Shown piece by piece: positions 1 to 64,000 of a stretch of DNA of 64,000 nucleotides (position 1 is the first letter of the stretch; the number at the start of each line of letters is the position of its first letter). The notes under the pieces were generated by a model that ran no database searches, was not told where the DNA came from, and worked only from the letters and a program-made list of their open reading frames with translations. The stretch is from Acidobacteriota bacterium. GTDB lineage: Bacteria; Acidobacteriota; Thermoanaerobaculia; Multivoradales; J023. The stretch spans positions 111,699-175,698 of the forward strand of contig JAJCXO010000030.1 of assembly GCA_029263395.1 (NCBI GenBank), in the 5' to 3' direction. The position numbers and the translations under genes are program-made.

Positions 1-2
1 AC

Positions 3-974
3 TTCCTGCACGTCGTCTTCCCTCACATGCCCTACCAGTACCTGCCCTCGGGCAAGCTGTTTCGCACCGAGGTTTCGAAGTATTTGCGTCCACTCGGCTC
101 ACTCGAGGATCGGCGCTCCAGCGAAGAAACCAGGATCTTTCTCTACAAGCGATACCTGCTGCAAGCCGGCCTAGTGGACAAGATGGTCGGCGATCTTGTC
201 GCCCGGCTGCAAGAGCTCAACCTCTACAACCGCTCCACTGTGATCCTCACAGCCGATCACGGCGGACGCATGGCGGCCATCAACTACCTCGATGACATCT
301 TCTTCGTGCCGTTGCTGATCAAGCGCCCTCACCAGGGCCACGGAGAGGTTGACCGTCAGCCGGTGAGCACCCTCGATCTCTTGCCATCACTCTTCGATCT
401 TCTCGGCGCGGAGCCGATGAATTCGGCCGATCGCCTACAGCGTTCGTTTCTGTCCCCCGGCTACCAGCCACCCCTCCAGCTATACCAGAACAAGCAGCGG
501 GTGCCGTTCGATCTTGGCCTCCACACCAGCAAACTAGATCTCGTCGCCTGGAAGCTCGAGCACTTCGGCAACGGTGAAGATCCCCGCTCTCTTTACCGTG
601 CCGGCGGCCCACGCCCAGACCTCCTCGATCTCCGGCCTGAAGACCTCGATCTCCGTGACGAGCCCCGGCTGAGGGTGACCCTCGATCTCGGCGGCCCGTC
701 GATTCCCTACGATCCAACATCGAGCTTCGCCCCCGCCTTGATCTCCGGTAGCTCGAGCTTAGATGGCTATGACCAGCCGTGTTGCGAGTTTGCTCTCAGC
801 GTCAACGGCACGATCGAAGCCACCATGAGCAGCCGCCCCGACGGACCAAACACGGTTCGCTTCCGCTGCACTATCCCAGAATCGACCCTAAGGGCTGGGC
901 CCAACGACATCCGGGTGTGGGTCGTCGATCCGAACAATCCGCAACGCCTGCTACGCCCCAACACTGAAAAGTGA
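3..974 (+). CDS. Sulfatase / alkaline-phosphatase superfamily protein, C-terminal part (gene starts before the window)
   Basis: The frame is open from base 3 with no stop, and residues upstream of the first ATG (27) read FLHVVFPHMPYQYLPSG. This matches the PHxPxxYLPSG stretch of a bacterial sulfatase-like family, so the gene is truncated by the window edge. The metal-ligand motif TADHGG follows at about residue 82, and the PLLIKRP and STLDLLPSLFDLLG signatures typical of sulfatase folds come next. The last 100 residues are hydrophilic and beta-rich and are not part of the catalytic core. The nucleophile lies outside the window, so true sulfatase activity cannot be judged. It converges on the methyltransferase gene at 1205-2608, with a repeat element filling the gap. 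Confidence 0.85.
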   Translation, partial: FLHVVFPHMPYQYLPSGKLFRTEVSKYLRPLGSLEDRRSSEETRIFLYKRYLLQAGLVDKMVGDLVARLQELNLYNRSTVILTADHGGRMAAINYLDDIFFVPLLIKRPHQGHGEVDRQPVSTLDLLPSLFDLLGAEPMNSADRLQRSFLSPGYQPPLQLYQNKQRVPFDLGLHTSKLDLVAWKLEHFGNGEDPRSLYRAGGPRPDLLDLRPEDLDLRDEPRLRVTLDLGGPSIPYDPTSSFAPALISGSSSLDGYDQPCCEFALSVNGTIEATMSSRPDGPNTVRFRCTIPESTLRAGPNDIRVWVVDPNNPQRLLRPNTEK

Positions 975-988
975 CCCGGGCCCAATCC

Positions 989-1210
989 AACTAGATCCCG
1001 CCCCTTTTTGCAATTTCGGTTCGAGGGAGGGAGGCCTTGTGGAGCGATCAAGCAGCGAGCGTGTTTGAGCCTCGCTCCTGGCGCGGGCTCGTATCAGTTT
1101 GCACCAGCAGGACTTAGGCATCTCGCAACAGATCCGCCGAGTTCCCGGAGCTGCGGCGCAGCCCACAAGGCCGATCGCGCTCTCGATGCGCTCTTGGATG
1201 CAATCTAACT
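989..1210. repeat. Dispersed 222-bp repeat element, copy 1 (covarying stem)
   Basis: This copy fills the gap between two convergent genes. It begins AACTAGATCCCGC and ends GGATGCAATCTAACT, imperfect terminal inverted repeats. It shares long blocks with copy 2 at 12172-12396, such as AGCAGCGAGC, GAGCTGCGGCGCAGCCCAC and GACTTAGGC/GGCTTAGGC. An internal 10-bp perfect stem pairs GGCCTTGTGG (1033-1042) with CCACAAGGCC (1163-1172). The right end supplies the TAG stop codon of the minus-strand methyltransferase. Open frames across it are shared with copy 2 only because the DNA is repeated, and they look non-coding. Confidence 0.8.
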
Positions 1211-2608
1211 CTGCCGCGGTTGCAAGAGATACAGGTGGCGTAAGCCATCTTGCAGCTCTTTTCTCTCGAGCACCTCGAAGCGCTCTTCGATACGGGCAAC
1301 GACAAACGCGGTCTCGTAGTCATGTACGGCGCCGCCTTTGTTGCGCAACAGGCGCTGGACCATCGGGTCGCTCTCGGTGACAAGCTCGAGCACCAAATTG
1401 CCGCCGAGCTCGGCGAGCCAGTCGAGCACTTCGGTGACGGGCAGGTTGGCAGTGATCACCAGATGATGAATCAGCGCCAAACAGAGCACCAAGTCCGGCT
1501 GCCCCCGCTCGCTCAGGGTACGACGCTCACGCTCCCGCCAGCCGAGCGCCGGTGAAGGGTCTGCGAGCTGGATGCAGAGCGGCAGCACGTTGCTCGGGCC
1601 GTCCGCCATGAGACGTCGATAGAGATGCTCGACGGCCAGGTGATCACCGTCGATGGCAACCACATAGTCGGCATGCTCGGCGACCAAGCAGCTGTAGTCT
1701 CCTGTGTTGCACCCCAAGTCCCAGACCAAGCCTGGACGCAGCCGACGAGCGGCCTCCTCCACAAAGTGATGCTTCTGATCCCGATCCTCCGAGTCATAAG
1801 AGCAAGCCTGGGTGTAAGACGCCCATTCCGACTCACTTCGGCGCCAGCGCAGTCGCCGCACGATCTTTTCCAACCGCTCGACGTTGTGGACGATCATCTG
1901 CTTACGGAAGCCAGCTCCCCGAAGCTCTTGACGGAGGCTATTCACGGCTTCGGTTTTGGCGTGCGCCGCTTGCAGCCGGGCCTGCAAATAGACATCAGTC
2001 GCAACCCCTGGCCGCAATCTGTCCCACCAGCTGAACAGGCGATTGATCTCCTCGGCACCGATGCCGTCCAACGAACCGCGTAGCCAGGGATGGAATCCGA
2101 CGTCGAGGTAGGCAGTCAGCAGCAGCGGATAGAGGTATAGCTGGCAGAATTGGAGATAACCCGCCCAGGGATCGCCGTCAATCCAGGTCTCGAAGGAGGC
2201 AATGTCGATGAAAACCGGGTGCGTGCCCTGCCACTGCACGTTGTAGGACGAGGCGTCCTTGAGGATCATGTCGTCATCAAGAGCCAGCCTGAGCAGTTCG
2301 AGCTGCAACAAAGCAGCATCGCGCAGCATGCCGAAAGACCACTCGTAGGGATAAGAAACGAAGGCTATACGTCGATGCTCGAGGGTTGCTACCCAGCCTT
2401 CGGCGGCAAGCTCCTCCGGCATCTCCACGCGGTGGGTTGCAACCACCTTCCCGGCATCACTCAGGCGCTCGAAAAAAGCGGTTGCGGCGAGCGTTTCCCA
2501 AGCGTCGAGCGCCCGAGGGCTTAGAGCCCGCAGCACCCGATCCCCGGAATAGACAACTCGCCCTTCGCGGTCGCGGAAGGACCCCGCGTCAAACCGGAGG
2601 CTGGTCAT
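1205..2608 (-). CDS. SAM-dependent methyltransferase with kinase-like N-terminal region
   Basis: A 467-residue protein. The C-terminal half has a class I methyltransferase core: motif I LVWDLGCNTGDYSCLVAEH, followed by the acidic strand VVAIDGDH and a LALIHHLV strand. The N-terminal half carries DASSYNVQWQGTHPVFIDI, which resembles the catalytic loop and metal site of small-molecule kinase folds. This two-part architecture is seen in NoeA-like methyltransferases. The ATG at 2608 is preferred over the longer frame to 2782. It follows GAGCAGG, and the longer frame would read through the small gene at 2589-2801. The two genes overlap by 20 bp, which suggests translational coupling. The substrate is unknown; proximity to a sulfatase-like enzyme hints at glycan or lipid modification. 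Confidence 0.75.
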   Translation of the reverse strand: MTSLRFDAGSFRDREGRVVYSGDRVLRALSPRALDAWETLAATAFFERLSDAGKVVATHRVEMPEELAAEGWVATLEHRRIAFVSYPYEWSFGMLRDAALLQLELLRLALDDDMILKDASSYNVQWQGTHPVFIDIASFETWIDGDPWAGYLQFCQLYLYPLLLTAYLDVGFHPWLRGSLDGIGAEEINRLFSWWDRLRPGVATDVYLQARLQAAHAKTEAVNSLRQELRGAGFRKQMIVHNVERLEKIVRRLRWRRSESEWASYTQACSYDSEDRDQKHHFVEEAARRLRPGLVWDLGCNTGDYSCLVAEHADYVVAIDGDHLAVEHLYRRLMADGPSNVLPLCIQLADPSPALGWRERERRTLSERGQPDLVLCLALIHHLVITANLPVTEVLDWLAELGGNLVLELVTESDPMVQRLLRNKGGAVHDYETAFVVARIEERFEVLERKELQDGLRHLYLLQPRQS

Positions 2609-2801
2609 CCTGCTCTTTTTTGATCCCCAGAAAGCCCAGTAGCTTGCGCCAGTAGAGCTTGACAGCCAACGCGACCCCCGCGGCGCCGCCGAGGAGCAGC
2701 TGAAGAAACATGCTGCCAGAGGCCGGATCGAGATAAGCGTGAGCAGGCACCGCTGACAACAGCAGGATGATCGCAAGTGCAAAAAGATGAGTTTTGTTCA
2801 T
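2589..2801 (-). CDS. Small membrane protein with AYLDPxSGS motif
   Basis: 70 residues: a hydrophobic signal-like N-terminus ending near AHA, the motif AYLDPASGSMFLQLLLGG, one further membrane segment, and a basic then acidic tail (KKEQDDQ). Small proteins with an AY(I/L)DPGSGS motif recur next to sulfatase-like and methyltransferase genes in several phyla; their function is not established. The gene is upstream of and overlaps the methyltransferase gene, so the two are probably one transcript. Confidence that it is real rests on the recognisable motif and the overlap. Confidence 0.7.
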   Translation of the reverse strand: MNKTHLFALAIILLLSAVPAHAYLDPASGSMFLQLLLGGAAGVALAVKLYWRKLLGFLGIKKEQDDQPPV

Positions 2802-2942
2802 GGCAGCTCGAGATGGACGGTGAATCCTTAGCTTATCACCGGCAGCTCAACGGACGGCGGGTACAAGATCAAACGGCCGACCTTGCCCGGCAACAGCGTG
2901 CGTGGTTCAATAGCGTATCCATTTTAGGTAGAGGAGGCTTCG

Positions 2943-3608
2943 ATGCGGTGGCAGGTTCGTCATTTCATCAATCTGCACAAAGCACTTGTGACGCCTGTCG
3001 TTCTCGGGCTCATGGCCTTCTATGGCGAATGGGGCGAAACGGCTTTCGTTTATCTAGCACTACACGGTAGTTATGCGATCTTGTGGCTGATCAAGGAGGC
3101 GACGTTTCGCGACCGACGGTTCGAGGAGGAGATCGCCTTCCCAATCGGGGTCTGTTTTGTCTTCCTGCCGCTGGTCAGCTATTGGGTGGCACCGTGGCTC
3201 ATCACCTCACGCCACCTAACAGCGCCGCCGTGGCTACTTGGCCTATCAGTAGCGCTGGTAGTCTTTGGTACCTTCCTGCACTACGTTGGTGATGCTCAGA
3301 AGCATTACGTGCTACACCTGCGGCGCGGGCTGATCACCGACGGCCTGTTCAGCCGCACCCGCAATCCCAACTACCTTGGCGAAATGCTGATCTACGCCGG
3401 CTTCGCTAGCCTGGCACAACACTGGCTGGCCTGGGTGGCGCTGCTGCCCTGGTGGGCTTTCTTCGTTAAGAACATGTTGGCTAAAGACGAGTCCATCTCT
3501 CGTTATCCAGACTTCGCCGCCTACCGCCAACGCTCGGGCTTGCTGGTTCCTCGCGTCTTGCCAACCCGTAAGACACTGAGCTCAGAAACATCCCACGATC
3601 CGGGCTGA
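2943..3608 (+). CDS. Isoprenylcysteine methyltransferase-like integral membrane protein
   Basis: 221 residues with about five membrane segments and the C-terminal signature of the ICMT/PEMT-type membrane methyltransferases: GLITDGLFSRTRNPNYLGEM, then a membrane helix and YPDFAAYRQRSG. In this family the RNPNYLGE loop binds SAM and the Y-x-x-Y/R tail closes the active site. Bacterial members methylate varied lipophilic or thiol substrates, so the exact substrate cannot be named. A strong ribosome-binding site (AGAGGAGG, 2931-2938) sits before the ATG. The gene is monocistronic and converges on the SDR at 3702-4412; the 93-bp gap shows no convincing terminator. Confidence 0.8.
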   Translation: MRWQVRHFINLHKALVTPVVLGLMAFYGEWGETAFVYLALHGSYAILWLIKEATFRDRRFEEEIAFPIGVCFVFLPLVSYWVAPWLITSRHLTAPPWLLGLSVALVVFGTFLHYVGDAQKHYVLHLRRGLITDGLFSRTRNPNYLGEMLIYAGFASLAQHWLAWVALLPWWAFFVKNMLAKDESISRYPDFAAYRQRSGLLVPRVLPTRKTLSSETSHDPG

Positions 3609-3701
3609 CGATCTCGAGACGCCGCTGGCCCGGCTTGTCGTAGACGGAATCGCAGATCAACCAGCGATGGGATCGGGACCCTGGCTTATCACCCTGCTCG
3701 G

Positions 3702-4412
3702 CTACACCGAACGGGTCAGCCCACCATCAACCCGCAGGTTCTGACCGGTGATGTACCCCGCCTCGTCCGACAGCAAGAAGGCCGCGGTGTTGGCAATCTC
3801 TTCGACCTGGCCGAAGCGCCCAGCTGGAATCTCAGCGACCAGATGGGCTTCTTCGGGATAACTATCGATAAAACCCGGCAGTATGTTGTTCATCCGGATG
3901 CCGGCCGACGCATAACGGGTCGCAAAAAGCTTGGTGAAGCTGCCGAGAGCGGCACGCAAGGAGGAGGAAAGCGGAAAATCAGCGCTCGGCTCATAGGCTG
4001 AAAAAGTCGAAATGTTGACCAGGGCACCGCCACCTTGCTTCTCCATGATCGGCGTCACTAGACGCGCCAGGCGGACTACATTCAACACCACCAGATCAAA
4101 GGCAGCATGCCAGTCGTCATCCGAGAGGTCGAGAATCGGCCCAGTCGCCGGATGGCCAGTGTTGTTGACTACGGCGTCGATCCGTCCCCATTCTTCGACC
4201 GTGGCATCCACCATTGCGGCGAGGTCCGCTGGCTCGGTGACCGAGCCCCGAAACCCCAGACCGCCAAGCTCGGCGGCCAACTCCGCGGCAGCGTCGGAGG
4301 TCGACATCAACGCAACCCGGTAACCGCGGGAAGCTAGCTCACGGGCACAAGCAGCCCCCATTCCGCGGCCAGCGGCGGTGACGATGGCGACGGGCTCTCG
4401 AGTTGCTGGCAT
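3702..4412 (-). CDS. Short-chain dehydrogenase/reductase-like protein with altered catalytic tetrad
   Basis: 236 residues. The N-terminal Rossmann motif is TAAGRGMGAACA, the NNTG motif matches NNAG, and the C-terminus GYITGQNLRVDGG is typical of FabG-like SDRs. Where the catalytic YxxxK is expected, the sequence reads LSSSLRAAL after SADFP, so Tyr is replaced by Ser and Lys by Arg. Members with this SS.LRA pattern form a recognisable subgroup annotated as oxoacyl-ACP reductases, but conventional hydride transfer is doubtful. The start is backed by AGGAGA upstream of the ATG. It is divergent from the regulator gene at 4561. Confidence 0.8.
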   Translation of the reverse strand: MPATREPVAIVTAAGRGMGAACARELASRGYRVALMSTSDAAAELAAELGGLGFRGSVTEPADLAAMVDATVEEWGRIDAVVNNTGHPATGPILDLSDDDWHAAFDLVVLNVVRLARLVTPIMEKQGGGALVNISTFSAYEPSADFPLSSSLRAALGSFTKLFATRYASAGIRMNNILPGFIDSYPEEAHLVAEIPAGRFGQVEEIANTAAFLLSDEAGYITGQNLRVDGGLTRSV

Positions 4413-4560
4413 CGGTCGTATCTCCTGGTTCGTCTATAGATAGTTTGGTGACCCATCGAGCCTAACACTCACCCTCCCCTCGTTACACATCACCCTTGGT
4501 CGAGCAGCACCTCTGAGACCAGCACTTCCGAGCCCAATTCAATCTCACCGCCTGTGTAGA

Positions 4561-6054
4561 ATGAGGACTGTGGATCTCCAGACCCAACGGGCCACCGACT
4601 TCGCCGAAAAGCGGCGCATTCTCCAGCTCGAGACGCTCTACGATCTGGCTCTGGCGCTGCACGCCAATCGATCGGAAAGTGAACTGATCGAGGAACTCTT
4701 GCAGCGAGTTTGCGCGGTGCTAGATCCTGCCGCTGCCGCGGCCGTCACCCGGGACCCCTACGGCAGTGCTCGCTCATTGGCCATGGTCGGCTGGGCAGGT
4801 ACGACACCAGACGGCGATGCAATGCTTACCGATCCACTGTGGAGCGATCTGTTGGCCGAAGGCAAAGGTATCGCACGCCATGACGGCGAATGGATGCAAC
4901 GCCCCTATCGCGAACTGATTACCACCCCCTTGGTCTATCGCGGCGTCTACCTCGGCTACATCGTACTGATCGACAAAGAGTCGCGAGGAGATCCCGATCC
5001 AACCTATAGCACCGCCGATCGTCGCTTCCTCGATTCGGTGGCGGCCTTGGCCGGTGTTGCTCTCGACAGCGCACGCCAGCTAGAAGAGCTCGCGACACAA
5101 CGCGAACGCCTGCAAGAAGAGAACAAGATTCTCAAGGGACGACTGGTCGAAGAGTTCGCTGGCGAGCGCATCGTCGCGCAGGCTCCTCCCATGCGCCAAG
5201 TGGTCGACATGGTCGAGCGCATCGCGCCGCGCAAAGTCACGGTTCTGCTCAAGGGTGAAAGCGGCACCGGCAAGGAGTTGATAGCCAAGTTGGTCCACAC
5301 CCTATCGGGACGCAGCGGGGCCCTGATCGCCATCAACTGCGCGGCGCTCCCAGAGTCCCTACTCGAAAGTGAGCTCTTCGGGATCGAAGGCGGCGTCGCG
5401 ACCGGCGTCCAGGCGCGGCGCGGCAAATTCGAGTTGGCTGACGGCGGCAGCTTGTTTTTGGATGAGATCGGCGATCTCGAACTCCCCCTGCAGGTCAAAC
5501 TTCTCAGGGCCCTGCAAGAACGTGAGGTGACACATTTGGGGGGACACCAAGCGATTCCAGTCGACGTCCGAGTCATCGCTGCAACCCATCGCAATCTGGA
5601 ATCTCTGGTGGAGGAAGGTCGCTTTCGAGAGGACCTCTACTATCGGCTCAAGGGGGTCGACGTCGAACTGCCACCGTTACGCCAAAGGCGGCAAGATATC
5701 CCCCATATGGTGCGTCTGTTCTCCGAAGAGTTCTGTCAACGGGAGCAGATCCCTACTCCGCAACTCGAGCCCGAAGCGCTAGCCCTGTTGTTGGCCTACG
5801 ACTATCCCGGCAATGTGCGCGAGCTCCAGAACCTGATCGAGGGAGCGGTCTCTTTGGCCAAAGGGGTCATCGACGTTGACCTGATTACGAGCCTGCTTGG
5901 CGGTAGCGACGCGGAATCTGATAATCCTCTTGATCTCGACACGATCGAGCGTCGGCATATCAATCGGGTAATCCGACTGACCGGCGGCAACAAAAGCGCC
6001 GCGGCTCGACTGCTCGGCATTGATCGACGCACGCTTCAGCGCAAAGGACACTAA
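4561..6054 (+). CDS. Sigma-54-type enhancer-binding protein: GAF, AAA+, Fis-type HTH
   Basis: 497 residues. An N-terminal GAF sensor (about 20-175) is followed by a short coiled coil and the AAA+ core: Walker A GESGTGKE, then CAALPESLLESELFG, Walker B GGSLFLDEIGDL, and the sensor stretch DVRVIAATHRNL. A Fis-type HTH closes the protein (GGNKSAAARLLGIDRRTLQRK). It would bind upstream sites and remodel RNA polymerase-sigma-54 in response to a GAF ligand. The GAFTGA loop that contacts sigma-54 reads GVATGV (residues 278-283), which is unusual. Downstream lie three dyad sites, a sigma-54-like promoter and a partner-switching operon, the obvious target. There is no receiver domain, so control is probably by ligand rather than phosphorylation. 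The start has a weak ribosome-binding site. Confidence 0.9.
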   Translation: MRTVDLQTQRATDFAEKRRILQLETLYDLALALHANRSESELIEELLQRVCAVLDPAAAAAVTRDPYGSARSLAMVGWAGTTPDGDAMLTDPLWSDLLAEGKGIARHDGEWMQRPYRELITTPLVYRGVYLGYIVLIDKESRGDPDPTYSTADRRFLDSVAALAGVALDSARQLEELATQRERLQEENKILKGRLVEEFAGERIVAQAPPMRQVVDMVERIAPRKVTVLLKGESGTGKELIAKLVHTLSGRSGALIAINCAALPESLLESELFGIEGGVATGVQARRGKFELADGGSLFLDEIGDLELPLQVKLLRALQEREVTHLGGHQAIPVDVRVIAATHRNLESLVEEGRFREDLYYRLKGVDVELPPLRQRRQDIPHMVRLFSEEFCQREQIPTPQLEPEALALLLAYDYPGNVRELQNLIEGAVSLAKGVIDVDLITSLLGGSDAESDNPLDLDTIERRHINRVIRLTGGNKSAAARLLGIDRRTLQRKGH

Positions 6055-6068
6055 GAGCGTCCGCGACT

Positions 6069-6083
6069 GTGACATTTCGCCGC
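6069..6083. promoter_or_regulatory. Dyad site 1 (half-conserved), probable activator site
   Basis: The sequence GTGACATTTCGCCGC matches the left half (GYGACA), the TTT spacer and four of six right-half bases of site 2. Its centre is 19 bp from that of site 2, close to two helical turns. This is the weakest of three related sites lying 200-230 bp upstream of the putative promoter at 6283. Confidence 0.45.
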
Positions 6084-6087
6084 GCAC

Positions 6088-6102
6088 GCGACATTTTGTC
6101 GC
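6088..6102. promoter_or_regulatory. Dyad site 2 (perfect), probable enhancer for the GAF-AAA-Fis regulator
   Basis: GCGACATTTTGTCGC is a perfect inverted repeat with 6-bp arms and a TTT centre. It starts 33 bp after the stop codon of the enhancer-binding protein and lies about 190 bp upstream of the sigma-54-like promoter, the usual enhancer distance. Fis-type HTH dimers bind such symmetric sites. That this regulator is the one that binds here is inferred from adjacency. Confidence 0.65.
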
Positions 6103-6165
6103 AACCGTCTCGAGGCCCTTGAACTCCGGCATCTGGCGCCTGTTGTCAGATAATCCAGTTCAAGA

Positions 6166-6184
6166 GTGCGACATTTTGTCACAC
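6166..6184. promoter_or_regulatory. Dyad site 3, probable enhancer
   Basis: GTGCGACATTTTGTCACAC is a 19-bp inverted repeat with one mismatch. Its 15-bp core is identical to site 2 at 14 positions. The centre-to-centre distance to site 2 is 80 bp. Together the three sites give the multi-site arrangement expected for cooperative binding by an enhancer-binding protein. Confidence 0.65.
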
Positions 6185-6282
6185 AGCGTCGATCCGACAA
6201 TTCGGCTTTCCCTCCAGCGCAAAATTAATAAACAACTTACTCTCAATACATTAGGAGGTTTCCAACGGATCTTGTCGAAACC

Positions 6283-6298
6283 TGGCAGAGGCCTTGCG
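6283..6298 (+). promoter_or_regulatory. Sigma-54-type promoter (-24/-12)
   Basis: TGGCAGAGGCCTTGCG fits the TGGCA-N6-TTGC pattern, with exactly ten bases between the invariant GG and GC. Transcription would start near 6309, about 20 bp before the ATG of the 60-residue gene at 6331. Its position downstream of three symmetric sites and of an enhancer-binding protein gene makes a chance match unlikely. Confidence 0.65.
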
Positions 6299-6330
6299 AA
6301 ACAAAACCTTGAACCAGCGAGGAGGCACTC

Positions 6331-6513
6331 ATGCTAGAATCAGGTCGAAATCGCGATGTCGCAATTTCTGGGGTCCCAGCCCAGATGCTCTCTGGAGCAT
6401 CAATTCAGGTGCTAAGTTCGGCCGGCACCCTGTTGAGTTTCGCTTGGCTCTTGCTGCAAAACAAGATTCATCCCTTCGTGGTCTACCTACTCCAGGTCTA
6501 CTTGACCTTCTGA
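6331..6513 (+). CDS. Orphan 60-residue protein, first gene of the putative sigma-54 operon
   Basis: A short frame preceded by a strong ribosome-binding site, GAGGAGG, seven bases before the ATG. The protein has a polar N-terminus (MLESGRNRDVAISG) and a hydrophobic C-terminal half (SFAWLLLQNKIHPFVVYLLQ) able to form one membrane or amphipathic helix. I recognise no family. It is the first gene after the -24/-12 promoter and precedes the RsbW-like gene by 43 bp, so it may be the main output of the promoter or a membrane partner of the switch. The strong ribosome-binding site is the chief support; codon evidence from 60 codons is limited. Confidence 0.5.
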   Translation: MLESGRNRDVAISGVPAQMLSGASIQVLSSAGTLLSFAWLLLQNKIHPFVVYLLQVYLTF

Positions 6514-6556
6514 GGATTGCCCGATCAACCCGCCGGCCACCGCCGGGACTAGTGCT

Positions 6557-6976
6557 ATGCAGCAAGTGAGGCTCACGCTGCCCATGATCCCCAACATGGA
6601 GCTCACCGCCAGTAAAACGGCGTGCGCGATGGGGGAGCAGATCGGCCTGAGCCCAGACAAGATCGACGAAGTGCAGATGGCGGTCGTCGAGGCTTGTATC
6701 AACGCCTTCGAGCACAGTGGTGCTTCGGACCGCGAAGTACGGATCCTGCTACAGGTCCTCGGCTCGGAAGATGAGCCAAATGGTCTGGAAATCACCATTC
6801 AAGATGGGGGTGGCGGCTTCACCCCTGATAAGATTCCCCGACGAGGCAGTGAAGAGAATCTCAAGGCTCCGCGTAAGAGAGGACATGGTCTGAGGATCAT
6901 TGATGGATTGATGGATGAAGTGGACATCCGGTCCGATTCCGAAGGAACAACCGTCGTCATGCGGAAAATGCGGTGA
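6557..6976 (+). CDS. RsbW/SpoIIAB-like anti-sigma factor / serine kinase
   Basis: 139 residues forming a complete GHKL-type ATPase domain (HATPase_c_2). The N box is EACINAFEHS, the G1 box IQDGGGGF and the G2 box KRGHGLRIIDGLMDEV. In the family, such proteins sequester a sigma factor or other target and phosphorylate a STAS-domain antagonist when ATP is bound. Here the STAS gene follows after 12 bp and a PP2C phosphatase follows that, so a full partner switch is encoded. No sigma factor gene is in the window; the target is unknown. There is no histidine-kinase dimerisation domain. Confidence 0.9.
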   Translation: MQQVRLTLPMIPNMELTASKTACAMGEQIGLSPDKIDEVQMAVVEACINAFEHSGASDREVRILLQVLGSEDEPNGLEITIQDGGGGFTPDKIPRRGSEENLKAPRKRGHGLRIIDGLMDEVDIRSDSEGTTVVMRKMR

Positions 6977-6988
6977 CGGGAGTATTCG

Positions 6989-7342
6989 ATGACTGAGAGT
7001 CTAAAGCTGACCGTTGACGACCAACGGGACGGCCTGTCGGTGATCTACACCGATGGATACATCAACAACCAAGGCGGCGAGGAGATCGCACGAGTCGCCT
7101 ACGAGTTGATCGAGAAGGGGCAAAAATGCCTCTTGCTAAACCTTGCAGGTACAAAAATCGTCAATTCGATCGGTATCTCGATCCTGATCGAGATCATCGA
7201 GAAGATGTTGGAGATCGATGGGAAACTGGCTTTTTGCAGCCTGACGCCAACGATCGAAAAGACATTCCACATTATGGGTCTCGCCCAGTATGCCGGGATC
7301 TACCCCGACGAGGACAACGCCGTCAGCATAATGACTTCGTGA
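6989..7342 (+). CDS. STAS-domain anti-sigma factor antagonist (RsbV/SpoIIAA-like)
   Basis: 117 residues, a single STAS domain. The conserved loop is TKIVNSIGISILIE. Ser60 in NSIG aligns with the serine phosphorylated by RsbW-type kinases, although the usual preceding Asp is Asn here. When dephosphorylated, such proteins bind the anti-sigma factor and release its target. It lies between the kinase gene (12 bp upstream) and the PP2C-type phosphatase gene (54 bp downstream), in the normal order for a partner-switch operon. Confidence 0.9.
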   Translation: MTESLKLTVDDQRDGLSVIYTDGYINNQGGEEIARVAYELIEKGQKCLLLNLAGTKIVNSIGISILIEIIEKMLEIDGKLAFCSLTPTIEKTFHIMGLAQYAGIYPDEDNAVSIMTS

Positions 7343-7396
7343 GGCTTGTATCCTCACGGTGGCGCTTGATCCTCGCCTTGACGAACTAAAAAAGCC

Positions 7397-9007
7397 ATGT
7401 CACCCGAGTCGATGTCCTCTGCGCGTCGCTCCGCCGGGTCTTCAGATATCAGCGCCTGGGAGAAGGTCTTCTCCCTCGCCAGGAAAGAAGCCGACGACCG
7501 ACTGACCTTGGAGCAGGAGCTCAAGCGCTGGGGCCAAGACCACAGCGCCGATGCTGCGTTATACACCGAGTTCGAAGACGGTTTCCAGCTACTGTCGAAG
7601 ACTGGTGCGACGCCGTTCCCACAACAGATTCAAACGACGGAAGAGCTCGCTGAAGAATGGTCTCGCCTAGAACTTCCACAGACCCTCTTGTTACATACCG
7701 CCAATCTCGATGACCCGCAGTCGTCGACTGCGCTGGTGCTGTTAGCTGCCGGAGCCCGCATCAGCAGCCTCAAGCGGCAGGTTCAAGAACAAAACTTCCA
7801 GGCTAAATTCCGTGGCGTCGAGCTCCAGGCCCTCTATGACGTCGGTCTGGCGATCGCTTCCACTCTAGATCTCGAAGAGCTGTGCGAAGAGGCTTTGTTA
7901 CGGGCCGTGTCGTTGCTCGACGCCCGTCGCGGCGCGCTCTATTTGCTCGAATCCGGACGCTATCGATTGACCAGTCGTTTTGGCGGCGAGGCGCTCGCAC
8001 ACTTCGAAGCTGATCCGGCACAAATCACATCGTTGCTCGACGACAAGGCGAATGGTGCCAGCGCCTGGCTTCCCGGTGCCAACCACCTACTGGCCGTGCC
8101 CGTCGAGGTCGAACGTAATGCCCGCGGACTGTTGGTGGTCGCGGACAAGGAGAGTCGACACGGCGTGGGGCCTTTTCCAGCAACGGACCGTCGGACGCTG
8201 CTGCTCTTCGCCAACCAAGCCGCAATCGCGATAGAGAACGCCAAATTGCACAAGTTGGCACTCGAGAAAGAGCGACTCGAACGTGAAATGGAGTTGGCGG
8301 CGGAGATTCAACAGCAGCTACTGCCCAAAGTCATGCCGACGATTCCGGGTTACGAAGTGATCGGCTGGAATCGCCCGGCCCGTCAAGCTGGGGGGGACTA
8401 CTACGACTTCCAGCACCTCGAGAACGGCGGTTGGGGGCTAGTCGTTGGCGACGTCGTCGGCAAAGGAGTACCGGCTGCTATCTTGGTGTCTACCCTGCAC
8501 TCGTCATTGCGAGTGTTGCTCGATCAGATGGAAGTCGGGCCGGCTTTGATCGAACGCCTCAATCGCCACATCTTCGAGTCTTCGAGCGCCAACAAGTTCA
8601 TCACGATGCTGCTTGCTGCTCTCGATACCGAGAAACACACTCTGGCTTACCTCAATGCTGGGCACAACCCAGGGTTACTGGTCCGGGCTGCAGGCGACAT
8701 CGAGCATATGACTTCCGGCGGTCTTCCCCTTGGCCTACTTCCTGACGGCCAGTTTGGCAGCGCGACCCTCGATCTCGACCACGGCGACCTGATCTGTATT
8801 TACAGTGATGGCATCACAGAATGTGAAGCGCCCGACGAAGAAGAGTTCGGACTGGAGCGCCTGACCGACTTGCTCAAGAAGCATCGGCGCCAACCGCTGC
8901 CCGAAGTGCTCCACCTGATCGACCGAGCGGTCACCTCGTTCGCCCAGGGGTTACCACAAGGCGACGATCAAACGGTCATCCTGCTGCGTCGCCGACAGCC
9001 CGCTTGA
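7397..9007 (+). CDS. GAF-domain PP2C/SpoIIE-type serine phosphatase (RsbU-like)
   Basis: 536 residues. The N-terminal 130 residues have no clear domain. A GAF sensor follows (about 140-290; ALYDVGLAIASTLDLEELCEEAL is its entry helix), then the linker helix EMELAAEIQQQLLP seen in SpoIIE-type phosphatases, and a complete PPM domain. Metal-binding motifs are GGDYYDF, VVGDVVGKGVPAA, NAGHNPGLL, YSDGITE and GDDQTVILL. It should dephosphorylate the STAS protein upstream and thereby activate the switch. The module therefore has two GAF inputs, one in the transcription activator and one here. Its 3' end overlaps the convergent TldE-like gene by 32 bp. Confidence 0.9.
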   Translation: MSPESMSSARRSAGSSDISAWEKVFSLARKEADDRLTLEQELKRWGQDHSADAALYTEFEDGFQLLSKTGATPFPQQIQTTEELAEEWSRLELPQTLLLHTANLDDPQSSTALVLLAAGARISSLKRQVQEQNFQAKFRGVELQALYDVGLAIASTLDLEELCEEALLRAVSLLDARRGALYLLESGRYRLTSRFGGEALAHFEADPAQITSLLDDKANGASAWLPGANHLLAVPVEVERNARGLLVVADKESRHGVGPFPATDRRTLLLFANQAAIAIENAKLHKLALEKERLEREMELAAEIQQQLLPKVMPTIPGYEVIGWNRPARQAGGDYYDFQHLENGGWGLVVGDVVGKGVPAAILVSTLHSSLRVLLDQMEVGPALIERLNRHIFESSSANKFITMLLAALDTEKHTLAYLNAGHNPGLLVRAAGDIEHMTSGGLPLGLLPDGQFGSATLDLDHGDLICIYSDGITECEAPDEEEFGLERLTDLLKKHRRQPLPEVLHLIDRAVTSFAQGLPQGDDQTVILLRRRQPA

Positions 9008-10307
9008 CCGGGCCACAGAAACCCTCGGCATTGGCCAACACAATTGCCGGTGCTGAGATTGCGCCGAGCGGAGTGGTTGGTGTCGAGTGGACCACGGTCT
9101 CGCCACCGATGGCATTGAGCCGCGCCAAAGCACGGAGCAGACTCTCTTCCCAGGCAAAATCAGGTAGCGCGGCGCCAAGTCGCCCAGCTTCAATGCGGCG
9201 AACGCAGCGTGCATTCGCTCGAATCCGTAGTTGGGTCGGCTCATAACATTCTGGTGGATCAAGCCAACCGATGTAGATCCCACCGTCCGCCGCATCGAGC
9301 AGCTCTTGGTCCGAGGCCCCCCCAGGCAGCAAAAAGAGGTTGCCAAACAGTGCATCCTGACCACCAACTGCCTGCGCTGTCGGACGCATCCCGGCCTCGG
9401 CTCCTTGATACTCGTTGAGCGCCACCGTCGATGGCTGGCCCTCGCAGATCAAGTCGAGAGGCTGCTTGGGGGATCCCTCGAGGTCAAAAGGGAATGGCAG
9501 GCCAGGAAGCCGATGGCCATCGTCGCGCAGATTCAAAGCACGGTCAAAGACCTGGAAGTTGCGATGCCGGACCAGGAAGGAAGTGCCATCCAAATAGGAT
9601 CTGCCAGCAAGTGCAAACGTATTGATCACGTTCAACAATGCGATCGTGGCTTCGGGCGCCAGCAGCACCGGCACCGAGCCAGACGGTAACTCAGCACTTC
9701 TTTCCGCGGGTTGGTGGTTCACCCGTTCACAGATCTTTGGAACACCGAGTGCCGCCAACGAACGCGCCGACCCAGCAGCCCGGCTGCCGCCGTGCGAACC
9801 GTTGCGTCGAGCTTCGAAAGAAACTTCTGAAGATGCCGCAGAGCGCCGCAATCCATGGCTGTTGAAAACCGCCAGTCGGGTTTCCGACCAATCGAGCTGC
9901 CCTTTGATCGTGTGACCGCACCAAGTTTGCAGAAGTCCCTGGGCCGATTTCAGATCGAGCCTCGATAGTTCGCTATCGAGAAGTTTGCCGACAAAGCGCA
10001 AGTCGCGGTTGTTGGTTGGAAGGACGGGTTGCTTCTTGGCCTTGGGCTGGACCTTGGACACCGCCAAAGCTTGCCTCAGTCCGGCCTCGAGGTCGCTGGC
10101 ATTCGCCGTATCCGTGCGATGCCAACCTTGTCTGCCACCTTCGATCACCCGAATCAATACGGTCAACTGAGGGCTAGCAAACTGATCCTTTCGACGATCG
10201 GAAGACGCCTGACCATACTTGCGCTCGAACCACACAAGTTCGGTCTCATCCGCCGTCGATGTCGCCAGCACTTGTTCGAAAGTGGCGGAGACCTGATCGA
10301 AAGGCAT
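8976..10307 (-). CDS. TldE/PmbA-like protein (TldD/PmbA family), metal site absent
   Basis: 443 residues from the ATG at 10307, which has TAAGG five bases upstream; the open frame extends to 10460 without a better start. N-terminal FERKYGQAS and the basic strand LIRVIEGGRQGW, and the C-terminal run ECYEPTQLRIRANARCVRRIEAG then DFAWEESLLRALARLNAIGG, follow the layout of the TldD/PmbA fold. No HExxxH/HExxxD metal motif is visible, so it resembles the non-catalytic TldE partner. No TldD partner is present in the window. Such heterodimers process peptides in bacteria; an isolated member could work with a TldD encoded elsewhere. Sequence divergence is high, so confidence is moderate. Confidence 0.65.
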   Translation of the reverse strand: MPFDQVSATFEQVLATSTADETELVWFERKYGQASSDRRKDQFASPQLTVLIRVIEGGRQGWHRTDTANASDLEAGLRQALAVSKVQPKAKKQPVLPTNNRDLRFVGKLLDSELSRLDLKSAQGLLQTWCGHTIKGQLDWSETRLAVFNSHGLRRSAASSEVSFEARRNGSHGGSRAAGSARSLAALGVPKICERVNHQPAERSAELPSGSVPVLLAPEATIALLNVINTFALAGRSYLDGTSFLVRHRNFQVFDRALNLRDDGHRLPGLPFPFDLEGSPKQPLDLICEGQPSTVALNEYQGAEAGMRPTAQAVGGQDALFGNLFLLPGGASDQELLDAADGGIYIGWLDPPECYEPTQLRIRANARCVRRIEAGRLGAALPDFAWEESLLRALARLNAIGGETVVHSTPTTPLGAISAPAIVLANAEGFCGPVKRAVGDAAG

Positions 10308-10665
10308 AAAAGCCTTAGGTAAGGCTGAAGCGCGCGACAACGTCAGTTCCTCAATCTCTTCTCGGATGCCGTCTTTAGACTGGTACCGTCTTTGGACGAT
10401 GGCCGAGATGGGTGTCTTGTGAAGACGTGAATGGTCGGCTCGCGCTGCTGCGGAAGCCACGAAACCAGTTTACCAGGTCTGGCGTACGCTACGTCAGCAG
10501 ATGTCTGCCCCAAACACGCTCCCAACTTGCTCACGATAGAAGCGTCCCCCAGATCCGTCGGTGGCAAGACCGGGCGGAATAGAGCAAGATTGGCTTGTGT
10601 CTTGCAAGCTCATCTTGAGAAGATGGGCCAGCGAATCCGTGAGCCCGTCGTTGTAGTGAAAGGTT
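10308..10665. other. Divergent intergenic region, no recognised element
   Basis: 358 bp between the TldE-like gene (minus) and the PIMT gene (plus). The left 150 bp remain open in the TldE frame and could be an N-terminal extension from an ATG at 10460. No clear promoter, dyad or repeat was seen. It must contain the promoters of both genes if the short TldE start is right. Confidence 0.4.
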
Positions 10666-11490
10666 ATGAATAATCGAGCCCAATGGTCGCGTCGAGCCGA
10701 GGCGGAAGCCTGGCAGCCAGCTCGACTGCGGACGCGAACGTCTCCCACCGTGGACGAATGGCGACACCGGCAAGGCCCTGCTTTCGCTGGCGTCATGCTG
10801 GTGATCCTGATCATTTCACTATTCTGGAGCGACATCGCAACGGCTCAAGTCGACCCGTTCAAGAGGCTCCGGTACTCGATGGTCGACGAGCAGATCCGCA
10901 AACGGGGCGTCAAACAACCCGACGTCCTATCGGCGCTCGAAACGGTCCCACGCCACTTATTTGTCCCCGAGATGCAGCAACCGATCGCTTACCAAGACGC
11001 CCCGGTGACGTTTGCTCCAGGGCACAACTTGCCCCACGCTATCGTCTCGGCGCGGATGATCGAGTTGCTCGAGCTCGACAGCGACGACAGAGTGCTTGAG
11101 ATCGGCACCGGTTCAGGTTACGACGCCGCGCTGCTGTCGCGCGTGGCAGGCAAGATCTTCACGATCGAGATCGATCGCAGCCTCGGTGTGCGAGCGAAGG
11201 AGATCTTGGGTCAACTCGGCTTCAGCAACGTCGAGGTCAAGATTGGTGACGGTTATCGTGGCTGGCCCGAACAAGCTCCTTTCGACGCTATTCTCGTCAC
11301 GGTGTCCACTCCAGAGCCACCACCACCGCTCTACGATCAACTCAAAATGGGTGGCAAAATGGTGGTTGCCGTCGGTGACCTCGTCCAGGAGATGCAACTG
11401 ATCGTCAAGACCCCAGAAGGGCGCATCACCCGGCCGGTAAGTCTGGTCAACCTGGGACCGATGACCGGAGAAGTCAAGCAGCGAGAGTAG
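10666..11490 (+). CDS. pcm: Exported or membrane-anchored protein-L-isoaspartate O-methyltransferase
   Basis: 274 residues. The PIMT core is clear: YSMVDEQIRKRGV, VPRHLFVPEMQQPIAYQDAP, then SAM-binding motif I RVLEIGTGSGYDAALLS and GDGYRGWPEQAPFDAILVT. The usual PLPIGxGQTIS loop is changed to VTFAPGHNLPHAIVSA. An N-terminal extension carries a hydrophobic segment (about 43-61, VMLVILIISLFWSDIATAQ) ending in a signal-peptidase-like AQ, so the enzyme is probably periplasmic or anchored. The start is uncertain: the ATG at 10666 has AAGG only two bases upstream, and a GTG near residue 29 would give a tidier signal peptide. PIMT repairs isoaspartyl damage in proteins; SAM supply outside the cytoplasm is unexplained. 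Confidence 0.8.
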   Translation: MNNRAQWSRRAEAEAWQPARLRTRTSPTVDEWRHRQGPAFAGVMLVILIISLFWSDIATAQVDPFKRLRYSMVDEQIRKRGVKQPDVLSALETVPRHLFVPEMQQPIAYQDAPVTFAPGHNLPHAIVSARMIELLELDSDDRVLEIGTGSGYDAALLSRVAGKIFTIEIDRSLGVRAKEILGQLGFSNVEVKIGDGYRGWPEQAPFDAILVTVSTPEPPPPLYDQLKMGGKMVVAVGDLVQEMQLIVKTPEGRITRPVSLVNLGPMTGEVKQRE

Positions 11491-11623
11491 GTCCAAAAGA
11501 CCGACGCCCCTTCGCTCAGAGCCCTTCTCTCGATATCCTACGCCTGACGTCGGCGTCGGCCGACGACCGCACATCTGATTCACTGGCGACTAGACGTCGC
11601 CCGACCGAAATATTGAGGACCAC

Positions 11624-12127
11624 ATGAGCGAAGATTCCAAACCCCTGGTCGGTATTGTGATGGGCAGCGCCTCCGACTGGGGTGTGATGCGTGCTGCCCC
11701 GGAAACCCTCGAACGTTTTGGTGTTGCCAACGAATATCGGGTAGCTTCGGCCCACCGCACGCCCGCGCTGGCCACCGAGTGGGCCCGAACCGCGGCTGAC
11801 CGCGGTCTAGAGGTTGTGATCGCCGCCGCTGGCGGTGCCGCCCACCTGGCTGGAGTCGTGGCGGCCCACACCCACCTACCGGTCCTCGGCGTGCCGCTGT
11901 CGGGCTGGGCTCTCGATGGCTTGGATGCGCTCTTGGCTACCGTTCAGATGCCCAAAGGGGTGCCGGTTGGAACGCTTGCTATCGGCAAGGCGGGGGCAAT
12001 CAATGCCGCGCTCTTGGCGATTAGAATCCTCGCCTTGAGCCGTCCCGAGCTAGCCGAGAAGCTCCGTCAGTTCCACGAAGAAGAGACCCGTAAGGTGATG
12101 GAGATCGAACTGACACTCGACGATTGA
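11624..12127 (+). CDS. purE: N5-carboxyaminoimidazole ribonucleotide mutase (PurE class I)
   Basis: 167 residues, the usual length. N-terminal GIVMGSASDWGVM and the histidine motif ASAHRTP are diagnostic. AAGGAAHLAGVVAAHT and PVLGVPLSGWALDGLDALLATVQMP complete the active site. It interconverts N5-CAIR and CAIR in purine synthesis. No purK follows; instead the gene ends at a strong hairpin and a repeat element. The start ATG at 11624 is clear from conservation. Confidence 0.97.
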   Translation: MSEDSKPLVGIVMGSASDWGVMRAAPETLERFGVANEYRVASAHRTPALATEWARTAADRGLEVVIAAAGGAAHLAGVVAAHTHLPVLGVPLSGWALDGLDALLATVQMPKGVPVGTLAIGKAGAINAALLAIRILALSRPELAEKLRQFHEEETRKVMEIELTLDD

Positions 12128-12135
12128 AACCGAAC

Positions 12136-12166
12136 GCCGCCAGCCCATCTCAATCTGGCTGGCGGC
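12136..12166 (+). terminator. Hairpin after purE, probable terminator
   Basis: A perfect 10-bp stem, GCCGCCAGCC with GGCTGGCGGC, and an 11-nt loop, starting 9 bp after the purE stop codon. No T-run follows (AAGACGAACT), so it may act as a pause or Rho-assisted site, or stabilise the mRNA end. Confidence 0.6.
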
Positions 12167-12171
12167 AAGAC

Positions 12172-12396
12172 GAACTAGATCCCGTCTCGTTTTGCCATTT
12201 TCGGCTCAGCGAGGGAGGTCTTGTGGAGCGAGCAAGCAGCGAGCATGTTTGAGCTTCGCACCTGTTCGCATCTCGTATCCGATAGCACCAAAAGGGCTTA
12301 GGCTTCTCGCGACAGACCCGGCGAGTTCTGGAGCTGCGGCGCAGCCCACAAGACCTCCCTCGCTCTCGGCGCGCATTGGATGGGATCGAACTAGTC
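12172..12396. repeat. Dispersed repeat element, copy 2 (19-bp perfect internal stem)
   Basis: This copy fills the convergent gap between purE and the gene at 12395. It begins GAACTAGATCCCGTC and ends GATGGGATCGAACTAGT, clear terminal inverted repeats. The internal arms AGCGAGGGAGGTCTTGTGG (12208-12226) and its exact complement (12346-12364) form a 19-bp perfect stem. The arm differs from copy 1 by T to C, balanced by A to G in the other arm. A second palindrome, GCTGCGGCGCAGC, sits at the base of the 3' arm. The right terminus provides the TGA stop of the minus-strand gene. Confidence 0.85.
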
Positions 12397-12883
12397 ACAG
12401 TACGGCGAGCACTCGGCTCATCAGCCGTGCCGGCACCGCCACTCGGATGTCGGCATCATCACTGTCGACTTCGATATCGAAGGTGCGCCAGTTCTTGGTG
12501 ACACGGATGCGTTCGGTCGGAGTATCGACCTCTACCAACACGCCGGATGGACAGCTCTCAATCTCCTTGGCAATCGCTACCAAGCCCTCTTTGAACGGGG
12601 CGATCTCAGCCCGCATCTCATCCAAGGCATCCTCGGGCATCAACCGCGGAGCCAGGAAGACGGCAAGATCGACCAACAGGGCGGGAACCGGAACGTAGAG
12701 TCGGGCCCCGTCCGCACCACGCTCGCTGACGTTCACAGTGATCGTGCCGGTCGCAGCAACTGCCGTGGCGAAGGCAAACACCGGCATGAGCAGGACAAGA
12801 GTCGCAATTGCGACATATCGAGTGAAGGACCGGTGCTTAGTCTGATGGTCACGAGACATTTGGGAAGCTGTTGTCTGGCCCAT
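12395..12883 (-). CDS. Exported protein of unknown function, paralogue of 12920-13486
   Basis: 162 residues with a signal peptide (hydrophobic YVAIATLVLLMPVFAFATAVAA) followed by about 115 residues. Two similar strand-helix units are visible, ARLYVPVPALLVDLAVFLAP near the start and IRVAVPARLMSRVLAVL at the end. They match the corresponding units of the upstream gene (VKINLPFSLMSAAVAMI; VDVKFPLAVVDALL). The ATG has a strong AGGAGG upstream. It is the second gene of a two-gene operon 36 bp after its paralogue. No family is recognised. Confidence 0.75.
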   Translation of the reverse strand: MGQTTASQMSRDHQTKHRSFTRYVAIATLVLLMPVFAFATAVAATGTITVNVSERGADGARLYVPVPALLVDLAVFLAPRLMPEDALDEMRAEIAPFKEGLVAIAKEIESCPSGVLVEVDTPTERIRVTKNWRTFDIEVDSDDADIRVAVPARLMSRVLAVL

Positions 12884-12919
12884 GGTGGCCTCCTATTTGG
12901 ACGGACGGTCGTCAGTGGG

Positions 12920-13486
12920 TCAGTCGGCCTCGTTCTGATTGTCGATCCACACCTTGACGGTCTCGTCGCCGTCACGCACGGTCACAAGCTCACCCGGACC
13001 GTAGTCGGACAAGGCTTGCAGCGCCGCTTCGAAGTCAAACGTGCCTTCGGGTCCTGAGAGCAACGCGTCAACGACTGCCAGCGGAAACTTGACGTCGACG
13101 TCAGCACCATGTTCTGTGCTTTCGGTGGTCTTGATTAGAACGTACTCACCCGACTTCTTGACCACCACTGTTTCGTCACGGCTCTCGACGGTCACGAAGG
13201 TGGCATCGGGAGCATCTTTGATCTCGTTCCACAGGGCCATCAACTCCTGCCAATCCATATCGAGATCATCGATTCTGAGTTCGCCATCCATCCTGACGTC
13301 CTCAGGAATCATCGCGACTGCCGCACTCATCAGCGAAAAGGGCAAGTTGATCTTGACGGTTTCGCCATCGCGGGGATTTTCCACCTCGACGTGAATCCAT
13401 TGGTCAGCCACAGCCATACCGGTCATTGCCAGCGCAGCGATCAGAAAACAGAACAAAGATTTGCTAAAGAGCGACGTATGTTTCAT
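12920..13486 (-). CDS. Exported protein of unknown function, paralogue of 12395-12883
   Basis: 188 residues from the ATG at 13486 (AGGAGA eight bases upstream); a longer frame to 13711 lacks support. The signal peptide runs LFCFLIAALAMTGMAVA. The mature part has two repeats of a beta unit ending in an LPFSLM/FPLAVV hydrophobic helix, separated by an acidic stretch (DDLDMDW). Both it and its downstream paralogue are small, acidic, periplasmic proteins, likely from a tandem duplication. I do not recognise the family. Confidence 0.75.
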   Translation of the reverse strand: MKHTSLFSKSLFCFLIAALAMTGMAVADQWIHVEVENPRDGETVKINLPFSLMSAAVAMIPEDVRMDGELRIDDLDMDWQELMALWNEIKDAPDATFVTVESRDETVVVKKSGEYVLIKTTESTEHGADVDVKFPLAVVDALLSGPEGTFDFEAALQALSDYGPGELVTVRDGDETVKVWIDNQNEAD

Positions 13487-13661
13487 GAGGGAATCTCCTG
13501 TATGAATGTGAGGCTTATGAGCAACCTCTACCCATACAACGGAGTCCATTCGACTTTTGTTACGCGGCGATCCCAACCATCTTTCTTGAATCGACCCTGT
13601 TGCAGCCTGTCCCAGTGATCGCGCCGGACACCTCAGAGGTGCGGTAGGCTTGCAGTTCCCT

Positions 13662-15284
13662 ATGTCTTCATCCTCGAATCGGGCCGACTCACCAGTCGCG
13701 TCGCCACCCAATCAGTTCATACCCTTGGGCTCCGCTGACGCCGAGACACCAACTCGACCGTCCGACGCCGCATATCTGATGTCAGCCGTTGTGTGTGCTT
13801 TGTTGATCGCCATCCCGTTTCTGGTGACCACACTGCCGCCGATCACGGATCTACCTCAGCAAACCGCGCAGATCCGGCTGCTGTTGGAGGCGACGAGTCA
13901 GGACGACAGCCCGTACCGAGTGCAATGGCTCCATCCCAACAAGTTGGGTTATATCCCACTGTTGATCGCTTGGATGACGACGACCCCAATGGCCGCGGGC
14001 CGCATCGGTGTCTTGATCATTGGTTTGCTGTGGGTCGCCGCTCTGCACGGCCTGGCACGCGCTACCGACCGTGCCCCGGCGGCGGCGGGACTGGCCTGTG
14101 TGTTCTTCTTCAACCACTTGACCTATTGGGGCCTACTCAACGCCCTGATCGGCTTACCGATCTTCGTCCTGTGGTTCCTGTTGATCGAGAAGCTGCATTC
14201 AATCAGCCGGGCCAACAACAGTCCGTCGGTGAAACACGGCCTGCTCCTCTTGGTGTCCGCGGTTTTGCTCTACTCGGCACATGTCCTCTGGCTGGCGGCC
14301 GGTCTCGCCTGGCTGACTGTCGACGCCCTGGCCAATCGCTTGGGCTGGCGTGCCCTGGCAACGCGCCTGGCCTGGGTATCGCCGATATTTGTCGCCGCTC
14401 TAGTCTGGTATCCTCAATTGCAAGAAAGCGGCTTTGTCTCGGACACCTACTGGGGCCGTTCGCCGATCGGTCGCCTCCACCCAGAATGGTGGCTCAATTC
14501 GGCTCTCGGCGGCCTCGAGGGTCGCGTCGAGCCCACGTTGGGGTTGTTCATTTGTGGTTGGCTGGCGCTTGGCGCGCTCTCCTGGTGGCGCCCCGCAGCA
14601 GCAGTCCCAAAGGACCGAGGGCATCACAGCCTGCTGCTGGCCGGAGCGTGCTTCATGGTGGTCGCCCTGTGCCTGCCAGCGGTCATCCAGAGCACTATTT
14701 TCTTCGCATCACGCTGGCTACCGGTGGGGGTTGTGCTAATTGTGCTCGGTTGGCCGCAGCCGCCGCTCCGTCCGGTGCTCAGAGCCATTCCGCCTTATCT
14801 GATCCTCGCCAGCCTGGCGACCGCCTCCGCCGCAGTGTGGATCGATTTTGAGCGACGAGAGCTCGATGGGTTACCGGCGGCCCTGGCTGCCATCCCCCCC
14901 GAACAGCGCGTGCTCGGACTCGACCTGGTGCGCACCAGTGAGCGCATCAAAGGTTTTCCTTTTTATCACCTCTACGCCTACTCACAAGTACTGCACGGCG
15001 GCGAGCTGGCGCGTTCGTTCGCCAATTTCGGCTCGAGCCTGGTGGTCTTTCGCGATCTGCCGCGGACCTTCCCCTGGACTGAAGGCCTCGATTGGCGCGC
15101 CAAGAAGATTCGCCGATCCGATATGGATCATTTCGAGTATGTACTGATTCATGGTGACACCAAGGCTCAAGCTCCATTTCTCGCCGATCCTCGGCTACGA
15201 CCCGTCACTGCCGAACGACTCTGGAGACTCTACAGCGTCGACGCCGGGAGCACCGCTGCAACTCCTTCGAAGTCCGGTACGTAG
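13662..15284 (+). CDS. Multipass membrane protein, possibly GT-C-like
   Basis: 540 residues from the ATG at 13662; a TTG at 13650 is an alternative start. About ten hydrophobic segments follow a polar N-terminus. The first periplasmic loop contains TLPPITDLPQQTAQIRLLLE, a position where GT-C glycosyltransferases carry acidic residues. The C-terminal 120 residues are soluble. This layout fits polyprenyl-linked sugar transferases or related membrane proteins, but no diagnostic motif is present, so the function is left open. The next gene starts 85 bp downstream in the same direction. Confidence 0.65.
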   Translation: MSSSSNRADSPVASPPNQFIPLGSADAETPTRPSDAAYLMSAVVCALLIAIPFLVTTLPPITDLPQQTAQIRLLLEATSQDDSPYRVQWLHPNKLGYIPLLIAWMTTTPMAAGRIGVLIIGLLWVAALHGLARATDRAPAAAGLACVFFFNHLTYWGLLNALIGLPIFVLWFLLIEKLHSISRANNSPSVKHGLLLLVSAVLLYSAHVLWLAAGLAWLTVDALANRLGWRALATRLAWVSPIFVAALVWYPQLQESGFVSDTYWGRSPIGRLHPEWWLNSALGGLEGRVEPTLGLFICGWLALGALSWWRPAAAVPKDRGHHSLLLAGACFMVVALCLPAVIQSTIFFASRWLPVGVVLIVLGWPQPPLRPVLRAIPPYLILASLATASAAVWIDFERRELDGLPAALAAIPPEQRVLGLDLVRTSERIKGFPFYHLYAYSQVLHGGELARSFANFGSSLVVFRDLPRTFPWTEGLDWRAKKIRRSDMDHFEYVLIHGDTKAQAPFLADPRLRPVTAERLWRLYSVDAGSTAATPSKSGT

Positions 15285-15369
15285 GAACTCATGACGCTAC
15301 TCAGGATGGTTGGGGCCGAACGGTCTCCAAAAAAGCCAAGGCCGCAGGGTGCCCTGAGCACGAGATGAC

Positions 15370-18216
15370 ATGAAGAGTGCGAGAAAACCCAGAGGCAAGA
15401 CCCACGAAGCTCACGAGTCGTGGTTGTCTTACCTCGAGATCGATCTCCGGACCGGCGAAGCTGACTTGGCCTGGCTGCTGTTTGCGGTCCACTTCTTGCT
15501 GCTCATGTTTCAGTACACCGCGAAAGCCCTCAGGCAGTCGATTTTTATCGACTCCTTGGGCGCTGACAAGCTGCCGATCGTCTATTTCTTGGTCGCCTTG
15601 TGCTCCTATCCCCTGTTGATCATTCACAGCCGGATGGTCGACCGCTGGGCTCAAGGACGGCTGATCGCTGCCTCGAGCCTGGGCGTCGGCATCAGCCTGC
15701 CGACGTTTTGGTGGTTGTTCGAAACCCAGGGCGATTGGGTCTCGGTCCTGTTTTATGTCTGGATCTCGGTGGCTGGGATCTTGCTCGTGAGCCAGTTCTG
15801 GTCATACGCCTGCCATTTGCTCGACGCACGCCAGGCTAAGCGCCTCTTCGGCTTTATCGGTGCCGGCGGCATCCTGGGATCGATTGCTGGCGGGCAGTTG
15901 GCAAGCTGGGCGAGTGGCCACCTCGACAGCTATACCGTGTTGTGGCTCGCCGCAGCAGTGCTGGGGCTCTTGGCGATCCTGATGCGCTGGCAGGCACCGC
16001 GGGCTAGCATCCCACCTTCGGGCACCGACGATAAGCGGGCGTTGACCGACGCCAAGGCAGGGTTCAGCGTTGTCCGCAGCTCACCCTATCTGCGACTTAT
16101 CGCAGCAATCATGCTGCTGTCCGGCATGGTTGCCCAAGTGGTCGACCTGCAGTTTGGGTGGGCGATCGAACAATCCACCAACGACCTCGCTGAGCGGACG
16201 GCGGCCTTCGGTAATCTCTACAGCGTGATGGGTATCGGCGCACTGATCTTCCAACTCGTGGCGACCGCCCGCATCCACCGCCGCCGCGGGGTCGGCTTCG
16301 CCCTCCGAGTGCTACCGATCACCAATGGCGTCGGCTCGCTTGGCTTCCTTGCCGCTGCGATGTTTTTCCCCGCCTTCGTGCTGCCGATGGCATGGGCGTT
16401 GAAGATTGGCGAGAACGGACTCAGATACTCCCTCGAGCAGGCGACGCGAGAGTTGTTGTTTCTACCGGTACCTGCGAGCCAGCGTCCCAAGGCAAAAGCC
16501 TTCATCGATGTCTTCGTCCAACGTTCAGCCAAGGGTGTCGCCGCTATCGCTTTGGTACCCGTGGCTTTGGGCTGGATTTCTGTAGAACACACCGCGTGGT
16601 TCACTCTGACTTGGGTTGTCGTATGGATCGCCTTGGTCGGCAAGACCCACCGCCACTATGTCCGTTCATTCCGAGACAGCCTGTTGCGGCGCCTGGCACC
16701 TTCGAGTGAAATCGACGTCTTCGACCGTGCGACTTTGGAAGTATTGATCGAAGGACTCGGTAGCGCGGACTCGAGGGAAACCCTCCATAGCCTGGAACTG
16801 TTGAGCGTTCACGGGCGCGGCCACCTGGTGCCACCTCTGATGCTGCATCACGACGACCCCGAAGTCAGGACCAAAACCCTCGAGATCCTGCAGGCCGAGG
16901 AGCGACGGGACGCGATGCCGCTGATCGAGAGTTCTCTGATGGACCCTGACTCTCGCGTCCGGGCCGCCGCAACTCGCGCCTTGGCCGCCTTGACCCAAAA
17001 GGACCTGCGCCAACAGATGCTGGAACGGTTGGGGGATCCGGACGTTCGTATCCGATCGGCGGCCGTAACCTACCTAGCGTCGCGATCGGATTCCGAAGTC
17101 CGCTTACGGGCCGATTCTTGCTTCGCCGAACTGCTTGCCGATGGCGACCCTGAGGTTCGGCTCGAAGCGGCACGGGCGCTGGGAGAAATCGCCGACCCAC
17201 AATATCAGGCCGGCCTGGTGCGATTGCTCTATGACGCCGATCCTCGGGTCGCTCGGGCCGCCGTCGAAGCTGTTTCTCTACGGATCGACCACGGCTCTCA
17301 CAATCCTCTCTACGTGCCCATCCTCATCTCGCGCCTGCACGACCGCCGGCTCAAACATGAGGCCCGCAATGCTCTGGTTGCTTATGGTCAGACTGTCATC
17401 CCAGCACTCCAGCACTTCATGAACGACGAGCAAGAAGAGATCTGGGTTCGACGAGCCTTACCCAAAACGATCGCTCGGATCGGAGGTCAAGCCGCGCTGA
17501 ACGCGTTGACCGAAAGCCTGGCTGCTCCCGACCTTTTCCTGCGTCGCAAAGTGGTCGAGGCCCTTAACTCGCTGCGCGCCCACGACAACCAACTCAGTCC
17601 CCAGCGAGCCCCGATCGAAGCCCAGCTGATCATCGAATGCCAAGGTCATCTGCGTGCCTTGATCGATCTCACTCAGCTCAAGCAAAACCACCGCAACGGC
17701 AATAGCCATCGCCGACCACAGCCCGACACTGCCGAGCCACACTTGCTGGAGCGTCTGTTGGCCGACCGTATGGACGACCACACCAACAACATCTTCCGTC
17801 TCCTCGGCTTGGTCCATGTCCAGAGGGATATCCGTGCGGCCTACCAGAGTTTGCTCAGTGAACAGCCGGAACGTCGGGCCCACGCCCTCGAATATCTCGA
17901 CAACCTGCTGCAGGGCGACATCAGGATGGCAGTGTTCGCCGTCATCGACGACCTTCCGTTCCGCGAACGCCTGCGCCTAGCCAAGAAAATCTTCGACCTA
18001 TCCCCAGCCAGCTCAGCAGATACGCTGCGACGACTCGCCACCCACCGTGAGGTGGGTGATGCTGACGCAGCGTGGGTCACAGCAGCCGCTCTGCACTATA
18101 TCCATGACCACAAATTAGAACACCTCTACTCGATGATTCGGCACGCGGCAGAAGTTGATCACGAACCGCTGGTGCAGGAAACCACCAACCTGCTGCTGCC
18201 ACACATCGATAGCTAG
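15370..18216 (+). CDS. NTT-type nucleotide transporter-like membrane protein with HEAT repeats
   Basis: 948 residues. Residues about 30-430 hold some 11-12 membrane segments with ATP/ADP-translocase (NTT, TlcC-like) features: ALRQSIFIDSLGADKLPIVY, VSQFWSYACHLLDARQAKRL and FGFIGAGGILGSIAGG. Residues about 450-730 are HEAT repeats (RVRAAATRALAAL; VRIRSAAVTYLAS; PEVRLEAARALGEI), followed by about 200 residues of helical sequence. Homologues often also carry a C-terminal cyclic-nucleotide-binding domain. Here that domain is a separate gene at 18399, suggesting a split version of the same machine. In free-living bacteria these proteins are not proven ATP/ADP exchangers, so the substrate is inferred only. 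Confidence 0.8.
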   Translation: MKSARKPRGKTHEAHESWLSYLEIDLRTGEADLAWLLFAVHFLLLMFQYTAKALRQSIFIDSLGADKLPIVYFLVALCSYPLLIIHSRMVDRWAQGRLIAASSLGVGISLPTFWWLFETQGDWVSVLFYVWISVAGILLVSQFWSYACHLLDARQAKRLFGFIGAGGILGSIAGGQLASWASGHLDSYTVLWLAAAVLGLLAILMRWQAPRASIPPSGTDDKRALTDAKAGFSVVRSSPYLRLIAAIMLLSGMVAQVVDLQFGWAIEQSTNDLAERTAAFGNLYSVMGIGALIFQLVATARIHRRRGVGFALRVLPITNGVGSLGFLAAAMFFPAFVLPMAWALKIGENGLRYSLEQATRELLFLPVPASQRPKAKAFIDVFVQRSAKGVAAIALVPVALGWISVEHTAWFTLTWVVVWIALVGKTHRHYVRSFRDSLLRRLAPSSEIDVFDRATLEVLIEGLGSADSRETLHSLELLSVHGRGHLVPPLMLHHDDPEVRTKTLEILQAEERRDAMPLIESSLMDPDSRVRAAATRALAALTQKDLRQQMLERLGDPDVRIRSAAVTYLASRSDSEVRLRADSCFAELLADGDPEVRLEAARALGEIADPQYQAGLVRLLYDADPRVARAAVEAVSLRIDHGSHNPLYVPILISRLHDRRLKHEARNALVAYGQTVIPALQHFMNDEQEEIWVRRALPKTIARIGGQAALNALTESLAAPDLFLRRKVVEALNSLRAHDNQLSPQRAPIEAQLIIECQGHLRALIDLTQLKQNHRNGNSHRRPQPDTAEPHLLERLLADRMDDHTNNIFRLLGLVHVQRDIRAAYQSLLSEQPERRAHALEYLDNLLQGDIRMAVFAVIDDLPFRERLRLAKKIFDLSPASSADTLRRLATHREVGDADAAWVTAAALHYIHDHKLEHLYSMIRHAAEVDHEPLVQETTNLLLPHIDS

Positions 18217-18398
18217 AGAGCCCTTCCAAGAACGCGTCGAGAGTTCGGTCGGTCTTGTGGACACTGGAGTCGCTGGGGACGTGCAATGCCTAGCCTAGCC
18301 GACCATGGTAGACTCTGAGATCTCCGTAACGACCTGTCCGCGTTGCGGGGCCTCTTCGAGTGATGGCCCCCGACTGAGGCATACCCGGAAAGACCCTT

Positions 18399-18854
18399 TT
18401 GACGACGCTGACTCGCATCCAAAAAGTTGTGTATTTGCAGGCGGTAGACCTTTTCACCTACTGCAATGCCGAACAGATGATGCGTATTGCCGGGATTGCG
18501 CGCCAGAGGAACTTCGCGGACGGTGAGAAGGTCTACTCGGTCAACGATGCGGCGGAAGCCATGTGCTGCGTCGTTGAAGGCGCCGTCACGCTGAGACAAT
18601 CCACCGGCGGCGAACGACGGATCGAGTCGCGACAGATTTTCGGGGTCAGCGAGATCCTGAGTGATCGCCTGCGCAGCGAAGACGCCTGGGCCGACACCGA
18701 TACGGTAGCGCTGGTCATCGATGCCGAAGATTTCTTCGATTTATTGTCGAACAACGTCGAGATCGTCAAAGCCCTCTTCCGCCAACTTCTGCGACAGCCC
18801 GAAACTTTCGAAAACCTTCATGAGACAACAACTCCCCACTTGGCAATGGGCTAA
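18399..18854 (+). CDS. Cyclic-nucleotide-binding (CAP-like) domain protein
   Basis: 151 residues consisting of one cNMP-binding beta-barrel: RIQKVVYLQAVDLFTYCNAEQM, FADGEKVYSVNDAAEAMCCV, VEGAVTL, then the C helix. No DNA-binding domain follows. The start is a TTG at 18399 preceded by GGAAAG six bases upstream; the frame is closed by a stop at 18375. The phosphate-binding cassette is poorly kept, so true ligand binding is uncertain. In related genomes this domain is fused to the NTT-HEAT protein, whose gene ends 182 bp upstream. Its 3' end overlaps the phosphatase gene by 35 bp. Confidence 0.75.
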   Translation: MTTLTRIQKVVYLQAVDLFTYCNAEQMMRIAGIARQRNFADGEKVYSVNDAAEAMCCVVEGAVTLRQSTGGERRIESRQIFGVSEILSDRLRSEDAWADTDTVALVIDAEDFFDLLSNNVEIVKALFRQLLRQPETFENLHETTTPHLAMG

Positions 18855-20118
18855 GGTCCCGAGCAGACAACGCTCACACCGTACCGATCCGTATCAACCA
18901 GTCGGTACCGGTGTCGGTCGCTTGGCGGTGGCCCTATTGCTCGCACTGTTGGTGTGCGGCGCCACTCCGAGTTCGGCGCAGGACGACGACGCCAACCTAC
19001 CCGGCAGTTCGCGACGCATCGTCGCGATCGGTGATATCCACGGCGCCTTCAACGGCATGCGGGAGATTCTGCGCAAGATCAAGATCATCGACCAAAGAGA
19101 TCTGTGGGTGGGAGGCGATACCGTCTTGGTCCAAACTGGCGACTTCCTCGACCGTGGCCCCGGCGCCACGAAAGTTGCCGAGTTGCTCATGGCCCTGCAA
19201 GCGGAAGCTCCCAAACACGGCGGCAAGGTGATCGTATTGCTCGGGAATCACGAGATCCTCAACCTACTCGGTGATTTCCGAGACGTGACGAAGTACATCT
19301 ACCGTAACTTCGTCGACGGCCACTCGGAGAAGCGACTCACCGTCAGCTGCAATGGCTATTCCAGCTTCTACCGTCGTCTCTATGAGTTGCGTCGCGAGAA
19401 ACCACCCAAGCGTCGGGAGCTGGTGGAGCGTTGCCTGAGCGAGCAACAACTTGGGCAAGTGGAATACATCGAAGCAATGGGGCCAACCGGCAAGATCGGA
19501 CGCTGGCTCAGGACGCTGCCGATCGCCGCCGAGGTCGACGGCATCGTTTTTGTCCATGGTGGCATCAACGCCGAGATGGCAGAGAAGGATCTGGCAACGC
19601 TCAACCGCGAGATGCACCGCGAGATCAACAGCTTTGACAGGACCCGGAAGTACCTGATCGACCAGGACCTGCTACTGCCGACCAGCCCACTTGCCGATGT
19701 CCTCTCAGTCGCTCGCCAACTGGCCAAGGCAACCTCGAGCGGGCCTTCCCTGCCACCGCTATCCTCGGAGTTCCTGCATGTCTTGCAGTTCTCAAAATGG
19801 CTCGCGGTGCGTGAAGACGGCCCAGTCTGGTTCCGCGGTTACGCCCGCTGGACCGACGAGGAGGGTCAGGAACAGATTCCGACCATCCTCGAACGACTGA
19901 AGGCCGACCGTGTGGTCGTTGGGCACACACCCCAGCCACCCTTTCACATCCGCCAACGCTTCGACTCCCGAGTCTTCTTGATCGACACTGGGATGCTGAC
20001 TAGTTTCTACAAAGGACATCCCAGCGCATTGGAGATCCAGGACGGCATCTTCACCGCCTTCTACCTGACCAAGCAGAACCTGCTCTATGCGCCACCTACG
20101 GTGGCGATGACACGCTAG
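18820..20118 (+). CDS. Exported PPP-type metallophosphoesterase
   Basis: 432 residues from the ATG at 18820. A signal peptide (LAVALLLALLVCGATPSSAQ) puts the enzyme outside the cytoplasm. The metal and catalytic motifs of the PPP family are present in order: GDIHGAFNGM, GDFLDRGPG, LLGNHEILNLLGD, VHGGIN and VVGHTPQPP. The arrangement fits the Shewanella-like (SLP/Shelph) phosphatases, which are Ser/Thr or Tyr phosphatases often exported in bacteria. The protein substrate is unknown. It overlaps the cNMP-binding gene and is probably co-transcribed with the NTT-HEAT gene. An 18-bp tandem duplication starts at its stop codon. Confidence 0.85.
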   Translation: MRQQLPTWQWAKVPSRQRSHRTDPYQPVGTGVGRLAVALLLALLVCGATPSSAQDDDANLPGSSRRIVAIGDIHGAFNGMREILRKIKIIDQRDLWVGGDTVLVQTGDFLDRGPGATKVAELLMALQAEAPKHGGKVIVLLGNHEILNLLGDFRDVTKYIYRNFVDGHSEKRLTVSCNGYSSFYRRLYELRREKPPKRRELVERCLSEQQLGQVEYIEAMGPTGKIGRWLRTLPIAAEVDGIVFVHGGINAEMAEKDLATLNREMHREINSFDRTRKYLIDQDLLLPTSPLADVLSVARQLAKATSSGPSLPPLSSEFLHVLQFSKWLAVREDGPVWFRGYARWTDEEGQEQIPTILERLKADRVVVGHTPQPPFHIRQRFDSRVFLIDTGMLTSFYKGHPSALEIQDGIFTAFYLTKQNLLYAPPTVAMTR

Positions 20119-20152
20119 GTCTTGATAACGCGCAAGGTCTTGAGAACGCACA
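20117..20152. repeat. 2 x 18-bp tandem duplication at the phosphatase stop codon
   Basis: AGGTCTTGATAACGCGCA and AGGTCTTGAGAACGCACA are adjacent and match at 16 of 18 positions. A third, decayed unit may follow up to 20168. The first unit overlaps the TAG stop at 20116-20118. Confidence 0.7.
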
Positions 20153-20168
20153 AACGTACGAGACGCAC

Positions 20169-20591
20169 CTAGGGGTCGAAACGTCCTCGCAACTCCGGCG
20201 GTAACAGTGGGCATGCACCCTCGGGTTTGTTCGCCAGGCGATGGCGGCGTGCGGCGAATCGATCGTAGACAAAGTCGCGAATGGGCCGCGGCACGACTGC
20301 CACGATCAACCCCAGCAACTTCCAATGGGAACCCAGGCGTCGCAAGATGTGAACAACCCCATCCGATCGCAACAGCAACGAACCATCCTCGGTTTGAATC
20401 AACATCGAGTCCGGCAACGTTTCTATGACCTCGGACGGGACGCTGTCGGTAAACACCTGACCACCGAGGGGAGCAAAACGGAACGTGTTACCGGAGCGAT
20501 CATGACGAGCGACAAACTCTACCGCCCAATGACAGACGCCACAGTCGCCGTCGTAGAAGATCCGCTCGGTCAATGACGCAGTTGACTCCAT
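20169..20591 (-). CDS. DUF393 (DCC family) thiol-disulfide-like protein
   Basis: 140 residues from the ATG at 20591; the frame continues upstream but only as the complement of tmk. N-terminal FYDGDCGVCHWAVEFVARHD is the DxDCxxC signature that names the family. RFAPLGG and the SDGVVHILRRLG helix follow, and the C-terminus contains the usual YDRFAARRHRL. DCC proteins are thioredoxin-like in predicted fold; their reaction is not established. It is divergently transcribed from tmk with a 36-bp gap, so the promoters overlap. Confidence 0.88.
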   Translation of the reverse strand: MESTASLTERIFYDGDCGVCHWAVEFVARHDRSGNTFRFAPLGGQVFTDSVPSEVIETLPDSMLIQTEDGSLLLRSDGVVHILRRLGSHWKLLGLIVAVVPRPIRDFVYDRFAARRHRLANKPEGACPLLPPELRGRFDP

Positions 20592-20627
20592 ACCCGTTAT
20601 ATTACTCTTCCGTAGACGGAAACCATC

Positions 20628-21278
20628 ATGCCAGCCTCTTTCATCACCTTCGAAGGCCTCGACGGCAGCGGCAAGAGCACTCACCTTCGGCTGGCAGCCG
20701 AGTGGATGATGGCTCGCGGTCTCGAGGTGCAATGCACCCACGAGCCGGGCGGCACACCGCTCGGCGACGGGATCCGTGGCCTGTTCCTCGACCCCAACTG
20801 GGAACAGGTTGAGCCACAGGTTGAGGCTTTGCTGGTTTTCGCCAGCCGTCGTCAACATCTCGCCGAGGTCATCGAGCCGGCCCTCGCGGCCGGCACCCAT
20901 GTACTCTGCGACCGTTTCACCGATTCGTCTCTGGCCTATCAAGGCGCTGGCCGTGGCCTGACCCGCGATTGGCTCGCCGCTCTGGATCAACTGGCAACCG
21001 ACGGGCGCCAGCCCGATGTCACCCTACTCTTCGATCTACCGGCCGAGGCGGCTCAACAACGTGGGCAAAGCCTAGCGCGACGCCAACAAGAAGGTGGGCT
21101 AGACCGCTTCGACATCGAAAGCCTGACCTTCTACCGCCGGGTCCGTGACGGTTTCCTGGGGTTGGCCAAGGCTTCCCCGGAGCGCTTCCGGATCATCGAT
21201 TCCAGCCAAGACATCGACACCACATGGAGTCAAGTGGCGCAGGTCTTGGATGAGATCCTAGGTGATAACAAACCATGA
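20628..21278 (+). CDS. tmk: Thymidylate kinase
   Basis: 216 residues, normal length. The P-loop is FEGLDGSGKST, the DR motif CDRFTDSSLAYQGAGRG, and the dTMP-binding THEPGGTPLGD is intact. The LID contains RRQQEGGLDRFD. It phosphorylates dTMP to dTDP. The gene overlaps holB by four bases (ATGA), a common pairing for these two replication genes. Confidence 0.97.
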   Translation: MPASFITFEGLDGSGKSTHLRLAAEWMMARGLEVQCTHEPGGTPLGDGIRGLFLDPNWEQVEPQVEALLVFASRRQHLAEVIEPALAAGTHVLCDRFTDSSLAYQGAGRGLTRDWLAALDQLATDGRQPDVTLLFDLPAEAAQQRGQSLARRQQEGGLDRFDIESLTFYRRVRDGFLGLAKASPERFRIIDSSQDIDTTWSQVAQVLDEILGDNKP

Positions 21279-22117
21279 ACTTAGATGTAGTTCTGGCCGC
21301 AGCTCGCGAACAACGCCTCTACCCCGCCTTGATCCTCTACGGCGCAAATCTCGATGTTCGCCAGAACTCCGCCATCGAATTGGCCCGCACCATGTTGTGC
21401 GAGCGGTCGCCGGACCTCAGGCCCTGTGGTGACCAAGATCCATGCCGCCATTGCGAGCGCATCGGCTGGCCTACAGAACACTTTCATCCCGATTTTCACG
21501 TTCTCGAAAGAGATCTGCGAACCGCTACTTCAACCGGTGCCACCAAAAACTTCTTGTCGAATGCCTATTCAGCACCGTTTGAGGCCCGAGGCCAGGTTTT
21601 TGTGATCGCCGAGGCTGAGAGCCTTTCCGGCGGTGCCGCCGACTCTCTACTCAAATTGCTCGAAGAGCCGCCGCAGCAGTCTCCCAGATATTTCATGCTG
21701 CTAGCGGCCTCCCGGCTCGACTTGTTGACAACCTTGCGCAGCCGATCTCTGTCGGTTTACCTCGGCCCCAACGACGCGTTGGACGAAGCAGAGATCAGCC
21801 AGGTGGCCGAAGCTTTTGGGCAGGCGATCGAAGGCTTCGTCTCCGACTCCGCTGCTATCCATCTGCTGACCGCCGCCGACGCCCTCGCCCAAACCAAGGG
21901 CTGGAAGGATCCGCGTAATCGCAAACCCTGGGCGATCGCCGCTGCCGCCATCGCCCACTATCTCGAAGGCGCCGAGCTCGACGTTTCGACGCGGCGCGCC
22001 CTGCTCGCGACAGCCGAAGCGTTGCTCGATGCCCCCAGAATGAGAGTCCGCGGTATCACCCACAATCGCATTCTCGAAGGGTTGTTGGCCCGCCACCTCA
22101 CCCAGCCGATCGCTTGA
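21275..22117 (+). CDS. holB: DNA polymerase III delta-prime subunit
   Basis: 280 residues. The zinc-binding cluster CGDQDPCRHCERIGWPTEHFHPDF, the VFVIAEAESLSGGAADSLLKLLEEPP segment and the LRSRSLSVYL sensor (SRC-like) identify a clamp-loader subunit. The P-loop region reads YGANLDVRQNS and lacks the GxxGxGKT signature, as expected for a delta-prime subunit that does not hydrolyse ATP. The C-terminal collar domain is short. Translation is coupled to tmk by the ATGA overlap. Confidence 0.9.
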   Translation: MNLDVVLAAAREQRLYPALILYGANLDVRQNSAIELARTMLCERSPDLRPCGDQDPCRHCERIGWPTEHFHPDFHVLERDLRTATSTGATKNFLSNAYSAPFEARGQVFVIAEAESLSGGAADSLLKLLEEPPQQSPRYFMLLAASRLDLLTTLRSRSLSVYLGPNDALDEAEISQVAEAFGQAIEGFVSDSAAIHLLTAADALAQTKGWKDPRNRKPWAIAAAAIAHYLEGAELDVSTRRALLATAEALLDAPRMRVRGITHNRILEGLLARHLTQPIA

Positions 22118-22269
22118 GTCCTCAGCCGATAGCCGGCTACAATGCGCTCACGGCATTCATAATTTCCGCGATGCCCGGCCTGTGGCCAGGGTTTTGTCTG
22201 ACCAGCCTACTGCCTCGTCGGATCCGTTCGCCCGAATCGCCTCACTTCACTTGTCTTGGAGAGCACTCG

Positions 22270-23313
22270 ATGCAAGATCGAAACACCGAAGGACGTTCCA
22301 TCGCCAAACGGCTCTTTCTATTCGCTACCAGTCTCGCCGTCGGCGCTGTTGTCTGGGTCATGCTGGGCGAGTCCGAAGCAGTCACCGCTGCCGAGCCGCC
22401 AGCCCATGCGGAGCAGAAGGTTCTAGCTCGAGTCAACGGCGTCGCGATCACCGAGGCTGCGGTCAACGAATCAATCGCCGGCCAGCTGCTCAAGCTGAAG
22501 CGGGATCGTCACGAGCTGATCGTCAAAGCGGTCGAGACACAGGTCCGCAATGCCCTGCTCGACGATGCCGCTGCCAAGGCCGGGGTGTCCAAAGAAGAGT
22601 TAATCGACGCCGAAGTCACCGCCAAGCTCGCCGAGGTGCCGAGCGGAGACGTAGACGCCTTCTACGAGGCGCGCAAACAGCAAATTCGCGCCACCAAGGA
22701 GAAGGTCGAAGACCAGATCCGCAAGTTCTTGCGTTACGAGACGTTTATCGAAGGGCTGGAAACAGCCGCCGAGGTCGAGTTATTGACTGAGCCCTTCCGG
22801 GTTGACGTTGCTACCACTGGCCCGCGCAAGGGTTCTGCCAACGCCCCGATCACGATCGTCGAGTTCTCCGATTTCGAATGCCCGTTCTGCAGTCGCGTCA
22901 ATCCCGCGATCAAGAAGGTGACTGATACCTATGGCGACAAGGTCACCATTGTCTTCCGGCAGTACCCGCTCGACATTCACCGCAACGCCCGCAAAGCCGG
23001 TGAGGCTTCACTGTGCGCCGACGAGCAGGGGAAGTTCTGGGAAATGCACGACGCCATGTTCGCTGACCAGAAGAATCTCAGCGTCAGCGGCTTGAAGATG
23101 ATCGCGGGCAGGGTCGCCGATCTTGACACCGAAGCCTTCGAAACTTGCCTCGACTCCGATAAACATGCCGAAACCGTCGAGCGTGATGTCAAAGAAGGCG
23201 CTGCCGCGGGGGTCAACAGCACGCCAGCCTTCTTCATTAATGGCCGCTATTTGTCCGGCGCTCAGCCGTTCGAGAACTTCTCCGCCATCATTGACGAAGA
23301 ACTCGGAAAGTAG
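22270..23313 (+). CDS. DsbA-like thioredoxin-fold protein with N-terminal anchor
   Basis: 347 residues from the ATG at 22270, which follows GGAGAG; the TTG at 22114 is not favoured. An N-terminal signal-anchor (LFLFATSLAVGAVVWVML) leads into a helical region resembling SurA/trigger-type chaperone N-termini (KVLARVNGVAITEAAVNESI). A DsbA-type thioredoxin domain follows, with active site CPFC (C204, C207) after EFSDFE. The cis-Pro is in VNSTPAFFING. This architecture is common in deep-branching bacteria for periplasmic oxidoreductases or isomerases. The gene lies 152 bp after holB. Confidence 0.88.
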   Translation: MQDRNTEGRSIAKRLFLFATSLAVGAVVWVMLGESEAVTAAEPPAHAEQKVLARVNGVAITEAAVNESIAGQLLKLKRDRHELIVKAVETQVRNALLDDAAAKAGVSKEELIDAEVTAKLAEVPSGDVDAFYEARKQQIRATKEKVEDQIRKFLRYETFIEGLETAAEVELLTEPFRVDVATTGPRKGSANAPITIVEFSDFECPFCSRVNPAIKKVTDTYGDKVTIVFRQYPLDIHRNARKAGEASLCADEQGKFWEMHDAMFADQKNLSVSGLKMIAGRVADLDTEAFETCLDSDKHAETVERDVKEGAAAGVNSTPAFFINGRYLSGAQPFENFSAIIDEELGK

Positions 23314-23322
23314 TCTCAGCCC

Positions 23323-23997
23323 ATGGTTGATTACCCCTTCGTTCCTCTCGACAGCGAACAGGTCGAGCCGGAGGAATCGCGTCGACGGGCACGCTCGTTT
23401 TACGAGCTCATGGAGCGCCGTCGCAGCGTCCGGCATTTCTCCGACCAACCAGTGCCACGGGAGCTGATCGAGACCGCGATCCGCACCGCATCGACGGCTC
23501 CTTCCGGCGCTCACCGCCAGCCGTGGCGCTTCGTCGTCATCGGCGATCCAGACATCAAACATCAGATCCGAGTCGCCGCCGAGGCCGAGGAGCGCAAGAG
23601 CTACGAAGAGCGCATGCCCGATGAATGGCTTCAAGCCCTGGCTCCCCTGGGTGTCGACTGGCACAAGCCTTTTCTCGAGGTTGTGCCGTGGATCGTGGTG
23701 GTATTCCAAGAGTTGTTCGGCGTCGACGACGACGGCAACAAGCGCAAGAACTACTATGTTGGGGAGTCGGTCGGCATCGCCTGCGGCCTGTTTATCGCCT
23801 CACTCCACCAGATGGGCCTTGCCACCCTCACCCACACCCCGAGCCCGATGGGCTTCTTGCGCGATATTTTTGGCCGGCCCAAGAACGAGAAACCCTACAT
23901 TCTCTTCCCTGTGGGCTACCCGGCAGAGGACGCCGAGGTGCCGGACTTGCGCCGCAAATCCCTCGACGAAGTAGCACTCTGGGATCCGCGCCCTTAA
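23323..23997 (+). CDS. Nitroreductase-family FMN enzyme, iodotyrosine-deiodinase-like
   Basis: 224 residues. FMN-binding RRRSVRHFSDQPVPRE, ASTAPSGAHRQPWRFVV and the C-terminal NEKPYILFPVGYPAEDAEVP followed by DLRRKSLDEV are shared with the IYD-like branch of the nitroreductase superfamily. In that branch the lid helix carries substrate-binding E, Y and K residues, seen here around AEERKSYEERM. Bacterial IYD homologues dehalogenate halotyrosines, but other reductions are possible. The gene is 9 bp after the DsbA-like gene, so the two are co-transcribed. Confidence 0.88.
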   Translation: MVDYPFVPLDSEQVEPEESRRRARSFYELMERRRSVRHFSDQPVPRELIETAIRTASTAPSGAHRQPWRFVVIGDPDIKHQIRVAAEAEERKSYEERMPDEWLQALAPLGVDWHKPFLEVVPWIVVVFQELFGVDDDGNKRKNYYVGESVGIACGLFIASLHQMGLATLTHTPSPMGFLRDIFGRPKNEKPYILFPVGYPAEDAEVPDLRRKSLDEVALWDPRP

Positions 23998-24035
23998 CCG
24001 GGTCAACTCGCCAACGGACCGCCTCCGAAGAATCT

Positions 24036-24067
24036 AGCGAAGCGCGACATGGGCGTCGCACTTCGCT
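24036..24067. terminator. Bidirectional hairpin between nitroreductase and GH16 genes
   Basis: AGCGAAG-C-GCGAC pairs with GTCGC-A-CTTCGCT, a 12-bp stem with one C-A mismatch and loop ATGGGC. It sits in the middle of a 127-bp convergent gap, the expected place for a shared terminator. Confidence 0.65.
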
Positions 24068-24124
24068 GGCCTCATTGACGATTCAAGGGCAGCTGCCGGA
24101 ACCGCCTGCGTTGGCGCTTCCTGT

Positions 24125-26860
24125 CTAAGGCAGGCTGGAGCCCGCCACACAACTCATGATGGCGCCCTTCTGTGCCCCACTGAGGATTCCGTCCTTCTTC
24201 AGTTGGTTCAGGAACCGCGCTACCGAGCTGACGAATTGTCCGTGGTTGTTGGCGTCGCCAGCCCGGCTGGTGATCTCGTCGGAAATGTTGCAGCCACCGT
24301 CGAGGGTCGTGTTGGCAACCTCCGAGTCGCAACCGTCTACCACCACCGTCAACGCTCGATCCGACTGCGTGCAAAGGTCGTCGTTATCGGCGACGCCATC
24401 ATTGTCGTCGTCGTCATCACAGACGTCTCCCACACCGTCGCCATCGTAGTCCGCTTGGTTGGTGTTGGCGTCGAGTGGGCAGTTGTCGTCGCGGTCGCCG
24501 ACCCCATCGTCGTCGTCGTCACCATCGCAGACGTCACCTCGGCCGTCACCGTCGTTGTCTGCCTGATCGGGATTCGGTAAACCGGCACAATTGTCGAGGA
24601 CATCCGGAATCCTATCGCCGTCGGCATCCAACGGATCGACGGTAAAACTCCAGTAGTCGGTACGGAAGTTAGCGTCAGCACCGGAATTCGAGATCACCGC
24701 GAAGACGACGTTGATCAGTTGGCCGTTGCCACCCCGTGACACAGGTGCCGCATCGAGCACACCGTTGCCACCAAATAGGAAGGAGCTATCTTTGAAGAAG
24801 CTGCTGAGGGGAATCGACACCAACTGCCAGCCACCGCCGCTGACGGCACACGGTCCGGTTGGACTGACTACACAATTGAATTGGAACTCCTCGTCGTCCG
24901 GCTGGCTGGTGACATTGTCGCCGTTATCGTCATCCTGAAGGTTGATTTCGAGGGTGTAGTCCTGTCCGGCATCGGGATTGATCCAGAAGTTGAACTGGGC
25001 TGTATCGAATAAGTCCACAGGGTTGGTGCGACCAAAGCCACCGAAGAAGCCCGGAGTGCCGCCCGATCCCCAGCCGGTCTCTAACGCGGCGACGCCGCCG
25101 AAGGCTGGCGGTAGATCGCCGAAGTTGGGGCCGATACCGCCACCACCAACCGCGCCGCCAAAAGCGAACCAGCCATTCCCGAAGGGGTTACCGTGCTCCA
25201 TGTCGTCGAACACAATCGGACCGCCGACGACCGGTGGAGTTGGCTCGCCGATCCGGATCTTGTTGACGTTGAATTCGCCGTCATCGATTGACAAACGCAA
25301 CGTCTGGACGCCACCGTCGAAGGGGATATCCTCGACACTCACCGTCGTCCAACTCTGCCAGGCGCCGGTGGCGGGAACACTGATCGGTCCAGTTTTGTCG
25401 ACGCCGTCGAGTTCCAGGTGCAACGTGCCACCAGCACTCGCCGACGACACTCTCACCTCGACGGCATAGGTACCGGCGGTGACATCCACCGTATACTCGA
25501 GCCATTCGCCGGGCACCGTCCAACCGAGATTGAAGCCGAAGCCAGCGTCGGTTGTGCCTTCGAGATCAACGGCTTCGGCCGGGCGGTAGGCACCACCGTT
25601 GTTGCTAGGGTCCGTATCGTTGTAGGCCACACCCTGGCCGCCGATATCGTAGTTCTCGACTTCGACCGTACCCGGGATGGTTGCCGGGGTCATCAAGTAG
25701 GGCGCTTGCGGACAGCCGGTACCCACCATGATCTCTTCCGCGTCGGAAGCTGCCAGGACACCGCCATCGTCCCGCGCCCGCGCCCGCAGGCTGTAACAGC
25801 CGGCAGCAACATCTGGGACTGTCAGCTCGTAGGGCGCGGTGTCGTCCTCACCAAGCACCGCGTTGCCTTGCAGGAATTGCACAACCTGGACCGAATTGTC
25901 ATCGGTAGCGCTGACGGTGATCGTCAAGTCGTCGCCGGGGTTGATCGTGTCACCTGCCAGCGGGCTGGTGATCGTCACCATCGGCGGATCGTTGGGCACC
26001 TGATAGACCCGTACGTAGTCGATCACAAACTCCTGCGGAAAGACCGATGATGCGTCCGGTGGCCCAGGTAAATTTCCGCCCACCGCCATGTTGAGCAATA
26101 GGTGGAAATCGACATCGAACGGTGCCGGGAAAGGCCCACCGGTCGAGAACCAGTTGTCGCGGACGGCATATTGGACACCGTCGAGGTACCAGCGAATCTC
26201 GCCAAATTCCCACTCCATGGCGAAGACGTGAAAGTCGTCGTTGAAGTTGCCGCTGGGCAGGAAGACGTCGGTGGATGAAAACACGTTGCCGGGAAACGAG
26301 GCACCGTAGTGGATCGTGCCGAAGATACGGTTCGGGTCGCTACCAATGTACTCGACGACGTCAATCTCGCCGCTCGCCGCCCACGAGCCATAGATCGAGG
26401 TATCGGACGACAGCATCCAAAATGCCGGCCAGAAGCCCTGCCCCAGAGGCATTTTGGCACGCATTTCCATACGGCCGAAGGTCCAATCCCCTTTGGTCAG
26501 GGAACGCATCCTAGACGAGGTGTAGTCGAGGCCACCCACCGATTCTTCTTTGGCAGTGATGGTCAGGAAACCATCGGAAACGGTCGCGTTTTCAGCTTGA
26601 TAGTACTGCAACTCGTTGTTGCCCCAGCCCCCCGGCAGACCAACTTCGCTGCCATCGCCGAGCTGAAAAGTCCATTTGCCGAGATCCACTTCGGTGCCGT
26701 TGAATTCATCCGACCACACCAACACACAACCAGCTAGGCCGTCACATTGCGCCGCAGCGGGTGCGGCGAGGCCGACCAGGGCGGTACAAAGGACGAGGGC
26801 GGCACAAAGGCCCAGGATTCCGAGGGTAGAACGAACTCGATGGGCGACTTGATTCGACAT
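24125..26860 (-). CDS. Secreted GH16 endo-beta-glucanase with CBM6-like and thrombospondin type 3 modules
   Basis: 911 residues. A signal peptide ([20 protein letters not shown]) is followed by a GH16 domain (about 40-295) with the retaining-hydrolase motif [10 protein letters not shown] (E165, D167, E170), typical of laminarinases. Then come an Ig-like module ([13 protein letters not shown]) and a CBM6-type module ([20 protein letters not shown]). A beta-sandwich with GGxG-rich loops follows, then three acidic calcium-binding thrombospondin type 3 repeats ([14 protein letters not shown] and similar). A short helical C-terminus with paired cysteines ends the protein. It should cleave beta-1,3 or mixed-linkage glucan outside the cell. 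Ribosome-binding site AGGAGA. The signal-peptide DNA contains an 18-bp duplication (26774-26809). Confidence 0.92.
26774..26809. repeat. 2 x 18-bp tandem duplication inside the GH16 signal peptide
   Basis: GACCAGGGCGGTACAAAG and GACGAGGGCGGCACAAAG match at 16 of 18 positions. In the gene they encode the two hydrophobic hexads LCAALV and LCTALV of the signal-peptide core. Confidence 0.6.
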
Positions 26861-27012
26861 CTGGAACTCTCCTTAGATGATGGGACCGGTAGCCTAGAAG
26901 GCAAACTAAAACGATTCAGTTATAGGATACCCTAACCATTCGTCTGGTTCCTAAGAATGGATGCGAGGGTGAGTCACCCCGGTAAACTCACGATGCGATA
27001 GGAAAACGGGAC

Positions 27013-27267
27013 ATGACCAACAAACATTCGACTCAGAACACACTTGACCCAAGCGGTGGCAGTTGGCTGAGTCGGCATCCCGCTGTGGTTCCCGTATTGG
27101 CTTCGATCGCCTTCCTGCAGATATTTCAGGGCCTCTTCATGGCTCTGAAGTTCGGCAAGTTGGGGCCGGCAGCAACCGTCGGCTTGGCTAGCTTGGGCGT
27201 GTTTGTTGCCCCCGTCACCTTGCTGCTCCTACTGCCGACAAAGGTTCCACGGCGGCCAACACCGTGA
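27013..27267 (+). CDS. Small two-helix membrane protein of unknown function
   Basis: 84 residues with a polar N-terminus and two hydrophobic segments (PAVVPVLASIAFLQIFQGLF and ATVGLASLGVFVAPVTLLLL), ending in a basic proline tail. No family recognised. Its stop overlaps the GTG start of the sulfatase-like gene (GTGA), so the two are translationally coupled. It is divergent from the GH16 gene, with a 152-bp shared promoter region that contains a CCATTC/GAATGG dyad (26936-26960). Confidence 0.6.
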   Translation: MTNKHSTQNTLDPSGGSWLSRHPAVVPVLASIAFLQIFQGLFMALKFGKLGPAATVGLASLGVFVAPVTLLLLLPTKVPRRPTP

Positions 27268-27289
27268 CGACAAGCACCGTGACGACAGA
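27260..27289. repeat. 2 x 15-bp tandem duplication at a stop/start junction
   Basis: CACCGTGACGACAAG is followed directly by CACCGTGACGACAGA (14 of 15 identical). The unit contains the overlapping TGA stop and GTG start, so the duplication created a second in-frame GTG. Confidence 0.7.
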
Positions 27290-28736
27290 CCCTATGATCC
27301 ACAGACCCGACGTCGTGCTGGTCTCGATCGACACCTTGCGCGCCGACCGCCTTGGGGCCTATGGACGATCGCCGTCGATCACTCCAGAGATGGATCGCGT
27401 TGCCAACGAGGGGGTCGTCTTTGGACGGACTCTGGCTGCCTCACCCTGGACCATGCCGAGTGTCGCCTCGATGCTGACCGGCCTACCGAGCATCCGGCAT
27501 CGGGCCGGGCGCTCTCTAGGCTCGGGTCTGACCTTCGCCAGAACTCCGCTCGACGATGAGCTCACCACCTTGGCCGAACGCTTCTCAGCCGCCGGCTACC
27601 GCACTCGTGCGGTGTCGGCCAACGGCTTCGTGTCGGCGGAGACAGGGATGGCTCAGGGTTTTGATCGATTCGAGAACCCGTTCAGCAACGCCATCGGGAG
27701 CGGCATCGTCCGCGACCTGCCGCTGGCCCGGTTTGTCCTCGCTCTGATCCCGGAACGGAAGCTCGGCGACTATACTGCCGCCGGAGTCACCAACCAAGCG
27801 CTCGCCTGGCTAGCCGAAGACGATGAGGCCCCGATGTTCCTGTGGGTACATTACCTCGGTCCTCATATCCCGCTGCGCGCCAATCCCGAAAACCTGGAGC
27901 TCGAGGCCCTGCAGGCGATGGTCCAAGAGCGTCTGCCAACGGCCGGGGACGACGGCTCGGTCATCGGCGAGGTCTTCACCGCAACGTCTCATGTGCGCAG
28001 CGGCATGTTGTGGCTCACCCCGCAGGATCGGACCAAACTCGAAGATCGTTACGACCTCGCGGTGAGATTCGTCGACCAGCACGTCGGCCGCCTGTTCTCG
28101 GCGCTGCGGGAGCGTCACGCCGCTCAGAGGCCAGCCCTCGCGGCGCTAACCTCTGACCACGGCGAGGAGTTGTGGGACCACGGTCACTTCGAGCACGGTC
28201 ACGATTATTATCGCGAGGTGACGCGGATACCGCTGATCTTCTGGAGCCCCGAGCGGCTACCCGCCGGGCTCGAAGTTGCCAGCTTGGCCGGCCATGTCGA
28301 CATCGGACCAACCCTGCTCGAGCTTGCAGAACTGCCGGTACCTTCGCCGGGCGCGCCCGACGAAGGGCGCTCTTTGGTACCGCTGTTCCGGCGCCAGGAA
28401 GGCATAGTGGGTGAAGGCACCGAGGGCCAAGAGCCTCACGATCCGGCCCCGCCAAGATTCTCGGGCGGCAACCTCTACGACCTGCCAGCCGTCCTGGTGG
28501 AGGACGGTGACTGGCGATTCATCCTACGTGCCAACGGCCAAGAAGAGCTTTACCACGTTGAGCTCGATCCTCAGGAACGTTCTAATGTAGCACTCCAGAA
28601 TCCTCAGGTGGCCAACACCTACCGCCAACTGCTCGAACCACGTCTGGCGGCGCTGCTGGAGGATGCAAAGGGTGAAGAAGCAGAAATCTCGGCAGAGACA
28701 CTCGAGGCTCTGAGGTCACTTGGCTACGTCAACTGA
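27264..28736 (+). CDS. Sulfatase-like hydrolase with Thr at the formylglycine position
   Basis: 490 residues from GTG 27264; an ATG at 27294 is also possible. N-terminal VVLVSIDTLRADRLGAYG carries the first metal ligand, and TSDHGEELWDHGHFEHG the second set. The nucleophile segment reads SPWTMPSVASMLTG: Thr63 replaces the Cys/Ser of CxPxR and Val replaces the Arg, so formylglycine conversion is not expected. Alkaline-phosphatase-superfamily members with a Thr nucleophile include phosphotransferases such as LtaS and EptA, so phospho- rather than sulfo-transfer is conceivable. There is no signal peptide, and the C-terminus ends LRSLGYV, typical of this sulfatase-like group. Confidence 0.88.
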   Translation: MTTSTVTTDPMIHRPDVVLVSIDTLRADRLGAYGRSPSITPEMDRVANEGVVFGRTLAASPWTMPSVASMLTGLPSIRHRAGRSLGSGLTFARTPLDDELTTLAERFSAAGYRTRAVSANGFVSAETGMAQGFDRFENPFSNAIGSGIVRDLPLARFVLALIPERKLGDYTAAGVTNQALAWLAEDDEAPMFLWVHYLGPHIPLRANPENLELEALQAMVQERLPTAGDDGSVIGEVFTATSHVRSGMLWLTPQDRTKLEDRYDLAVRFVDQHVGRLFSALRERHAAQRPALAALTSDHGEELWDHGHFEHGHDYYREVTRIPLIFWSPERLPAGLEVASLAGHVDIGPTLLELAELPVPSPGAPDEGRSLVPLFRRQEGIVGEGTEGQEPHDPAPPRFSGGNLYDLPAVLVEDGDWRFILRANGQEELYHVELDPQERSNVALQNPQVANTYRQLLEPRLAALLEDAKGEEAEISAETLEALRSLGYVN

Positions 28737-28790
28737 TCGCGGGCGGTTTCGAAGTTTTTACGGTCAAGAAGCTCACGAGTCTCCTCGAGG

Positions 28791-29816
28791 CTAACTTTCT
28801 TTGCCGGTATACATCGATCCGACGAGATCCGCGTAACCGTTATAGAGCAAGGAATCGCGGTTTTCTCCCGTGCCGATATCTTGCTCCCACTTCTGGCTCC
28901 ACCGCGGGTGGGGCTTATGGGGTTCGACGTTGGAGAAGAATCCGTATTCTTCCTCTTGCATATCGTTCCAGAAGGTACCCGGACGCTGATCGGTAAATTC
29001 AATCTCGACGATCGACTTTGGGCTCTTGTAGCCATACTTCCAAGGGCAGGCGATCCGCAGCGGCGCTCCATGCTGCATCGGTAGGGCATGGCCGTAACTG
29101 CCGACGACCACCAACGCCAGATCGTTGCGGGCCTCATCGAGACGTAACGCCTCGTTGTAGGGCCATGGGTACCAACCCTGCTTGCGTTGCCCGGGCAAAC
29201 CTTGCTTGTCGAGCAATGAAACGAAACGCACATACTTGGCCGACGACAAAGGCTCCAAGTAGTCGATCAAAGCTCGCAGTGGGAAACCGGTCCACGGCAC
29301 CTGCATCGCCCAGCGTTCGACGCAGCGGAAACGGTAGAGCCGTTCTTCGAGGGGAAACCGCCCGAAAATATCGTCCAGATCGAGGGTCCGCGGCTGTTTG
29401 ACAAGTCCCTTGACCTCAATCTTCCAGGGATCCACAGGATAGTCGCGAGCCAACTCCCACACTTTGTCTTTGGTCGTGGTGAACTCATAAAAATTATTGA
29501 ATTGCGCCGAGACGTTTTCCGGCGTCAACGCGCTTTCACCGAGCTCGAATTTTGGATTGCGACGGGCAGGGAAACGGTCACCGAAGCGCTTGACCGCCGG
29601 CTGCGTGTTGGGCACGACCGTGGCTTCACCCTCAGCCGTCTCACCGCCAGGACCCGCCGCCTCGCCCTCCGCTCGCGGGCTTGCCAACGCGGGGGCTGCC
29701 AACGCCACACTACCGAGCCCGAGTGCTTGGACAACTTGACGTCGACTCAAGAAAGTCGACTCGGGAGTCGCCGGATTCCTGATCGACCAGGGCGGTGGAA
29801 TATGAACGTGGGCCAT
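28791..29816 (-). CDS. msrP: Periplasmic methionine sulfoxide reductase catalytic subunit (molybdenum)
   Basis: 341 residues from the ATG at 29816 (GGAGAG upstream). A Tat-type signal (SRRQVVQALGLGSVALA) precedes the molybdopterin domain. YRFRCVERWAMQVPWTGFPL holds the Mo-coordinating Cys165, and QHGAPLRIACPWKYGYKSPK and the C-terminal GTFWNDMQEEEYGFFSNV are diagnostic of MsrP (YedY). It reduces oxidised methionines in periplasmic proteins. The heme partner msrQ is not adjacent. Confidence 0.95.
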   Translation of the reverse strand: MAHVHIPPPWSIRNPATPESTFLSRRQVVQALGLGSVALAAPALASPRAEGEAAGPGGETAEGEATVVPNTQPAVKRFGDRFPARRNPKFELGESALTPENVSAQFNNFYEFTTTKDKVWELARDYPVDPWKIEVKGLVKQPRTLDLDDIFGRFPLEERLYRFRCVERWAMQVPWTGFPLRALIDYLEPLSSAKYVRFVSLLDKQGLPGQRKQGWYPWPYNEALRLDEARNDLALVVVGSYGHALPMQHGAPLRIACPWKYGYKSPKSIVEIEFTDQRPGTFWNDMQEEEYGFFSNVEPHKPHPRWSQKWEQDIGTGENRDSLLYNGYADLVGSMYTGKES

Positions 29817-30024
29817 AGCTGTCTCTCCGCGAAAAAGGTCGTCGCCAGAAGAACCAAACACTCGCTAACTCGATACGTCCTTTTGGATGCACCGCGAGGG
29901 TCGCCGGTTACGCTCACGATCGACGGATTGGTTTGCTTGTTCGAGCCAACATCACCCTTGGGTATACTTCGCGTCTTCCGTTCGACTCAACACTCCAAAA
30001 AAACATCCTACGGAGAGTCTCTCT

Positions 30025-31071
30025 GTGCAAGCTTTGATCTTAGCGGGCGGCAGCGGCACCCGATTCTGGCCTCTCAGTCGCCGCCTACGTCCGAAACAGC
30101 TGTTGGCTCTGGAAGGTGAACGTAGCCTGCTCCAGCAGACCGTCGATCGACTCCCTCCGATCATCGCACCCGACGCGGTCTGGGTGTGCACCACCGAGGC
30201 CCTCGCCGATGATATCCGACAACAGCTGCCCGAAGTGCCAGCGAACCAGATCCTAGCGGAGCCAGAAGGTCGCAATACCGCCCCGGCCATCGGTTGGTCG
30301 ATCCGCTCGATGCCCGAAACCAATCGCGACGAAACCGTCGTCGTGCTTCCCGCCGACCATCGTTTCGCCGATGCCGCGTCGTTCCGTGACACGTTGCAGT
30401 TGGCGGCAGCCGCCGTCGAACAGGGCGATAGAGTCATGGCGTTGGGGGTGCTACCACGTTGGGCTGAAACCGGTTATGGCTACCTCGAGTTGGGCGAGCA
30501 GCTCGATTCCCAAACCGGCCTGCGTAACGTCGCCAGCTTCACCGAGAAACCCGATGCCGCCACAGCGCAGGAGTATTATCAGGGGCAGACCCATCTTTGG
30601 AACGCCGGGATCTTTCTGTTTCGGGGGTCGACCCTGCTGCGCCACCTGGCACGTTTCGAGTCCGAAATCGGCCGCGGTCTCGAGCTCATCGCGCAGCAAC
30701 CTGAGCGCACCGCTGAGATTTATCCAACCTTGCCATCGATTTCGATCGATTATGCGGTCATGGAACGCCTGGAGTCGATTGCGACCCTGCCGCTGGACTG
30801 CGGCTGGAGCGATCTCGGATCCTGGGAAGCCCTAGCTGAGATTCTGATCGCCAACAACGACGGCAATCGCACGCAAGGTGACACCCTGGCGATCGAAGCC
30901 ACCGACAATTTGCTCTATTCTGACGAAGGCACCGTTGCGGTGCTCGGCGTCGAAGGCCTGGTTGTGGTCCGGACCGGTGACGCCGTCTTGGTGATGCCCA
31001 AAAATCGATCTCAGGAAGTGCGACGAATCGTGACCGAACTCCGGGATCGCCAGCGCACCGACCTCCTCTGA
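30025..31071 (+). CDS. manC: Mannose-1-phosphate guanylyltransferase
   Basis: 348 residues from the GTG at 30025, chosen because GGAGAG lies seven bases upstream and the protein then begins directly with QALILAGGSGTRFWPLSR. RPKQLLAL, EPEGRNTAPAIG, VVLPADHRFAD, ETGYGYLE, FTEKPD, WNAGIFLFR and the C-terminal GWSDLGSW are all present. It lacks the phosphomannose isomerase domain of bifunctional ManC/AlgA. It makes GDP-mannose for exopolysaccharide or O-antigen, in keeping with the O-antigen ligase family gene nearby. It is followed by trmB after 20 bp. Confidence 0.94.
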   Translation: MQALILAGGSGTRFWPLSRRLRPKQLLALEGERSLLQQTVDRLPPIIAPDAVWVCTTEALADDIRQQLPEVPANQILAEPEGRNTAPAIGWSIRSMPETNRDETVVVLPADHRFADAASFRDTLQLAAAAVEQGDRVMALGVLPRWAETGYGYLELGEQLDSQTGLRNVASFTEKPDAATAQEYYQGQTHLWNAGIFLFRGSTLLRHLARFESEIGRGLELIAQQPERTAEIYPTLPSISIDYAVMERLESIATLPLDCGWSDLGSWEALAEILIANNDGNRTQGDTLAIEATDNLLYSDEGTVAVLGVEGLVVVRTGDAVLVMPKNRSQEVRRIVTELRDRQRTDLL

Positions 31072-31091
31072 CACGTCTTCGAGATCTAATC

Positions 31092-31826
31092 ATGCGACTC
31101 GAGATGTTGTTTTCGGCCGGTGGCCAGAATCGCCTGTTACCTTCGTTGAGGCAACCGCTGAACCTCGACGACTTGATTCCCGGTGACGGTGAATCGGCCG
31201 ACGAGTGGGCCGGCGTTTGGGACGGTGAGTGGGAGGTCGAGATCGGCTTCGGTAAAGGCCGCTATCTGTTGGAGCGAGCGTTGGCACATCCCGAGCGGCG
31301 CTTCCTCGGTTTTGAGGTGGTCTCGAAATATTTCCGCATGTTGCGCCGCCGTGCCCGTGCTCACGGGGTGGACAATCTGCTGCTGGTGCGGGGTGAAGCC
31401 CTCTACGCGCTGTCGGCGGTGCTGCCGAAGGCGTTTGCCTCCATTCTCCACATCTACTTTCCAGATCCATGGCCAAAGAGCCGACACCAACGACGGCGCC
31501 TTTTGGACCCCAAGACTCTGGATCTGGTGCTCGGCGTGCTGCGCCCCGGTGGTGAGCTTTGGTTCGCCACCGACTTCATCGACTACGGCGAACGTGTGGT
31601 CGAGATCCTGCGAGCGCATCCAGGGTTGGACGTCGAGATACAGCCCGGCCCCTGGCCCGACGGGGCGAGAACGAACTACGAGGCAAAGTACATGCAGGAG
31701 GGGCGCCCCATCCTGCGACTGCGGGCACGATCGAGCACAACCGCGGATCCAGCGCAACTGCACCCCGAAGGCAAGATCGGGGTCTTATCCGCCGTCACCA
31801 ATCGCCGCCCGCCTCCCCCAGCTTGA
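31092..31826 (+). CDS. trmB: tRNA (guanine-N7)-methyltransferase
   Basis: 244 residues. SAM motif VEIGFGKGRYLLERA, FLGFEVVSKYF, and the signature ILHIYFPDPWPKSRHQRRRL followed by ATDFIDY identify TrmB. It methylates G46 of tRNAs. The C-terminus runs about 30 residues past the core and its last 32 bp overlap the convergent beta-barrel gene. Confidence 0.95.
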   Translation: MRLEMLFSAGGQNRLLPSLRQPLNLDDLIPGDGESADEWAGVWDGEWEVEIGFGKGRYLLERALAHPERRFLGFEVVSKYFRMLRRRARAHGVDNLLLVRGEALYALSAVLPKAFASILHIYFPDPWPKSRHQRRRLLDPKTLDLVLGVLRPGGELWFATDFIDYGERVVEILRAHPGLDVEIQPGPWPDGARTNYEAKYMQEGRPILRLRARSSTTADPAQLHPEGKIGVLSAVTNRRPPPPA

Positions 31827-33126
31827 GCTTTTCGATCAGGGATCCGAGCTGAATCGAGAGCCCAACGGTCGTGATGTCGCGGTCAAAGGCGGCGAAGTTC
31901 GAGTCGTATTCACTGAACCGCACCCGCAAAGCAACGTCGAAGAGGTCGGCAACCTCGAACTGTAGGTCCGCTCCAAACTCCGTAACATCATCAATTCGGT
32001 CGATGTTGCCAGAGCCGACGGTCGCAAATTCGTCTTCTCCCACCTCTGCCACGAGGCCAAGTACGGCTTGCCCCAGATCGTAGCTGAGCCGTACCCCTTG
32101 ACGCTCTGTCAAAGAGTAGGTGGCCCCAAGATTGACCGAGAAACCCTGCTCGCGCCGTGAATAAGCCAAGATGTTCGATCGAGTTGATGGCGCCCACAGG
32201 GCCTCGAAGGCACCTGTCGTCTCATCAAAGTCGCCAAATTCAGAACCGACATCCCCTTCGAGACTACGAAACGCCAAATTCAGTCGAAAGCTGAATTGGG
32301 TTCCTTCGTAGCCCAGAGACACTAGCTCCGATGTCCCAGAATTGGAGAGCTGGCGTGCCCCGACCGGGAAGTCGGTCGAGCTGTCTTCGTACGCGAGCCC
32401 CGCCATCCAACCGCGGGGCGAGCGGTACCGCAAACCGACGGTGACCGCCTCTTCATCACGATCCAACAAGGGAAAAAGGGCACTTTCGTCTTCTTCGCTC
32501 TGGATCTCGTTCAGTTCTGCGATGCCGAAGAGTTCGAGCCGGCGAGCGATGTCGATCTCGACAGCGGCACGCGAGGTATCGTTGCGCTGGGTCGTCAACT
32601 CTTGGACCTCGGAGGAGAAGAAATTCTGCTCTTCCAATCGACGTTGAGAGACCTCGAATCGTAGCCGGTTGAAATAGCCGAAGACTCCGAGGCCAAACCG
32701 TCCATTGAGGCCACTTTTGTTTTCGTTCTTCTCCCACCAGACATACTCCGGCAAGGCGTGGACAGCCCAAATCAGCTTGCCCGTGGGTAAGTAGCCGCGC
32801 AGGCCGGCTCCGACGGTCGCCGTAAAATCATTCTCAGCATCTGAAGCTCGCGGATCACTGAGGTCATCTTGAAAGGTCACGAAGGATGCATCTCGCACGC
32901 CCAGCCAAGGTCGCAGGCGGACCGATCCAAGATTCCACTCCGCCTCGTTGAGGTGCGTCTCGAAGAGGCTCTCCTGGACGATGGAGTTGGTCGTACCGAC
33001 GTCTCCCGGCGAGGTATACTGCGCACTTAGCGGCATCTCCCCGAGAACCAAGAACAGGGTCAACGTCAGGCCGAGGTTACGGCCAACGAGCCGACGACCG
33101 GCGATTGTAGACGATGGAACCTGCAT
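31795..33126 (-). CDS. Outer-membrane beta-barrel protein, probably exopolysaccharide-related
   Basis: 443 residues from the ATG at 33126 (AGGAGG upstream). A signal peptide ends at LSAQ, and the rest is alternating aromatic/polar strands with no hydrophobic helix. Repeated patterns (LRGYLPTGKLIWAVHALPEY, RSPRGWMAGLAYEDSS, FRLNLAFRSL) suggest 14-16 strands, and the final strand ITTVGLSIQLG resembles a barrel closing signal followed by a short tail. Barrels of this size occur in exopolysaccharide loci. Its divergent neighbour is an O-antigen ligase family protein and manC is close by, which supports a role in surface polysaccharide. Function inferred. Confidence 0.7.
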   Translation of the reverse strand: MQVPSSTIAGRRLVGRNLGLTLTLFLVLGEMPLSAQYTSPGDVGTTNSIVQESLFETHLNEAEWNLGSVRLRPWLGVRDASFVTFQDDLSDPRASDAENDFTATVGAGLRGYLPTGKLIWAVHALPEYVWWEKNENKSGLNGRFGLGVFGYFNRLRFEVSQRRLEEQNFFSSEVQELTTQRNDTSRAAVEIDIARRLELFGIAELNEIQSEEDESALFPLLDRDEEAVTVGLRYRSPRGWMAGLAYEDSSTDFPVGARQLSNSGTSELVSLGYEGTQFSFRLNLAFRSLEGDVGSEFGDFDETTGAFEALWAPSTRSNILAYSRREQGFSVNLGATYSLTERQGVRLSYDLGQAVLGLVAEVGEDEFATVGSGNIDRIDDVTEFGADLQFEVADLFDVALRVRFSEYDSNFAAFDRDITTVGLSIQLGSLIEKLKLGEAGGDW

Positions 33127-33233
33127 GAAGCCTCCTCGTTGTCTGGACGATGCTTGTCTCAGGACGGTACTGCTCTTCGGACGGTACCCGTTGAAATCAC
33201 TACACCCATCCAACAGACTTTAGTAGCTAGATT

Positions 33234-34631
33234 ATGGCGGAGCGCCCGCGAATCATACGTCAATTTGACGCTGGATCGATGTTGGCGGCACTCATTCTGC
33301 TGGCGATCGTCGGCCTCGGCCCAATCTACTTTGGCAGCGTTCTGCCGCGCGAGCGGATCGCCCTACAAGCCGGCGGGTTCCTCGCACTAGCGGCGGTCCT
33401 CGCCGGCCGAAAACCACTCTCCGAACTCCGCCACATCGCCATCCCGGCCCTGGCGGTAGCTGCGATCGGAGTGGTAGGGCTGCTCCAGTCCTTGGCATGG
33501 CCCCGGTTCCTCGTCCAGATTCTGTCCTCTCATCTGGTCACTCTGTGGGATAAAGCCAGCCTTTTGACCGGAGCCGCGGTCGATACTTTACCCCTGTCAC
33601 TGGCCCCGGCGGTCTCCCGTAGCACCGCAATCCACTGGCTGGCCTTGGCGGCATGTATGGCGGCCGCCTGCGCTGTCGGTCGTGAACGCGGATTGCGGCG
33701 TATTCTGGCCATCAGTCTGCTGGCGGTGGCAATCTTCGAAATTGTCTACGGCTCCGACAATTGGTTCGCTCAACGCAACTCCATCTTCGGGATGGAAGTC
33801 GGTGGCGACCCGACCCGAATCCGCGGCACGTTTGTCAATCCTGATCACCTGGCACTGTTGTTGATCATAGCCACCACCCTCGGCTTCTCGTGGTTATGGT
33901 GGTCGGTGCGGCGTATCCAGCGCCAAGCAACCGTCGAAACCCGACTGCTCCACGCAGTGCTGCCCAGCATGCTCTTCTTGTTGCTCTTCGTTGGTTTGGC
34001 CTTCACCGGTTCACGGGCTGGGCTGGTGGCGATCATCTTCGCCATACTCAGCCAAACCATGATGCTCGCGATCCACTATCGACGATGGCAAGTTGGACTC
34101 TTGTACAGCGGAGTGCTCGCCATCGGCTTGGGCGGTATCCTACTCTTCGGTCTGCAGAAAGGCCTCGGACGTTTGCTGGACACATCAGCCTACGAGCTGA
34201 CGCTAAATGCCCGGCCCGTGGTCTACCGCGCCAGCTGGGAGCTTTGGCAACTTTTTCCCTGGACCGGCACTGGTTTGGGTACGTTTCGCCAGGCCTTCCC
34301 TCTGGTCCAGCCCACCGGTCTCGAGCGGACTTGGATCCATGCCCATAGCGATGTCCTCGAGTTGTTGGTTACGACCGGTCTCATCGGCCTACCGGTGATG
34401 GCCTGCGGCCTACTGGTCCTCGTTCGACGCCTGTGGGCTGTGTTCCAGCTCGGCCATCGTTCAGAGGATCGCGCTGCCGGACTGGGAGCCCTCGGCGCGA
34501 TCATCGGGACTTTACTCCATTCGATATTCGACTTCGGCTTGACCCTGCCTGCCAACGCATTCATCTTCGCAACCGTCTGCGGTTTGGCCTGTGGCGCCGC
34601 CACTCGCAAGGTAAAACCGCGAAAACAATAA
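33234..34631 (+). CDS. O-antigen ligase / Wzy-type polymerase family membrane protein
   Basis: 465 residues with about eleven membrane segments. The large periplasmic loop contains RIRGTFVNPDHLALLLIIA, and the following segment has FTGSRAGLVAIIFAI, both characteristic of Wzy_C/O-antigen ligases; the second conserved stretch is WELWQLFPWTGTGLGTFRQAF then HAHSDVLELL. It would join or polymerise lipid-linked glycans at the periplasmic face. Whether it is a ligase or a polymerase cannot be told from sequence. It is divergent from the barrel gene by 107 bp. Confidence 0.88.
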   Translation: MAERPRIIRQFDAGSMLAALILLAIVGLGPIYFGSVLPRERIALQAGGFLALAAVLAGRKPLSELRHIAIPALAVAAIGVVGLLQSLAWPRFLVQILSSHLVTLWDKASLLTGAAVDTLPLSLAPAVSRSTAIHWLALAACMAAACAVGRERGLRRILAISLLAVAIFEIVYGSDNWFAQRNSIFGMEVGGDPTRIRGTFVNPDHLALLLIIATTLGFSWLWWSVRRIQRQATVETRLLHAVLPSMLFLLLFVGLAFTGSRAGLVAIIFAILSQTMMLAIHYRRWQVGLLYSGVLAIGLGGILLFGLQKGLGRLLDTSAYELTLNARPVVYRASWELWQLFPWTGTGLGTFRQAFPLVQPTGLERTWIHAHSDVLELLVTTGLIGLPVMACGLLVLVRRLWAVFQLGHRSEDRAAGLGALGAIIGTLLHSIFDFGLTLPANAFIFATVCGLACGAATRKVKPRKQ

Positions 34632-34660
34632 GACTGCGAAACAGTAAAACCGCGAAGAAA
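34611..34660. repeat. 3 x 16-17-bp degenerate tandem repeat over the stop codon
   Basis: GTAAAACCGCGAAAACA, ATAAGACTGCGAAACA and GTAAAACCGCGAAGAAA are adjacent. The second unit contains the TAA stop of the O-antigen ligase family gene. The rest of the convergent gap to 34734 shows nothing else. Confidence 0.55.
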
Positions 34661-34734
34661 GTCAACGCACAAGCGGTGAGCTGCCCACACCGTAACGTCG
34701 GCACAGGTGACACCGTAGCCTGAAACTCGACTGG

Positions 34735-36396
34735 TCAGCGTTCGATCCACACTCTGCCGGTGTCGAAACGGCTCCCAGCTAGCGCCCGCAGCTCTAGCAA
34801 ATGAGGCTTGGGATCAATCTTCAACCGCACCGCGATCACGTCTCGACCGACAACCGCCTGGCTAGCGACCTCACTACCATCCCAAATGATACCGACCACC
34901 ACCCCTGGTCCGGGAGCTGATTCAACTTCGATATTCAGTGTGGAGGTCGCTTGCGGCAAAGGCTCTGGGTAAAGCTCTAGAATCTGGCGATTCCCCACCT
35001 TGCGCCACTCGGCGATATCCCACGATAGCTTCTGCAGGCTAGCAAGCTTGTCGTCGGCCACCGCCAGCCCCTGCGAATCGGCTGCCGCTCGCGCCACTCG
35101 CTGACGAGCCAACCAATACCCGACCGAATCATGCAACGAGCGGTGAACGTCGTCCAACGCCTTACTGGCAGCGGCGACCTCGCCGCGCTCCAACAGCCAC
35201 TTGGTCTTGGCGATCAGCACTCTGCCCCAGGGCTTGCTCCACTTCGCGTCTTCCAGCTTTTCATAACGCGCGGTGCGGTAGGCATCCTTCCCAACCAGCG
35301 CGGCGAGAGCACCTGTCGGGGCATCGAGTTCACCGATGGAGTCGGTCAACCGACCGAGAGTCTTAGGACCGAACGGCACCACTGACACCGTGTTCAACTC
35401 CAACGCCCAGTCCAACCATTCTCGCAGCTTGTCAGTCGACATCAGGCCATGGAGACCCGGTGGGAAGATGTCGAGGGCCCGAACGACCAACGGCGCGAAC
35501 CGGCCGTCGCGGGGCGCCGCAATCAGCACTTGCAGACACTTGTCGCGGCTGGCAGCCAGGTCTCCGAACTGCAAATGATTTTCAGCTTCATCCAGGTCCC
35601 GCTTCAGCTTCTGCTCGAGGACTTCGAGGTATCGCTGATGGGCACGGCTGAAGGCTGGCCAATTGTTGGCCCCTGCGTATGACACTTCCAGTTGCTTCCA
35701 CACCCTCGGACGGTCCGGCATCACTTCGAGGGCGCGGTCGCCAGCCACATCGATCCAAACCGACGCCAGCCCGACGAAGGCATCGGTATCGTCACGGAAT
35801 GTGTCTCGCACCAGGTCGAAGGCAAAGGCACGTTTGGCCGGTGACAACGCATCCCAAGTTTCCAAATAGGCGGTGACCAGAAAACGCCGTGGCTCCCGTT
35901 TGCCACTCGCCTCCTCGACGGCTTTCAACAACGGCTCCTCCCAGGCCTTCGATTCGGAATAAAGCCGCCGATCGGAACGAAACGACCATTCGAGATAGGT
36001 CGCCGCTCCAAGAAACATCGACGCTTCCCAACTGTTGGGTTGCTGCTGCAAAACCTCGAGCGCCAACCGCCGAGCCTCTGTCAGACGAGCCACCGAAGCC
36101 TCTAACCCCCCGGAGAGATTCTCACCACCGGTCATCGCGTCGTAGACCAGAGCCCGCGCCACAATCAGCTGCCCATGATGTGCAGTCCGCTCGAGGCCAA
36201 CCCGTTGCGATACAACGTCAAAATCGGCACTCTTCTCCGGACCTTCCAACAACTCTAGCAACTCACTCCGCTGAGTCCGCCAACGCATCATCGAAGCCAA
36301 CGCTTCGAAGGTGCCGAGCAGGCAAACAACGATCAAAAGCGCACGCAGTGCCACCTCACGTCGACCTGCACTAGCTTCGGATTTTGGAGAATTCAT
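34735..36396 (-). CDS. Membrane-anchored helical (TPR-like) protein of unknown function
   Basis: 553 residues. A single N-terminal membrane segment (ALRALLIVVCLLGTFEALA) is followed by about 420 residues of helical repeats resembling degenerate TPR units (LEVLQQQPNSWEASMFLGAA; KWLLERGEVAAASKALDD). The C-terminus is a beta-rich domain of about 75 residues ending RFDTGRVWIER. It is convergent with the O-antigen ligase family gene. Such anchored TPR proteins often accompany polysaccharide export genes, but no specific role is supported. Confidence 0.65.
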   Translation of the reverse strand: MNSPKSEASAGRREVALRALLIVVCLLGTFEALASMMRWRTQRSELLELLEGPEKSADFDVVSQRVGLERTAHHGQLIVARALVYDAMTGGENLSGGLEASVARLTEARRLALEVLQQQPNSWEASMFLGAATYLEWSFRSDRRLYSESKAWEEPLLKAVEEASGKREPRRFLVTAYLETWDALSPAKRAFAFDLVRDTFRDDTDAFVGLASVWIDVAGDRALEVMPDRPRVWKQLEVSYAGANNWPAFSRAHQRYLEVLEQKLKRDLDEAENHLQFGDLAASRDKCLQVLIAAPRDGRFAPLVVRALDIFPPGLHGLMSTDKLREWLDWALELNTVSVVPFGPKTLGRLTDSIGELDAPTGALAALVGKDAYRTARYEKLEDAKWSKPWGRVLIAKTKWLLERGEVAAASKALDDVHRSLHDSVGYWLARQRVARAAADSQGLAVADDKLASLQKLSWDIAEWRKVGNRQILELYPEPLPQATSTLNIEVESAPGPGVVVGIIWDGSEVASQAVVGRDVIAVRLKIDPKPHLLELRALAGSRFDTGRVWIER

Positions 36397-36508
36397 AACG
36401 ATTCAATGACAGCGAAGACGTCAGCGGTAGCAACGGTTCCAGGAGGCTTGCGGTCGATCACGCCGGAAGACTGATCACGTCCAAAGAACCGATATAGTAC
36501 CGCAGAGG

Positions 36509-36931
36509 ATGCCGAACCCAGGTTCAACGACTGGTCACACATCACCCTGGCTCGTCCATGGTATGGCTTGGTCATGGACCGCACTCGTCCTTTGTCTCTT
36601 GCTACTTCCTGGCGACGGGATGGGAGCAGTGGACACCAACTTTCCCTGGACATTACCGGCCGGAACCGACAAGCTCGTCCACGGCCTACTCTTCTTCTTC
36701 GAGACACGATTCCTGTTTCGTTCTTTCAACCAACTTCGACCTGGGCGCTCATCTCTCGCTGCCGCCATCGGCACAGCAATTGTTCTGGGAGCCCTGACCG
36801 AAATCGCTCAGCTGTGGGTGCCATCACGAGATGGAAGCGGCGCTGACATGCTGGCCGATACTCTGGGAGCCCTAGCCTACGGCGTTTGGGTTTCTCGTTC
36901 TGCGAACGTGGGATCTGGGAGTACATCATGA
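36509..36931 (+). CDS. VanZ-like membrane protein
   Basis: 140 residues, about four membrane segments. The VanZ family signatures are present: TDKLVHGLLFFFETRFLF, then ALTEIAQLWVPSRDGSGADMLADTLGA. VanZ-like proteins are linked to envelope or polysaccharide functions; no enzymatic activity is known. The ATG at 36509 is close to an AGAGG; a later Met (36563) is possible. The stop overlaps the metF start (ATGA). Confidence 0.85.
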   Translation: MPNPGSTTGHTSPWLVHGMAWSWTALVLCLLLLPGDGMGAVDTNFPWTLPAGTDKLVHGLLFFFETRFLFRSFNQLRPGRSSLAAAIGTAIVLGALTEIAQLWVPSRDGSGADMLADTLGALAYGVWVSRSANVGSGSTS

Positions 36932-37878
36932 AAGTCATCGAGCATTTGGCCGAAGCCAAACGGCCACTGATCAGCTTCGAGATCATACCGCCGTTACGTG
37001 GCGGCGATATCAAGGGCTTGCTGGGGCTGATCGAAAGCCTGGTCCAACATCGCCCGCCCTTCATCGACATCACCAGTCACGCTGCGCAAGTGGTCTACGA
37101 CGAAACGCCCCATGGCATCGAACGGAAGATCAAACGTAAACGGCCCGGCACCCTCGGCGTCTGTGCACTGATCCAGAATAAGTACAACATCGACGCGGTG
37201 CCACATGTGTTGTGCAAAGGCTTCAACCGTCAGGAGACCGAAGACTTCCTGATCGAGCTGCGATACCTGGGTATCGAGAACGTCCTGGCGATCCGCGGCG
37301 ACGACAGCGGTTATCGCAAACGGCTAGAGCACGGTCGTACTGCCAATGACCATGCCATCGACCTTGTCCAGCAGATCAGTGACATGAACAAGGGCCGTTA
37401 CCTGGAAGATCTTCTCGATGCCGATCCGTCAGACTTCTGCATCGGCGCAGCCGGATATCCCGAGAAACACTTTGAGGCTCCCAATCTGCAGACCGATGTT
37501 CGCTGGGCGAAGGCCAAGGTTGACGCCGGCGCCGAGTACATCGTCACTCAGATGTACTTCGACAACCAGCACTACTTCAGCTTTGTCAACGAATGCCGCG
37601 CGGCTGGGATCGAGGTGCCGATCATTCCCGGTCTGAAGATCATCACCAAAAAAGGCCAGCTACAGTCGATCCCTCGGACGTTCCATTGCGAAATTCCAGC
37701 TGAGTTATCCGAAGCGGTTGAAGGAGCCAAAACCAAAACCGAGGTGATGGAGGTTGGCGTGGAGTGGGCCGCCCGGCAGACTCAGGAATTGCTAGACAAA
37801 AATGTACCGTCGGTACATTTTTATGTGCTGCAAAGTGCCAAGGCGATCAACACCTTGCTGCCGCGCCTCAACCTCTGA
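36928..37878 (+). CDS. metF: Methylenetetrahydrofolate reductase
   Basis: 316 residues from the ATG at 36928 (GGGAG upstream), overlapping vanZ by four bases. SFEIIPPLRG, IDITSH, GIENVLAIRGDD, and the long active-site run FCIGAAGYPEKH, then ITQMYFDN-like VTQMYFDNQHYFSF and PIIPGLKII, identify MetF. The C-terminal VPSVHFYVLQ corresponds to the usual HFYTLN. It reduces 5,10-methylene-THF to 5-methyl-THF for methionine synthesis. Near its end the coding DNA contains a 25-bp palindrome (37798-37822). It converges on the kinase gene with a 4-bp gap. Confidence 0.95.
   Translation: MKVIEHLAEAKRPLISFEIIPPLRGGDIKGLLGLIESLVQHRPPFIDITSHAAQVVYDETPHGIERKIKRKRPGTLGVCALIQNKYNIDAVPHVLCKGFNRQETEDFLIELRYLGIENVLAIRGDDSGYRKRLEHGRTANDHAIDLVQQISDMNKGRYLEDLLDADPSDFCIGAAGYPEKHFEAPNLQTDVRWAKAKVDAGAEYIVTQMYFDNQHYFSFVNECRAAGIEVPIIPGLKIITKKGQLQSIPRTFHCEIPAELSEAVEGAKTKTEVMEVGVEWAARQTQELLDKNVPSVHFYVLQSAKAINTLLPRLNL
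37798..37822. repeat. 25-bp palindrome inside the metF 3' end
   Basis: AAAAATGTACCG, a single T, then CGGTACATTTTT: two 12-bp perfect arms. It codes for KNVPSVHF, part of the conserved MetF C-terminus. It lies 56 bp before the stop codon and could act as a hairpin or operator. Confidence 0.75.
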
Positions 37879-37882
37879 AACT

Positions 37883-40093
37883 TCACAGACCGCCGACAAC
37901 TTCAGGGTGATCGGGCCCCAAGGCTTGCTCTAAGATCGGCAGCGCCCGCTCCAGGAGTGCCTGCGCCCGAGCAGTCTCTCCAAGGCGGTCATAAACCTGC
38001 GCCAGCTCTTTCAAACGATAGCCGACGTCGACATGCTCGGCCCCCAGGCTCTGTTCGAGGATCGACAACGAGCGCTGCAGCAGAGCTTCCGCTTCGGCGT
38101 AACGCCCTTCCTTGAACAGGATGGTTCCCTGTCCCGCCAGGGCATAAGCAGCATAAGGATGATCGGGGCCGACGGAGTTCTCGAAGATTTCGAGACAGCG
38201 ACCGTAGAGGACTCTGGCTTGGTCGCGATCCCCCAATTCATCATGGATGGTTGCCAAGTTGACGATACCGACGCCAACCGCTGGATGATCTGGCCCCATG
38301 GTCTTTTCCCAGATCGCGACCGCCCGCTCATACAGGGGCTTGGCTTCATCGAACCGTTGCTGATCGAGGTAGAGCACCCCGAGATTGTTGAGGCTAGACG
38401 CAACCTGTGGATGGTCGTCACCGAGGGTGTGCTCGCGGATTTGTAACGATCGCAGGTAAAGCGGTTCGGCAGCATCCGGCTGTCGCTGATCCTTGTAGAG
38501 GATCGCCAAGTTATCGAGGCTGGCCGCAACCTTGGGATGCTCTTTGCCGAGCGCTGTCTCGCGGATCGCCAGAGCACGGCGGTACACTGGCTCGGCGCTG
38601 GCGTACTGCCCTTGATTCCACAAGATGATCCCAAGTCCGTTCAGACTGTCGGCCAACTCAGGATGGGTCGGCCCCAGCAGGCGTTCAAGGGTTGCAATCG
38701 AGTGTTCGAATAGTGGCGCCGCTTGATCAAGTTTGCCCTGCTGCCAATACAAGTAAGCCAAATGAGCTTGACTCTCAGCGGTCTCGACGTCCCCGCTGCC
38801 CAACAGATCCTCGCGGGTCTCCAGCGCACGCTCGAGCAGTGGCACCGCCTGATCAAAAAGACCCAGTTTGCCGTAGACCGTCCCGATGGTATCCATCAGT
38901 CGGGCCTGGATCGCCGGCTGATCGGCAAGATCGGCCGTGACTTTGTCCGCCCCGCCGTCGAGAATTTCGCGCGCTGTCACCGTATTGCCCCGGGTCCTTT
39001 CCGGGTCGGACAACTCGAATAGCCCAACCAGGAACTGCGACACTTGGCGAGCTGCCTCCGCCTCATAGCTGGCTCGTGCTGCTTCGCGGTTGGCACGTTC
39101 TGCTTCGCGGCCAATGCGGTGCGCCTGCAGCCCAAGGGCCAGCGCCACAAGCAAAAGAAAGGCCATCGCCATCGCCAAAGCGACCTGCCTTCGCCGCATA
39201 CGCGGCTTCTGGCGAATCCAGCGTAAACGATCACCAACGTCGATCGCCGACGGACGAACCGAGGGCGCCAACGATTTCATGCGCTCGATCAGTGCTGCCA
39301 GGTCGTTGTCGATACCCACCGCCGGAAAAGTCTCAGCCTTGGCCACCTTGGTGAGCATCAACGTCAAACTTTGGTCCGGTTCATAAGGCGACTGGCCAGT
39401 AAACAGCTCATGCAACAACAGACCGAGGGAGTAGACATCACTGGCGGCGGTGGCGGCCTCTCCCTGGGCCTGCTCGGGGCTCATGTAGGCCACCGTACCC
39501 ATGATGCTGCCGAATTGGGTACGCAGTCGACGGTAACGTTCTTCGCGACGTTGGGTGGCGACATCGTCGAGGTCCAAGAGATCCTGCGGGCTGCCGATGG
39601 TCACCGTCGCGTCACCCTCGATCGTGCGCGACAGGCCGAAGTCGAGGATTTTCACCTCACCGGCGGGCGTCAGCATCACATTGTCGGGCTTGAGGTCGCG
39701 GTGGATCACCCCTTGGCCATGCGCCGCTGCCAGGGCATCGGCCACCTGGGCCCCGATGTTCGACTTCTGTTCGTCGGTGAGCTGCTTCTTCTGCAGTGCC
39801 TGTTTGAGACTCTCGCCCGCGATCAGCTCGAGCACCAGGATGTCGGTGTCGTCCTCTTCCAGCAGATCGTAGATACGACAGATGTGAGGATGGTCGAGCT
39901 GCGAGAGAATCCTCGCCTCGCGCAACAACCGCGCTTTCACATCGGCATTGGGCCGATGCTCCTCACGCAGCGTCTTGAGGGCAACTTTGCGCTGCAGCCG
40001 CTCGTCATAAGCCGCATACACATCCCCCATCCCACCTTTGGCCAATCGGTCAACGACGCGGAAGTGGCGGATTTTTTGACCGATATAGCTCAT
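37883..40093 (-). CDS. Membrane Ser/Thr protein kinase with kinesin-light-chain-type TPRs
   Basis: 736 residues. An N-terminal Hanks-type kinase (about 10-280): glycine loop LAKGGMGDVYAAYD, VALKTL lysine, catalytic IHRDLKPDNVML, DFG in ILDFGLS, and activation segment MGTVAYMSPEQAQGE. A membrane segment follows (VALAMAMAFLLLVALALGL), then a charged coiled coil rich in REA/EAE, and about eight 42-residue TPR_12 repeats (DHPQVASSLNNLGVLYLDQQ and similar) presumably outside the membrane. This architecture is common in Acidobacteriota. Ligands and substrates are unknown. Confidence 0.93.
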   Translation of the reverse strand: MSYIGQKIRHFRVVDRLAKGGMGDVYAAYDERLQRKVALKTLREEHRPNADVKARLLREARILSQLDHPHICRIYDLLEEDDTDILVLELIAGESLKQALQKKQLTDEQKSNIGAQVADALAAAHGQGVIHRDLKPDNVMLTPAGEVKILDFGLSRTIEGDATVTIGSPQDLLDLDDVATQRREERYRRLRTQFGSIMGTVAYMSPEQAQGEAATAASDVYSLGLLLHELFTGQSPYEPDQSLTLMLTKVAKAETFPAVGIDNDLAALIERMKSLAPSVRPSAIDVGDRLRWIRQKPRMRRRQVALAMAMAFLLLVALALGLQAHRIGREAERANREAARASYEAEAARQVSQFLVGLFELSDPERTRGNTVTAREILDGGADKVTADLADQPAIQARLMDTIGTVYGKLGLFDQAVPLLERALETREDLLGSGDVETAESQAHLAYLYWQQGKLDQAAPLFEHSIATLERLLGPTHPELADSLNGLGIILWNQGQYASAEPVYRRALAIRETALGKEHPKVAASLDNLAILYKDQRQPDAAEPLYLRSLQIREHTLGDDHPQVASSLNNLGVLYLDQQRFDEAKPLYERAVAIWEKTMGPDHPAVGVGIVNLATIHDELGDRDQARVLYGRCLEIFENSVGPDHPYAAYALAGQGTILFKEGRYAEAEALLQRSLSILEQSLGAEHVDVGYRLKELAQVYDRLGETARAQALLERALPILEQALGPDHPEVVGGL

Positions 40094-40267
40094 TTGGGGA
40101 AGGCACCTGCCGGCGCCCGGTTTCTATCAAGGATTCGACCCTGGGTCACGGCGAGTGCCATGATCCAATACCCCATCCCGAATCCGCGCCTTCGTGTGAT
40201 GAGTTCGATCCCCGCGGGCAGAAAAAGGGTTAGGGAGACTGAACTTAGACCAAGCTCCAGGTCCAAA

Positions 40268-40294
40268 TAGCCCGGTCAACGCTCGAACGGGCTA
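40268..40294. terminator. Hairpin upstream of the 42-bp repeats
   Basis: TAGCCCG pairs with CGGGCTA (7-bp perfect stem, 13-nt loop). It lies in the 565-bp gap (40094-40658) between the kinase and DUF368 genes. Apart from this hairpin and the tandem repeats that follow, nothing recognisable is seen in that gap. Confidence 0.4.
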
Positions 40295-40304
40295 CCCCCA
40301 AGCC

Positions 40305-40430
40305 CAACATCACGGGTGCGAGCGTCGCACCTGGTATGTGCACCTCCAACATCACGGGTGCGAGCGTCACACCTGGTATGTGCACCTTCAACATCACGGG
40401 TGCGAGCATCGCACCTGGTATGTTGGTGTC
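40305..40430. repeat. 3 x 42-bp tandem repeat, each with a hairpin
   Basis: Units start at 40305, 40347 and 40389 with CAACATCACGGGTGCGAGCG. The first two match at nearly every position; the third diverges in its last 8 bases. Each contains GGTGCGA-NNN-TCGCACC, a 7-bp stem with a 3-nt loop (one mismatch in unit 2; the loop changes to GCA in unit 3 while the stem is kept). They lie 229-354 bp upstream of the DUF368 gene. Confidence 0.85.
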
Positions 40431-40658
40431 AAGGAACCCTTGTTTGAGCATCAAGCGCGCTTTTCTGACGCGCCAGGCACCCAAGTCGAGCGTCGCGGCG
40501 GGGCTCGTCAGGCCAGCTCGGTCCCACTGGGCCATAGAGGCACGATACGCATGGCACCACGTTAGCGTGTCGAGCTTGCCAAAACTCGGCGCCGCCAAGA
40601 GATCGCTCAACCAGGGGCTGATGCCATATCATCCGCAGCCAACCAGCTTGGGGGCACC

Positions 40659-41603
40659 ATGAATCGAATCCGCAGCACGAAAGACTACGTTTACCTCGTC
40701 TTCACCGGCTTGACCATGGGGGCCGCCGACGTCGTGCCCGGGGTGTCGGGTGGCACGATGGCGTTCATCATGGGCGTCTACCAGGAGCTGATCGACGCCA
40801 TCAAGTCGGTCGACCGCGAGGTGGTGATGCTGCTGCTTCGCTTCCGCTTGAAAGATGTGCTGGAACGGGTACCGTGGCGCTTCCTGCTGGCTTTGGGCGG
40901 TGGCATCTTGACCGCGATCTTCACCTTGGCCGGAGTCATCAGCTGGCTGCTCGATCACCATCCAGTGTTGCTTTACGCCTTCTTCTTTGGACTGGTGCTG
41001 GCCAGCATCGTCGCGATCGCAGCACATATCCGGTGGTCGGGCGGCGCGGTGGCGACACTCCTCGCGGGTACCGTTCTCGCCTATTGGATTGTCGGCCTGG
41101 TGCCGGTCCAGATGTCGAATGCCCCACTGGTTATCTTCCTGAGCGCATCGGTGGCGATCGTGGCGATGATCCTGCCAGGAATCTCGGGCTCGTTCATTCT
41201 GTTGATCCTGGGCCAATACGCCTACGTGCTGAACGCGGTCAAATCATTCGACATCATCACGCTGTTGCCCTTCGTGGCAGGCATCGTCGTCGGCATTACA
41301 AGTTTCGCCCGTGTCCTCAGCTGGCTGCTGCACAAATATCACCAGATGACCCTGACCCTGTTGGTCGGCTTCATGATCGGCTCGCTACGCAAGATCTGGC
41401 CGTTCAAGGAAACCCTCGAGACTATGGTCGACCGCCACGGCGACGTGGTGCCGATCCTGCAACGTAATGTGCTGCCGGATGCTGGCTCGAGCCAAATGTG
41501 GTTCGCCTTCGGTCTTGCCATCGCCGGCTTTCTGGCGATCCGCTTTCTCGACCGCTTGCGAGGTGAGGCAAGTCCGTTTGTCCAGATGACCGAAGACGAC
41601 TAG
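40659..41603 (+). CDS. popT: DUF368 polyprenyl-phosphate transporter (PopT-like)
   Basis: 314 residues with about eight membrane segments. TMGAADVVPGVSGGTMAFIM is the DUF368 hallmark, repeated in inverted form later as ILPGISGSFILLILGQY. DUF368 proteins have been shown to recycle undecaprenyl phosphate across the membrane, alongside DedA proteins. The gene stands alone, convergent with the DUF1579-like gene (9-bp gap). Confidence 0.9.
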   Translation: MNRIRSTKDYVYLVFTGLTMGAADVVPGVSGGTMAFIMGVYQELIDAIKSVDREVVMLLLRFRLKDVLERVPWRFLLALGGGILTAIFTLAGVISWLLDHHPVLLYAFFFGLVLASIVAIAAHIRWSGGAVATLLAGTVLAYWIVGLVPVQMSNAPLVIFLSASVAIVAMILPGISGSFILLILGQYAYVLNAVKSFDIITLLPFVAGIVVGITSFARVLSWLLHKYHQMTLTLLVGFMIGSLRKIWPFKETLETMVDRHGDVVPILQRNVLPDAGSSQMWFAFGLAIAGFLAIRFLDRLRGEASPFVQMTEDD

Positions 41604-41612
41604 CCGTCGGGG

Positions 41613-42206
41613 CTACTCAACCTTGGCATAACGGCCGGCCATGACGGTGACGGAATCTCCGTAACGTCCGAAGCCGTCGATGGTGTAAATCCAGCGACCG
41701 CCGACGCGACGGACGAGTTCGCGAAAAACTTCGAGCCGACCCGGCACATCGGTGTGCCAGACGATCTGTAGGACGCCATCGGGGGCCTTGCTCACCGTGC
41801 CGCGATGCTCAACCCGATCGCCATCGGATTTCTCGATCACGCACAACAAGCTCAAGGAACCGTCAGCTTCTTGCTTGGCAATGTTGTATCCCTGACCCGT
41901 GATGACGGTGCCATCCGGCATGGTGTCCTCGATCCGAGCCTCTTGGCGCTCACCATCGACGGTGCGGTAGGAGTGTCGGGCCTTGATGCGGTAGAGCTCC
42001 CGACCGGTGGAGTCATACCCGACGAAGTCTCCCTCCCAGATACCATCGAGGGTAGAAAACACGTCGACCGGTCGCATGGCTCCCGGTGGACCTGGGCCGG
42101 CAGCATGCACCCTGGTGACGGCTGACAAGCCCAACAAGGCGGTAGACCACAAAACTGTCGACCACAAGAGTCTGGACCACAAAACCTTGGACCACAAGAC
42201 CTTCAC
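41613..42206 (-). CDS. Exported lipocalin-like (DUF1579-type) protein with repeat-built signal peptide
   Basis: 197 residues from a GTG at 42206, four bases after the stop of the upstream SDR. The N-terminus is four near-identical pentads (VLWSK, VLWSR, LLWST, VLWST) then ALLGLSAVTRVHAA, a plausible signal peptide. The mature part is a beta-rich domain of about 160 residues: DGIWEGDFVGYDSTGRELYR, TVDGERQEARIEDT, VIEKSDGDRVEHRG, WIYTIDGFGRYG. This resembles DUF1579/lipocalin-like folds. The ligand is unknown. It is co-transcribed with the SDR. Confidence 0.7.
   Translation of the reverse strand: MKVLWSKVLWSRLLWSTVLWSTALLGLSAVTRVHAAGPGPPGAMRPVDVFSTLDGIWEGDFVGYDSTGRELYRIKARHSYRTVDGERQEARIEDTMPDGTVITGQGYNIAKQEADGSLSLLCVIEKSDGDRVEHRGTVSKAPDGVLQIVWHTDVPGRLEVFRELVRRVGGRWIYTIDGFGRYGDSVTVMAGRYAKVE
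42144..42204. repeat. 4 x 15-bp tandem repeat encoding a signal peptide
   Basis: On the minus strand the units read GGTCTTGTGGTCCAA, GGTTTTGTGGTCCAG, ACTCTTGTGGTCGAC and AGTTTTGTGGTCTAC. The core CTTGTGGTC or TTTGTGGTC is kept in all four. The period of 15 bp preserves the reading frame. Confidence 0.75.
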
Positions 42207-42210
42207 AGGA

Positions 42211-43134
42211 CTACGCCTTGACGCCGTCAGCCGACGTGACCTTGGCGAACAGGCTTTTCATGGAGTCCGCCGCCGTCTCATGGGGCATTGCTCGAGACAT
42301 GTCGCTGATTTCGCCATAACGAGCGGCAACCATCTCTGGAGTGATCTCGGACTCGGTATCGAACGCCACGCCTTCCCCCTCGACCACCTGAACTTTGGCG
42401 AAGTAACCGGCAGCCGTCACCAACACATCGCCCGAGGCTTCACACTGCTCGCTAGCCAGGTAGGCCACTGCAGCAGCAACCAGTTCGGGGCGGATCATCG
42501 CCTTGAAGAAATCGGGGAAAACCTTCGCTCCCATCCGGGTATCGGCAACCGGCGCCACAGTGTTGACCTTGACGTTCGTTTTTTTGCCTTCGATCTTCAA
42601 CGAATTCATCAAACCAACCACCCCGAGTTTGGCAGCGGCATAGTTGGCTTGGCCCAAGTTGCCGAAGAGTCCAGCTGCTGACGTGGTCATGACGATCCGG
42701 CCGTAGGACTGCTTACGCATCACCGGGAACGCAGCGCGAGTGACGTAGGCGGCCCCCAGCAGGTGCACATCCACCACCGCCTCAAAATCGTCGAGACTCA
42801 TCCGGCTGAACATCTTGTCGCGCAGGATACCGGCGTTGTTGATCAGGATGTCGAGGCGGCCGTAGTGGTCGAGCGCCGCTTGGACTATGCTCGCCGACCC
42901 GTCCCGGTCGCTGACGCTGTCGAAGTTGGCGACCGCCTCGCCGCCCTCCGCACGGATCTCGGCAGCGACCTGCTCGGCGGGTGCACTATCGCTACCAGAG
43001 CCATCGAGACCTCCCCCCAGATCGTTGACGACAACTTTGGCACCCCGTTCAGCCAAATACTGGGCATAACAACGGCCGAGTCCCTGACCTGCGCCAGTCA
43101 CGATGGCTACCCGGTCGTCGAAACGGATCGTCAT
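42211..43134 (-). CDS. SDR, MFE-2 / hydroxyacyl-CoA dehydrogenase-like
   Basis: 307 residues. The cofactor motif is TGAGQGLGRCYAQYLAERGA, followed by VVVNDLGGGLDGSG, a feature of the dehydrogenase part of peroxisomal multifunctional enzyme type 2 and its bacterial relatives. NNAG (INNAGILRDKM) and the catalytic YAAAK are intact, unlike in the SDR at 3702. The C-terminal extension VQVVEGEGVAFDTESEITPE is also family-typical. Likely oxidises a 3-hydroxyacyl-CoA. Ribosome-binding site AAGGAGA. Confidence 0.88.
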   Translation of the reverse strand: MTIRFDDRVAIVTGAGQGLGRCYAQYLAERGAKVVVNDLGGGLDGSGSDSAPAEQVAAEIRAEGGEAVANFDSVSDRDGSASIVQAALDHYGRLDILINNAGILRDKMFSRMSLDDFEAVVDVHLLGAAYVTRAAFPVMRKQSYGRIVMTTSAAGLFGNLGQANYAAAKLGVVGLMNSLKIEGKKTNVKVNTVAPVADTRMGAKVFPDFFKAMIRPELVAAAVAYLASEQCEASGDVLVTAAGYFAKVQVVEGEGVAFDTESEITPEMVAARYGEISDMSRAMPHETAADSMKSLFAKVTSADGVKA

Positions 43135-43500
43135 ACTGGCTCTCCTTCTCGCGGCTAGTTGTGTTGGATGGCATCGCGGCAGGCATTGAGTTGGGGATTT
43201 TGCCCTCGGACAACGAAGGGCCGCGTAGCCCTGATAGTCTAACGTCTAGCTTGCAGACTTACAGTTATTGATGTGAATAGACTGGAGTGGTTCCCCGAAA
43301 CGTAACATCAGGGCCTCACAGACGTAGGGTCTTTGGGAGACGTAGCGTCTCTCGAAGACGTAGCGTTTCTCAAGGACAGCAGCGCTGAGGCGGATCCTCT
43401 CATCGGATCCTGGCTGTTGAGCGTAACTATCGACAACCTCGTGCGCCCGAGTTCGATTCACGAGCCGAAGGACGAGATCGCACACGAGAGGATGTAATCC
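43135..43500. other. 366-bp divergent gap upstream of the efflux operon
   Basis: The gap lies between the SDR (minus) and the membrane-fusion protein (plus). Its notable content is a 3 x 18-bp tandem repeat at 43320-43373. No gene is supported. A GAGAGG ribosome-binding site for the GTG at 43501 lies at its right end. Confidence 0.5.
43320..43373. repeat. 3 x 18-bp tandem repeat with small palindromes
   Basis: AGACGTAGGGTCTTTGGG, AGACGTAGCGTCTCTCGA and AGACGTAGCGTTTCTCAA. The second unit contains AGACG-TAG-CGTCT, a 5-bp-arm palindrome. It lies 128-181 bp upstream of the efflux operon start. Confidence 0.7.
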
Positions 43501-44790
43501 GTGATTTCAATGACCCAAAACTACTCGCCGCGCAGTTCGAGGCTTCGTAAGCCATATACCACCCGTGCTCTCGACAGCCTCGGGGTCCTCGCCTTGGTCC
43601 TGATACTCACGGTTGCACTCACCGGTTGCTCCACCGAGGGTAAAACTGTCGACGCCAACGACGCTGACAAAAACACCACGGAAGCAAAGAAGGACGCCGA
43701 AGATTCTGACAAGAAGAAAGAAGAGCTACCACCGGTCGAGGTTGTACGCCTCGGCCATGGAGAGATCGAAGCAGTACTTCGTTTCTCGACCAATCTAGAA
43801 GCCGAAAGCGAGATTCAGGTTTTCTCACAAGCTGCCAGATTGGTCACCGGCTTACAGGTGGAAGAGGGCGACCGTGTTCGCAAGGGCCAAGTGTTGGTGC
43901 GATTGCAGGACGAGGAACAGCGTAGCGAGCTAGCCCGTATCGAGAGCCAACTCGCTAAGGCCAATCGCGAGTACCAACGCCAACAGAATCTGTTTGCCCA
44001 AGAGTTGGTGAGCGAACAGGTGATGAACGACGCTACCTATGAAGTTGAGCAGTTGAAGCTAGCGCTCACCGACGCCCGGCGCAACCTTGGCTACACCGAG
44101 GTGAAGGCACCCATCTCGGGTACCATCACCGGCCGACACGTCAACCTCGGCGATCACATCACGGTCAACCAGCATCTCTTCGATCTTGTCGACTTCAACA
44201 CCATCGTCGCTCGCGTCTACGTACCGGAGAAGGAGTTGGTACGACTTCGCACCGGCCAAGCAGCCCGGTTGTTCTCCGCCTCGATCGGTGGCGAGCCACG
44301 CAAGGGCGAAGTGACGCGGGTTGCACCGATCGTCGACCCACAAAGCGGCACGGTCAAAGTGACGGTCGGCATTCCTGCCCACCTGGGCCTCTTGCCCGGC
44401 ATGTACGTCGAAGTCGAGTTGGTCACCGACACCCGGCAAGATGTGCTGCTGGTGCCCAAACGGGCGGTCATCTACGATCAGAATCAGGCGTTCCTCTATC
44501 GAGTGAAAGACGACTTGACCGCAGAACGCCTGCGGATCGAGGTGTTGTTGGAGGATCGTGAGCATCTGATGCCAGCCACCGGTGACGACAGCCCCGCCAA
44601 TCTCCGCCCCGGCGACTCGATTGTGATCGCCGGCCAAGCCGGTCTCAAAGACGGCATCAAGGTTCGACTGGCCGGCCAAGCGAAGGACGCCGAGACCTCG
44701 TCTGGTGAAGCCTCGTCTGATGAAGGCTCGTCTGATGAAGCTACAGCCGACGAAGCCATGACCGAAGAGCCCGCCGCCGGAGAAGCCTAG
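43501..44790 (+). CDS. RND efflux periplasmic adaptor (membrane fusion protein)
   Basis: 429 residues from GTG 43501. A lipoprotein-like signal (LGVLALVLILTVALTGC) is followed by a charged linker (KKDAEDSDKKKEE). Then come the adaptor domains: lipoyl half motifs VTGLQVEEGDRVRKGQVLVRL and EVKAPISGTITGRHVNLGDHI, a helical hairpin (ELARIESQLAKANREYQRQQ), and beta-barrel VARVYVPEKELVRLRTGQ. The C-terminal tail is an acidic SSDE-rich low-complexity region from a 15-bp repeat (44696-44740). It links the RND permeases that follow to an outer-membrane channel not encoded here. The stop (TAG) shares one base with the next GTG. Confidence 0.92.
   Translation: MISMTQNYSPRSSRLRKPYTTRALDSLGVLALVLILTVALTGCSTEGKTVDANDADKNTTEAKKDAEDSDKKKEELPPVEVVRLGHGEIEAVLRFSTNLEAESEIQVFSQAARLVTGLQVEEGDRVRKGQVLVRLQDEEQRSELARIESQLAKANREYQRQQNLFAQELVSEQVMNDATYEVEQLKLALTDARRNLGYTEVKAPISGTITGRHVNLGDHITVNQHLFDLVDFNTIVARVYVPEKELVRLRTGQAARLFSASIGGEPRKGEVTRVAPIVDPQSGTVKVTVGIPAHLGLLPGMYVEVELVTDTRQDVLLVPKRAVIYDQNQAFLYRVKDDLTAERLRIEVLLEDREHLMPATGDDSPANLRPGDSIVIAGQAGLKDGIKVRLAGQAKDAETSSGEASSDEGSSDEATADEAMTEEPAAGEA
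44696..44740. repeat. 3 x 15-bp tandem repeat in the adaptor C-terminus
   Basis: CCTCGTCTGGTGAAG, CCTCGTCTGATGAAG and GCTCGTCTGATGAAG encode the acidic Ser-rich tail shortly before the stop codon. Confidence 0.75.
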
Positions 44791-47700
44791 TGAGCGTTCC
44801 CGAAGCCCCGGACGAGCCGGCCGAAAAAGACCGCGATACCTCACCAGCAACAGCGGCCGAGAGCAACAAATCAACGCCGGCCGCGCCAGCGGTGGATCAG
44901 GCGGCACCCGCACGCCGTAAGCTGACCAGCTTCAGCACCAACCGGCCGGTCGCCGTGTTGATGGTTTTTATCGCCGCCGTCACCTTCGGCTTCTTTTCCT
45001 ATGACCGATTGGCAGTCACTCTGATGCCCGAGCTCAGTTATCCGACGCTCACGGTGCGTACGGAGTATCCGGGCTCGGCACCGGAAGAGGTCGAGAACGA
45101 TATCAGCCGTGCGATCGAGGAGGCACTTGGGGTCATCGGCGGCCTCAGCCGAATCAGTAGCATCAGCCGAGCCGGGGTCAGCGATGTGGTGTTGGAGTTT
45201 TCTTGGGACACCGACATGTCGGATGCCATCCAAGACACTCTAGAGAAGCTCGATCTCGTCTTCCTCCCGGACGAGGCTGAACGGCCCTTGATTCTGCGGT
45301 TCGATCCTTCCCTCGATCCAGTCCTCGAGCTCAGCCTGTCCGGCCACGGTAACCGTTTCGAAGGCACCGACCCCGCAGAGTCTCTGCGCGCTGTGAGACG
45401 GATCGCCGAGCTCCAAGTACGACGCGCCCTGGAGCCGATCAAAGGTGTGGCGGCGGTGCGCCTTCGCGGTGGCCTCGAGGAAGAGATTCACGTCCTGATC
45501 GACGATGAGCAACTGCGCCGCACCGGCCTTTCGATCCAACGGGTGATCGACCGGCTGCGCCAAGAGAATGTCAATGTGGCGGGTGGCACGATCAAAGAGG
45601 GACGCACCGAGTACATGGTGCGCACGCTCAACGAATACGAGAACTTGCAGCAGATCGACGACACGGTGATCACGTCGATGAACGGCCGCGATGTTCGCGT
45701 GCGCGACATCGGCCGAGTCGAGTTTGCGCACAAAGAACGCGAGATCCTGACCCGCACCAATGGTGGCGATAGCGTCCAGATCGACATTTTCAAAGAAGCT
45801 GACGCCAACATGGTCGCCCTGTCGAAACTGGTGCAGGCGCGGCTCGGCGAATTCGACCTCGAGGACTACCTGAAACGGCAAGCGGAAGGTCCCGACGCCG
45901 AAAAAAAGGAAGAAAAGAAGAAATTCAGTTTCGGCCCACCAGACGCCAACGAGCGCGGACCGCAAGCCCAATCCAAGGGACTCGCTGAACAGCTTTACGA
46001 AAACGAAGAAGTGCTGCTAGAGGTGGTCGCGGACCGCTCGGTGTTTATCGAGTCGAGCATCCAAGAGGTCCGCAACACCGCCGTTCTCGGTGGCCTATTG
46101 GCGATTGCCGTGTTGTTCGTCTTCCTGCGTAATTTCAAGTCGACCGCCATTATCGCGGTGTCGAGTCCGATCTCACTTTTGGTCACCTTCGCGCCCCTCA
46201 ACTTGCTGGGCGTGACCCTCAACATCATGTCTCTGGGCGGCCTGGCACTCGGTATCGGTATGTTGGTGGATTCGTCGATTGTGGTGTTGGAGTCGATATT
46301 CCGCTGCCGCGAGGAAGGTGACGACATCGCAACCGCGGCGGTGCGGGGTGTGCGCGAGGTACGCGGTGCGGTGATCGCCTCGACCTTGACCTCGATCGCG
46401 GTGTTCTTCCCGATGGTTTTTGTCGAAGGTGTTGCCGGGCAAGCTTTTGGCGATCTTGGGCTGGCAGTGGTCATTTCCTTGCTGGCCGCGGTGGTGGTTG
46501 CCATTTCGTTCATTCCGATGCTCGCCAGTCGGCGAGGGCTCGATCTCAATCTCGCCGACTCGGTGCAGTCGCGACTCTGGCGCCTGGCTTCGTGGCCGAT
46601 CTTCCGAGATGACTGGCAACGTTCGCTCCACTGGTTGAGAGATGGCAACACCGTCTACAAGGCCATCCCGTGGCTGGTCTTCTCGCTCTACCTCGTCGTC
46701 CGTTTCCTGCTCCATGTGTCCCTCGAAAGCATCGGCCAACTGATCCTGACCGTGCTTTACGCGCTCGGCTGGATCGGCGGCCACTTATTGTGGCCCTTGT
46801 TGACCAGCGTTTTTTACCTCCTGACCGTCGTGCCGCTGAAGCTCATCGGATCTGCTCTCGAATCTATCCAGAGGCTTTATCCGCACGGCTTGCGCTGGGC
46901 GCTCAGCCACCCGCTGATAGTGTTGTTGATCGCGGGGGCGCTGTTCGGCACCACCGCGTGGCTCGCTATCGGCCTCGACAGCGAATTGCTGCCGGAAGTG
47001 CATCAGGGTGAGTTCACCGTCGAAGTTGCGCTACCGGTAGGCACGCCGTTGGAGGAAACCGACGACGTCTTGCGACCGGTAGAAGAGGTGATCCTGGCCG
47101 AACGGGAGCACATGCGGTCCCTGTTGCTGACGGTGGGTTATGACGCCGCCAATTCGCAACGTTCCGACGAGGGTGAACACACCGCCCGGTTCAAGGTCCT
47201 GCTCGACAGCTCCGACCCGGCGCTCGAAACCATGGTCGTTGATCGCCTGCGGAACCGCTTTGCGGATATCCCAGATCTCGAGGCACGGGTGGTGCGCCCA
47301 GTATTGTTCAGCTTCAAGACGCCGGTCGAAGTCGAGATCCATGGCGATGATCTCGTCGAGTTGCGTTCCTATGCCGAACAGGTCCGTGACGTGATGGCGG
47401 CGATGCCTGAACTGGCCGACGTCGACACCACGCAGCGGGTGGGTGCCCCCGAAGTTCAAATCGTCTACAACCGCGATTTGCTGGCACGGTACGACCTCAA
47501 CATCTCGCAGGTAGCCCAGCAGGTGCGCAACTCGGTCAAGGGCTTCGAGGCAACCCGCTTCAACCTCAAAGACCGTCGCATTCCGATCCTGGTGCGCTTC
47601 GAGGCACGGGACCGGGCGACCGTCGACGATGTGCGTGCCTTGCTGGTCAATCCCGGTACCGCTCAACAGACCTTCGTCCCAACGGAGGGTGGCAGCAGTG

Positions 47701-48539
47701 GCGCCGCGGTCGCCGGGGCAGGATTCGGTCGGCCGATCCGATTGTCATCGGTTGCTGAGGTAGAACTCGGTGAGGGCCCGAGCGAGGTCCGGCGGATCGA
47801 CGGTCGACGGGTTGCACTGGTGCGCGCCAACCTCGCGGATGGATCGCTCGGAGGCGCCGTGAAGCGCATCGAGAGTGAGTTGCGCCGCAAGATCAGCCTG
47901 CCTCCCCACATGGCCTTTTTCATCGCCGGCCAGAGCCAGGAGTGGGAGCGGAGTCAGGCCAGCCTGCTGCTAGCCCTCGGACTCTCGATCTTCTTGGTCT
48001 ACGTGATCATGGCTGCACAATTCGAGTCCCTGATTCATCCATTTGTGATCATGTTCACCATTCCCTTGGCTTTCCTCGGCACTTTTTTGGCGCTGAAAGC
48101 CCTCGGCATCAGCCTGTCGATTGTGGTGTTCCTGGGCATGATCATGTTGGCCGGTATCGTAGTCAACAATGCCATTGTGCTGGTGGACTACATCAACACT
48201 CTGAAACGCCGTGGGCAGTCCTCGATCGACGCGGTAGTAAACGCTGGTAGCGTCCGCCTGCGACCCATTCTGATGACCACCGCCACCACCGTCCTCGGAC
48301 TCACCCCCATGGCGCTGGGACTTGGCGACGGCGCCGAGATCCGCACTCCTATGGCGATCGCGGTCATCAGCGGGCTCATCACCTCCACCGTCCTGACGTT
48401 GTTCATCATCCCGACCTTCTACAGCCTGCTCGATCGCCTGCAAGCCAAGCTGGCGGGACCGGTCGGAGATGACGAATCGCCGGAGACCGAGGCGCATATT
48501 TATGACCGGATGCCGAGCCCCGAGGCCGAGATCGTATGA
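44790..48539 (+). CDS. RND efflux permease, enlarged (AcrB/HAE1 superfamily)
   Basis: 1249 residues, about 200 longer than AcrB. TM1 (FSTNRPVAVLMVFIAAVTFG), porter domains (SYPTLTVRTEYPGSAPEEVE) and the proton-relay region NIMSLGGLALGIGMLVDSSIVVLE are present; the second half has QFESLIHPFVIMFTIPLAF and GMIMLAGIVVNNAIVLVDY. Two insertions stand out. One is a Lys/Glu-rich stretch (AEKKEEKKKF, about 370). The other is a segment of about 120 residues after TM6 with three extra hydrophobic helices (WLVFSLYLVVRFLLHVSL; LILTVLYALGWIGGHLLW; VFYLLTVVPLKLIG). The start is a GTG overlapping the adaptor stop. Confidence 0.9.
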   Translation: MSVPEAPDEPAEKDRDTSPATAAESNKSTPAAPAVDQAAPARRKLTSFSTNRPVAVLMVFIAAVTFGFFSYDRLAVTLMPELSYPTLTVRTEYPGSAPEEVENDISRAIEEALGVIGGLSRISSISRAGVSDVVLEFSWDTDMSDAIQDTLEKLDLVFLPDEAERPLILRFDPSLDPVLELSLSGHGNRFEGTDPAESLRAVRRIAELQVRRALEPIKGVAAVRLRGGLEEEIHVLIDDEQLRRTGLSIQRVIDRLRQENVNVAGGTIKEGRTEYMVRTLNEYENLQQIDDTVITSMNGRDVRVRDIGRVEFAHKEREILTRTNGGDSVQIDIFKEADANMVALSKLVQARLGEFDLEDYLKRQAEGPDAEKKEEKKKFSFGPPDANERGPQAQSKGLAEQLYENEEVLLEVVADRSVFIESSIQEVRNTAVLGGLLAIAVLFVFLRNFKSTAIIAVSSPISLLVTFAPLNLLGVTLNIMSLGGLALGIGMLVDSSIVVLESIFRCREEGDDIATAAVRGVREVRGAVIASTLTSIAVFFPMVFVEGVAGQAFGDLGLAVVISLLAAVVVAISFIPMLASRRGLDLNLADSVQSRLWRLASWPIFRDDWQRSLHWLRDGNTVYKAIPWLVFSLYLVVRFLLHVSLESIGQLILTVLYALGWIGGHLLWPLLTSVFYLLTVVPLKLIGSALESIQRLYPHGLRWALSHPLIVLLIAGALFGTTAWLAIGLDSELLPEVHQGEFTVEVALPVGTPLEETDDVLRPVEEVILAEREHMRSLLLTVGYDAANSQRSDEGEHTARFKVLLDSSDPALETMVVDRLRNRFADIPDLEARVVRPVLFSFKTPVEVEIHGDDLVELRSYAEQVRDVMAAMPELADVDTTQRVGAPEVQIVYNRDLLARYDLNISQVAQQVRNSVKGFEATRFNLKDRRIPILVRFEARDRATVDDVRALLVNPGTAQQTFVPTEGGSSGAAVAGAGFGRPIRLSSVAEVELGEGPSEVRRIDGRRVALVRANLADGSLGGAVKRIESELRRKISLPPHMAFFIAGQSQEWERSQASLLLALGLSIFLVYVIMAAQFESLIHPFVIMFTIPLAFLGTFLALKALGISLSIVVFLGMIMLAGIVVNNAIVLVDYINTLKRRGQSSIDAVVNAGSVRLRPILMTTATTVLGLTPMALGLGDGAEIRTPMAIAVISGLITSTVLTLFIIPTFYSLLDRLQAKLAGPVGDDESPETEAHIYDRMPSPEAEIV

Positions 48540-48649
48540 CGCAACTCGGACAACCTTTCGAGCTATGCTACGTTAGCGAGACCTCCCTCTCACGGCTGAC
48601 AACGGCAGAGCTTCGAAGGAACAAATTTGCTACCGACCTCTTTCGTCTT

Positions 48650-48762
48650 CGTCCCGTCAGGGACGTCATCACTGAGCGAGGGGTTTTCAACCCCTCGTGC
48701 GGGTTCGGTTTCGGCACCAGGGCGCACAGCCGTGCGCCCCTACCCAGAGTCTTGCCGAAACC
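48650..48762. repeat. Cluster of four hairpins between the two RND genes
   Basis: In the 306-bp gap, four perfect stems follow one another. CGTCCC-GTCA-GGGACG lies at 48650-48665. CGAGGGGTT-TTC-AACCCCTCG lies at 48677-48697. A 10-bp outer stem, GGTTTCGGCA with TGCCGAAACC (48707-48716 and 48753-48762), encloses GGGCGCAC-AGCC-GTGCGCCC (48720-48739). The frame that runs through it (48536-48832) looks non-coding. It may be a dispersed element and probably a transcription or mRNA-processing barrier. Confidence 0.8.
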
Positions 48763-48845
48763 AAAGTCTCGCTGCTCCGGCTGTTCCTTGGCAATGAAGC
48801 GCCAAGCAGCGTTACCGCTGGACAGGATCTAGTAAGGAATCATCC

Positions 48846-51800
48846 ATGAGTGATCAAAACCAGCGCGAGTATCTCCTGCCCAGGTTTTCCCTCGATCGAC
48901 GAGTCACCGTGCTGGTGCTGCTAGCGACCGCTTTGGTGGTTGGCGTCATCGCTACCGTCGGCATTCCCTTGGAGCTGTTGCCACGGGGCTTCACCGAACC
49001 TTCGTTGACGGTGCGAGCGGTGTGGACCGATTCGCCATCACAAGAAGTTCTCGACAAAGTCACCTTGCCGTTGGAGGAAGAGCTCAGCACCATCCCGGGG
49101 CTGACCAACCTCTTCGCCTTTGCCTCCACCGGCTTCACCCGGTGCCACATGACCTTCAAACTCGGCACCGACATGGATGTCGCTTATCGCGAGGTCCGCG
49201 ATCGCGTCGAACGCGCCAAAGCGCGGCTGCCGGATGAAGTAGAGAACGTCTTCATCCACAAATTCGATTCGGCGAGTATTCCAGTCTACGGCGTAGGCTT
49301 GGCAATCGACCCCGAACTGACAGATGCCTATGATCTGATCCAGAACGAAGTCATTCTGCCGTTGCAGCGCCTCGAAGGTGTTGCCAATATCGAAGCGCAG
49401 GGTCTGGAGCAGAAGGAAATTCTGATCGAGCTCGATCGCAAACGCACCGTCGCCAGCGGGCTCAATATCTGGGAGCTCGGACTCGATCTCGCCGACGACA
49501 ACTTCACCCTCGCCAGTGGCCACGTCAACGCCGGCGGTAAAAAACTCCTACTGCGATCGGTGGCGAAGTATCCGAGTGTCGAGGCACTCGAGAACCGGTT
49601 GGTTGGACCGTCGGTCCGGCTCAAAGATATTGCCACCGTCAGCTACCAAGAACCCGAAAAGAAGTACCGGGCTCGCATTGACGGCTTCCCGGCAGTTGCC
49701 TTGATGGTGTTCAAAGAAGGTGAGGCCAACGCCATCACCGTGTCCGATGCCTTGGATGCAGCGATCAAGAAGATCCAAGCCAATCCACGACTGGCATTGA
49801 TCGACGTCGAGCCCTTTCTCAGCCAAGGCAACATCATCCGTGAGTCTCTCGACACCTTGCTCAATAGCGGTGCGGTCGGCGGAGTCATCGCGCTGTTGGT
49901 GTTGTTCTTGTTCTTGCGTCGATTCAGGTTGACGCTGATCATCGCCTTGTCGATCCCCTTGAGCCTATTGGTCGGCTTGACCGCAATGTACTTTGCTGGC
50001 GAGACCCTGAATATCTTTTCGCTGCTCGCCTTGATGATTTCGGTCGGACTCCTGGTCGACAACTCGGTGGTGGTGGCGGAAAACATCTTCCGGCTGCACG
50101 CTGCCGGTTTGGGGCGTCGCGAGGCGTCGATTCAGGGTGCTGGCCAAATCTCGCTGGCCATCATCATGGCTACCTTGACCACGATCATTGTTTTCCTACC
50201 GGTGTCGCTGGTCGAAGGTCAAGGACAGTTCATCCTGTTGCGGTTGGCTATCCCGATCACGGTTTCACTTGCCGCCTCGCTGTTTGTGGCGCTGATTTTT
50301 GTGCCACTCTCGGTTTACCTCACGCTTCCCGGCAAGGGTGCCCGTCGTCGTAAGAATCATCTCGGCGAAGCACTGCGAAACGGCTTACGCCTGGCCTACG
50401 AGGGCTCGTTCGGCCGCCTCAACCGGGCCTATCGATCGATGCTGGCGTTCTTCCTTCATCGCCGCATGGACCTGGTCATGGCGCTGTTGGTGGTCATTGC
50501 CCTGTCATCCCAGTTTGCGTTCAAAGAGGTGGATCAAGTTGCGATCCAAGAGGAAGAGCAGGGCATGTTCGAGATCGATGTCGTGTTGCCCCAATCGACC
50601 ACCCTCGAAGAATCGTCGGAGTACTTCGACGCAACCGAAAAATTCCTCGAGGCCAATCGAGAAGAGCTCGACCTTCAGGGCTACTTCATCTTCAATCGCG
50701 CCGCCTTTGGTGAAGTGCAAGGCTGGTTCAAGAGTCCACGTGAGAATGACTTGTCGCCTCGCGAAGCGATCGAACGCATCAGCGCGGCACTGCCGGACAA
50801 GGCCGGCGTCAAGATCTACACCGGGCTCGAGAGTGACGATGAGAAGGATACCCAAGCCATCCACGTCTTCACGCTGTATGGTGAAGACTCCAAACAACTG
50901 GAAGATCTAGCCGAGAACCTGGAAGATGTCTTCGTCTCGGTGGACGGTGTGCTCGGTATCAAACGCTCCGGTGATCGTCCGGCGGAAGAGATTGGCTTGG
51001 TGGTGGACCGCGAACGTGTCCAACGCCTGAACCTCAATCCCGAGGCGGTAGCGGGCATCGTACGCAACTCCCTCGGTGGACGTGCGTTACCCAAGTTTTA
51101 TCGCGACGGGCGAGAGATCCCGGTCAGGGTCCGATTCCAAGAGAAGGATCGTGAAAGCCTGCGCGAGCTCAACAACTTCCAGGTGCCGACCAACACCGGT
51201 GAGTCCGTCACGCTGGCAAGTGTGACCGATGCCGAACGTCTGGACGCACCGCGGCGTATCTTCCGCCGCAACAAGCGGGTCGCACGCAGCATCACGGTGG
51301 AGTTGGAGGAGGAGCGCGAGAAGCAGGCACGGGCAGGGCTAATCGCCCTCGCCAGTCGAATCGACTTACCTGAAGGCGTGAGCTTCGGACAGCCGCGGCG
51401 CAACAACAGTGAAGAGGACAACAACCGAGCGATGGTTTTCGCGATGTTACTTTCGGTGGTCTTCATCTACCTGTTGATGGGCTTCCTATTCGAAAGTTTC
51501 ATCCTGCCGTTGTCGATTGTCCTGACTATTCCAATGGCTGCAATCGGCGTCTATTGGGCCCACTACCTCGCCGGCTACGATTTGGACGGTCTCGGTATGG
51601 TGGGCATCGTCCTGTTGATCGGTGTGGTGGTCAACAACGGCATCGTGCTGGTGGATTACATCAACCGGTTGCGGACGCGGGGCGCGTCGCGCAGCGAGGC
51701 GGTACTCGACGCCGCAGATCGTCGCTTTCGACCGATTATGATGACCGCTCTGACCACCATCGGTGGCATGATTCCTCTGACGATCAGCAGCTCGAGCTCG

Positions 51801-52055
51801 ATCGGCCTGAGTTACAAGAGCTTTGGTTTGACGCTGATCGGCGGGATGACCACGGCCACCTTGCTGACCCTGCTGGTCGTACCGGTGGCCTACACCCTGT
51901 TCGACGACTTGCGCGAGAAGACAAGTGCCGTTCTGCGTCGCGCCCTCGGCAAGGCAAACCGGCAGGCCAGTGACGGCGGCACGTTGGACGGCGGTACGTT
52001 GGACGGCGGTACGTTGGACGGTGGTACGACAGACCCTGCGGAAGCGTTAGCTTGA
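48846..52055 (+). CDS. RND efflux permease, second subunit
   Basis: 1069 residues, standard size. FSLDRRVTVLVLLATALVVG (TM1), TEPSLTVRAVWTDSPSQEV, NIFSLLALMISVGLLVDNSVVVAENIF (TM4 acidic relay) and MVGIVLLIGVVVNNGIVLVDY (second half). Ribosome-binding site AAGGA. It follows one adaptor and another permease in the same direction, as in two-permease systems of the MdtBC kind, although a 306-bp structured gap separates them. The last residues are a 15-bp repeat product (DGGTL x4). The stop overlaps the TTG of the rhomboid gene. Confidence 0.93.
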   Translation: MSDQNQREYLLPRFSLDRRVTVLVLLATALVVGVIATVGIPLELLPRGFTEPSLTVRAVWTDSPSQEVLDKVTLPLEEELSTIPGLTNLFAFASTGFTRCHMTFKLGTDMDVAYREVRDRVERAKARLPDEVENVFIHKFDSASIPVYGVGLAIDPELTDAYDLIQNEVILPLQRLEGVANIEAQGLEQKEILIELDRKRTVASGLNIWELGLDLADDNFTLASGHVNAGGKKLLLRSVAKYPSVEALENRLVGPSVRLKDIATVSYQEPEKKYRARIDGFPAVALMVFKEGEANAITVSDALDAAIKKIQANPRLALIDVEPFLSQGNIIRESLDTLLNSGAVGGVIALLVLFLFLRRFRLTLIIALSIPLSLLVGLTAMYFAGETLNIFSLLALMISVGLLVDNSVVVAENIFRLHAAGLGRREASIQGAGQISLAIIMATLTTIIVFLPVSLVEGQGQFILLRLAIPITVSLAASLFVALIFVPLSVYLTLPGKGARRRKNHLGEALRNGLRLAYEGSFGRLNRAYRSMLAFFLHRRMDLVMALLVVIALSSQFAFKEVDQVAIQEEEQGMFEIDVVLPQSTTLEESSEYFDATEKFLEANREELDLQGYFIFNRAAFGEVQGWFKSPRENDLSPREAIERISAALPDKAGVKIYTGLESDDEKDTQAIHVFTLYGEDSKQLEDLAENLEDVFVSVDGVLGIKRSGDRPAEEIGLVVDRERVQRLNLNPEAVAGIVRNSLGGRALPKFYRDGREIPVRVRFQEKDRESLRELNNFQVPTNTGESVTLASVTDAERLDAPRRIFRRNKRVARSITVELEEEREKQARAGLIALASRIDLPEGVSFGQPRRNNSEEDNNRAMVFAMLLSVVFIYLLMGFLFESFILPLSIVLTIPMAAIGVYWAHYLAGYDLDGLGMVGIVLLIGVVVNNGIVLVDYINRLRTRGASRSEAVLDAADRRFRPIMMTALTTIGGMIPLTISSSSSIGLSYKSFGLTLIGGMTTATLLTLLVVPVAYTLFDDLREKTSAVLRRALGKANRQASDGGTLDGGTLDGGTLDGGTTDPAEALA
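51975..52034. repeat. 4 x 15-bp tandem repeat at the RND C-terminus
   Basis: GGCGGCACGTTGGAC, GGCGGTACGTTGGAC twice, then GGTGGTACGACAGAC, encoding (GGTLD)n. It lies 21 bp before the stop codon. Confidence 0.85.
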
Positions 52056-52933
52056 GTATTTTCAAACGAGCCACCAGTGGTTCGATCGTTTGCCCTCAGT
52101 GTGGTCGCCTGGTTGGCGTCCAAGACAAACAATGCCTGGGTTGTGGCCGTACCAACCCGGGTTTGTGGGGCTTTGCGCCGTTGGTCAACAGACTCGGGCA
52201 ACAACTCGACTTCGAATTCGTGGTCCGCTACGGCTGTATCTTGCTGTTCGGAATCTCGCTCTTCATGGGATTGAACGAGGTTAATCTCAAGGGTTTTTTC
52301 TCTTTCTTGTCGCCAGGCGGCCGCCCTCTTTTGATCCTTGGCATGAGCGGTGCAACCCCGGTCTTCGAATACGGACGTTGGTGGACTGTGCTGAGCGCCG
52401 CCTGGTTACACGGTGGCGCGTTGCATCTGGTGCTGAACATCATCTGGATTCGACGCCTGTCCGACATCATCAAAAGCTACTTTTCGTTTTCGCAGCTGTT
52501 CATCATCTACACCGTCGCTTCCGCCACCGGCTTTCTGCTCAGCTCGGTAATGGCACTCTTCCCGTTTCTTCCTGGCCCGCTCCGCGGCGCCTACTTCACC
52601 GTTGGGGCTTCGGCGCCACTGTTTGGCCTATTCGGTGCGTTGGTTTTTGCCGGCCGACGGACCGGCAATCGTGCCCTCGCCGATTACGGCAGGCAGTTCG
52701 TGATCATCTGGCTGGCGATCGGCTTCCTGCTCGGGTTCGGAGATGCTCTCCAGATCCGAATCGATAATTGGGCACATCTCGGTGGCTTCGCAGGCGGTTA
52801 CGCCGTGGCCGTTCTCCTCGATCCCAACCAGGACCGACCCGAAAATCCTAAACACGTCATGATCGGTATCGCCTGTATCGTGATGATGGCGTTGTCGATC
52901 ATCGTATCGATCGTCGATGCCTACGCCGGCTGA
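52052..52933 (+). CDS. Rhomboid intramembrane serine protease with N-terminal zinc ribbon
   Basis: 293 residues from a TTG at 52052 overlapping the RND stop (TTGA). N-terminal C14PQC17 and C28LGC31 form a zinc ribbon. Six or more membrane segments follow, with the rhomboid features WRWxT-like GRWWTVLSAAWLHGGALHLVLN, the catalytic serine in GASAPLFGLFG (S187) and the catalytic histidine in NWAHLGGFAGGY (H242). The dyad is intact, so it should be active on transmembrane substrates. Downstream lies a Cdc48-type ATPase gene after 141 bp. Confidence 0.9.
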   Translation: MSIFKRATSGSIVCPQCGRLVGVQDKQCLGCGRTNPGLWGFAPLVNRLGQQLDFEFVVRYGCILLFGISLFMGLNEVNLKGFFSFLSPGGRPLLILGMSGATPVFEYGRWWTVLSAAWLHGGALHLVLNIIWIRRLSDIIKSYFSFSQLFIIYTVASATGFLLSSVMALFPFLPGPLRGAYFTVGASAPLFGLFGALVFAGRRTGNRALADYGRQFVIIWLAIGFLLGFGDALQIRIDNWAHLGGFAGGYAVAVLLDPNQDRPENPKHVMIGIACIVMMALSIIVSIVDAYAG

Positions 52934-53032
52934 TCCGTCGACCATATTTCACAAAAGCCTAGGCTAGCGACAACGGATGGTTTGGTGGAGAATGAAACTC
53001 CAAGAAGCGAGCGGCCCATCCGAACAGCCCCG

Positions 53033-53060
53033 TCCGAGAAGACCTATCCGAGAAGACCAC
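53033..53060. repeat. 2 x 14-bp tandem duplication upstream of the AAA ATPase start
   Basis: TCCGAGAAGACCTA and TCCGAGAAGACCAC. It lies just before the ATG at 53075, supporting that start over one at 52982. Confidence 0.5.
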
Positions 53061-53074
53061 AGCGAAGACACCTG

Positions 53075-54454
53075 ATGGACGATAAGACACTAGATGCATT
53101 GAAGACGGCTCTGAGTGCTACGCCGGACAATTTGGAGCTGCGGATGATCGTCGTAGCGGCTCATGTGGAGCGCGACGAAGAGTCCACTGCGTACGGTCTG
53201 ATCCAAGACATCGAGCCCGAAGATATGACGTCCGATCAACGCGCCCTGGGAGCCCGAACCTGCCTGGCAGCGGACGCCCCCGAAGATGCCCTCGCGTGGG
53301 TCGGAGACGAAGCACCGAGCGACAATGAGGACGCCGAGTTACTGATCGCTCGGGCTCGCACCTATCTAGCCTTGGAGCGCCATGCGGACGGCCTCGACTG
53401 TTATCGCGCCGCCGTGGCCAAGAGTCCTGCGCTTGAAGACCTTGGACTGCGCGATCGCTTGAACCTCAAAGTCCGGGACTTTCACAAGCCAGATCACAAA
53501 CCCACTCAGGACAGGCCCCGTCTGCGGGTACTCTCGAACGACGACACCGATGACATCGAGACCACTCGGCTGCTGATGCCCCCAGAAGAGACGGTGACCT
53601 TCAGTGACGTCGGCGGCCTGAAGGGCATCAAGAAGCAAATCCATCGACGGATCATCCTGCCGTTCCAAAAACCGTCCTTGATGCAACGTTTCAAGAAACG
53701 GGTCGGCGGCGGCATCCTGCTCTACGGTCCGCCAGGCTGCGGTAAAACGTTGCTCGCCCGCGCCACCGCCGGCGAATGTGACGCCCGCTTCCTCAATGTC
53801 GCAATCAGCGACATCCTCGACATGTACACCGGCGAGTCGGAGCGAAAACTCCACGCCATCTTCGAGAAAGCCCGCAGCAGTGCTCCCGCCGTGCTGTTCT
53901 TCGACGAAGTTGAGGCCCTTGGCGGCAAACGGCAATACACTCGCGAGTCACACTCTTCGAAGCTGGTCAGCCAGTTCTTGTCGGAGATGGACGGCTTCGC
54001 ACAGAACAACAGCGGAGTACTGATCCTCGGCGCCACCAACGTCCCGTGGTCGATCGATCCAGCGTTCAGGCGTCCCGGTCGATTCGATCGATTGCTTTTT
54101 GTTCCCCCTCCGGACGCCGAAGCTAGGAAAACGATTCTCGAGTTGCATCTCGCGGACCGCCCGGTGGCACCCAAAATCGACTACAAGTATTTGGTCAAAA
54201 ATACCTCAGGATTCTCCGGTGCCGACCTCTTCAACCTGGTCGAAACCGCAACCGACGAGGCGATTGAAGATTCGATCGACTCGGGCGAAGAGAGTCCGCT
54301 CAGCGATGCGCATTTGCGTCAATCGTTGCGCGAGGTCAAACCCACGACGCTCGAATGGCTCACCACAGCCCGCAACTACGCCCGCTACGCCAACGAAGCC
54401 GGCCAATACGACGAAGTCCTCGACTTCCTCGAAAAGCACAGTAAACAACGCTAG
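53075..54454 (+). CDS. Cdc48/FtsH-type AAA+ ATPase with helical N-terminal domain
   Basis: 459 residues from the ATG at 53075. The first 140 residues are TPR-like helices (AELLIARARTYLALERHADG). The AAA+ domain (about 175-420) starts with VTFSDVGGLKGIKKQIHRRI, typical of the CDC48/FtsH/proteasomal clade. Walker A is GPPGCGKT (218-225) and Walker B AVLFFDEVEAL (D277, E278). The arginine-finger/SRH region is FRRPGRFDRLLFVPPPD, and the helical subdomain has SGFSGADLFNLVETATDEA. No protease domain or membrane helix. It likely unfolds or extracts proteins for partners encoded around it. Confidence 0.9.
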   Translation: MDDKTLDALKTALSATPDNLELRMIVVAAHVERDEESTAYGLIQDIEPEDMTSDQRALGARTCLAADAPEDALAWVGDEAPSDNEDAELLIARARTYLALERHADGLDCYRAAVAKSPALEDLGLRDRLNLKVRDFHKPDHKPTQDRPRLRVLSNDDTDDIETTRLLMPPEETVTFSDVGGLKGIKKQIHRRIILPFQKPSLMQRFKKRVGGGILLYGPPGCGKTLLARATAGECDARFLNVAISDILDMYTGESERKLHAIFEKARSSAPAVLFFDEVEALGGKRQYTRESHSSKLVSQFLSEMDGFAQNNSGVLILGATNVPWSIDPAFRRPGRFDRLLFVPPPDAEARKTILELHLADRPVAPKIDYKYLVKNTSGFSGADLFNLVETATDEAIEDSIDSGEESPLSDAHLRQSLREVKPTTLEWLTTARNYARYANEAGQYDEVLDFLEKHSKQR

Positions 54455-54676
54455 CTAGTTTGATTCCGGAAACCCATTTCTTCGCCTTCCAGGAAGGCCC
54501 CTGTAGAGCGAGCACGCGGCGAGTATGTATGAGCAAGAGAACAGATCCTAGCTCTCCAAACTATTGGAACCAATGGGGTCGGCAGACATTGAGGCGCCGA
54601 GGCGAGTTACGGAGCAGCGCGCGCAGTCCACAGGGGGCGACCGGGAAACCCCGTTCTTGGATGGGCACTAGCTAAG
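54452..54676. repeat. Dispersed repeat element, copy 3 (divergent)
   Basis: It begins at the AAA gene stop (CTAGCTAGTTTGATTCC) and ends GATGGGCACTAGCTAAG, again inverted termini of the ACTAG type. Shared blocks with copies 1 and 2: TAGAGCGAGCACGCGGCGAG, GGCGAGTTACGGAGC and TTCTTGGATGGGC. The stem is kept although its bases changed: GCCCCTGT (54497-54504) faces ACAGGGGGC (54630-54638). This copy separates two co-directional genes and ends three bases before the next ATG. Confidence 0.7.
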
Positions 54677-54678
54677 TC

Positions 54679-55140
54679 ATGGCTTACCGAATACAGGATG
54701 AGCCGAGCCCCGGCGGCCTGGCCCACTTGGCGGTGAACCCGGTGTGGGCACTGCTGGCGGTGATGTTCGGCGGAGCGGGCTTGAGCTGGCCCTGGTTTGT
54801 GCTCAACGGTATGGCTCTCGGCAGCCCAACTCGGCGTCAGGAGTTGGGCTGGGCGGTCGGCGGCCTTGTCGGTAGCCTCGTGATCGTCCTGGGAATCAGC
54901 AGCCTGGCCGCAAGCGACCTTCTCGGCAACCTTGGGGTCCGTTATGCTCTCCTCGGGCTCACCGTGTGGAAACTGGCGATCAGCTACTGGCTCTACATGT
55001 TGCAAGCCCGGAGCTTTCACCTCTATGAATACTTTGGAGGTCAGGTCCGCAACGGTGCCGTAGTGGTCATCGTCGGCTATTTTCTCATCCAGCAGCTCTT
55101 CGCGAAGCTTCCAGAGCTGTGGGTCATAATCCTCCGCTGA
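54679..55140 (+). CDS. Membrane protein of unknown function, 4-5 helices
   Basis: 153 residues, mostly hydrophobic (LAVNPVWALLAVMFGGAGL; AVGGLVGSLVIVLGISSLA; YALLGLTVWKLAISYWLYML; AVVVIVGYFLIQQLF). The loop ARSFHLYEYFGGQVRNGAVVV is the most distinctive part. No family recognised. It has no clear ribosome-binding site, since the repeat element abuts the ATG. The next gene starts 10 bp later, so the two form an operon with the AAA gene. Confidence 0.65.
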   Translation: MAYRIQDEPSPGGLAHLAVNPVWALLAVMFGGAGLSWPWFVLNGMALGSPTRRQELGWAVGGLVGSLVIVLGISSLAASDLLGNLGVRYALLGLTVWKLAISYWLYMLQARSFHLYEYFGGQVRNGAVVVIVGYFLIQQLFAKLPELWVIILR

Positions 55141-55150
55141 GGATCTGGTG

Positions 55151-56083
55151 ATGCTCGAACGCGAAGTTGCACAGTGGCTGCACACAGCCCAGATCCAGAT
55201 CGACCAAGGCCAGCTCGAGGGTGCTGTCGAGTCCTTACGACGGGCGCTCAGCCTCGACCCAGACGAAGCTGAAGCCCATGCCATCCTGGCGCTCTGCCTA
55301 TTGGATCTCAAACGAATTTACGCCGCCGAACACGAAGCAAACATTGCCCTCACTCTCGAGCCAGAGTCGACCCTAGTGCTGCGTGCGTCCGCCCACGTGG
55401 CAATGTATCGCCGCCGCTTCAAGCTTGCTGAGGAACGCTTCAATGAATTGCTCGAACGCGAGCCTAACGAATCATCTTCTTATCGTGGCATGGCCGATTT
55501 GTATCGCCTGACAGGTCGACGAAAACAAGCTCGCCCGTTACTCGACAAGGCCCTCGAGCTCGATCCCGACGATCCTGGCACCTGGACTGATCTCGGCACA
55601 TGGCACCTCAACCAAGGTGACGTGGACAACGCTGAAAAGAATGCGTTCAAGGCTCTCGAGATTTCCCCCGAATACTACCGGGGATTGATTTTGATGGGCC
55701 AAGTCCACTTACAGCGCGGCGAGCTCGAGCAGGCCAGGGATCACGCAATATGGGCCCTCCGGCAAGACCCCGGCGATCAAGCGGCACTGTACTTGATCGC
55801 GTCGATCAAGGCACGGAAGAGTGTTCTACTGGGGTCCTGGTGGCGCTTCTCCACCTGGATGGGCAACATTGGTGATGGTCGGGCGATTGTTGTCCTGCTC
55901 GGTGCTTTTGTGCTCTTCCGCCTCAGCACGATCACAGCCGATGGGTTTGGCCACGAGGATTTGGCGCGGTACATTCAATTCCTGTGGCTCGCGTTGGTCG
56001 CCTACACCTGGATCAGCCCGGCAGTGTTCGGCCGGTCGCTAAAACGCGAGCTGTCTGCGATCAAACTGGACCAAAATTTCTGA
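55151..56083 (+). CDS. TPR protein with C-terminal membrane anchor
   Basis: 310 residues. Six TPR units span about 5-220 (QIDQGQLEGAVESLRRALSL; WTDLGTWHLNQGDVDNAEKN; GQVHLQRGELEQARDHA), followed by two membrane segments (GRAIVVLLGAFVLFRL; FLWLALVAYTWISPAVF) and a short tail. GAGG lies eight bases upstream of the ATG; a GTG at 55148 directly precedes it. As a membrane-tethered scaffold beside an AAA ATPase it could present substrates or anchor the complex; this is inference. Confidence 0.8.
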   Translation: MLEREVAQWLHTAQIQIDQGQLEGAVESLRRALSLDPDEAEAHAILALCLLDLKRIYAAEHEANIALTLEPESTLVLRASAHVAMYRRRFKLAEERFNELLEREPNESSSYRGMADLYRLTGRRKQARPLLDKALELDPDDPGTWTDLGTWHLNQGDVDNAEKNAFKALEISPEYYRGLILMGQVHLQRGELEQARDHAIWALRQDPGDQAALYLIASIKARKSVLLGSWWRFSTWMGNIGDGRAIVVLLGAFVLFRLSTITADGFGHEDLARYIQFLWLALVAYTWISPAVFGRSLKRELSAIKLDQNF

Positions 56084-56087
56084 GGCA

Positions 56088-56149
56088 CGTCGATCGCGGC
56101 GACAAGTCATGCGCAGATTCGAACCCGTCTGCAACTTTGTCGATCGACG
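56088..56149 (+). terminator. Compound hairpin after the TPR gene
   Basis: Nested stems: CGTCGAT with ATCGACG, CGACAA with TTGTCG, and GCAGA with TCTGC. It begins 4 bp after the TPR stop. The rest of the 314-bp gap (56084-56397) shows no gene or repeat and should hold the promoter of the kinase-like gene. Confidence 0.6.
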
Positions 56150-56397
56150 GCCGTAACTCAACTATAGACAGCGTCCGAACAGAATACCGATGCTGTGCGT
56201 AGCCAGTGTTATCGGTCGATAGAACTCGACGAGATCAACGCTCATCGTTTCGACGCCAACCGCTAGCAGCGATTCCGTTCGACTCGACACCTCTAAAGTC
56301 ATTCACCGTGGCTTGCCAACAGACTGGTGCGCGCAGGCCAGCGGCGAGCGAGTCTACGCCCGCCTCTCTCAGATAAAGCATCTCAGGAACCCTCAAC

Positions 56398-57267
56398 ATG
56401 CGACACGTTCAGATCAGCAGCACCGGCAAGACAAGCCGAATCGCCCTTCGCTGCCTCGCCCTAGCTCTGCTCACTGCTCTACCTATTGCAGCCCATGCCA
56501 GTGACGATGGCAGCGGCCGGTCCGATGAAGATCGGGCGATGGAAAACTTCTTGCTTCACGCTGAAATCGTCAAAATCGAAGATGTCGGTGAGGGCATAAC
56601 CAAGCCGCGCCGAGTCACTCTGACACAGGGTAATCTTCGCCATCGTGCAATCTTCAAAACGATCGACCAGAAGATCCAAGGCGAGGTTTTTACCAAGCGA
56701 CTCGAAAAAGACTTCTCGGACAAATACACCTACGAGGTCGCAGCCTATCGCTTGGATCGATTGGCTGGGCTCGGCCTGGTACCGGTGACGGTGCTCCGCA
56801 CGATCAACGGCGAAGCCGGCTCGCTGCAACTCTGGATCGAAAACGTCATCACCTTCGAAGAAGCCGTACAAGACGAGAACGCAGAGATCGAAAACTTCGA
56901 TCTGCTGGTCGAGCGGCTTGGATTGATGTACATCCTCGATGCTCTGATTTACAACGTCGACCGTAACTTCGGCAACATCCTGGTCAATCTCGACGAGGAT
57001 CGCTTCTACCCGATCGACCACTCGCGAGCCTTTCGACTCTCGCGCAAGCCGCTGGAGTCGACCCGCGGCAAGACGGACAAGCTGGCGATCCCGACTGAGG
57101 TCGAGCGTCGCCTGAGGGCAATCGATATCGAGACTCTCGACAACCGGATCGGCGAACTACTGGAAGAAAATCAAGTCAAAGCGATCCTCGAGCGTCGCAA
57201 CAAGTTGCTCAAGACGTTCGAGAAACAGCGCAAGTTATCCGACAGTAGCGGCGTCGGCCTTCGGTAA
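56398..57267 (+). CDS. Exported kinase-like protein (Fam20/PI3-4K-like fold)
   Basis: 289 residues. The signal peptide is IALRCLALALLTALPIAAHA. A beta-rich N-lobe has AIFKTIDQ (K87, candidate ATP lysine) and GEVFTKR. YEVAAYRLDRLAGLGLVPVT is a helix-strand unit shared with PI4K-related and Fam20C-like kinases. The catalytic loop reads NVDRNFGNILV (D188, N190) and the metal-binding Asp is in YPIDHSRAF (D207). Such proteins are normally intracellular in bacteria, so the clear signal peptide is notable. Substrate unknown. The 3' end overlaps the convergent radical SAM gene by 33 bp. Confidence 0.7.
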   Translation: MRHVQISSTGKTSRIALRCLALALLTALPIAAHASDDGSGRSDEDRAMENFLLHAEIVKIEDVGEGITKPRRVTLTQGNLRHRAIFKTIDQKIQGEVFTKRLEKDFSDKYTYEVAAYRLDRLAGLGLVPVTVLRTINGEAGSLQLWIENVITFEEAVQDENAEIENFDLLVERLGLMYILDALIYNVDRNFGNILVNLDEDRFYPIDHSRAFRLSRKPLESTRGKTDKLAIPTEVERRLRAIDIETLDNRIGELLEENQVKAILERRNKLLKTFEKQRKLSDSSGVGLR

Positions 57268-58836
57268 CGACACGACTGGCAGCCCGAGCGCCGGGATTGG
57301 GACCTGCGGCTGATTGATCATCTCGGGCTCCCAGTACTGCTCGGCCTGATAGAGACAGCGGACCTGGGCATAACTGAACATAGACATCATGACCATGGTC
57401 CCGGCTTCGGGCCTGTCGGCCAGTGCCTTCGAGATCGTCTTCCACATCTGCTTCTCTTCCGGGCCGCTAGAGATGATTTTGCGCACGACGCCGAGCGCCT
57501 CGAGTTCTACCGGCCGCGGTTTGTGGGCGGTATAGCCAGCCCGGAAGGGTCCTTGTTGTGGCCCCATCCGTTCGATCATCGCCACCACCCGACGGGCGAA
57601 GTTGGTCGGATGGTAGAGCTGGTTGCCGAGCCATTTGAGTCCGGAAAAAAGCTCGTCGGGACTCATCATGGTCGGCAGAATGTTGGTATTCCAAACACCC
57701 TGGGTCTCAGAGCCAGACTCCACCAGCCGCCCACTATCTCGCATCCGGTCATAGAGCGGCGTGGCAGCAGGAGCAACCAACGCACCCAGAGTGAAAATCG
57801 GAATAGGTGTTGCCATGCCGAAGTCGAGTTGGCGCTGAAAGATGTCCAGTCCATCATGGTCGAAGCCGACGATCATCCCGCCGGTCACCGAGATGCCATG
57901 ATCCAGGAAAACCTGAACCTGGCCGACCAGGTCGACTCCCACATTCTGCCGTTTCTTCGACTCTTTCAGGCTCTCCTCATTAGGCGTCTCGATACCGATG
58001 AACACCCGGGTCAGTCCAGCCTCACCACATAACTGCATGATCTCTGGATCGCGGGCCGCGTCGATCGATACTTGGGTGTGGAAAGCGACAGGGCCATCTG
58101 GCCGATCAGCATTCCACTCGGCGAGGGCCGCAAGCACGTTCTTGGCTCGCTTGCGGTAGACAGTAAAGTTGTCGTCGGCCAGAAACACCGCCCGAAAACC
58201 CTGTGCGTAAACCGCGTCAAGCTCCGCAATAATCTGATCCACACATTTGTGGCGCTGCTTACGACCCAGGTATTGGATCACATCGCAGAACTCACATTCG
58301 AAGGGGCAGCCCCGGGAGGTCTGCACACACCCCGACAACGCACGGCTGTTGGGGTAGAGATCAAATCGCGGTAACGGCGAGTTGTCCAAACTCGGCTTGT
58401 CGCCGACGTATTCGCTCTTCCATGTGCCCCGCTCGAGATCCGCAAAAAGCTCTTCGGCGATGGCTTCGAGCTCTCCGACGATCAGGACGTCACAGTGGTC
58501 TCGGACTGCATCTGGGGACAGCGACGCATGTGGACCACCGATGAGCACCGTTTTGCCCCGTTGCCGGAAAATATCGGCAACTTCGTTCATCCGCTGGCCC
58601 TGGATCACTTTGCCGGTGACACCAATAAAGTCAGCATCCGAGTCGAAGTTGATCGGCTCGACGTACTCCTCACAAATCTCGATATCCCAATCCTCTGGCG
58701 CCATGGCTGCAACCGTAGACGTCGCAAGATCGGCGATCGCCTGAGCCGCTGCATAACCATGGTGCTGGAAAGCCTCGGCCCCGAAGTAGCTTGGATTGGC
58801 CGGGCGAGGATTGATCAAATATAGAGACTTGCGCAT
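57235..58836 (-). CDS. B12-binding-domain radical SAM protein
   Basis: 533 residues. The N-terminal cobalamin-binding domain (about 1-150) has GVTGKVIQGQRM, LIGGPHASLSPD and VGELE. The radical SAM domain holds the cluster ligands in TSRGCPFECEFCDVIQYLG (CxxxCxxC) and the FLADDNFTVYR strand. A C-terminal DUF4070-like helical region follows. Such enzymes methylate or rearrange unactivated carbons (for example in hopanoid or natural-product modification), but the substrate is not predictable here. Confidence 0.9.
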   Translation of the reverse strand: MRKSLYLINPRPANPSYFGAEAFQHHGYAAAQAIADLATSTVAAMAPEDWDIEICEEYVEPINFDSDADFIGVTGKVIQGQRMNEVADIFRQRGKTVLIGGPHASLSPDAVRDHCDVLIVGELEAIAEELFADLERGTWKSEYVGDKPSLDNSPLPRFDLYPNSRALSGCVQTSRGCPFECEFCDVIQYLGRKQRHKCVDQIIAELDAVYAQGFRAVFLADDNFTVYRKRAKNVLAALAEWNADRPDGPVAFHTQVSIDAARDPEIMQLCGEAGLTRVFIGIETPNEESLKESKKRQNVGVDLVGQVQVFLDHGISVTGGMIVGFDHDGLDIFQRQLDFGMATPIPIFTLGALVAPAATPLYDRMRDSGRLVESGSETQGVWNTNILPTMMSPDELFSGLKWLGNQLYHPTNFARRVVAMIERMGPQQGPFRAGYTAHKPRPVELEALGVVRKIISSGPEEKQMWKTISKALADRPEAGTMVMMSMFSYAQVRCLYQAEQYWEPEMINQPQVPIPALGLPVVSLPKADAATVG

Positions 58837-59055
58837 GGAGACCCTTTCCGAGACGAGCGCCTAGTCGTTTCCGCTTAGACGCGTAAAGTTCTACCGTGTC
58901 TGCGAGCTGCCGCCTGCTCTCGGCAACGCACACCATTCGATCCCCAGTTGAAAGCCAGAAGCCCGCATCATACACCACGGGGCGAAGACGGACGAATCTC
59001 GACCCTTGCAGGGATCAAGGCCAGGGTTCTCGACAACTCCTTACAGAGATTCCTC

Positions 59056-59298
59056 TCAACGCACTCGAATAATTCGTTCCCAGTGTCCAGGCTCCCGGAT
59101 CGTGAAGACCCCAGGCAGGATTTGGTAGACCTCGAACCAGTCACCGAGGCTTGCACTGAGCTCAATAGCGGTTGGCGTGGGTTGCTGCCCTACAACCTTG
59201 GGCTGCGGTTGCTGGCCGACCGCTGCTCCCGCGGCGATCAACGCCAGCACGACAAACAGTGCTCTCGTCCTAAGATAAACTCCACACAGATCACACAT
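59056..59298 (-). pseudogene. Possible truncated MBL-fold hydrolase remnant, or small exported protein
   Basis: An 80-residue frame in the 501-bp gap 58837-59337. It has a signal-like stretch (ALFVVLALIAAGAAVGQ) and ends GDWFEVYQILPGVFTIREPGHWERIIRVR in two parts. The segment WFEVYxxxPGVFxIxEPxxWE is how many metallo-beta-lactamase-fold proteins begin, but the frame stops just where the rest should follow and no continuation is seen in other frames. Either a gene relic or a short secreted protein. The remainder of the gap shows nothing. Confidence 0.35.
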
Positions 59299-59337
59299 AT
59301 CGGTTGGATCTTACCTTCGAAAGATGAGGCATCCTCG

Positions 59338-61788
59338 GTGAAACGCTTGCTTGCAACCTCCATCGTGCTCCTATTGCCCTTGCTACGCACCGGACCGCTC
59401 GCCGCTCACGAGGGTGCACCTTGCGTCGACGGCTTTGCGGACACCTATCCTTGCCATGAGATCGATCTCGAACATTGGCTCGACCTCGACGAGCTCGGTG
59501 GCTCTGCCTCCACCAGAGGCTCCGATATCTGGGGATGGACAGACACCGGCAGCGGACGCGAGTTTGCCCTGGTTGCCCTCACCGACGCGACAGCTTTCGT
59601 CGAGATCACCGACCCGCAAGAACCCATCTACCTGGGGAGCCTGCCGAGCGCGTCAACGGAGGTGGAGGTCTGGCGCGATGTCAAAACCTACAACAACCAT
59701 GCGTTCATCGTCGCGGATTTTGTGGCGGGTCATGGCATGCAGGTCTTCGATTTGAGCCAGTTGCTGGCGGTGGTGAGCCCACCGGTGACCTTCTCCGAGA
59801 CTGCCAACTACGCCGGTTTCGAGCGCGCCCACAATATTGTGATCAACGAAGCGACGGGAACGGCCTACGGTGTCGGCACCGACACGTGTACCGGCGGGCT
59901 GCACATGATCGATATTCAGACTCCGGCCAGCCCAAGCTTCCTGGGTTGTTTTGATGCCGATGGCTACACCCATGATGCGCAATGTGTCACCTACGCGGGG
60001 CCAGACACCGACTATCAAGGCCAGGATCTGTGTTTCAATTCCAACACCGACACCCTGACGATCGCCAATGTCACCGATCCAGCCAATCCAGTGCAGATCT
60101 CACGTACCGGCTATGCCGGTGTGGGTTACACCCATCAGGGTTGGCTCACCGAAGACCACGCCTTCTTTCTGCTCGACGACGAAACCGACGAACAGAGCTT
60201 CGGACACAACACCAAAACTTACATCTGGGATCTGGCGGACCTCGATCTGCCGACCGTGAGCGCCATCTACGAGGGTCCTGCCGCAGCTTCCGACCACAAC
60301 CTCTACGTCCGCGAGAGCTTCGCTTACCTGGCGAACTATCGCAGTGGGTTGCGAATTCTCAACATCGAAGACATCGCCAACGGCAATCTGTCCGAGATCG
60401 GCTACTTCGATACGGTACCGGCATCGGACGCACCAGGTTTTGTCGGCGCTTGGAGCTCTTACCCCTACTTCGAGAGCGGCACCGTGATCGTCAGCGATAC
60501 GGTCAGCGGTTTGTTCGTCCTGCGACCGACCGCCGTTTGTACCGCTCCCACCACCGCCCTGGGCCTCACCACCACTCCGGCAGGTGACAACCAAATTGAT
60601 CTCAGTTGGACCGACGATGCCCTGCCCGAGGAGAGCTATCGCATCTACCGTTCATTCGGTTCCTGTCCGGGGGGCACCTTCGAGCTGATCGCGGATTCCG
60701 TGACCGGCGGCGCCTACTCCGACACCACCGCCTCCGGCAGCGTGGACTATGCGTACGAGGTTCGCAAAGTTGATCTCACCGGCGGTTGCGAATCTGCCGG
60801 GAATAGCTGTTCCAACGCCACCACCACCGGCGTCTGCAACGCGCCGCCGATCTTCTCCGGCGTGACTTCAGTCGACAACGCCGAAACCCCCACATGCCGG
60901 CTGGACGTCGCGTGGGATTCAGCGATTCCCAACTGTGGAAGCGGAACAAATTATTCGGTCTATCGATCACAGACCTCGGGTTTCACACCCAGCACCACCA
61001 ATCGTGTGGCGACCGGGCTGGCCACGACCACTTGGCCCGATTTCAACGTCCTCGACGACACCACCTACTACTACGTGACTCGGGCGACCGACGACGGCAG
61101 CGGGGTCGAAGACTCCAACCTCGTCGAGCGGGCAGCCATCGCAACCGGCCCAGCCGCCGACGGTACCTTCTCCACCGGCGCCGAAGTCGGCGATCCGGGA
61201 CTCGGAGTCGACATCGGTGGGCGGGTGGCACTCAAGCACGCTGGTTGGCACCTCTCGGATGCCCGTGCTCATTTTGGAGACCGCAGCTTCTTTTCCGAAT
61301 ACACCAGCGGCCTGTGCTCAGCGATCAGCACGCCGCCGATGCAACTCACCGCTGGCGAAAGCTCGGAGCTTTCGTTCTGGACCGTGTACGACATCGAAGA
61401 CGAAAACGGAACCGGTCTCGCCTGGGACGGCGGCGTCGTCGAACTTTCGACCGACGGCACCAACTGGCAGCGGCTCGATCTCGACCTCGGCTATCCAACC
61501 ACCTGGCGTGCGAGCTCGGACGCTTGTGGCTACGCAACCGGTTCCCCAACGTTCAGCGGTCTCAACCTCACCTGGGCACGATACGCCGCAGATCTGTCGC
61601 CCTGGGCCGGCCTCACCGTCTCCGTGCGTTGGAACTTCTCAACCGACGGCGCCGCAACTCGTGAAGGTTGGTACATCGACGACATCGAAATCACCCATGT
61701 CCAACTACCGAGCGCCTGTTCGTCGGCCGCAGCACTCATCTTCGAAGATGGTTTTGAGTCGGGAGATCTGTCTGGCTGGGCGCCTTAG
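59338..61788 (+). CDS. Secreted choice-of-anchor B family protein with C-terminal DGFESGD motif
   Basis: 816 residues from a GTG at 59338 (GATGAGG upstream; the longer frame from 58948 lacks a start signal). Signal peptide LLATSIVLLLPLLRTGPLAA. Residues about 25-400 are LVIVD-type beta-propeller repeats of the choice-of-anchor B family (DIWGWTDTGSGREFALV; VTDPANPVQISRTGYAG). Two fibronectin type III-like modules and a C-terminal beta-sandwich follow. The last residues, ALIFEDGFESGDLSGW, form a motif found at the ends of many exported proteins in a few phyla and may be a sorting or processing tag. The ligand is unknown. Confidence 0.85.
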   Translation: MKRLLATSIVLLLPLLRTGPLAAHEGAPCVDGFADTYPCHEIDLEHWLDLDELGGSASTRGSDIWGWTDTGSGREFALVALTDATAFVEITDPQEPIYLGSLPSASTEVEVWRDVKTYNNHAFIVADFVAGHGMQVFDLSQLLAVVSPPVTFSETANYAGFERAHNIVINEATGTAYGVGTDTCTGGLHMIDIQTPASPSFLGCFDADGYTHDAQCVTYAGPDTDYQGQDLCFNSNTDTLTIANVTDPANPVQISRTGYAGVGYTHQGWLTEDHAFFLLDDETDEQSFGHNTKTYIWDLADLDLPTVSAIYEGPAAASDHNLYVRESFAYLANYRSGLRILNIEDIANGNLSEIGYFDTVPASDAPGFVGAWSSYPYFESGTVIVSDTVSGLFVLRPTAVCTAPTTALGLTTTPAGDNQIDLSWTDDALPEESYRIYRSFGSCPGGTFELIADSVTGGAYSDTTASGSVDYAYEVRKVDLTGGCESAGNSCSNATTTGVCNAPPIFSGVTSVDNAETPTCRLDVAWDSAIPNCGSGTNYSVYRSQTSGFTPSTTNRVATGLATTTWPDFNVLDDTTYYYVTRATDDGSGVEDSNLVERAAIATGPAADGTFSTGAEVGDPGLGVDIGGRVALKHAGWHLSDARAHFGDRSFFSEYTSGLCSAISTPPMQLTAGESSELSFWTVYDIEDENGTGLAWDGGVVELSTDGTNWQRLDLDLGYPTTWRASSDACGYATGSPTFSGLNLTWARYAADLSPWAGLTVSVRWNFSTDGAATREGWYIDDIEITHVQLPSACSSAAALIFEDGFESGDLSGWAP

Positions 61789-61849
61789 GCCAGTGCTGCC
61801 CCGAGAGTACCCCTTGAGACCCCTCGTCTTACACGGACGCTCGGAGACG

Positions 61850-62035
61850 CATAACAATAACAGTAGGATCTAAATCCTATCTGAACTGCTATGCGCACAA
61901 AACACCACAAGAAAGAGGCAAAGAATGGGTTATTATATCGATTTAAAAAACATAAGCATCGATAAATAAAAAGAAATATTAAAGACAACAGAGTTGATTC
62001 CAAACACATAACAAAATTTTCAACTCGACGTTTTT
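61850..62035 (+). pseudogene. AT-rich patch with a nonsense-interrupted gene relic
   Basis: In the 433-bp gap 61789-62221 the composition switches sharply to AT-rich. From the ATG at 61925 (AAGAGG upstream) the frame reads MGYYIDLKNISIDK, TAA, KEILKTTELIPNT, TAA. The text before and after the first stop looks continuous, as if one Tyr codon had become TAA. It recalls the start of small HHH/DUF4332-type proteins from AT-rich genomes; that family call is from memory and tentative. Confidence 0.4.
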
Positions 62036-62045
62036 CGCTGCTCCT

Positions 62046-62085
62046 GCGTCGCTCTGAAAGACGCGGGCTAAACTGGCGTTAGCCC
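62046..62085. terminator. Two adjacent hairpins in the accessory gap
   Basis: GCGTC/GACGC (62046-62064) is directly followed by GGGCTAA-ACTGGCG-TTAGCCC (62065-62085), a perfect 7-bp stem. They lie at the return from AT-rich to GC-rich sequence and could be a terminator or part of a repeat. Confidence 0.45.
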
Positions 62086-62221
62086 GACCGAGGCCTCGTT
62101 ATGACCAACTTCTTGAAATCACTATCATCAAACAAGCAGCCTTGAGCGCGACTTCAGTCAATCGCCCCCATCAGCAGGCCTCTCCACCCCCAACGGATGT
62201 ACCAACCAGGAGCGAGACCTA

Positions 62222-62617
62222 ATGAAAGACATCCCTGGAATCGATGAAGACGGCAATCCTAAAAATGGCCCCTTTGAGCTGTTCTTCAAGAACGGCCTTA
62301 TCTCTTGCCAGGGTGAGTTCGACAACGGAAAGAAATCAGGAAAGTGGAAGTACTTTCTCAACAATGGCCAGATGCAGTCCTCCGGCAGCTTCAAGGACGG
62401 AAAGATCGTTGGTCGGTGGAAATGGTTCTTCAAGACTGGCGAACCGCGGGCGACTGGCGGCTTCGACGATGAAGAGCAGAAGCAGGGTGTCTGGAAGCGA
62501 TACCATGCCAATGGCCAACTCTGGGACGAAGGTCGCTTCGAACACGGCAAGAAGAGGGGCACTTGGAAGGTTTACGATGAGGCGGGCCAGCTCCTAAAGA
62601 CGCAAACTTTCAAGTAG
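62222..62617 (+). CDS. MORN-repeat (YwqK-like) protein
   Basis: 131 residues, nearly all MORN_2-type repeats of about 22 residues: NGPFELFFKNGLISCQGEF, KSGKWKYFLNNGQMQSSGSF, IVGRWKWFFKTGEP, QGVWKRYHANGQLWDEGRF, KRGTWKVYDEAGQLL. YwqK-type proteins are often annotated as antitoxins/immunity proteins in toxin loci, but MORN proteins have many roles. AGGAG lies upstream of the ATG. It belongs to the accessory block at the end of the window. Confidence 0.8.
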   Translation: MKDIPGIDEDGNPKNGPFELFFKNGLISCQGEFDNGKKSGKWKYFLNNGQMQSSGSFKDGKIVGRWKWFFKTGEPRATGGFDDEEQKQGVWKRYHANGQLWDEGRFEHGKKRGTWKVYDEAGQLLKTQTFK

Positions 62618-62804
62618 CGGATCGGGCGCCCGTTGAATTGGAGAACAGCTGGAAGGTAAACTTTTCCCGAAACGGCGGATAACAAAGCCACGCACCGGAA
62701 TGGCAGATTCGGGCCGAATCTGAAATCCACGTCGCTGGCTGCCGCCCGGTTACGGCCGTCGTCCTGTCACCATCAATCCTATTCCACAACTGATCGGCAA
62801 TTTC

Positions 62805-63284
62805 ATGCGACTTTCACTTTACTTTGTCATGGCGGTTATCGGACTCAGCAGCTCGGTTGAAGCTCATGTCGATAACCCTTTCGCTGATGTCCTTGCGAGG
62901 CCAACCGAGATTAAAGTGCTCGATACCGACGACGAGCAGACGAGACTTCTCAAACAGTGCTTCAATGCGGCTCACAACGAGATGCGGCAGCGTTACAATT
63001 ATTGGCTCCAGGGTATTGGTGACATCGATGGATTTCTCAACTCGATCGATCGGCTCCAGAAAGCTCGCATTGAAATCAGTCCCGACACAAGCGAAATAGT
63101 GTGTGTTCAAGAAAAACTTGCGTTTATCCGGGAAATTGAAGCGCAATGCAAAAAGGAAAACTCGAAAGCGAAGTACGAGTCGATTCGCGTAATTAATGAA
63201 GCAAGCGCAAAGGCATTTCGCGTTCGCACGGAACTGGAACTTGCAAAGTTGAAGCGTGTCATTAAATCCTCCCCCGACAAGTGA
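62805..63284 (+). CDS. Exported helical protein of unknown function
   Basis: 159 residues with a signal peptide (YFVMAVIGLSSSVEA) and a fully helical mature part (LLKQCFNAAHNEMRQRYNYW; FIREIEAQCKKENSKAKYES; VRTELELAKLKRV). The pattern resembles a helical unit frequent in planctomycete exported proteins (LLKxRxNAA...YxLxAEIxLxR). It has a less GC-rich codon choice than the core genes. No function is assigned. Confidence 0.65.
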   Translation: MRLSLYFVMAVIGLSSSVEAHVDNPFADVLARPTEIKVLDTDDEQTRLLKQCFNAAHNEMRQRYNYWLQGIGDIDGFLNSIDRLQKARIEISPDTSEIVCVQEKLAFIREIEAQCKKENSKAKYESIRVINEASAKAFRVRTELELAKLKRVIKSSPDK

Positions 63285-63386
63285 CAGAATATTTGCGTGT
63301 ATCCGAGTTGTGGTCGGGCCGTTTTCTGGAATCCCACGTCACTCGCCACAATCGTGTTACGCTTGTCATTATCCCACTGAAATTGA

Positions 63387-63722
63387 ATGCCCATACCTGA
63401 CGCCGATCGAGCGGTCGCGACGGACGAGAAGGTCCGCGACTACTTGCTGAACCTTGGCCACCCAGATGGTGGTTCCAAGGCGGTTTGGTTTCACTCGCTG
63501 GGCTATGCCCGCGACGATTGGCGCGATCTTTCCGCCGATTTGCTCGCGATCGCACGGGAGTGCGACAGCTTCGATACCGAATCCACCCGCTTTGGTGTAA
63601 AATACAAGGCTTCGGGGGTGATTGGCCGTCCTGACCATCGCCCCGGCTCGGTCCTTACTGTGTGGATCGTCGAGGACGACGACCCGCCACGATTGGTCAC
63701 TGCATACCCGGACGACAAATGA
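63387..63722 (+). CDS. DUF6883 family protein
   Basis: 111 residues. MPIPDADRAVATDEKVRDYL, NLGHPDGGSKAVWFHSLGY and the closing strand VLTVWIVEDDDPPRLVTAY match the small DUF6883 proteins, which often sit in polymorphic-toxin or toxin-antitoxin neighbourhoods. Stop and start overlap with the next gene (ATGA), so they are made together. Confidence 0.78.
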   Translation: MPIPDADRAVATDEKVRDYLLNLGHPDGGSKAVWFHSLGYARDDWRDLSADLLAIARECDSFDTESTRFGVKYKASGVIGRPDHRPGSVLTVWIVEDDDPPRLVTAYPDDK

Positions 63723-63946
63723 TGATTGCCGAACACTCGCTCGTTGTACTCGACTCTGATCCGACCCACGTCAAACTGACTCGTGGTGATGTCGGAACGG
63801 TCGTTCATGTTTACAAGGACGGCAAAGGCTACGAGGTCGAATTTGTCGATGGTGGTGGGCAAACCGTGGCTTTGGTCACCGTCGGGGCCAACGATGTTCG
63901 CCCGATCAAGGCTGGGGAGTTGCTCCACATTCGAACAACCGCGTAA
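63719..63946 (+). CDS. DUF4926 family protein
   Basis: 75 residues from the ATG at 63719 that overlaps the DUF6883 stop. LTRGDVGTVVHVYKDGKGYE followed by VEFVDGGGQTVALVTV is the DUF4926 pattern, a small SH3-like barrel. DUF4926 genes are typically the second partner after DUF6883; the pair is thought to be TA- or immunity-like, without proof. The remaining 54 bp of the window show nothing. Confidence 0.82.
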   Translation: MMIAEHSLVVLDSDPTHVKLTRGDVGTVVHVYKDGKGYEVEFVDGGGQTVALVTVGANDVRPIKAGELLHIRTTA

Positions 63947-64000
63947 GGGATAACACCTACATGGCCTCTTAAGTCAAGAGAAGGCACCGGTAGCGGCCCG

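Follow-up and report, generated by a model that had tools for sequence, protein, structure and literature searches.

Three repeat copies and their neighbor genes

Within the window, i.e., the whole stretch of 64,000 nucleotides that was analyzed, three plus-strand elements of one repeat family are placed at positions 994..1205 (w1), 12178..12387 (w2), and 54458..54668 (w3). Elements w1 (G-ATCCC...GCAAT-C) and w2 (G-ATCCC...GGGAT-C) belong to subfamily A, with 85.6% and 91.4% identity to its consensus, respectively, and w3 to subfamily B (89.5% identity to the consensus of that subfamily). Identical 6-bp target duplications border w2 (GAACTA, 12172..12177 and 12388..12393) and w3 (TAGCTA, 54452..54457 and 54669..54674), and the left and right target repeats of w1, CAACTA (988..993) and TAACTC (1206..1211), match at 4/6 positions. 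What the original prediction had taken for ACTAG-type terminal inverted repeats turned out to be mainly these 6-bp target duplications, and the true ends of the element are GATCCC-like and GGGATC-like.

As had been noticed for two of the copies, w1 and w2 are localized in convergent gaps; w3 sits in a tandem (+,+) gap. It had also been proposed that the repeat ends form stop codons of the adjacent genes, which holds for the minus-strand gene to the right of w1 (1205-2782), whose stop codon (1205-1207) touches the repeat, and for the plus-strand gene to the left of w3 (52982-54454), whose TAG stop (54452-54454) lies in the left duplication, but fails for w2, where both neighbor genes end with TGA stops outside the repeats.

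Two long-range helices, P1 and P2, were traced in each copy. In w1, which itself is no row of the helix alignment (A2), they were located in the sequence following the helices of that alignment: the 5' and 3' arms of P1, GGCCTTGTGG and CCACAAGGCC, occupy 1033-1042/1163-1172, and P2 (GCAGC/GCTGC) lies at 1052-1056/1150-1154. In w2 (A2 row A_L001) the arms are GGTCTTGTGG/CCACAAGACC (P1, 12217-12226/12346-12355) and GCAGC/GCTGC (P2, 12236-12240/12333-12337), and in w3 (A2 row B_w3) they are GCCCCTGT/ACAGGGGGC (P1, 54497-54504/54630-54638) and GCGGC/GCAGC with one mismatch (P2, 54516-54520/54614-54618). Three copies of similar length with paired arms are thus present as described, and they exceed chance, given at least 150 genome copies and strong compensatory change.

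Copy number, target sites, and gene context

The core motif of the repeat was found 161 times in the source genome (G000) and 0 times in the control, and the covariance model, proposed earlier as a genome-wide check, matched 150/150 scored candidates; the genome has at least 150 copies. The element proper (GATCCC...GGGATC) is about 210 bp long, short, of high copy number and, judged by length alone, without coding capacity; its interior module comprises about 145 nt with two helices. Most rows of A2 carry GATCCCRTCCAR-like terminal inverted repeats on both sides, the outer end bases differ between subfamilies, and a few rows have no such end (e.g., the right end of F_L107). Among 16 adjacent pairs of elements, six (6/16) were mosaic A- B+ dimers, and in 8/16 exactly one 8-bp junction separated the elements, i.e., these were nested insertions. 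At one locus of another genome (G004, L249) the units stand in alternating orientation. In genomes of two other families, the core was present without these ends (by eye), partly as tandem units. The repeat was met in this analysis in one order of Acidobacteriota only; phages and plasmids gave no blastn match to w2, and the titles and abstract openings of open-licence PMC literature revealed no paper describing it.

The proposed check for target-site duplications was positive. For 112 full-length copies with flanks, 46 exact 6-mer pairs were counted (permuted mean 6.2, maximum 15 in 2000 permutations), and a duplication of 6 or 7 bp fitted 71/112 copies (27.9 permuted, maximum 38). The duplication was 6 bp long in 66/112 copies and 7 bp long in 5/112 (permuted 27.4 and 0.5, respectively), and in 41/112 copies neither length was clear. 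Agreement between the flanks reached 0.69, 0.69, and 0.67 at octamer positions 3, 4, and 6 (expected 0.40, 0.50, and 0.51), and that at positions 1, 2, and 5 lay 0.04-0.07 above expectation; positions 0 and 7 showed no excess. The inner 6 bp agreeing beyond chance between the flanks read TARYTA, and the surrounding site is CTARYTAG. A target repeat of 8 bp, which was our first reading, was ruled out, as the bases adjoining the element are nearly fixed without left-right agreement. No relation emerged between the quality of the duplication and the divergence of a copy (Spearman 0.16, p 0.12).

The proposed check for enrichment in convergent gaps was also positive, with 40/86 copies located there versus 22/117 background pairs (p 2.9e-5). 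Moreover, 39/114 facing gene 3' ends, in 33/86 copies, have their stop within the duplicated target (a distance of exactly 0 or 4 bp).

In the congeneric genome of Acidobacteriota bacterium OFTM268 (G001), the gap orthologous to that of w2, between the AIR carboxylase gene (protein 96% identical) and the same downstream gene, contains no element, and the alignable flanks of the site are 86 bp apart there versus 279 bp in G000. No CTARYTAG octamer could be aligned at the empty site, and thus the exact pre-insertion target was not seen. Evidence of presence and absence between relatives comes from this single site: the neighbor gene of w3 had no ortholog in the six relatives searched, and when 31 G001 loci were compared with G000 loci (matches of at least 280 bp), nothing paired up except the w2 locus and B-A dimers present in both.

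Compensatory changes in the internal helices

The original prediction of a long-range stem, whose arms differ between copies with the pairing kept, was confirmed by alignment A2 (29 sequences), in which pairing of P1 and P2 is maintained through compensatory changes in 13/18 pairs, across seven subfamilies and three genomes. Within A2, 92.0% of the cells were paired, versus 78.5% after shuffling and 30-45% after sliding, and 63 cells were doubly changed versus 20.3. In a broader alignment (A4, 56 distinct sequences from nine genomes), which was fitted to the structure, there were 216 doubly changed cells versus 59; covariation therefore holds across nine genomes, and the excess in both alignments agrees with the proposed selection on pairing. 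Judged from these comparisons of sequences, the internal stem is genuine. RNA folding of single copies (z of -4.2 for w2, -2.0 for w1, and -1.3 for w3) is less telling than copy number and compensatory change. Invariant stretches adjoin the helices. Covariation of the internal structure is not demanded by ordinary MITEs.

The balance of G-U and A-C pairs, considered as a test for RNA, gave contradictory outcomes. Across genomes, the core helices contained 21 G-U and 19 A-C pairs; in P1/P2 of the A and B copies of G000, G-U prevailed (54 vs 31, p 0.017), and the right-hand hairpin P5 showed the opposite bias (9 G-U vs 36 A-C). Because both pairs are equally common across genomes, the folding may be that of RNA or of DNA.

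Proposed mode of spread and known systems

Taken together, these repeats are, with good probability, non-autonomous (MITE-like) transposons of about 210 bp with short GATCCCRTCCAR inverted ends and, in most full-length copies, direct repeats of 6 bp (rarely 7 bp) at CTARYTAG sites, and with interior helices kept paired by compensatory change; a putative transposase acting in trans is predicted to mobilize them. The MITE-like nature, one of the roles originally put forward, is supported by the target duplications, the short inverted ends, and the one empty orthologous site. Against it speak the 41/112 copies with no clear duplication, the missing relation between duplication quality and divergence, the internal covariation, the lack of an alignable octamer at the single empty site, and the failure to find a transposase with these ends in the searches described below. 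In the best reading, an older REP-like folding module is carried inside MITE-like elements; since the core occurs in two other families without such ends, the module would have arisen before the MITE form. A DDE-type enzyme would cut the target with a 6-bp stagger, and propagation may require the folded interior, in the form of DNA or RNA. TARYTA contains two back-to-back stop codons, one per strand, and its duplication would restore the stops of the neighboring genes; insertions inside genes would be lost. The seat of the copies on stop codons may thus result from the target sequence, the restored stops, and the loss of intragenic insertions. Such a target sequence would render insertion at gene ends harmless.

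Searches for a long element sharing the same ends, as a possible autonomous partner, found none. None of 124 end-pattern matches in three genomes (controls 1, 3, and 3) faced each other 0.6-4 kb apart (by eye). Next to 16 ends that lack a full element, 21 genes were called, of which 17 had no transposase domain (14 belonged to other Pfam families and three to none). This search relied on the exact end pattern in draft genomes, and divergent ends or assembly gaps would escape it.

More speculatively, and with considerable reservation, the module may be an ancient piece of folding DNA that is confined to a single Acidobacteriota order, stands apart from REP/RAYT, and would be spread by an enzyme recognizing the invariant motifs in the internal loops of the folded strand. 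One family would have packaged it into a transposon with the TARYTA target, i.e., two back-to-back stops, each insertion rebuilding stops at next to no host cost.

It is unlikely that these are REP/BIME-like repeats whose folded single strand is the substrate of a RAYT/TIRYT-type Y1 (HUH) transposase with a catalytic tyrosine, the target repeats being secondary. Such a view would suit the folding module, the mosaic dimers, the alternating units at L249, the location of copies downstream of genes, and the presence of Y1 genes in 8/8 genomes searched; furthermore, PMC3733652 reports TIR-flanked RAYT relatives with TIR repeat families from Acidobacteria. However, the flanks of 50 out of 91 Y1 matches were inspected (including all 18 of G000), and only one (L389) had a copy, about 1 kb off and on one side only, which is about the expectation from copy density; no association with Y1/RAYT genes was found among these 50. 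Some Y1 genes of G000 (L341, L349, and L354) bear inverted repeats of other sequence, and no constant GTAG/CGTC tag was found near P1 among 58 A4 matches (upstream GTAG 0, CTAC 2, CGTC 6, and GACG 0; downstream 1, 4, 3, and 13, respectively). Y1 enzymes are not known to make target duplications, in contrast to what is observed here.

Still less probable is that the repeat encodes a structured non-coding RNA serving the cell, such as the regulatory RNA suggested earlier, which would by chance lie inside a mobile element and whose helices would be kept by selection on RNA. It would account for the compensatory changes in P1 and P2, the invariant stretches, and the G-U excess in G000, but not for the even G-U and A-C counts across genomes or the opposite bias of P5. 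Moreover, the regions around w2 and w3 yielded no sigma-70-like promoter, the Rfam search gave no match at any family's gathering score (a few weak ones lay far below), copies in tandem gaps favored neither orientation (16 same, 18 opposite), and many copies are diverged. A bidirectional terminator that selection maintains between convergent genes, another role suggested earlier, is highly improbable despite the enrichment there, as 46/86 copies lie outside such gaps, a scan of the w2 and w3 regions found 0 G+C-rich hairpins with a T-tract, the gene upstream of w2 is already followed by a separate hairpin (12136-12166), the corresponding G001 gap, which has no element, contains a hairpin as well (by eye), and the target alone may place insertions at stops (3/8 background sites flanked by C or G, a small sample). 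As a caution, convergent-gap enrichment and stop-codon contact can arise from target choice alone, and not from a terminator role.

The MITE-like elements described here share a CTAG-related target with IS5-type insertion sequences, which generate a 4-bp duplication, whereas that of the repeat is 6 bp. They form a high-copy family without an Rfam model in a poorly studied phylum. REP/BIME/REPIN sequences associated with RAYT or TIRYT, as presented in PMC3733652, are likewise folding units that form dimers and lie between convergent and unidirectional genes; they are palindromes of 20-40 bp, in contrast to the two-helix module of about 145 nt, and the repeat differs further in having no constant GTAG/CGTC tag, in not standing beside Y1 genes, and in its 6-bp duplications. 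MITEs of bacterial insertion sequences, according to PMC2229807, are likewise short, non-autonomous, intergenic, and of high copy number, with inverted ends and target duplications. In comparison with them, the repeat was found without a parent insertion sequence and has the palindromic CTARYTAG target, and its interior, common to repeats without these ends, is under pairing selection, which would make the family a clear case of selected pairing inside a MITE, beyond what ordinary MITE models ask for.

Copy number and distribution of the repeat

The three copies described in the original prediction are present where it had placed them, the elements proper lying at 994..1205 (w1), 12178..12387 (w2), and 54458..54668 (w3), and their arms pair as claimed. 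When single copies were folded as RNA and compared with shuffles, the z values were −4.2 (w2), −2.0 (w1), and −1.3 (w3), the last being so weak that w3 alone is unconvincing. The copies are members of a MITE-like family of high copy number, whose 6-bp duplications lie at sites reading as back-to-back stop codons. The blastn search revealed at least 58 matches from the best 40 of 189 candidates, with 40 at an E value of 1.1e-59 or better, and a 29-base core motif (up to 3 mismatches) occurred 161 times in the 10.68-Mb genome (reversed control, 0). The whole-genome search with a covariance model, which the original prediction had called for, found at least 150 copies, i.e., all 150 candidates scored (the best 150 of 2850 from a first look). 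As several core hits are located less than 200 bp from contig ends (C2, C168, C172, C176, C236, and C265), the assembly may be interrupted by the repeat, whose true copy number may be higher.

Within the order, 3 of 72 genomes carry the core motif. Under stricter filters, R1, a covariance model of the folding core, matched 9 of the 148 genomes searched in the class (six of the same family and three from two other families of the order). The broader model R2 matched at least 4 of 396 genomes across the phylum, each of them in the same order, this count being a lower bound because scoring covered eight candidates per genome. Clustering of the folding core is seen in other genera: G025 (locus L235, contig C70) carries three near-identical tandem units 192 bp apart, in G004 (L249, C198) the units alternate in orientation, and in G020 (L236, C50) they are degenerate and in tandem. 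The element end TTTCTGGATGGGATC is present in G006 (L243), and inspection by eye revealed none in G012, G020, and G025.

Target repeats and gene context

For the analysis of the ends, 66 copies were aligned first by the core, and 166 hits were then fitted to subfamily consensus sequences; 112 of these are full-length with both flanks (92 from the window's genome, 8 from the congeneric OFTM268, and 12 from OFTM328). An octamer, consensus CTARYTAG, adjoins the element on the left and right alike. Agreement between the two flanks at octamer positions 3, 4, and 6 was 0.69, 0.69, and 0.67 (expected 0.40, 0.50, and 0.51); at the nearly invariant positions 1, 2, and 5 the excess was small (0.04 to 0.07), and none was seen at positions 0 and 7, the base adjoining the element being almost fixed. 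Beyond the octamer the excess did not exceed 0.05. This pattern points to a target duplication of 6 bp (TARYTA), with the element beginning G-ATCCC and finishing GGGAT-C. The mean 6-mer flank match was 4.11 of 6, compared with 3.32 after permutation (sd 0.08; maximum 3.58 in 5000 permutations), and 46 of 112 flank pairs were exact, compared with 6.2 expected (maximum 15 in 2000 permutations). A 7-bp duplication fits a further 5 copies and 41 fit neither length; duplication quality did not track copy divergence.

The gene adjoining w2 encodes AIR carboxylase, and its OFTM268 ortholog is 96% identical. At this site, the alignable flanks are 86 bp apart in OFTM268 (the octamer not being alignable there) and 279 bp apart in the window's genome; because 86 bp is too short to hold the element, w2 is absent from the orthologous gap. 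The mobile nature of the repeat is thus well supported by the duplications and this empty site, in agreement with the original suggestion of a MITE-like element. A hairpin GCCGCCAGCC...GGCTGGCGGC occupies 12136-12166, after the stop codon of the AIR carboxylase gene and ahead of w2; in its place, the OFTM268 gap has a different one.

Adjacent elements are spaced by exactly 8 bp in 8 of 16 pairs and by 9 bp in one, one octamer often being common to both; in 14 of the 16, the members are of unlike subfamilies. Other repeats were also seen near the elements. A second repeat, with a TTGGCG-CTTCNTC-GCCAA hairpin, directly follows ATCCCATCCAGC in four ends of the window's genome (L137, L134, L141, and L144), and another form follows one OFTM328 end (L109). 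At L137:791-1150, two such units stand in tandem, apparently within the right end of a subfamily A element, and for this second repeat the element's end may itself serve as the target. A TTGTTMC sequence occurs at the left end of four subfamily B copies (L164, L175, L183, and L187), and a GGCGCACGGCTGTGCGCC-type palindrome is found repeatedly close to elements of the window's genome (flanks of L008 and L055, L137, and L141).

Genes were called with a simple codon-usage caller. Among 88 placed copies (of 92 full-length ones in the window's genome), 40 lie in convergent, 34 in tandem, and 12 in divergent gaps, one at an edge and one overlapping a gene. For comparison, 22 of 117 background gene pairs, taken from the window and from 14 long stretches near element ends, were convergent (16 of 87 for gaps of at least 30 bp), so the copies are enriched in convergent gaps (p = 2.9e-5 and 8.9e-5, respectively, the copies not all being independent because dimer members were counted apart). 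In tandem gaps, the element runs along the genes in 16 cases and opposite in 18. Elements are faced by 114 gene 3' ends, at a distance of 0 bp in 17 cases and of 4 bp in 22, both of which place the stop codon within the octamer; this holds for 33 of 86 copies and for both genes in 6 of 40 convergent pairs. The background sample contained 22 TARYTA sites, 3 coinciding with stop codons and 8 falling within genes. Eight of the 22 are flanked by a C or G on one side or both, like the octamer, and among these 3 coincide with stop codons and no site falls within a gene. In this small sample, the target sequence itself can explain the seat on stop codons, so active choice of them need not be assumed. 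The proposed role of bidirectional terminator was not borne out in the w2 and w3 regions, where no T-tract terminator was found; a sigma-70-like promoter was likewise not found there.

Internal pairing

The window's genome and OFTM268 both carry subfamilies A and B; C, F, and G are found in OFTM268, and D and E in OFTM328. RNAalifold applied to a MAFFT alignment of 29 representatives gave 22 pairs. Of these, 18 form a long irregular helix P1 and a helix P2 inside it; the remaining 4 make up a weak hairpin close to the 3' end and were left out of the counting. Of 510 cells, 92.0% were paired, compared with 78.5% in shuffled alignments and 30-45% in slid versions, a lenient control because the fold was predicted on the same alignment. 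Both partners changed in 13 of 18 pairs (shuffled, 7.0) and in 63 cells (20.3), with covariation of 0.349 (0.135). P2 pairs GCAGC with GCTGC in A, GGGGC with GCCCC in D, CAGCC with GGCTG in C (L110), and CGGCC with GGCCG in E (L112); its middle pair is broken in 8 of 29 rows, including w3, and L119 and L124 carry a mismatch. In a wider set of 58 R1 matches (56 distinct) from 38 chosen loci of nine genomes, aligned by fitting to the structure, 89.7% of cells were paired and 216 doubly changed (shuffled, 59); for P2, 83.1% were paired, with the middle pair broken in 29 of 56. The compensatory stem changes noticed originally were thus confirmed, and the comparative sequence evidence argues that the element interior is under pairing selection. 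Hairpins P0, P4, and P5 and an end-to-end pairing may be read from the alignments, outside the pair count.

In RNA helices, G-U is usually clearly commoner than A-C. The wider set contained 838 Watson-Crick, 21 G-U, 19 A-C, and 80 other cells. In A and B copies of the window's genome, G-U versus A-C counts were 54 and 31 in P1/P2 (p = 0.017, the copies not being independent), 9 and 36 in P5, 25 and 21 in P4, and 9 and 8 in P0, and at the ends of A copies 34 and 51. Because these counts conflict, we claim no strand or RNA form. An Rfam search returned no fitting family.

Candidate mobilising enzymes

The element end pattern gave 51, 64, and 9 hits in the window's genome, OFTM268, and OFTM328 (controls 1, 3, and 3), among which inspection by eye revealed no facing pairs 0.6-4 kb apart. 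Beside 16 ends lacking a full element, no transposase was found in the 17 of 21 called genes scanned (14 assigned to other Pfam families and 3 to none). Y1 transposases (HUH tyrosine enzymes of the RAYT/TIRYT kind) are common (91 matches in eight genomes), and in the 50 loci examined, including all 18 of the window's genome, the repeat was found beside one, about 1 kb off and on one side only. Three of these genes in the window's genome (L341, L349, and L354) have inverted repeats of their own on either side, of AACCCCGAAGGGGTT and CCCAGGGT types, which do not match the element. Y1 genes with TIRs are described for Acidobacteria in PMC3733652; where Y1 genes of the window's genome have inverted repeats, these are of sequences other than the element's.
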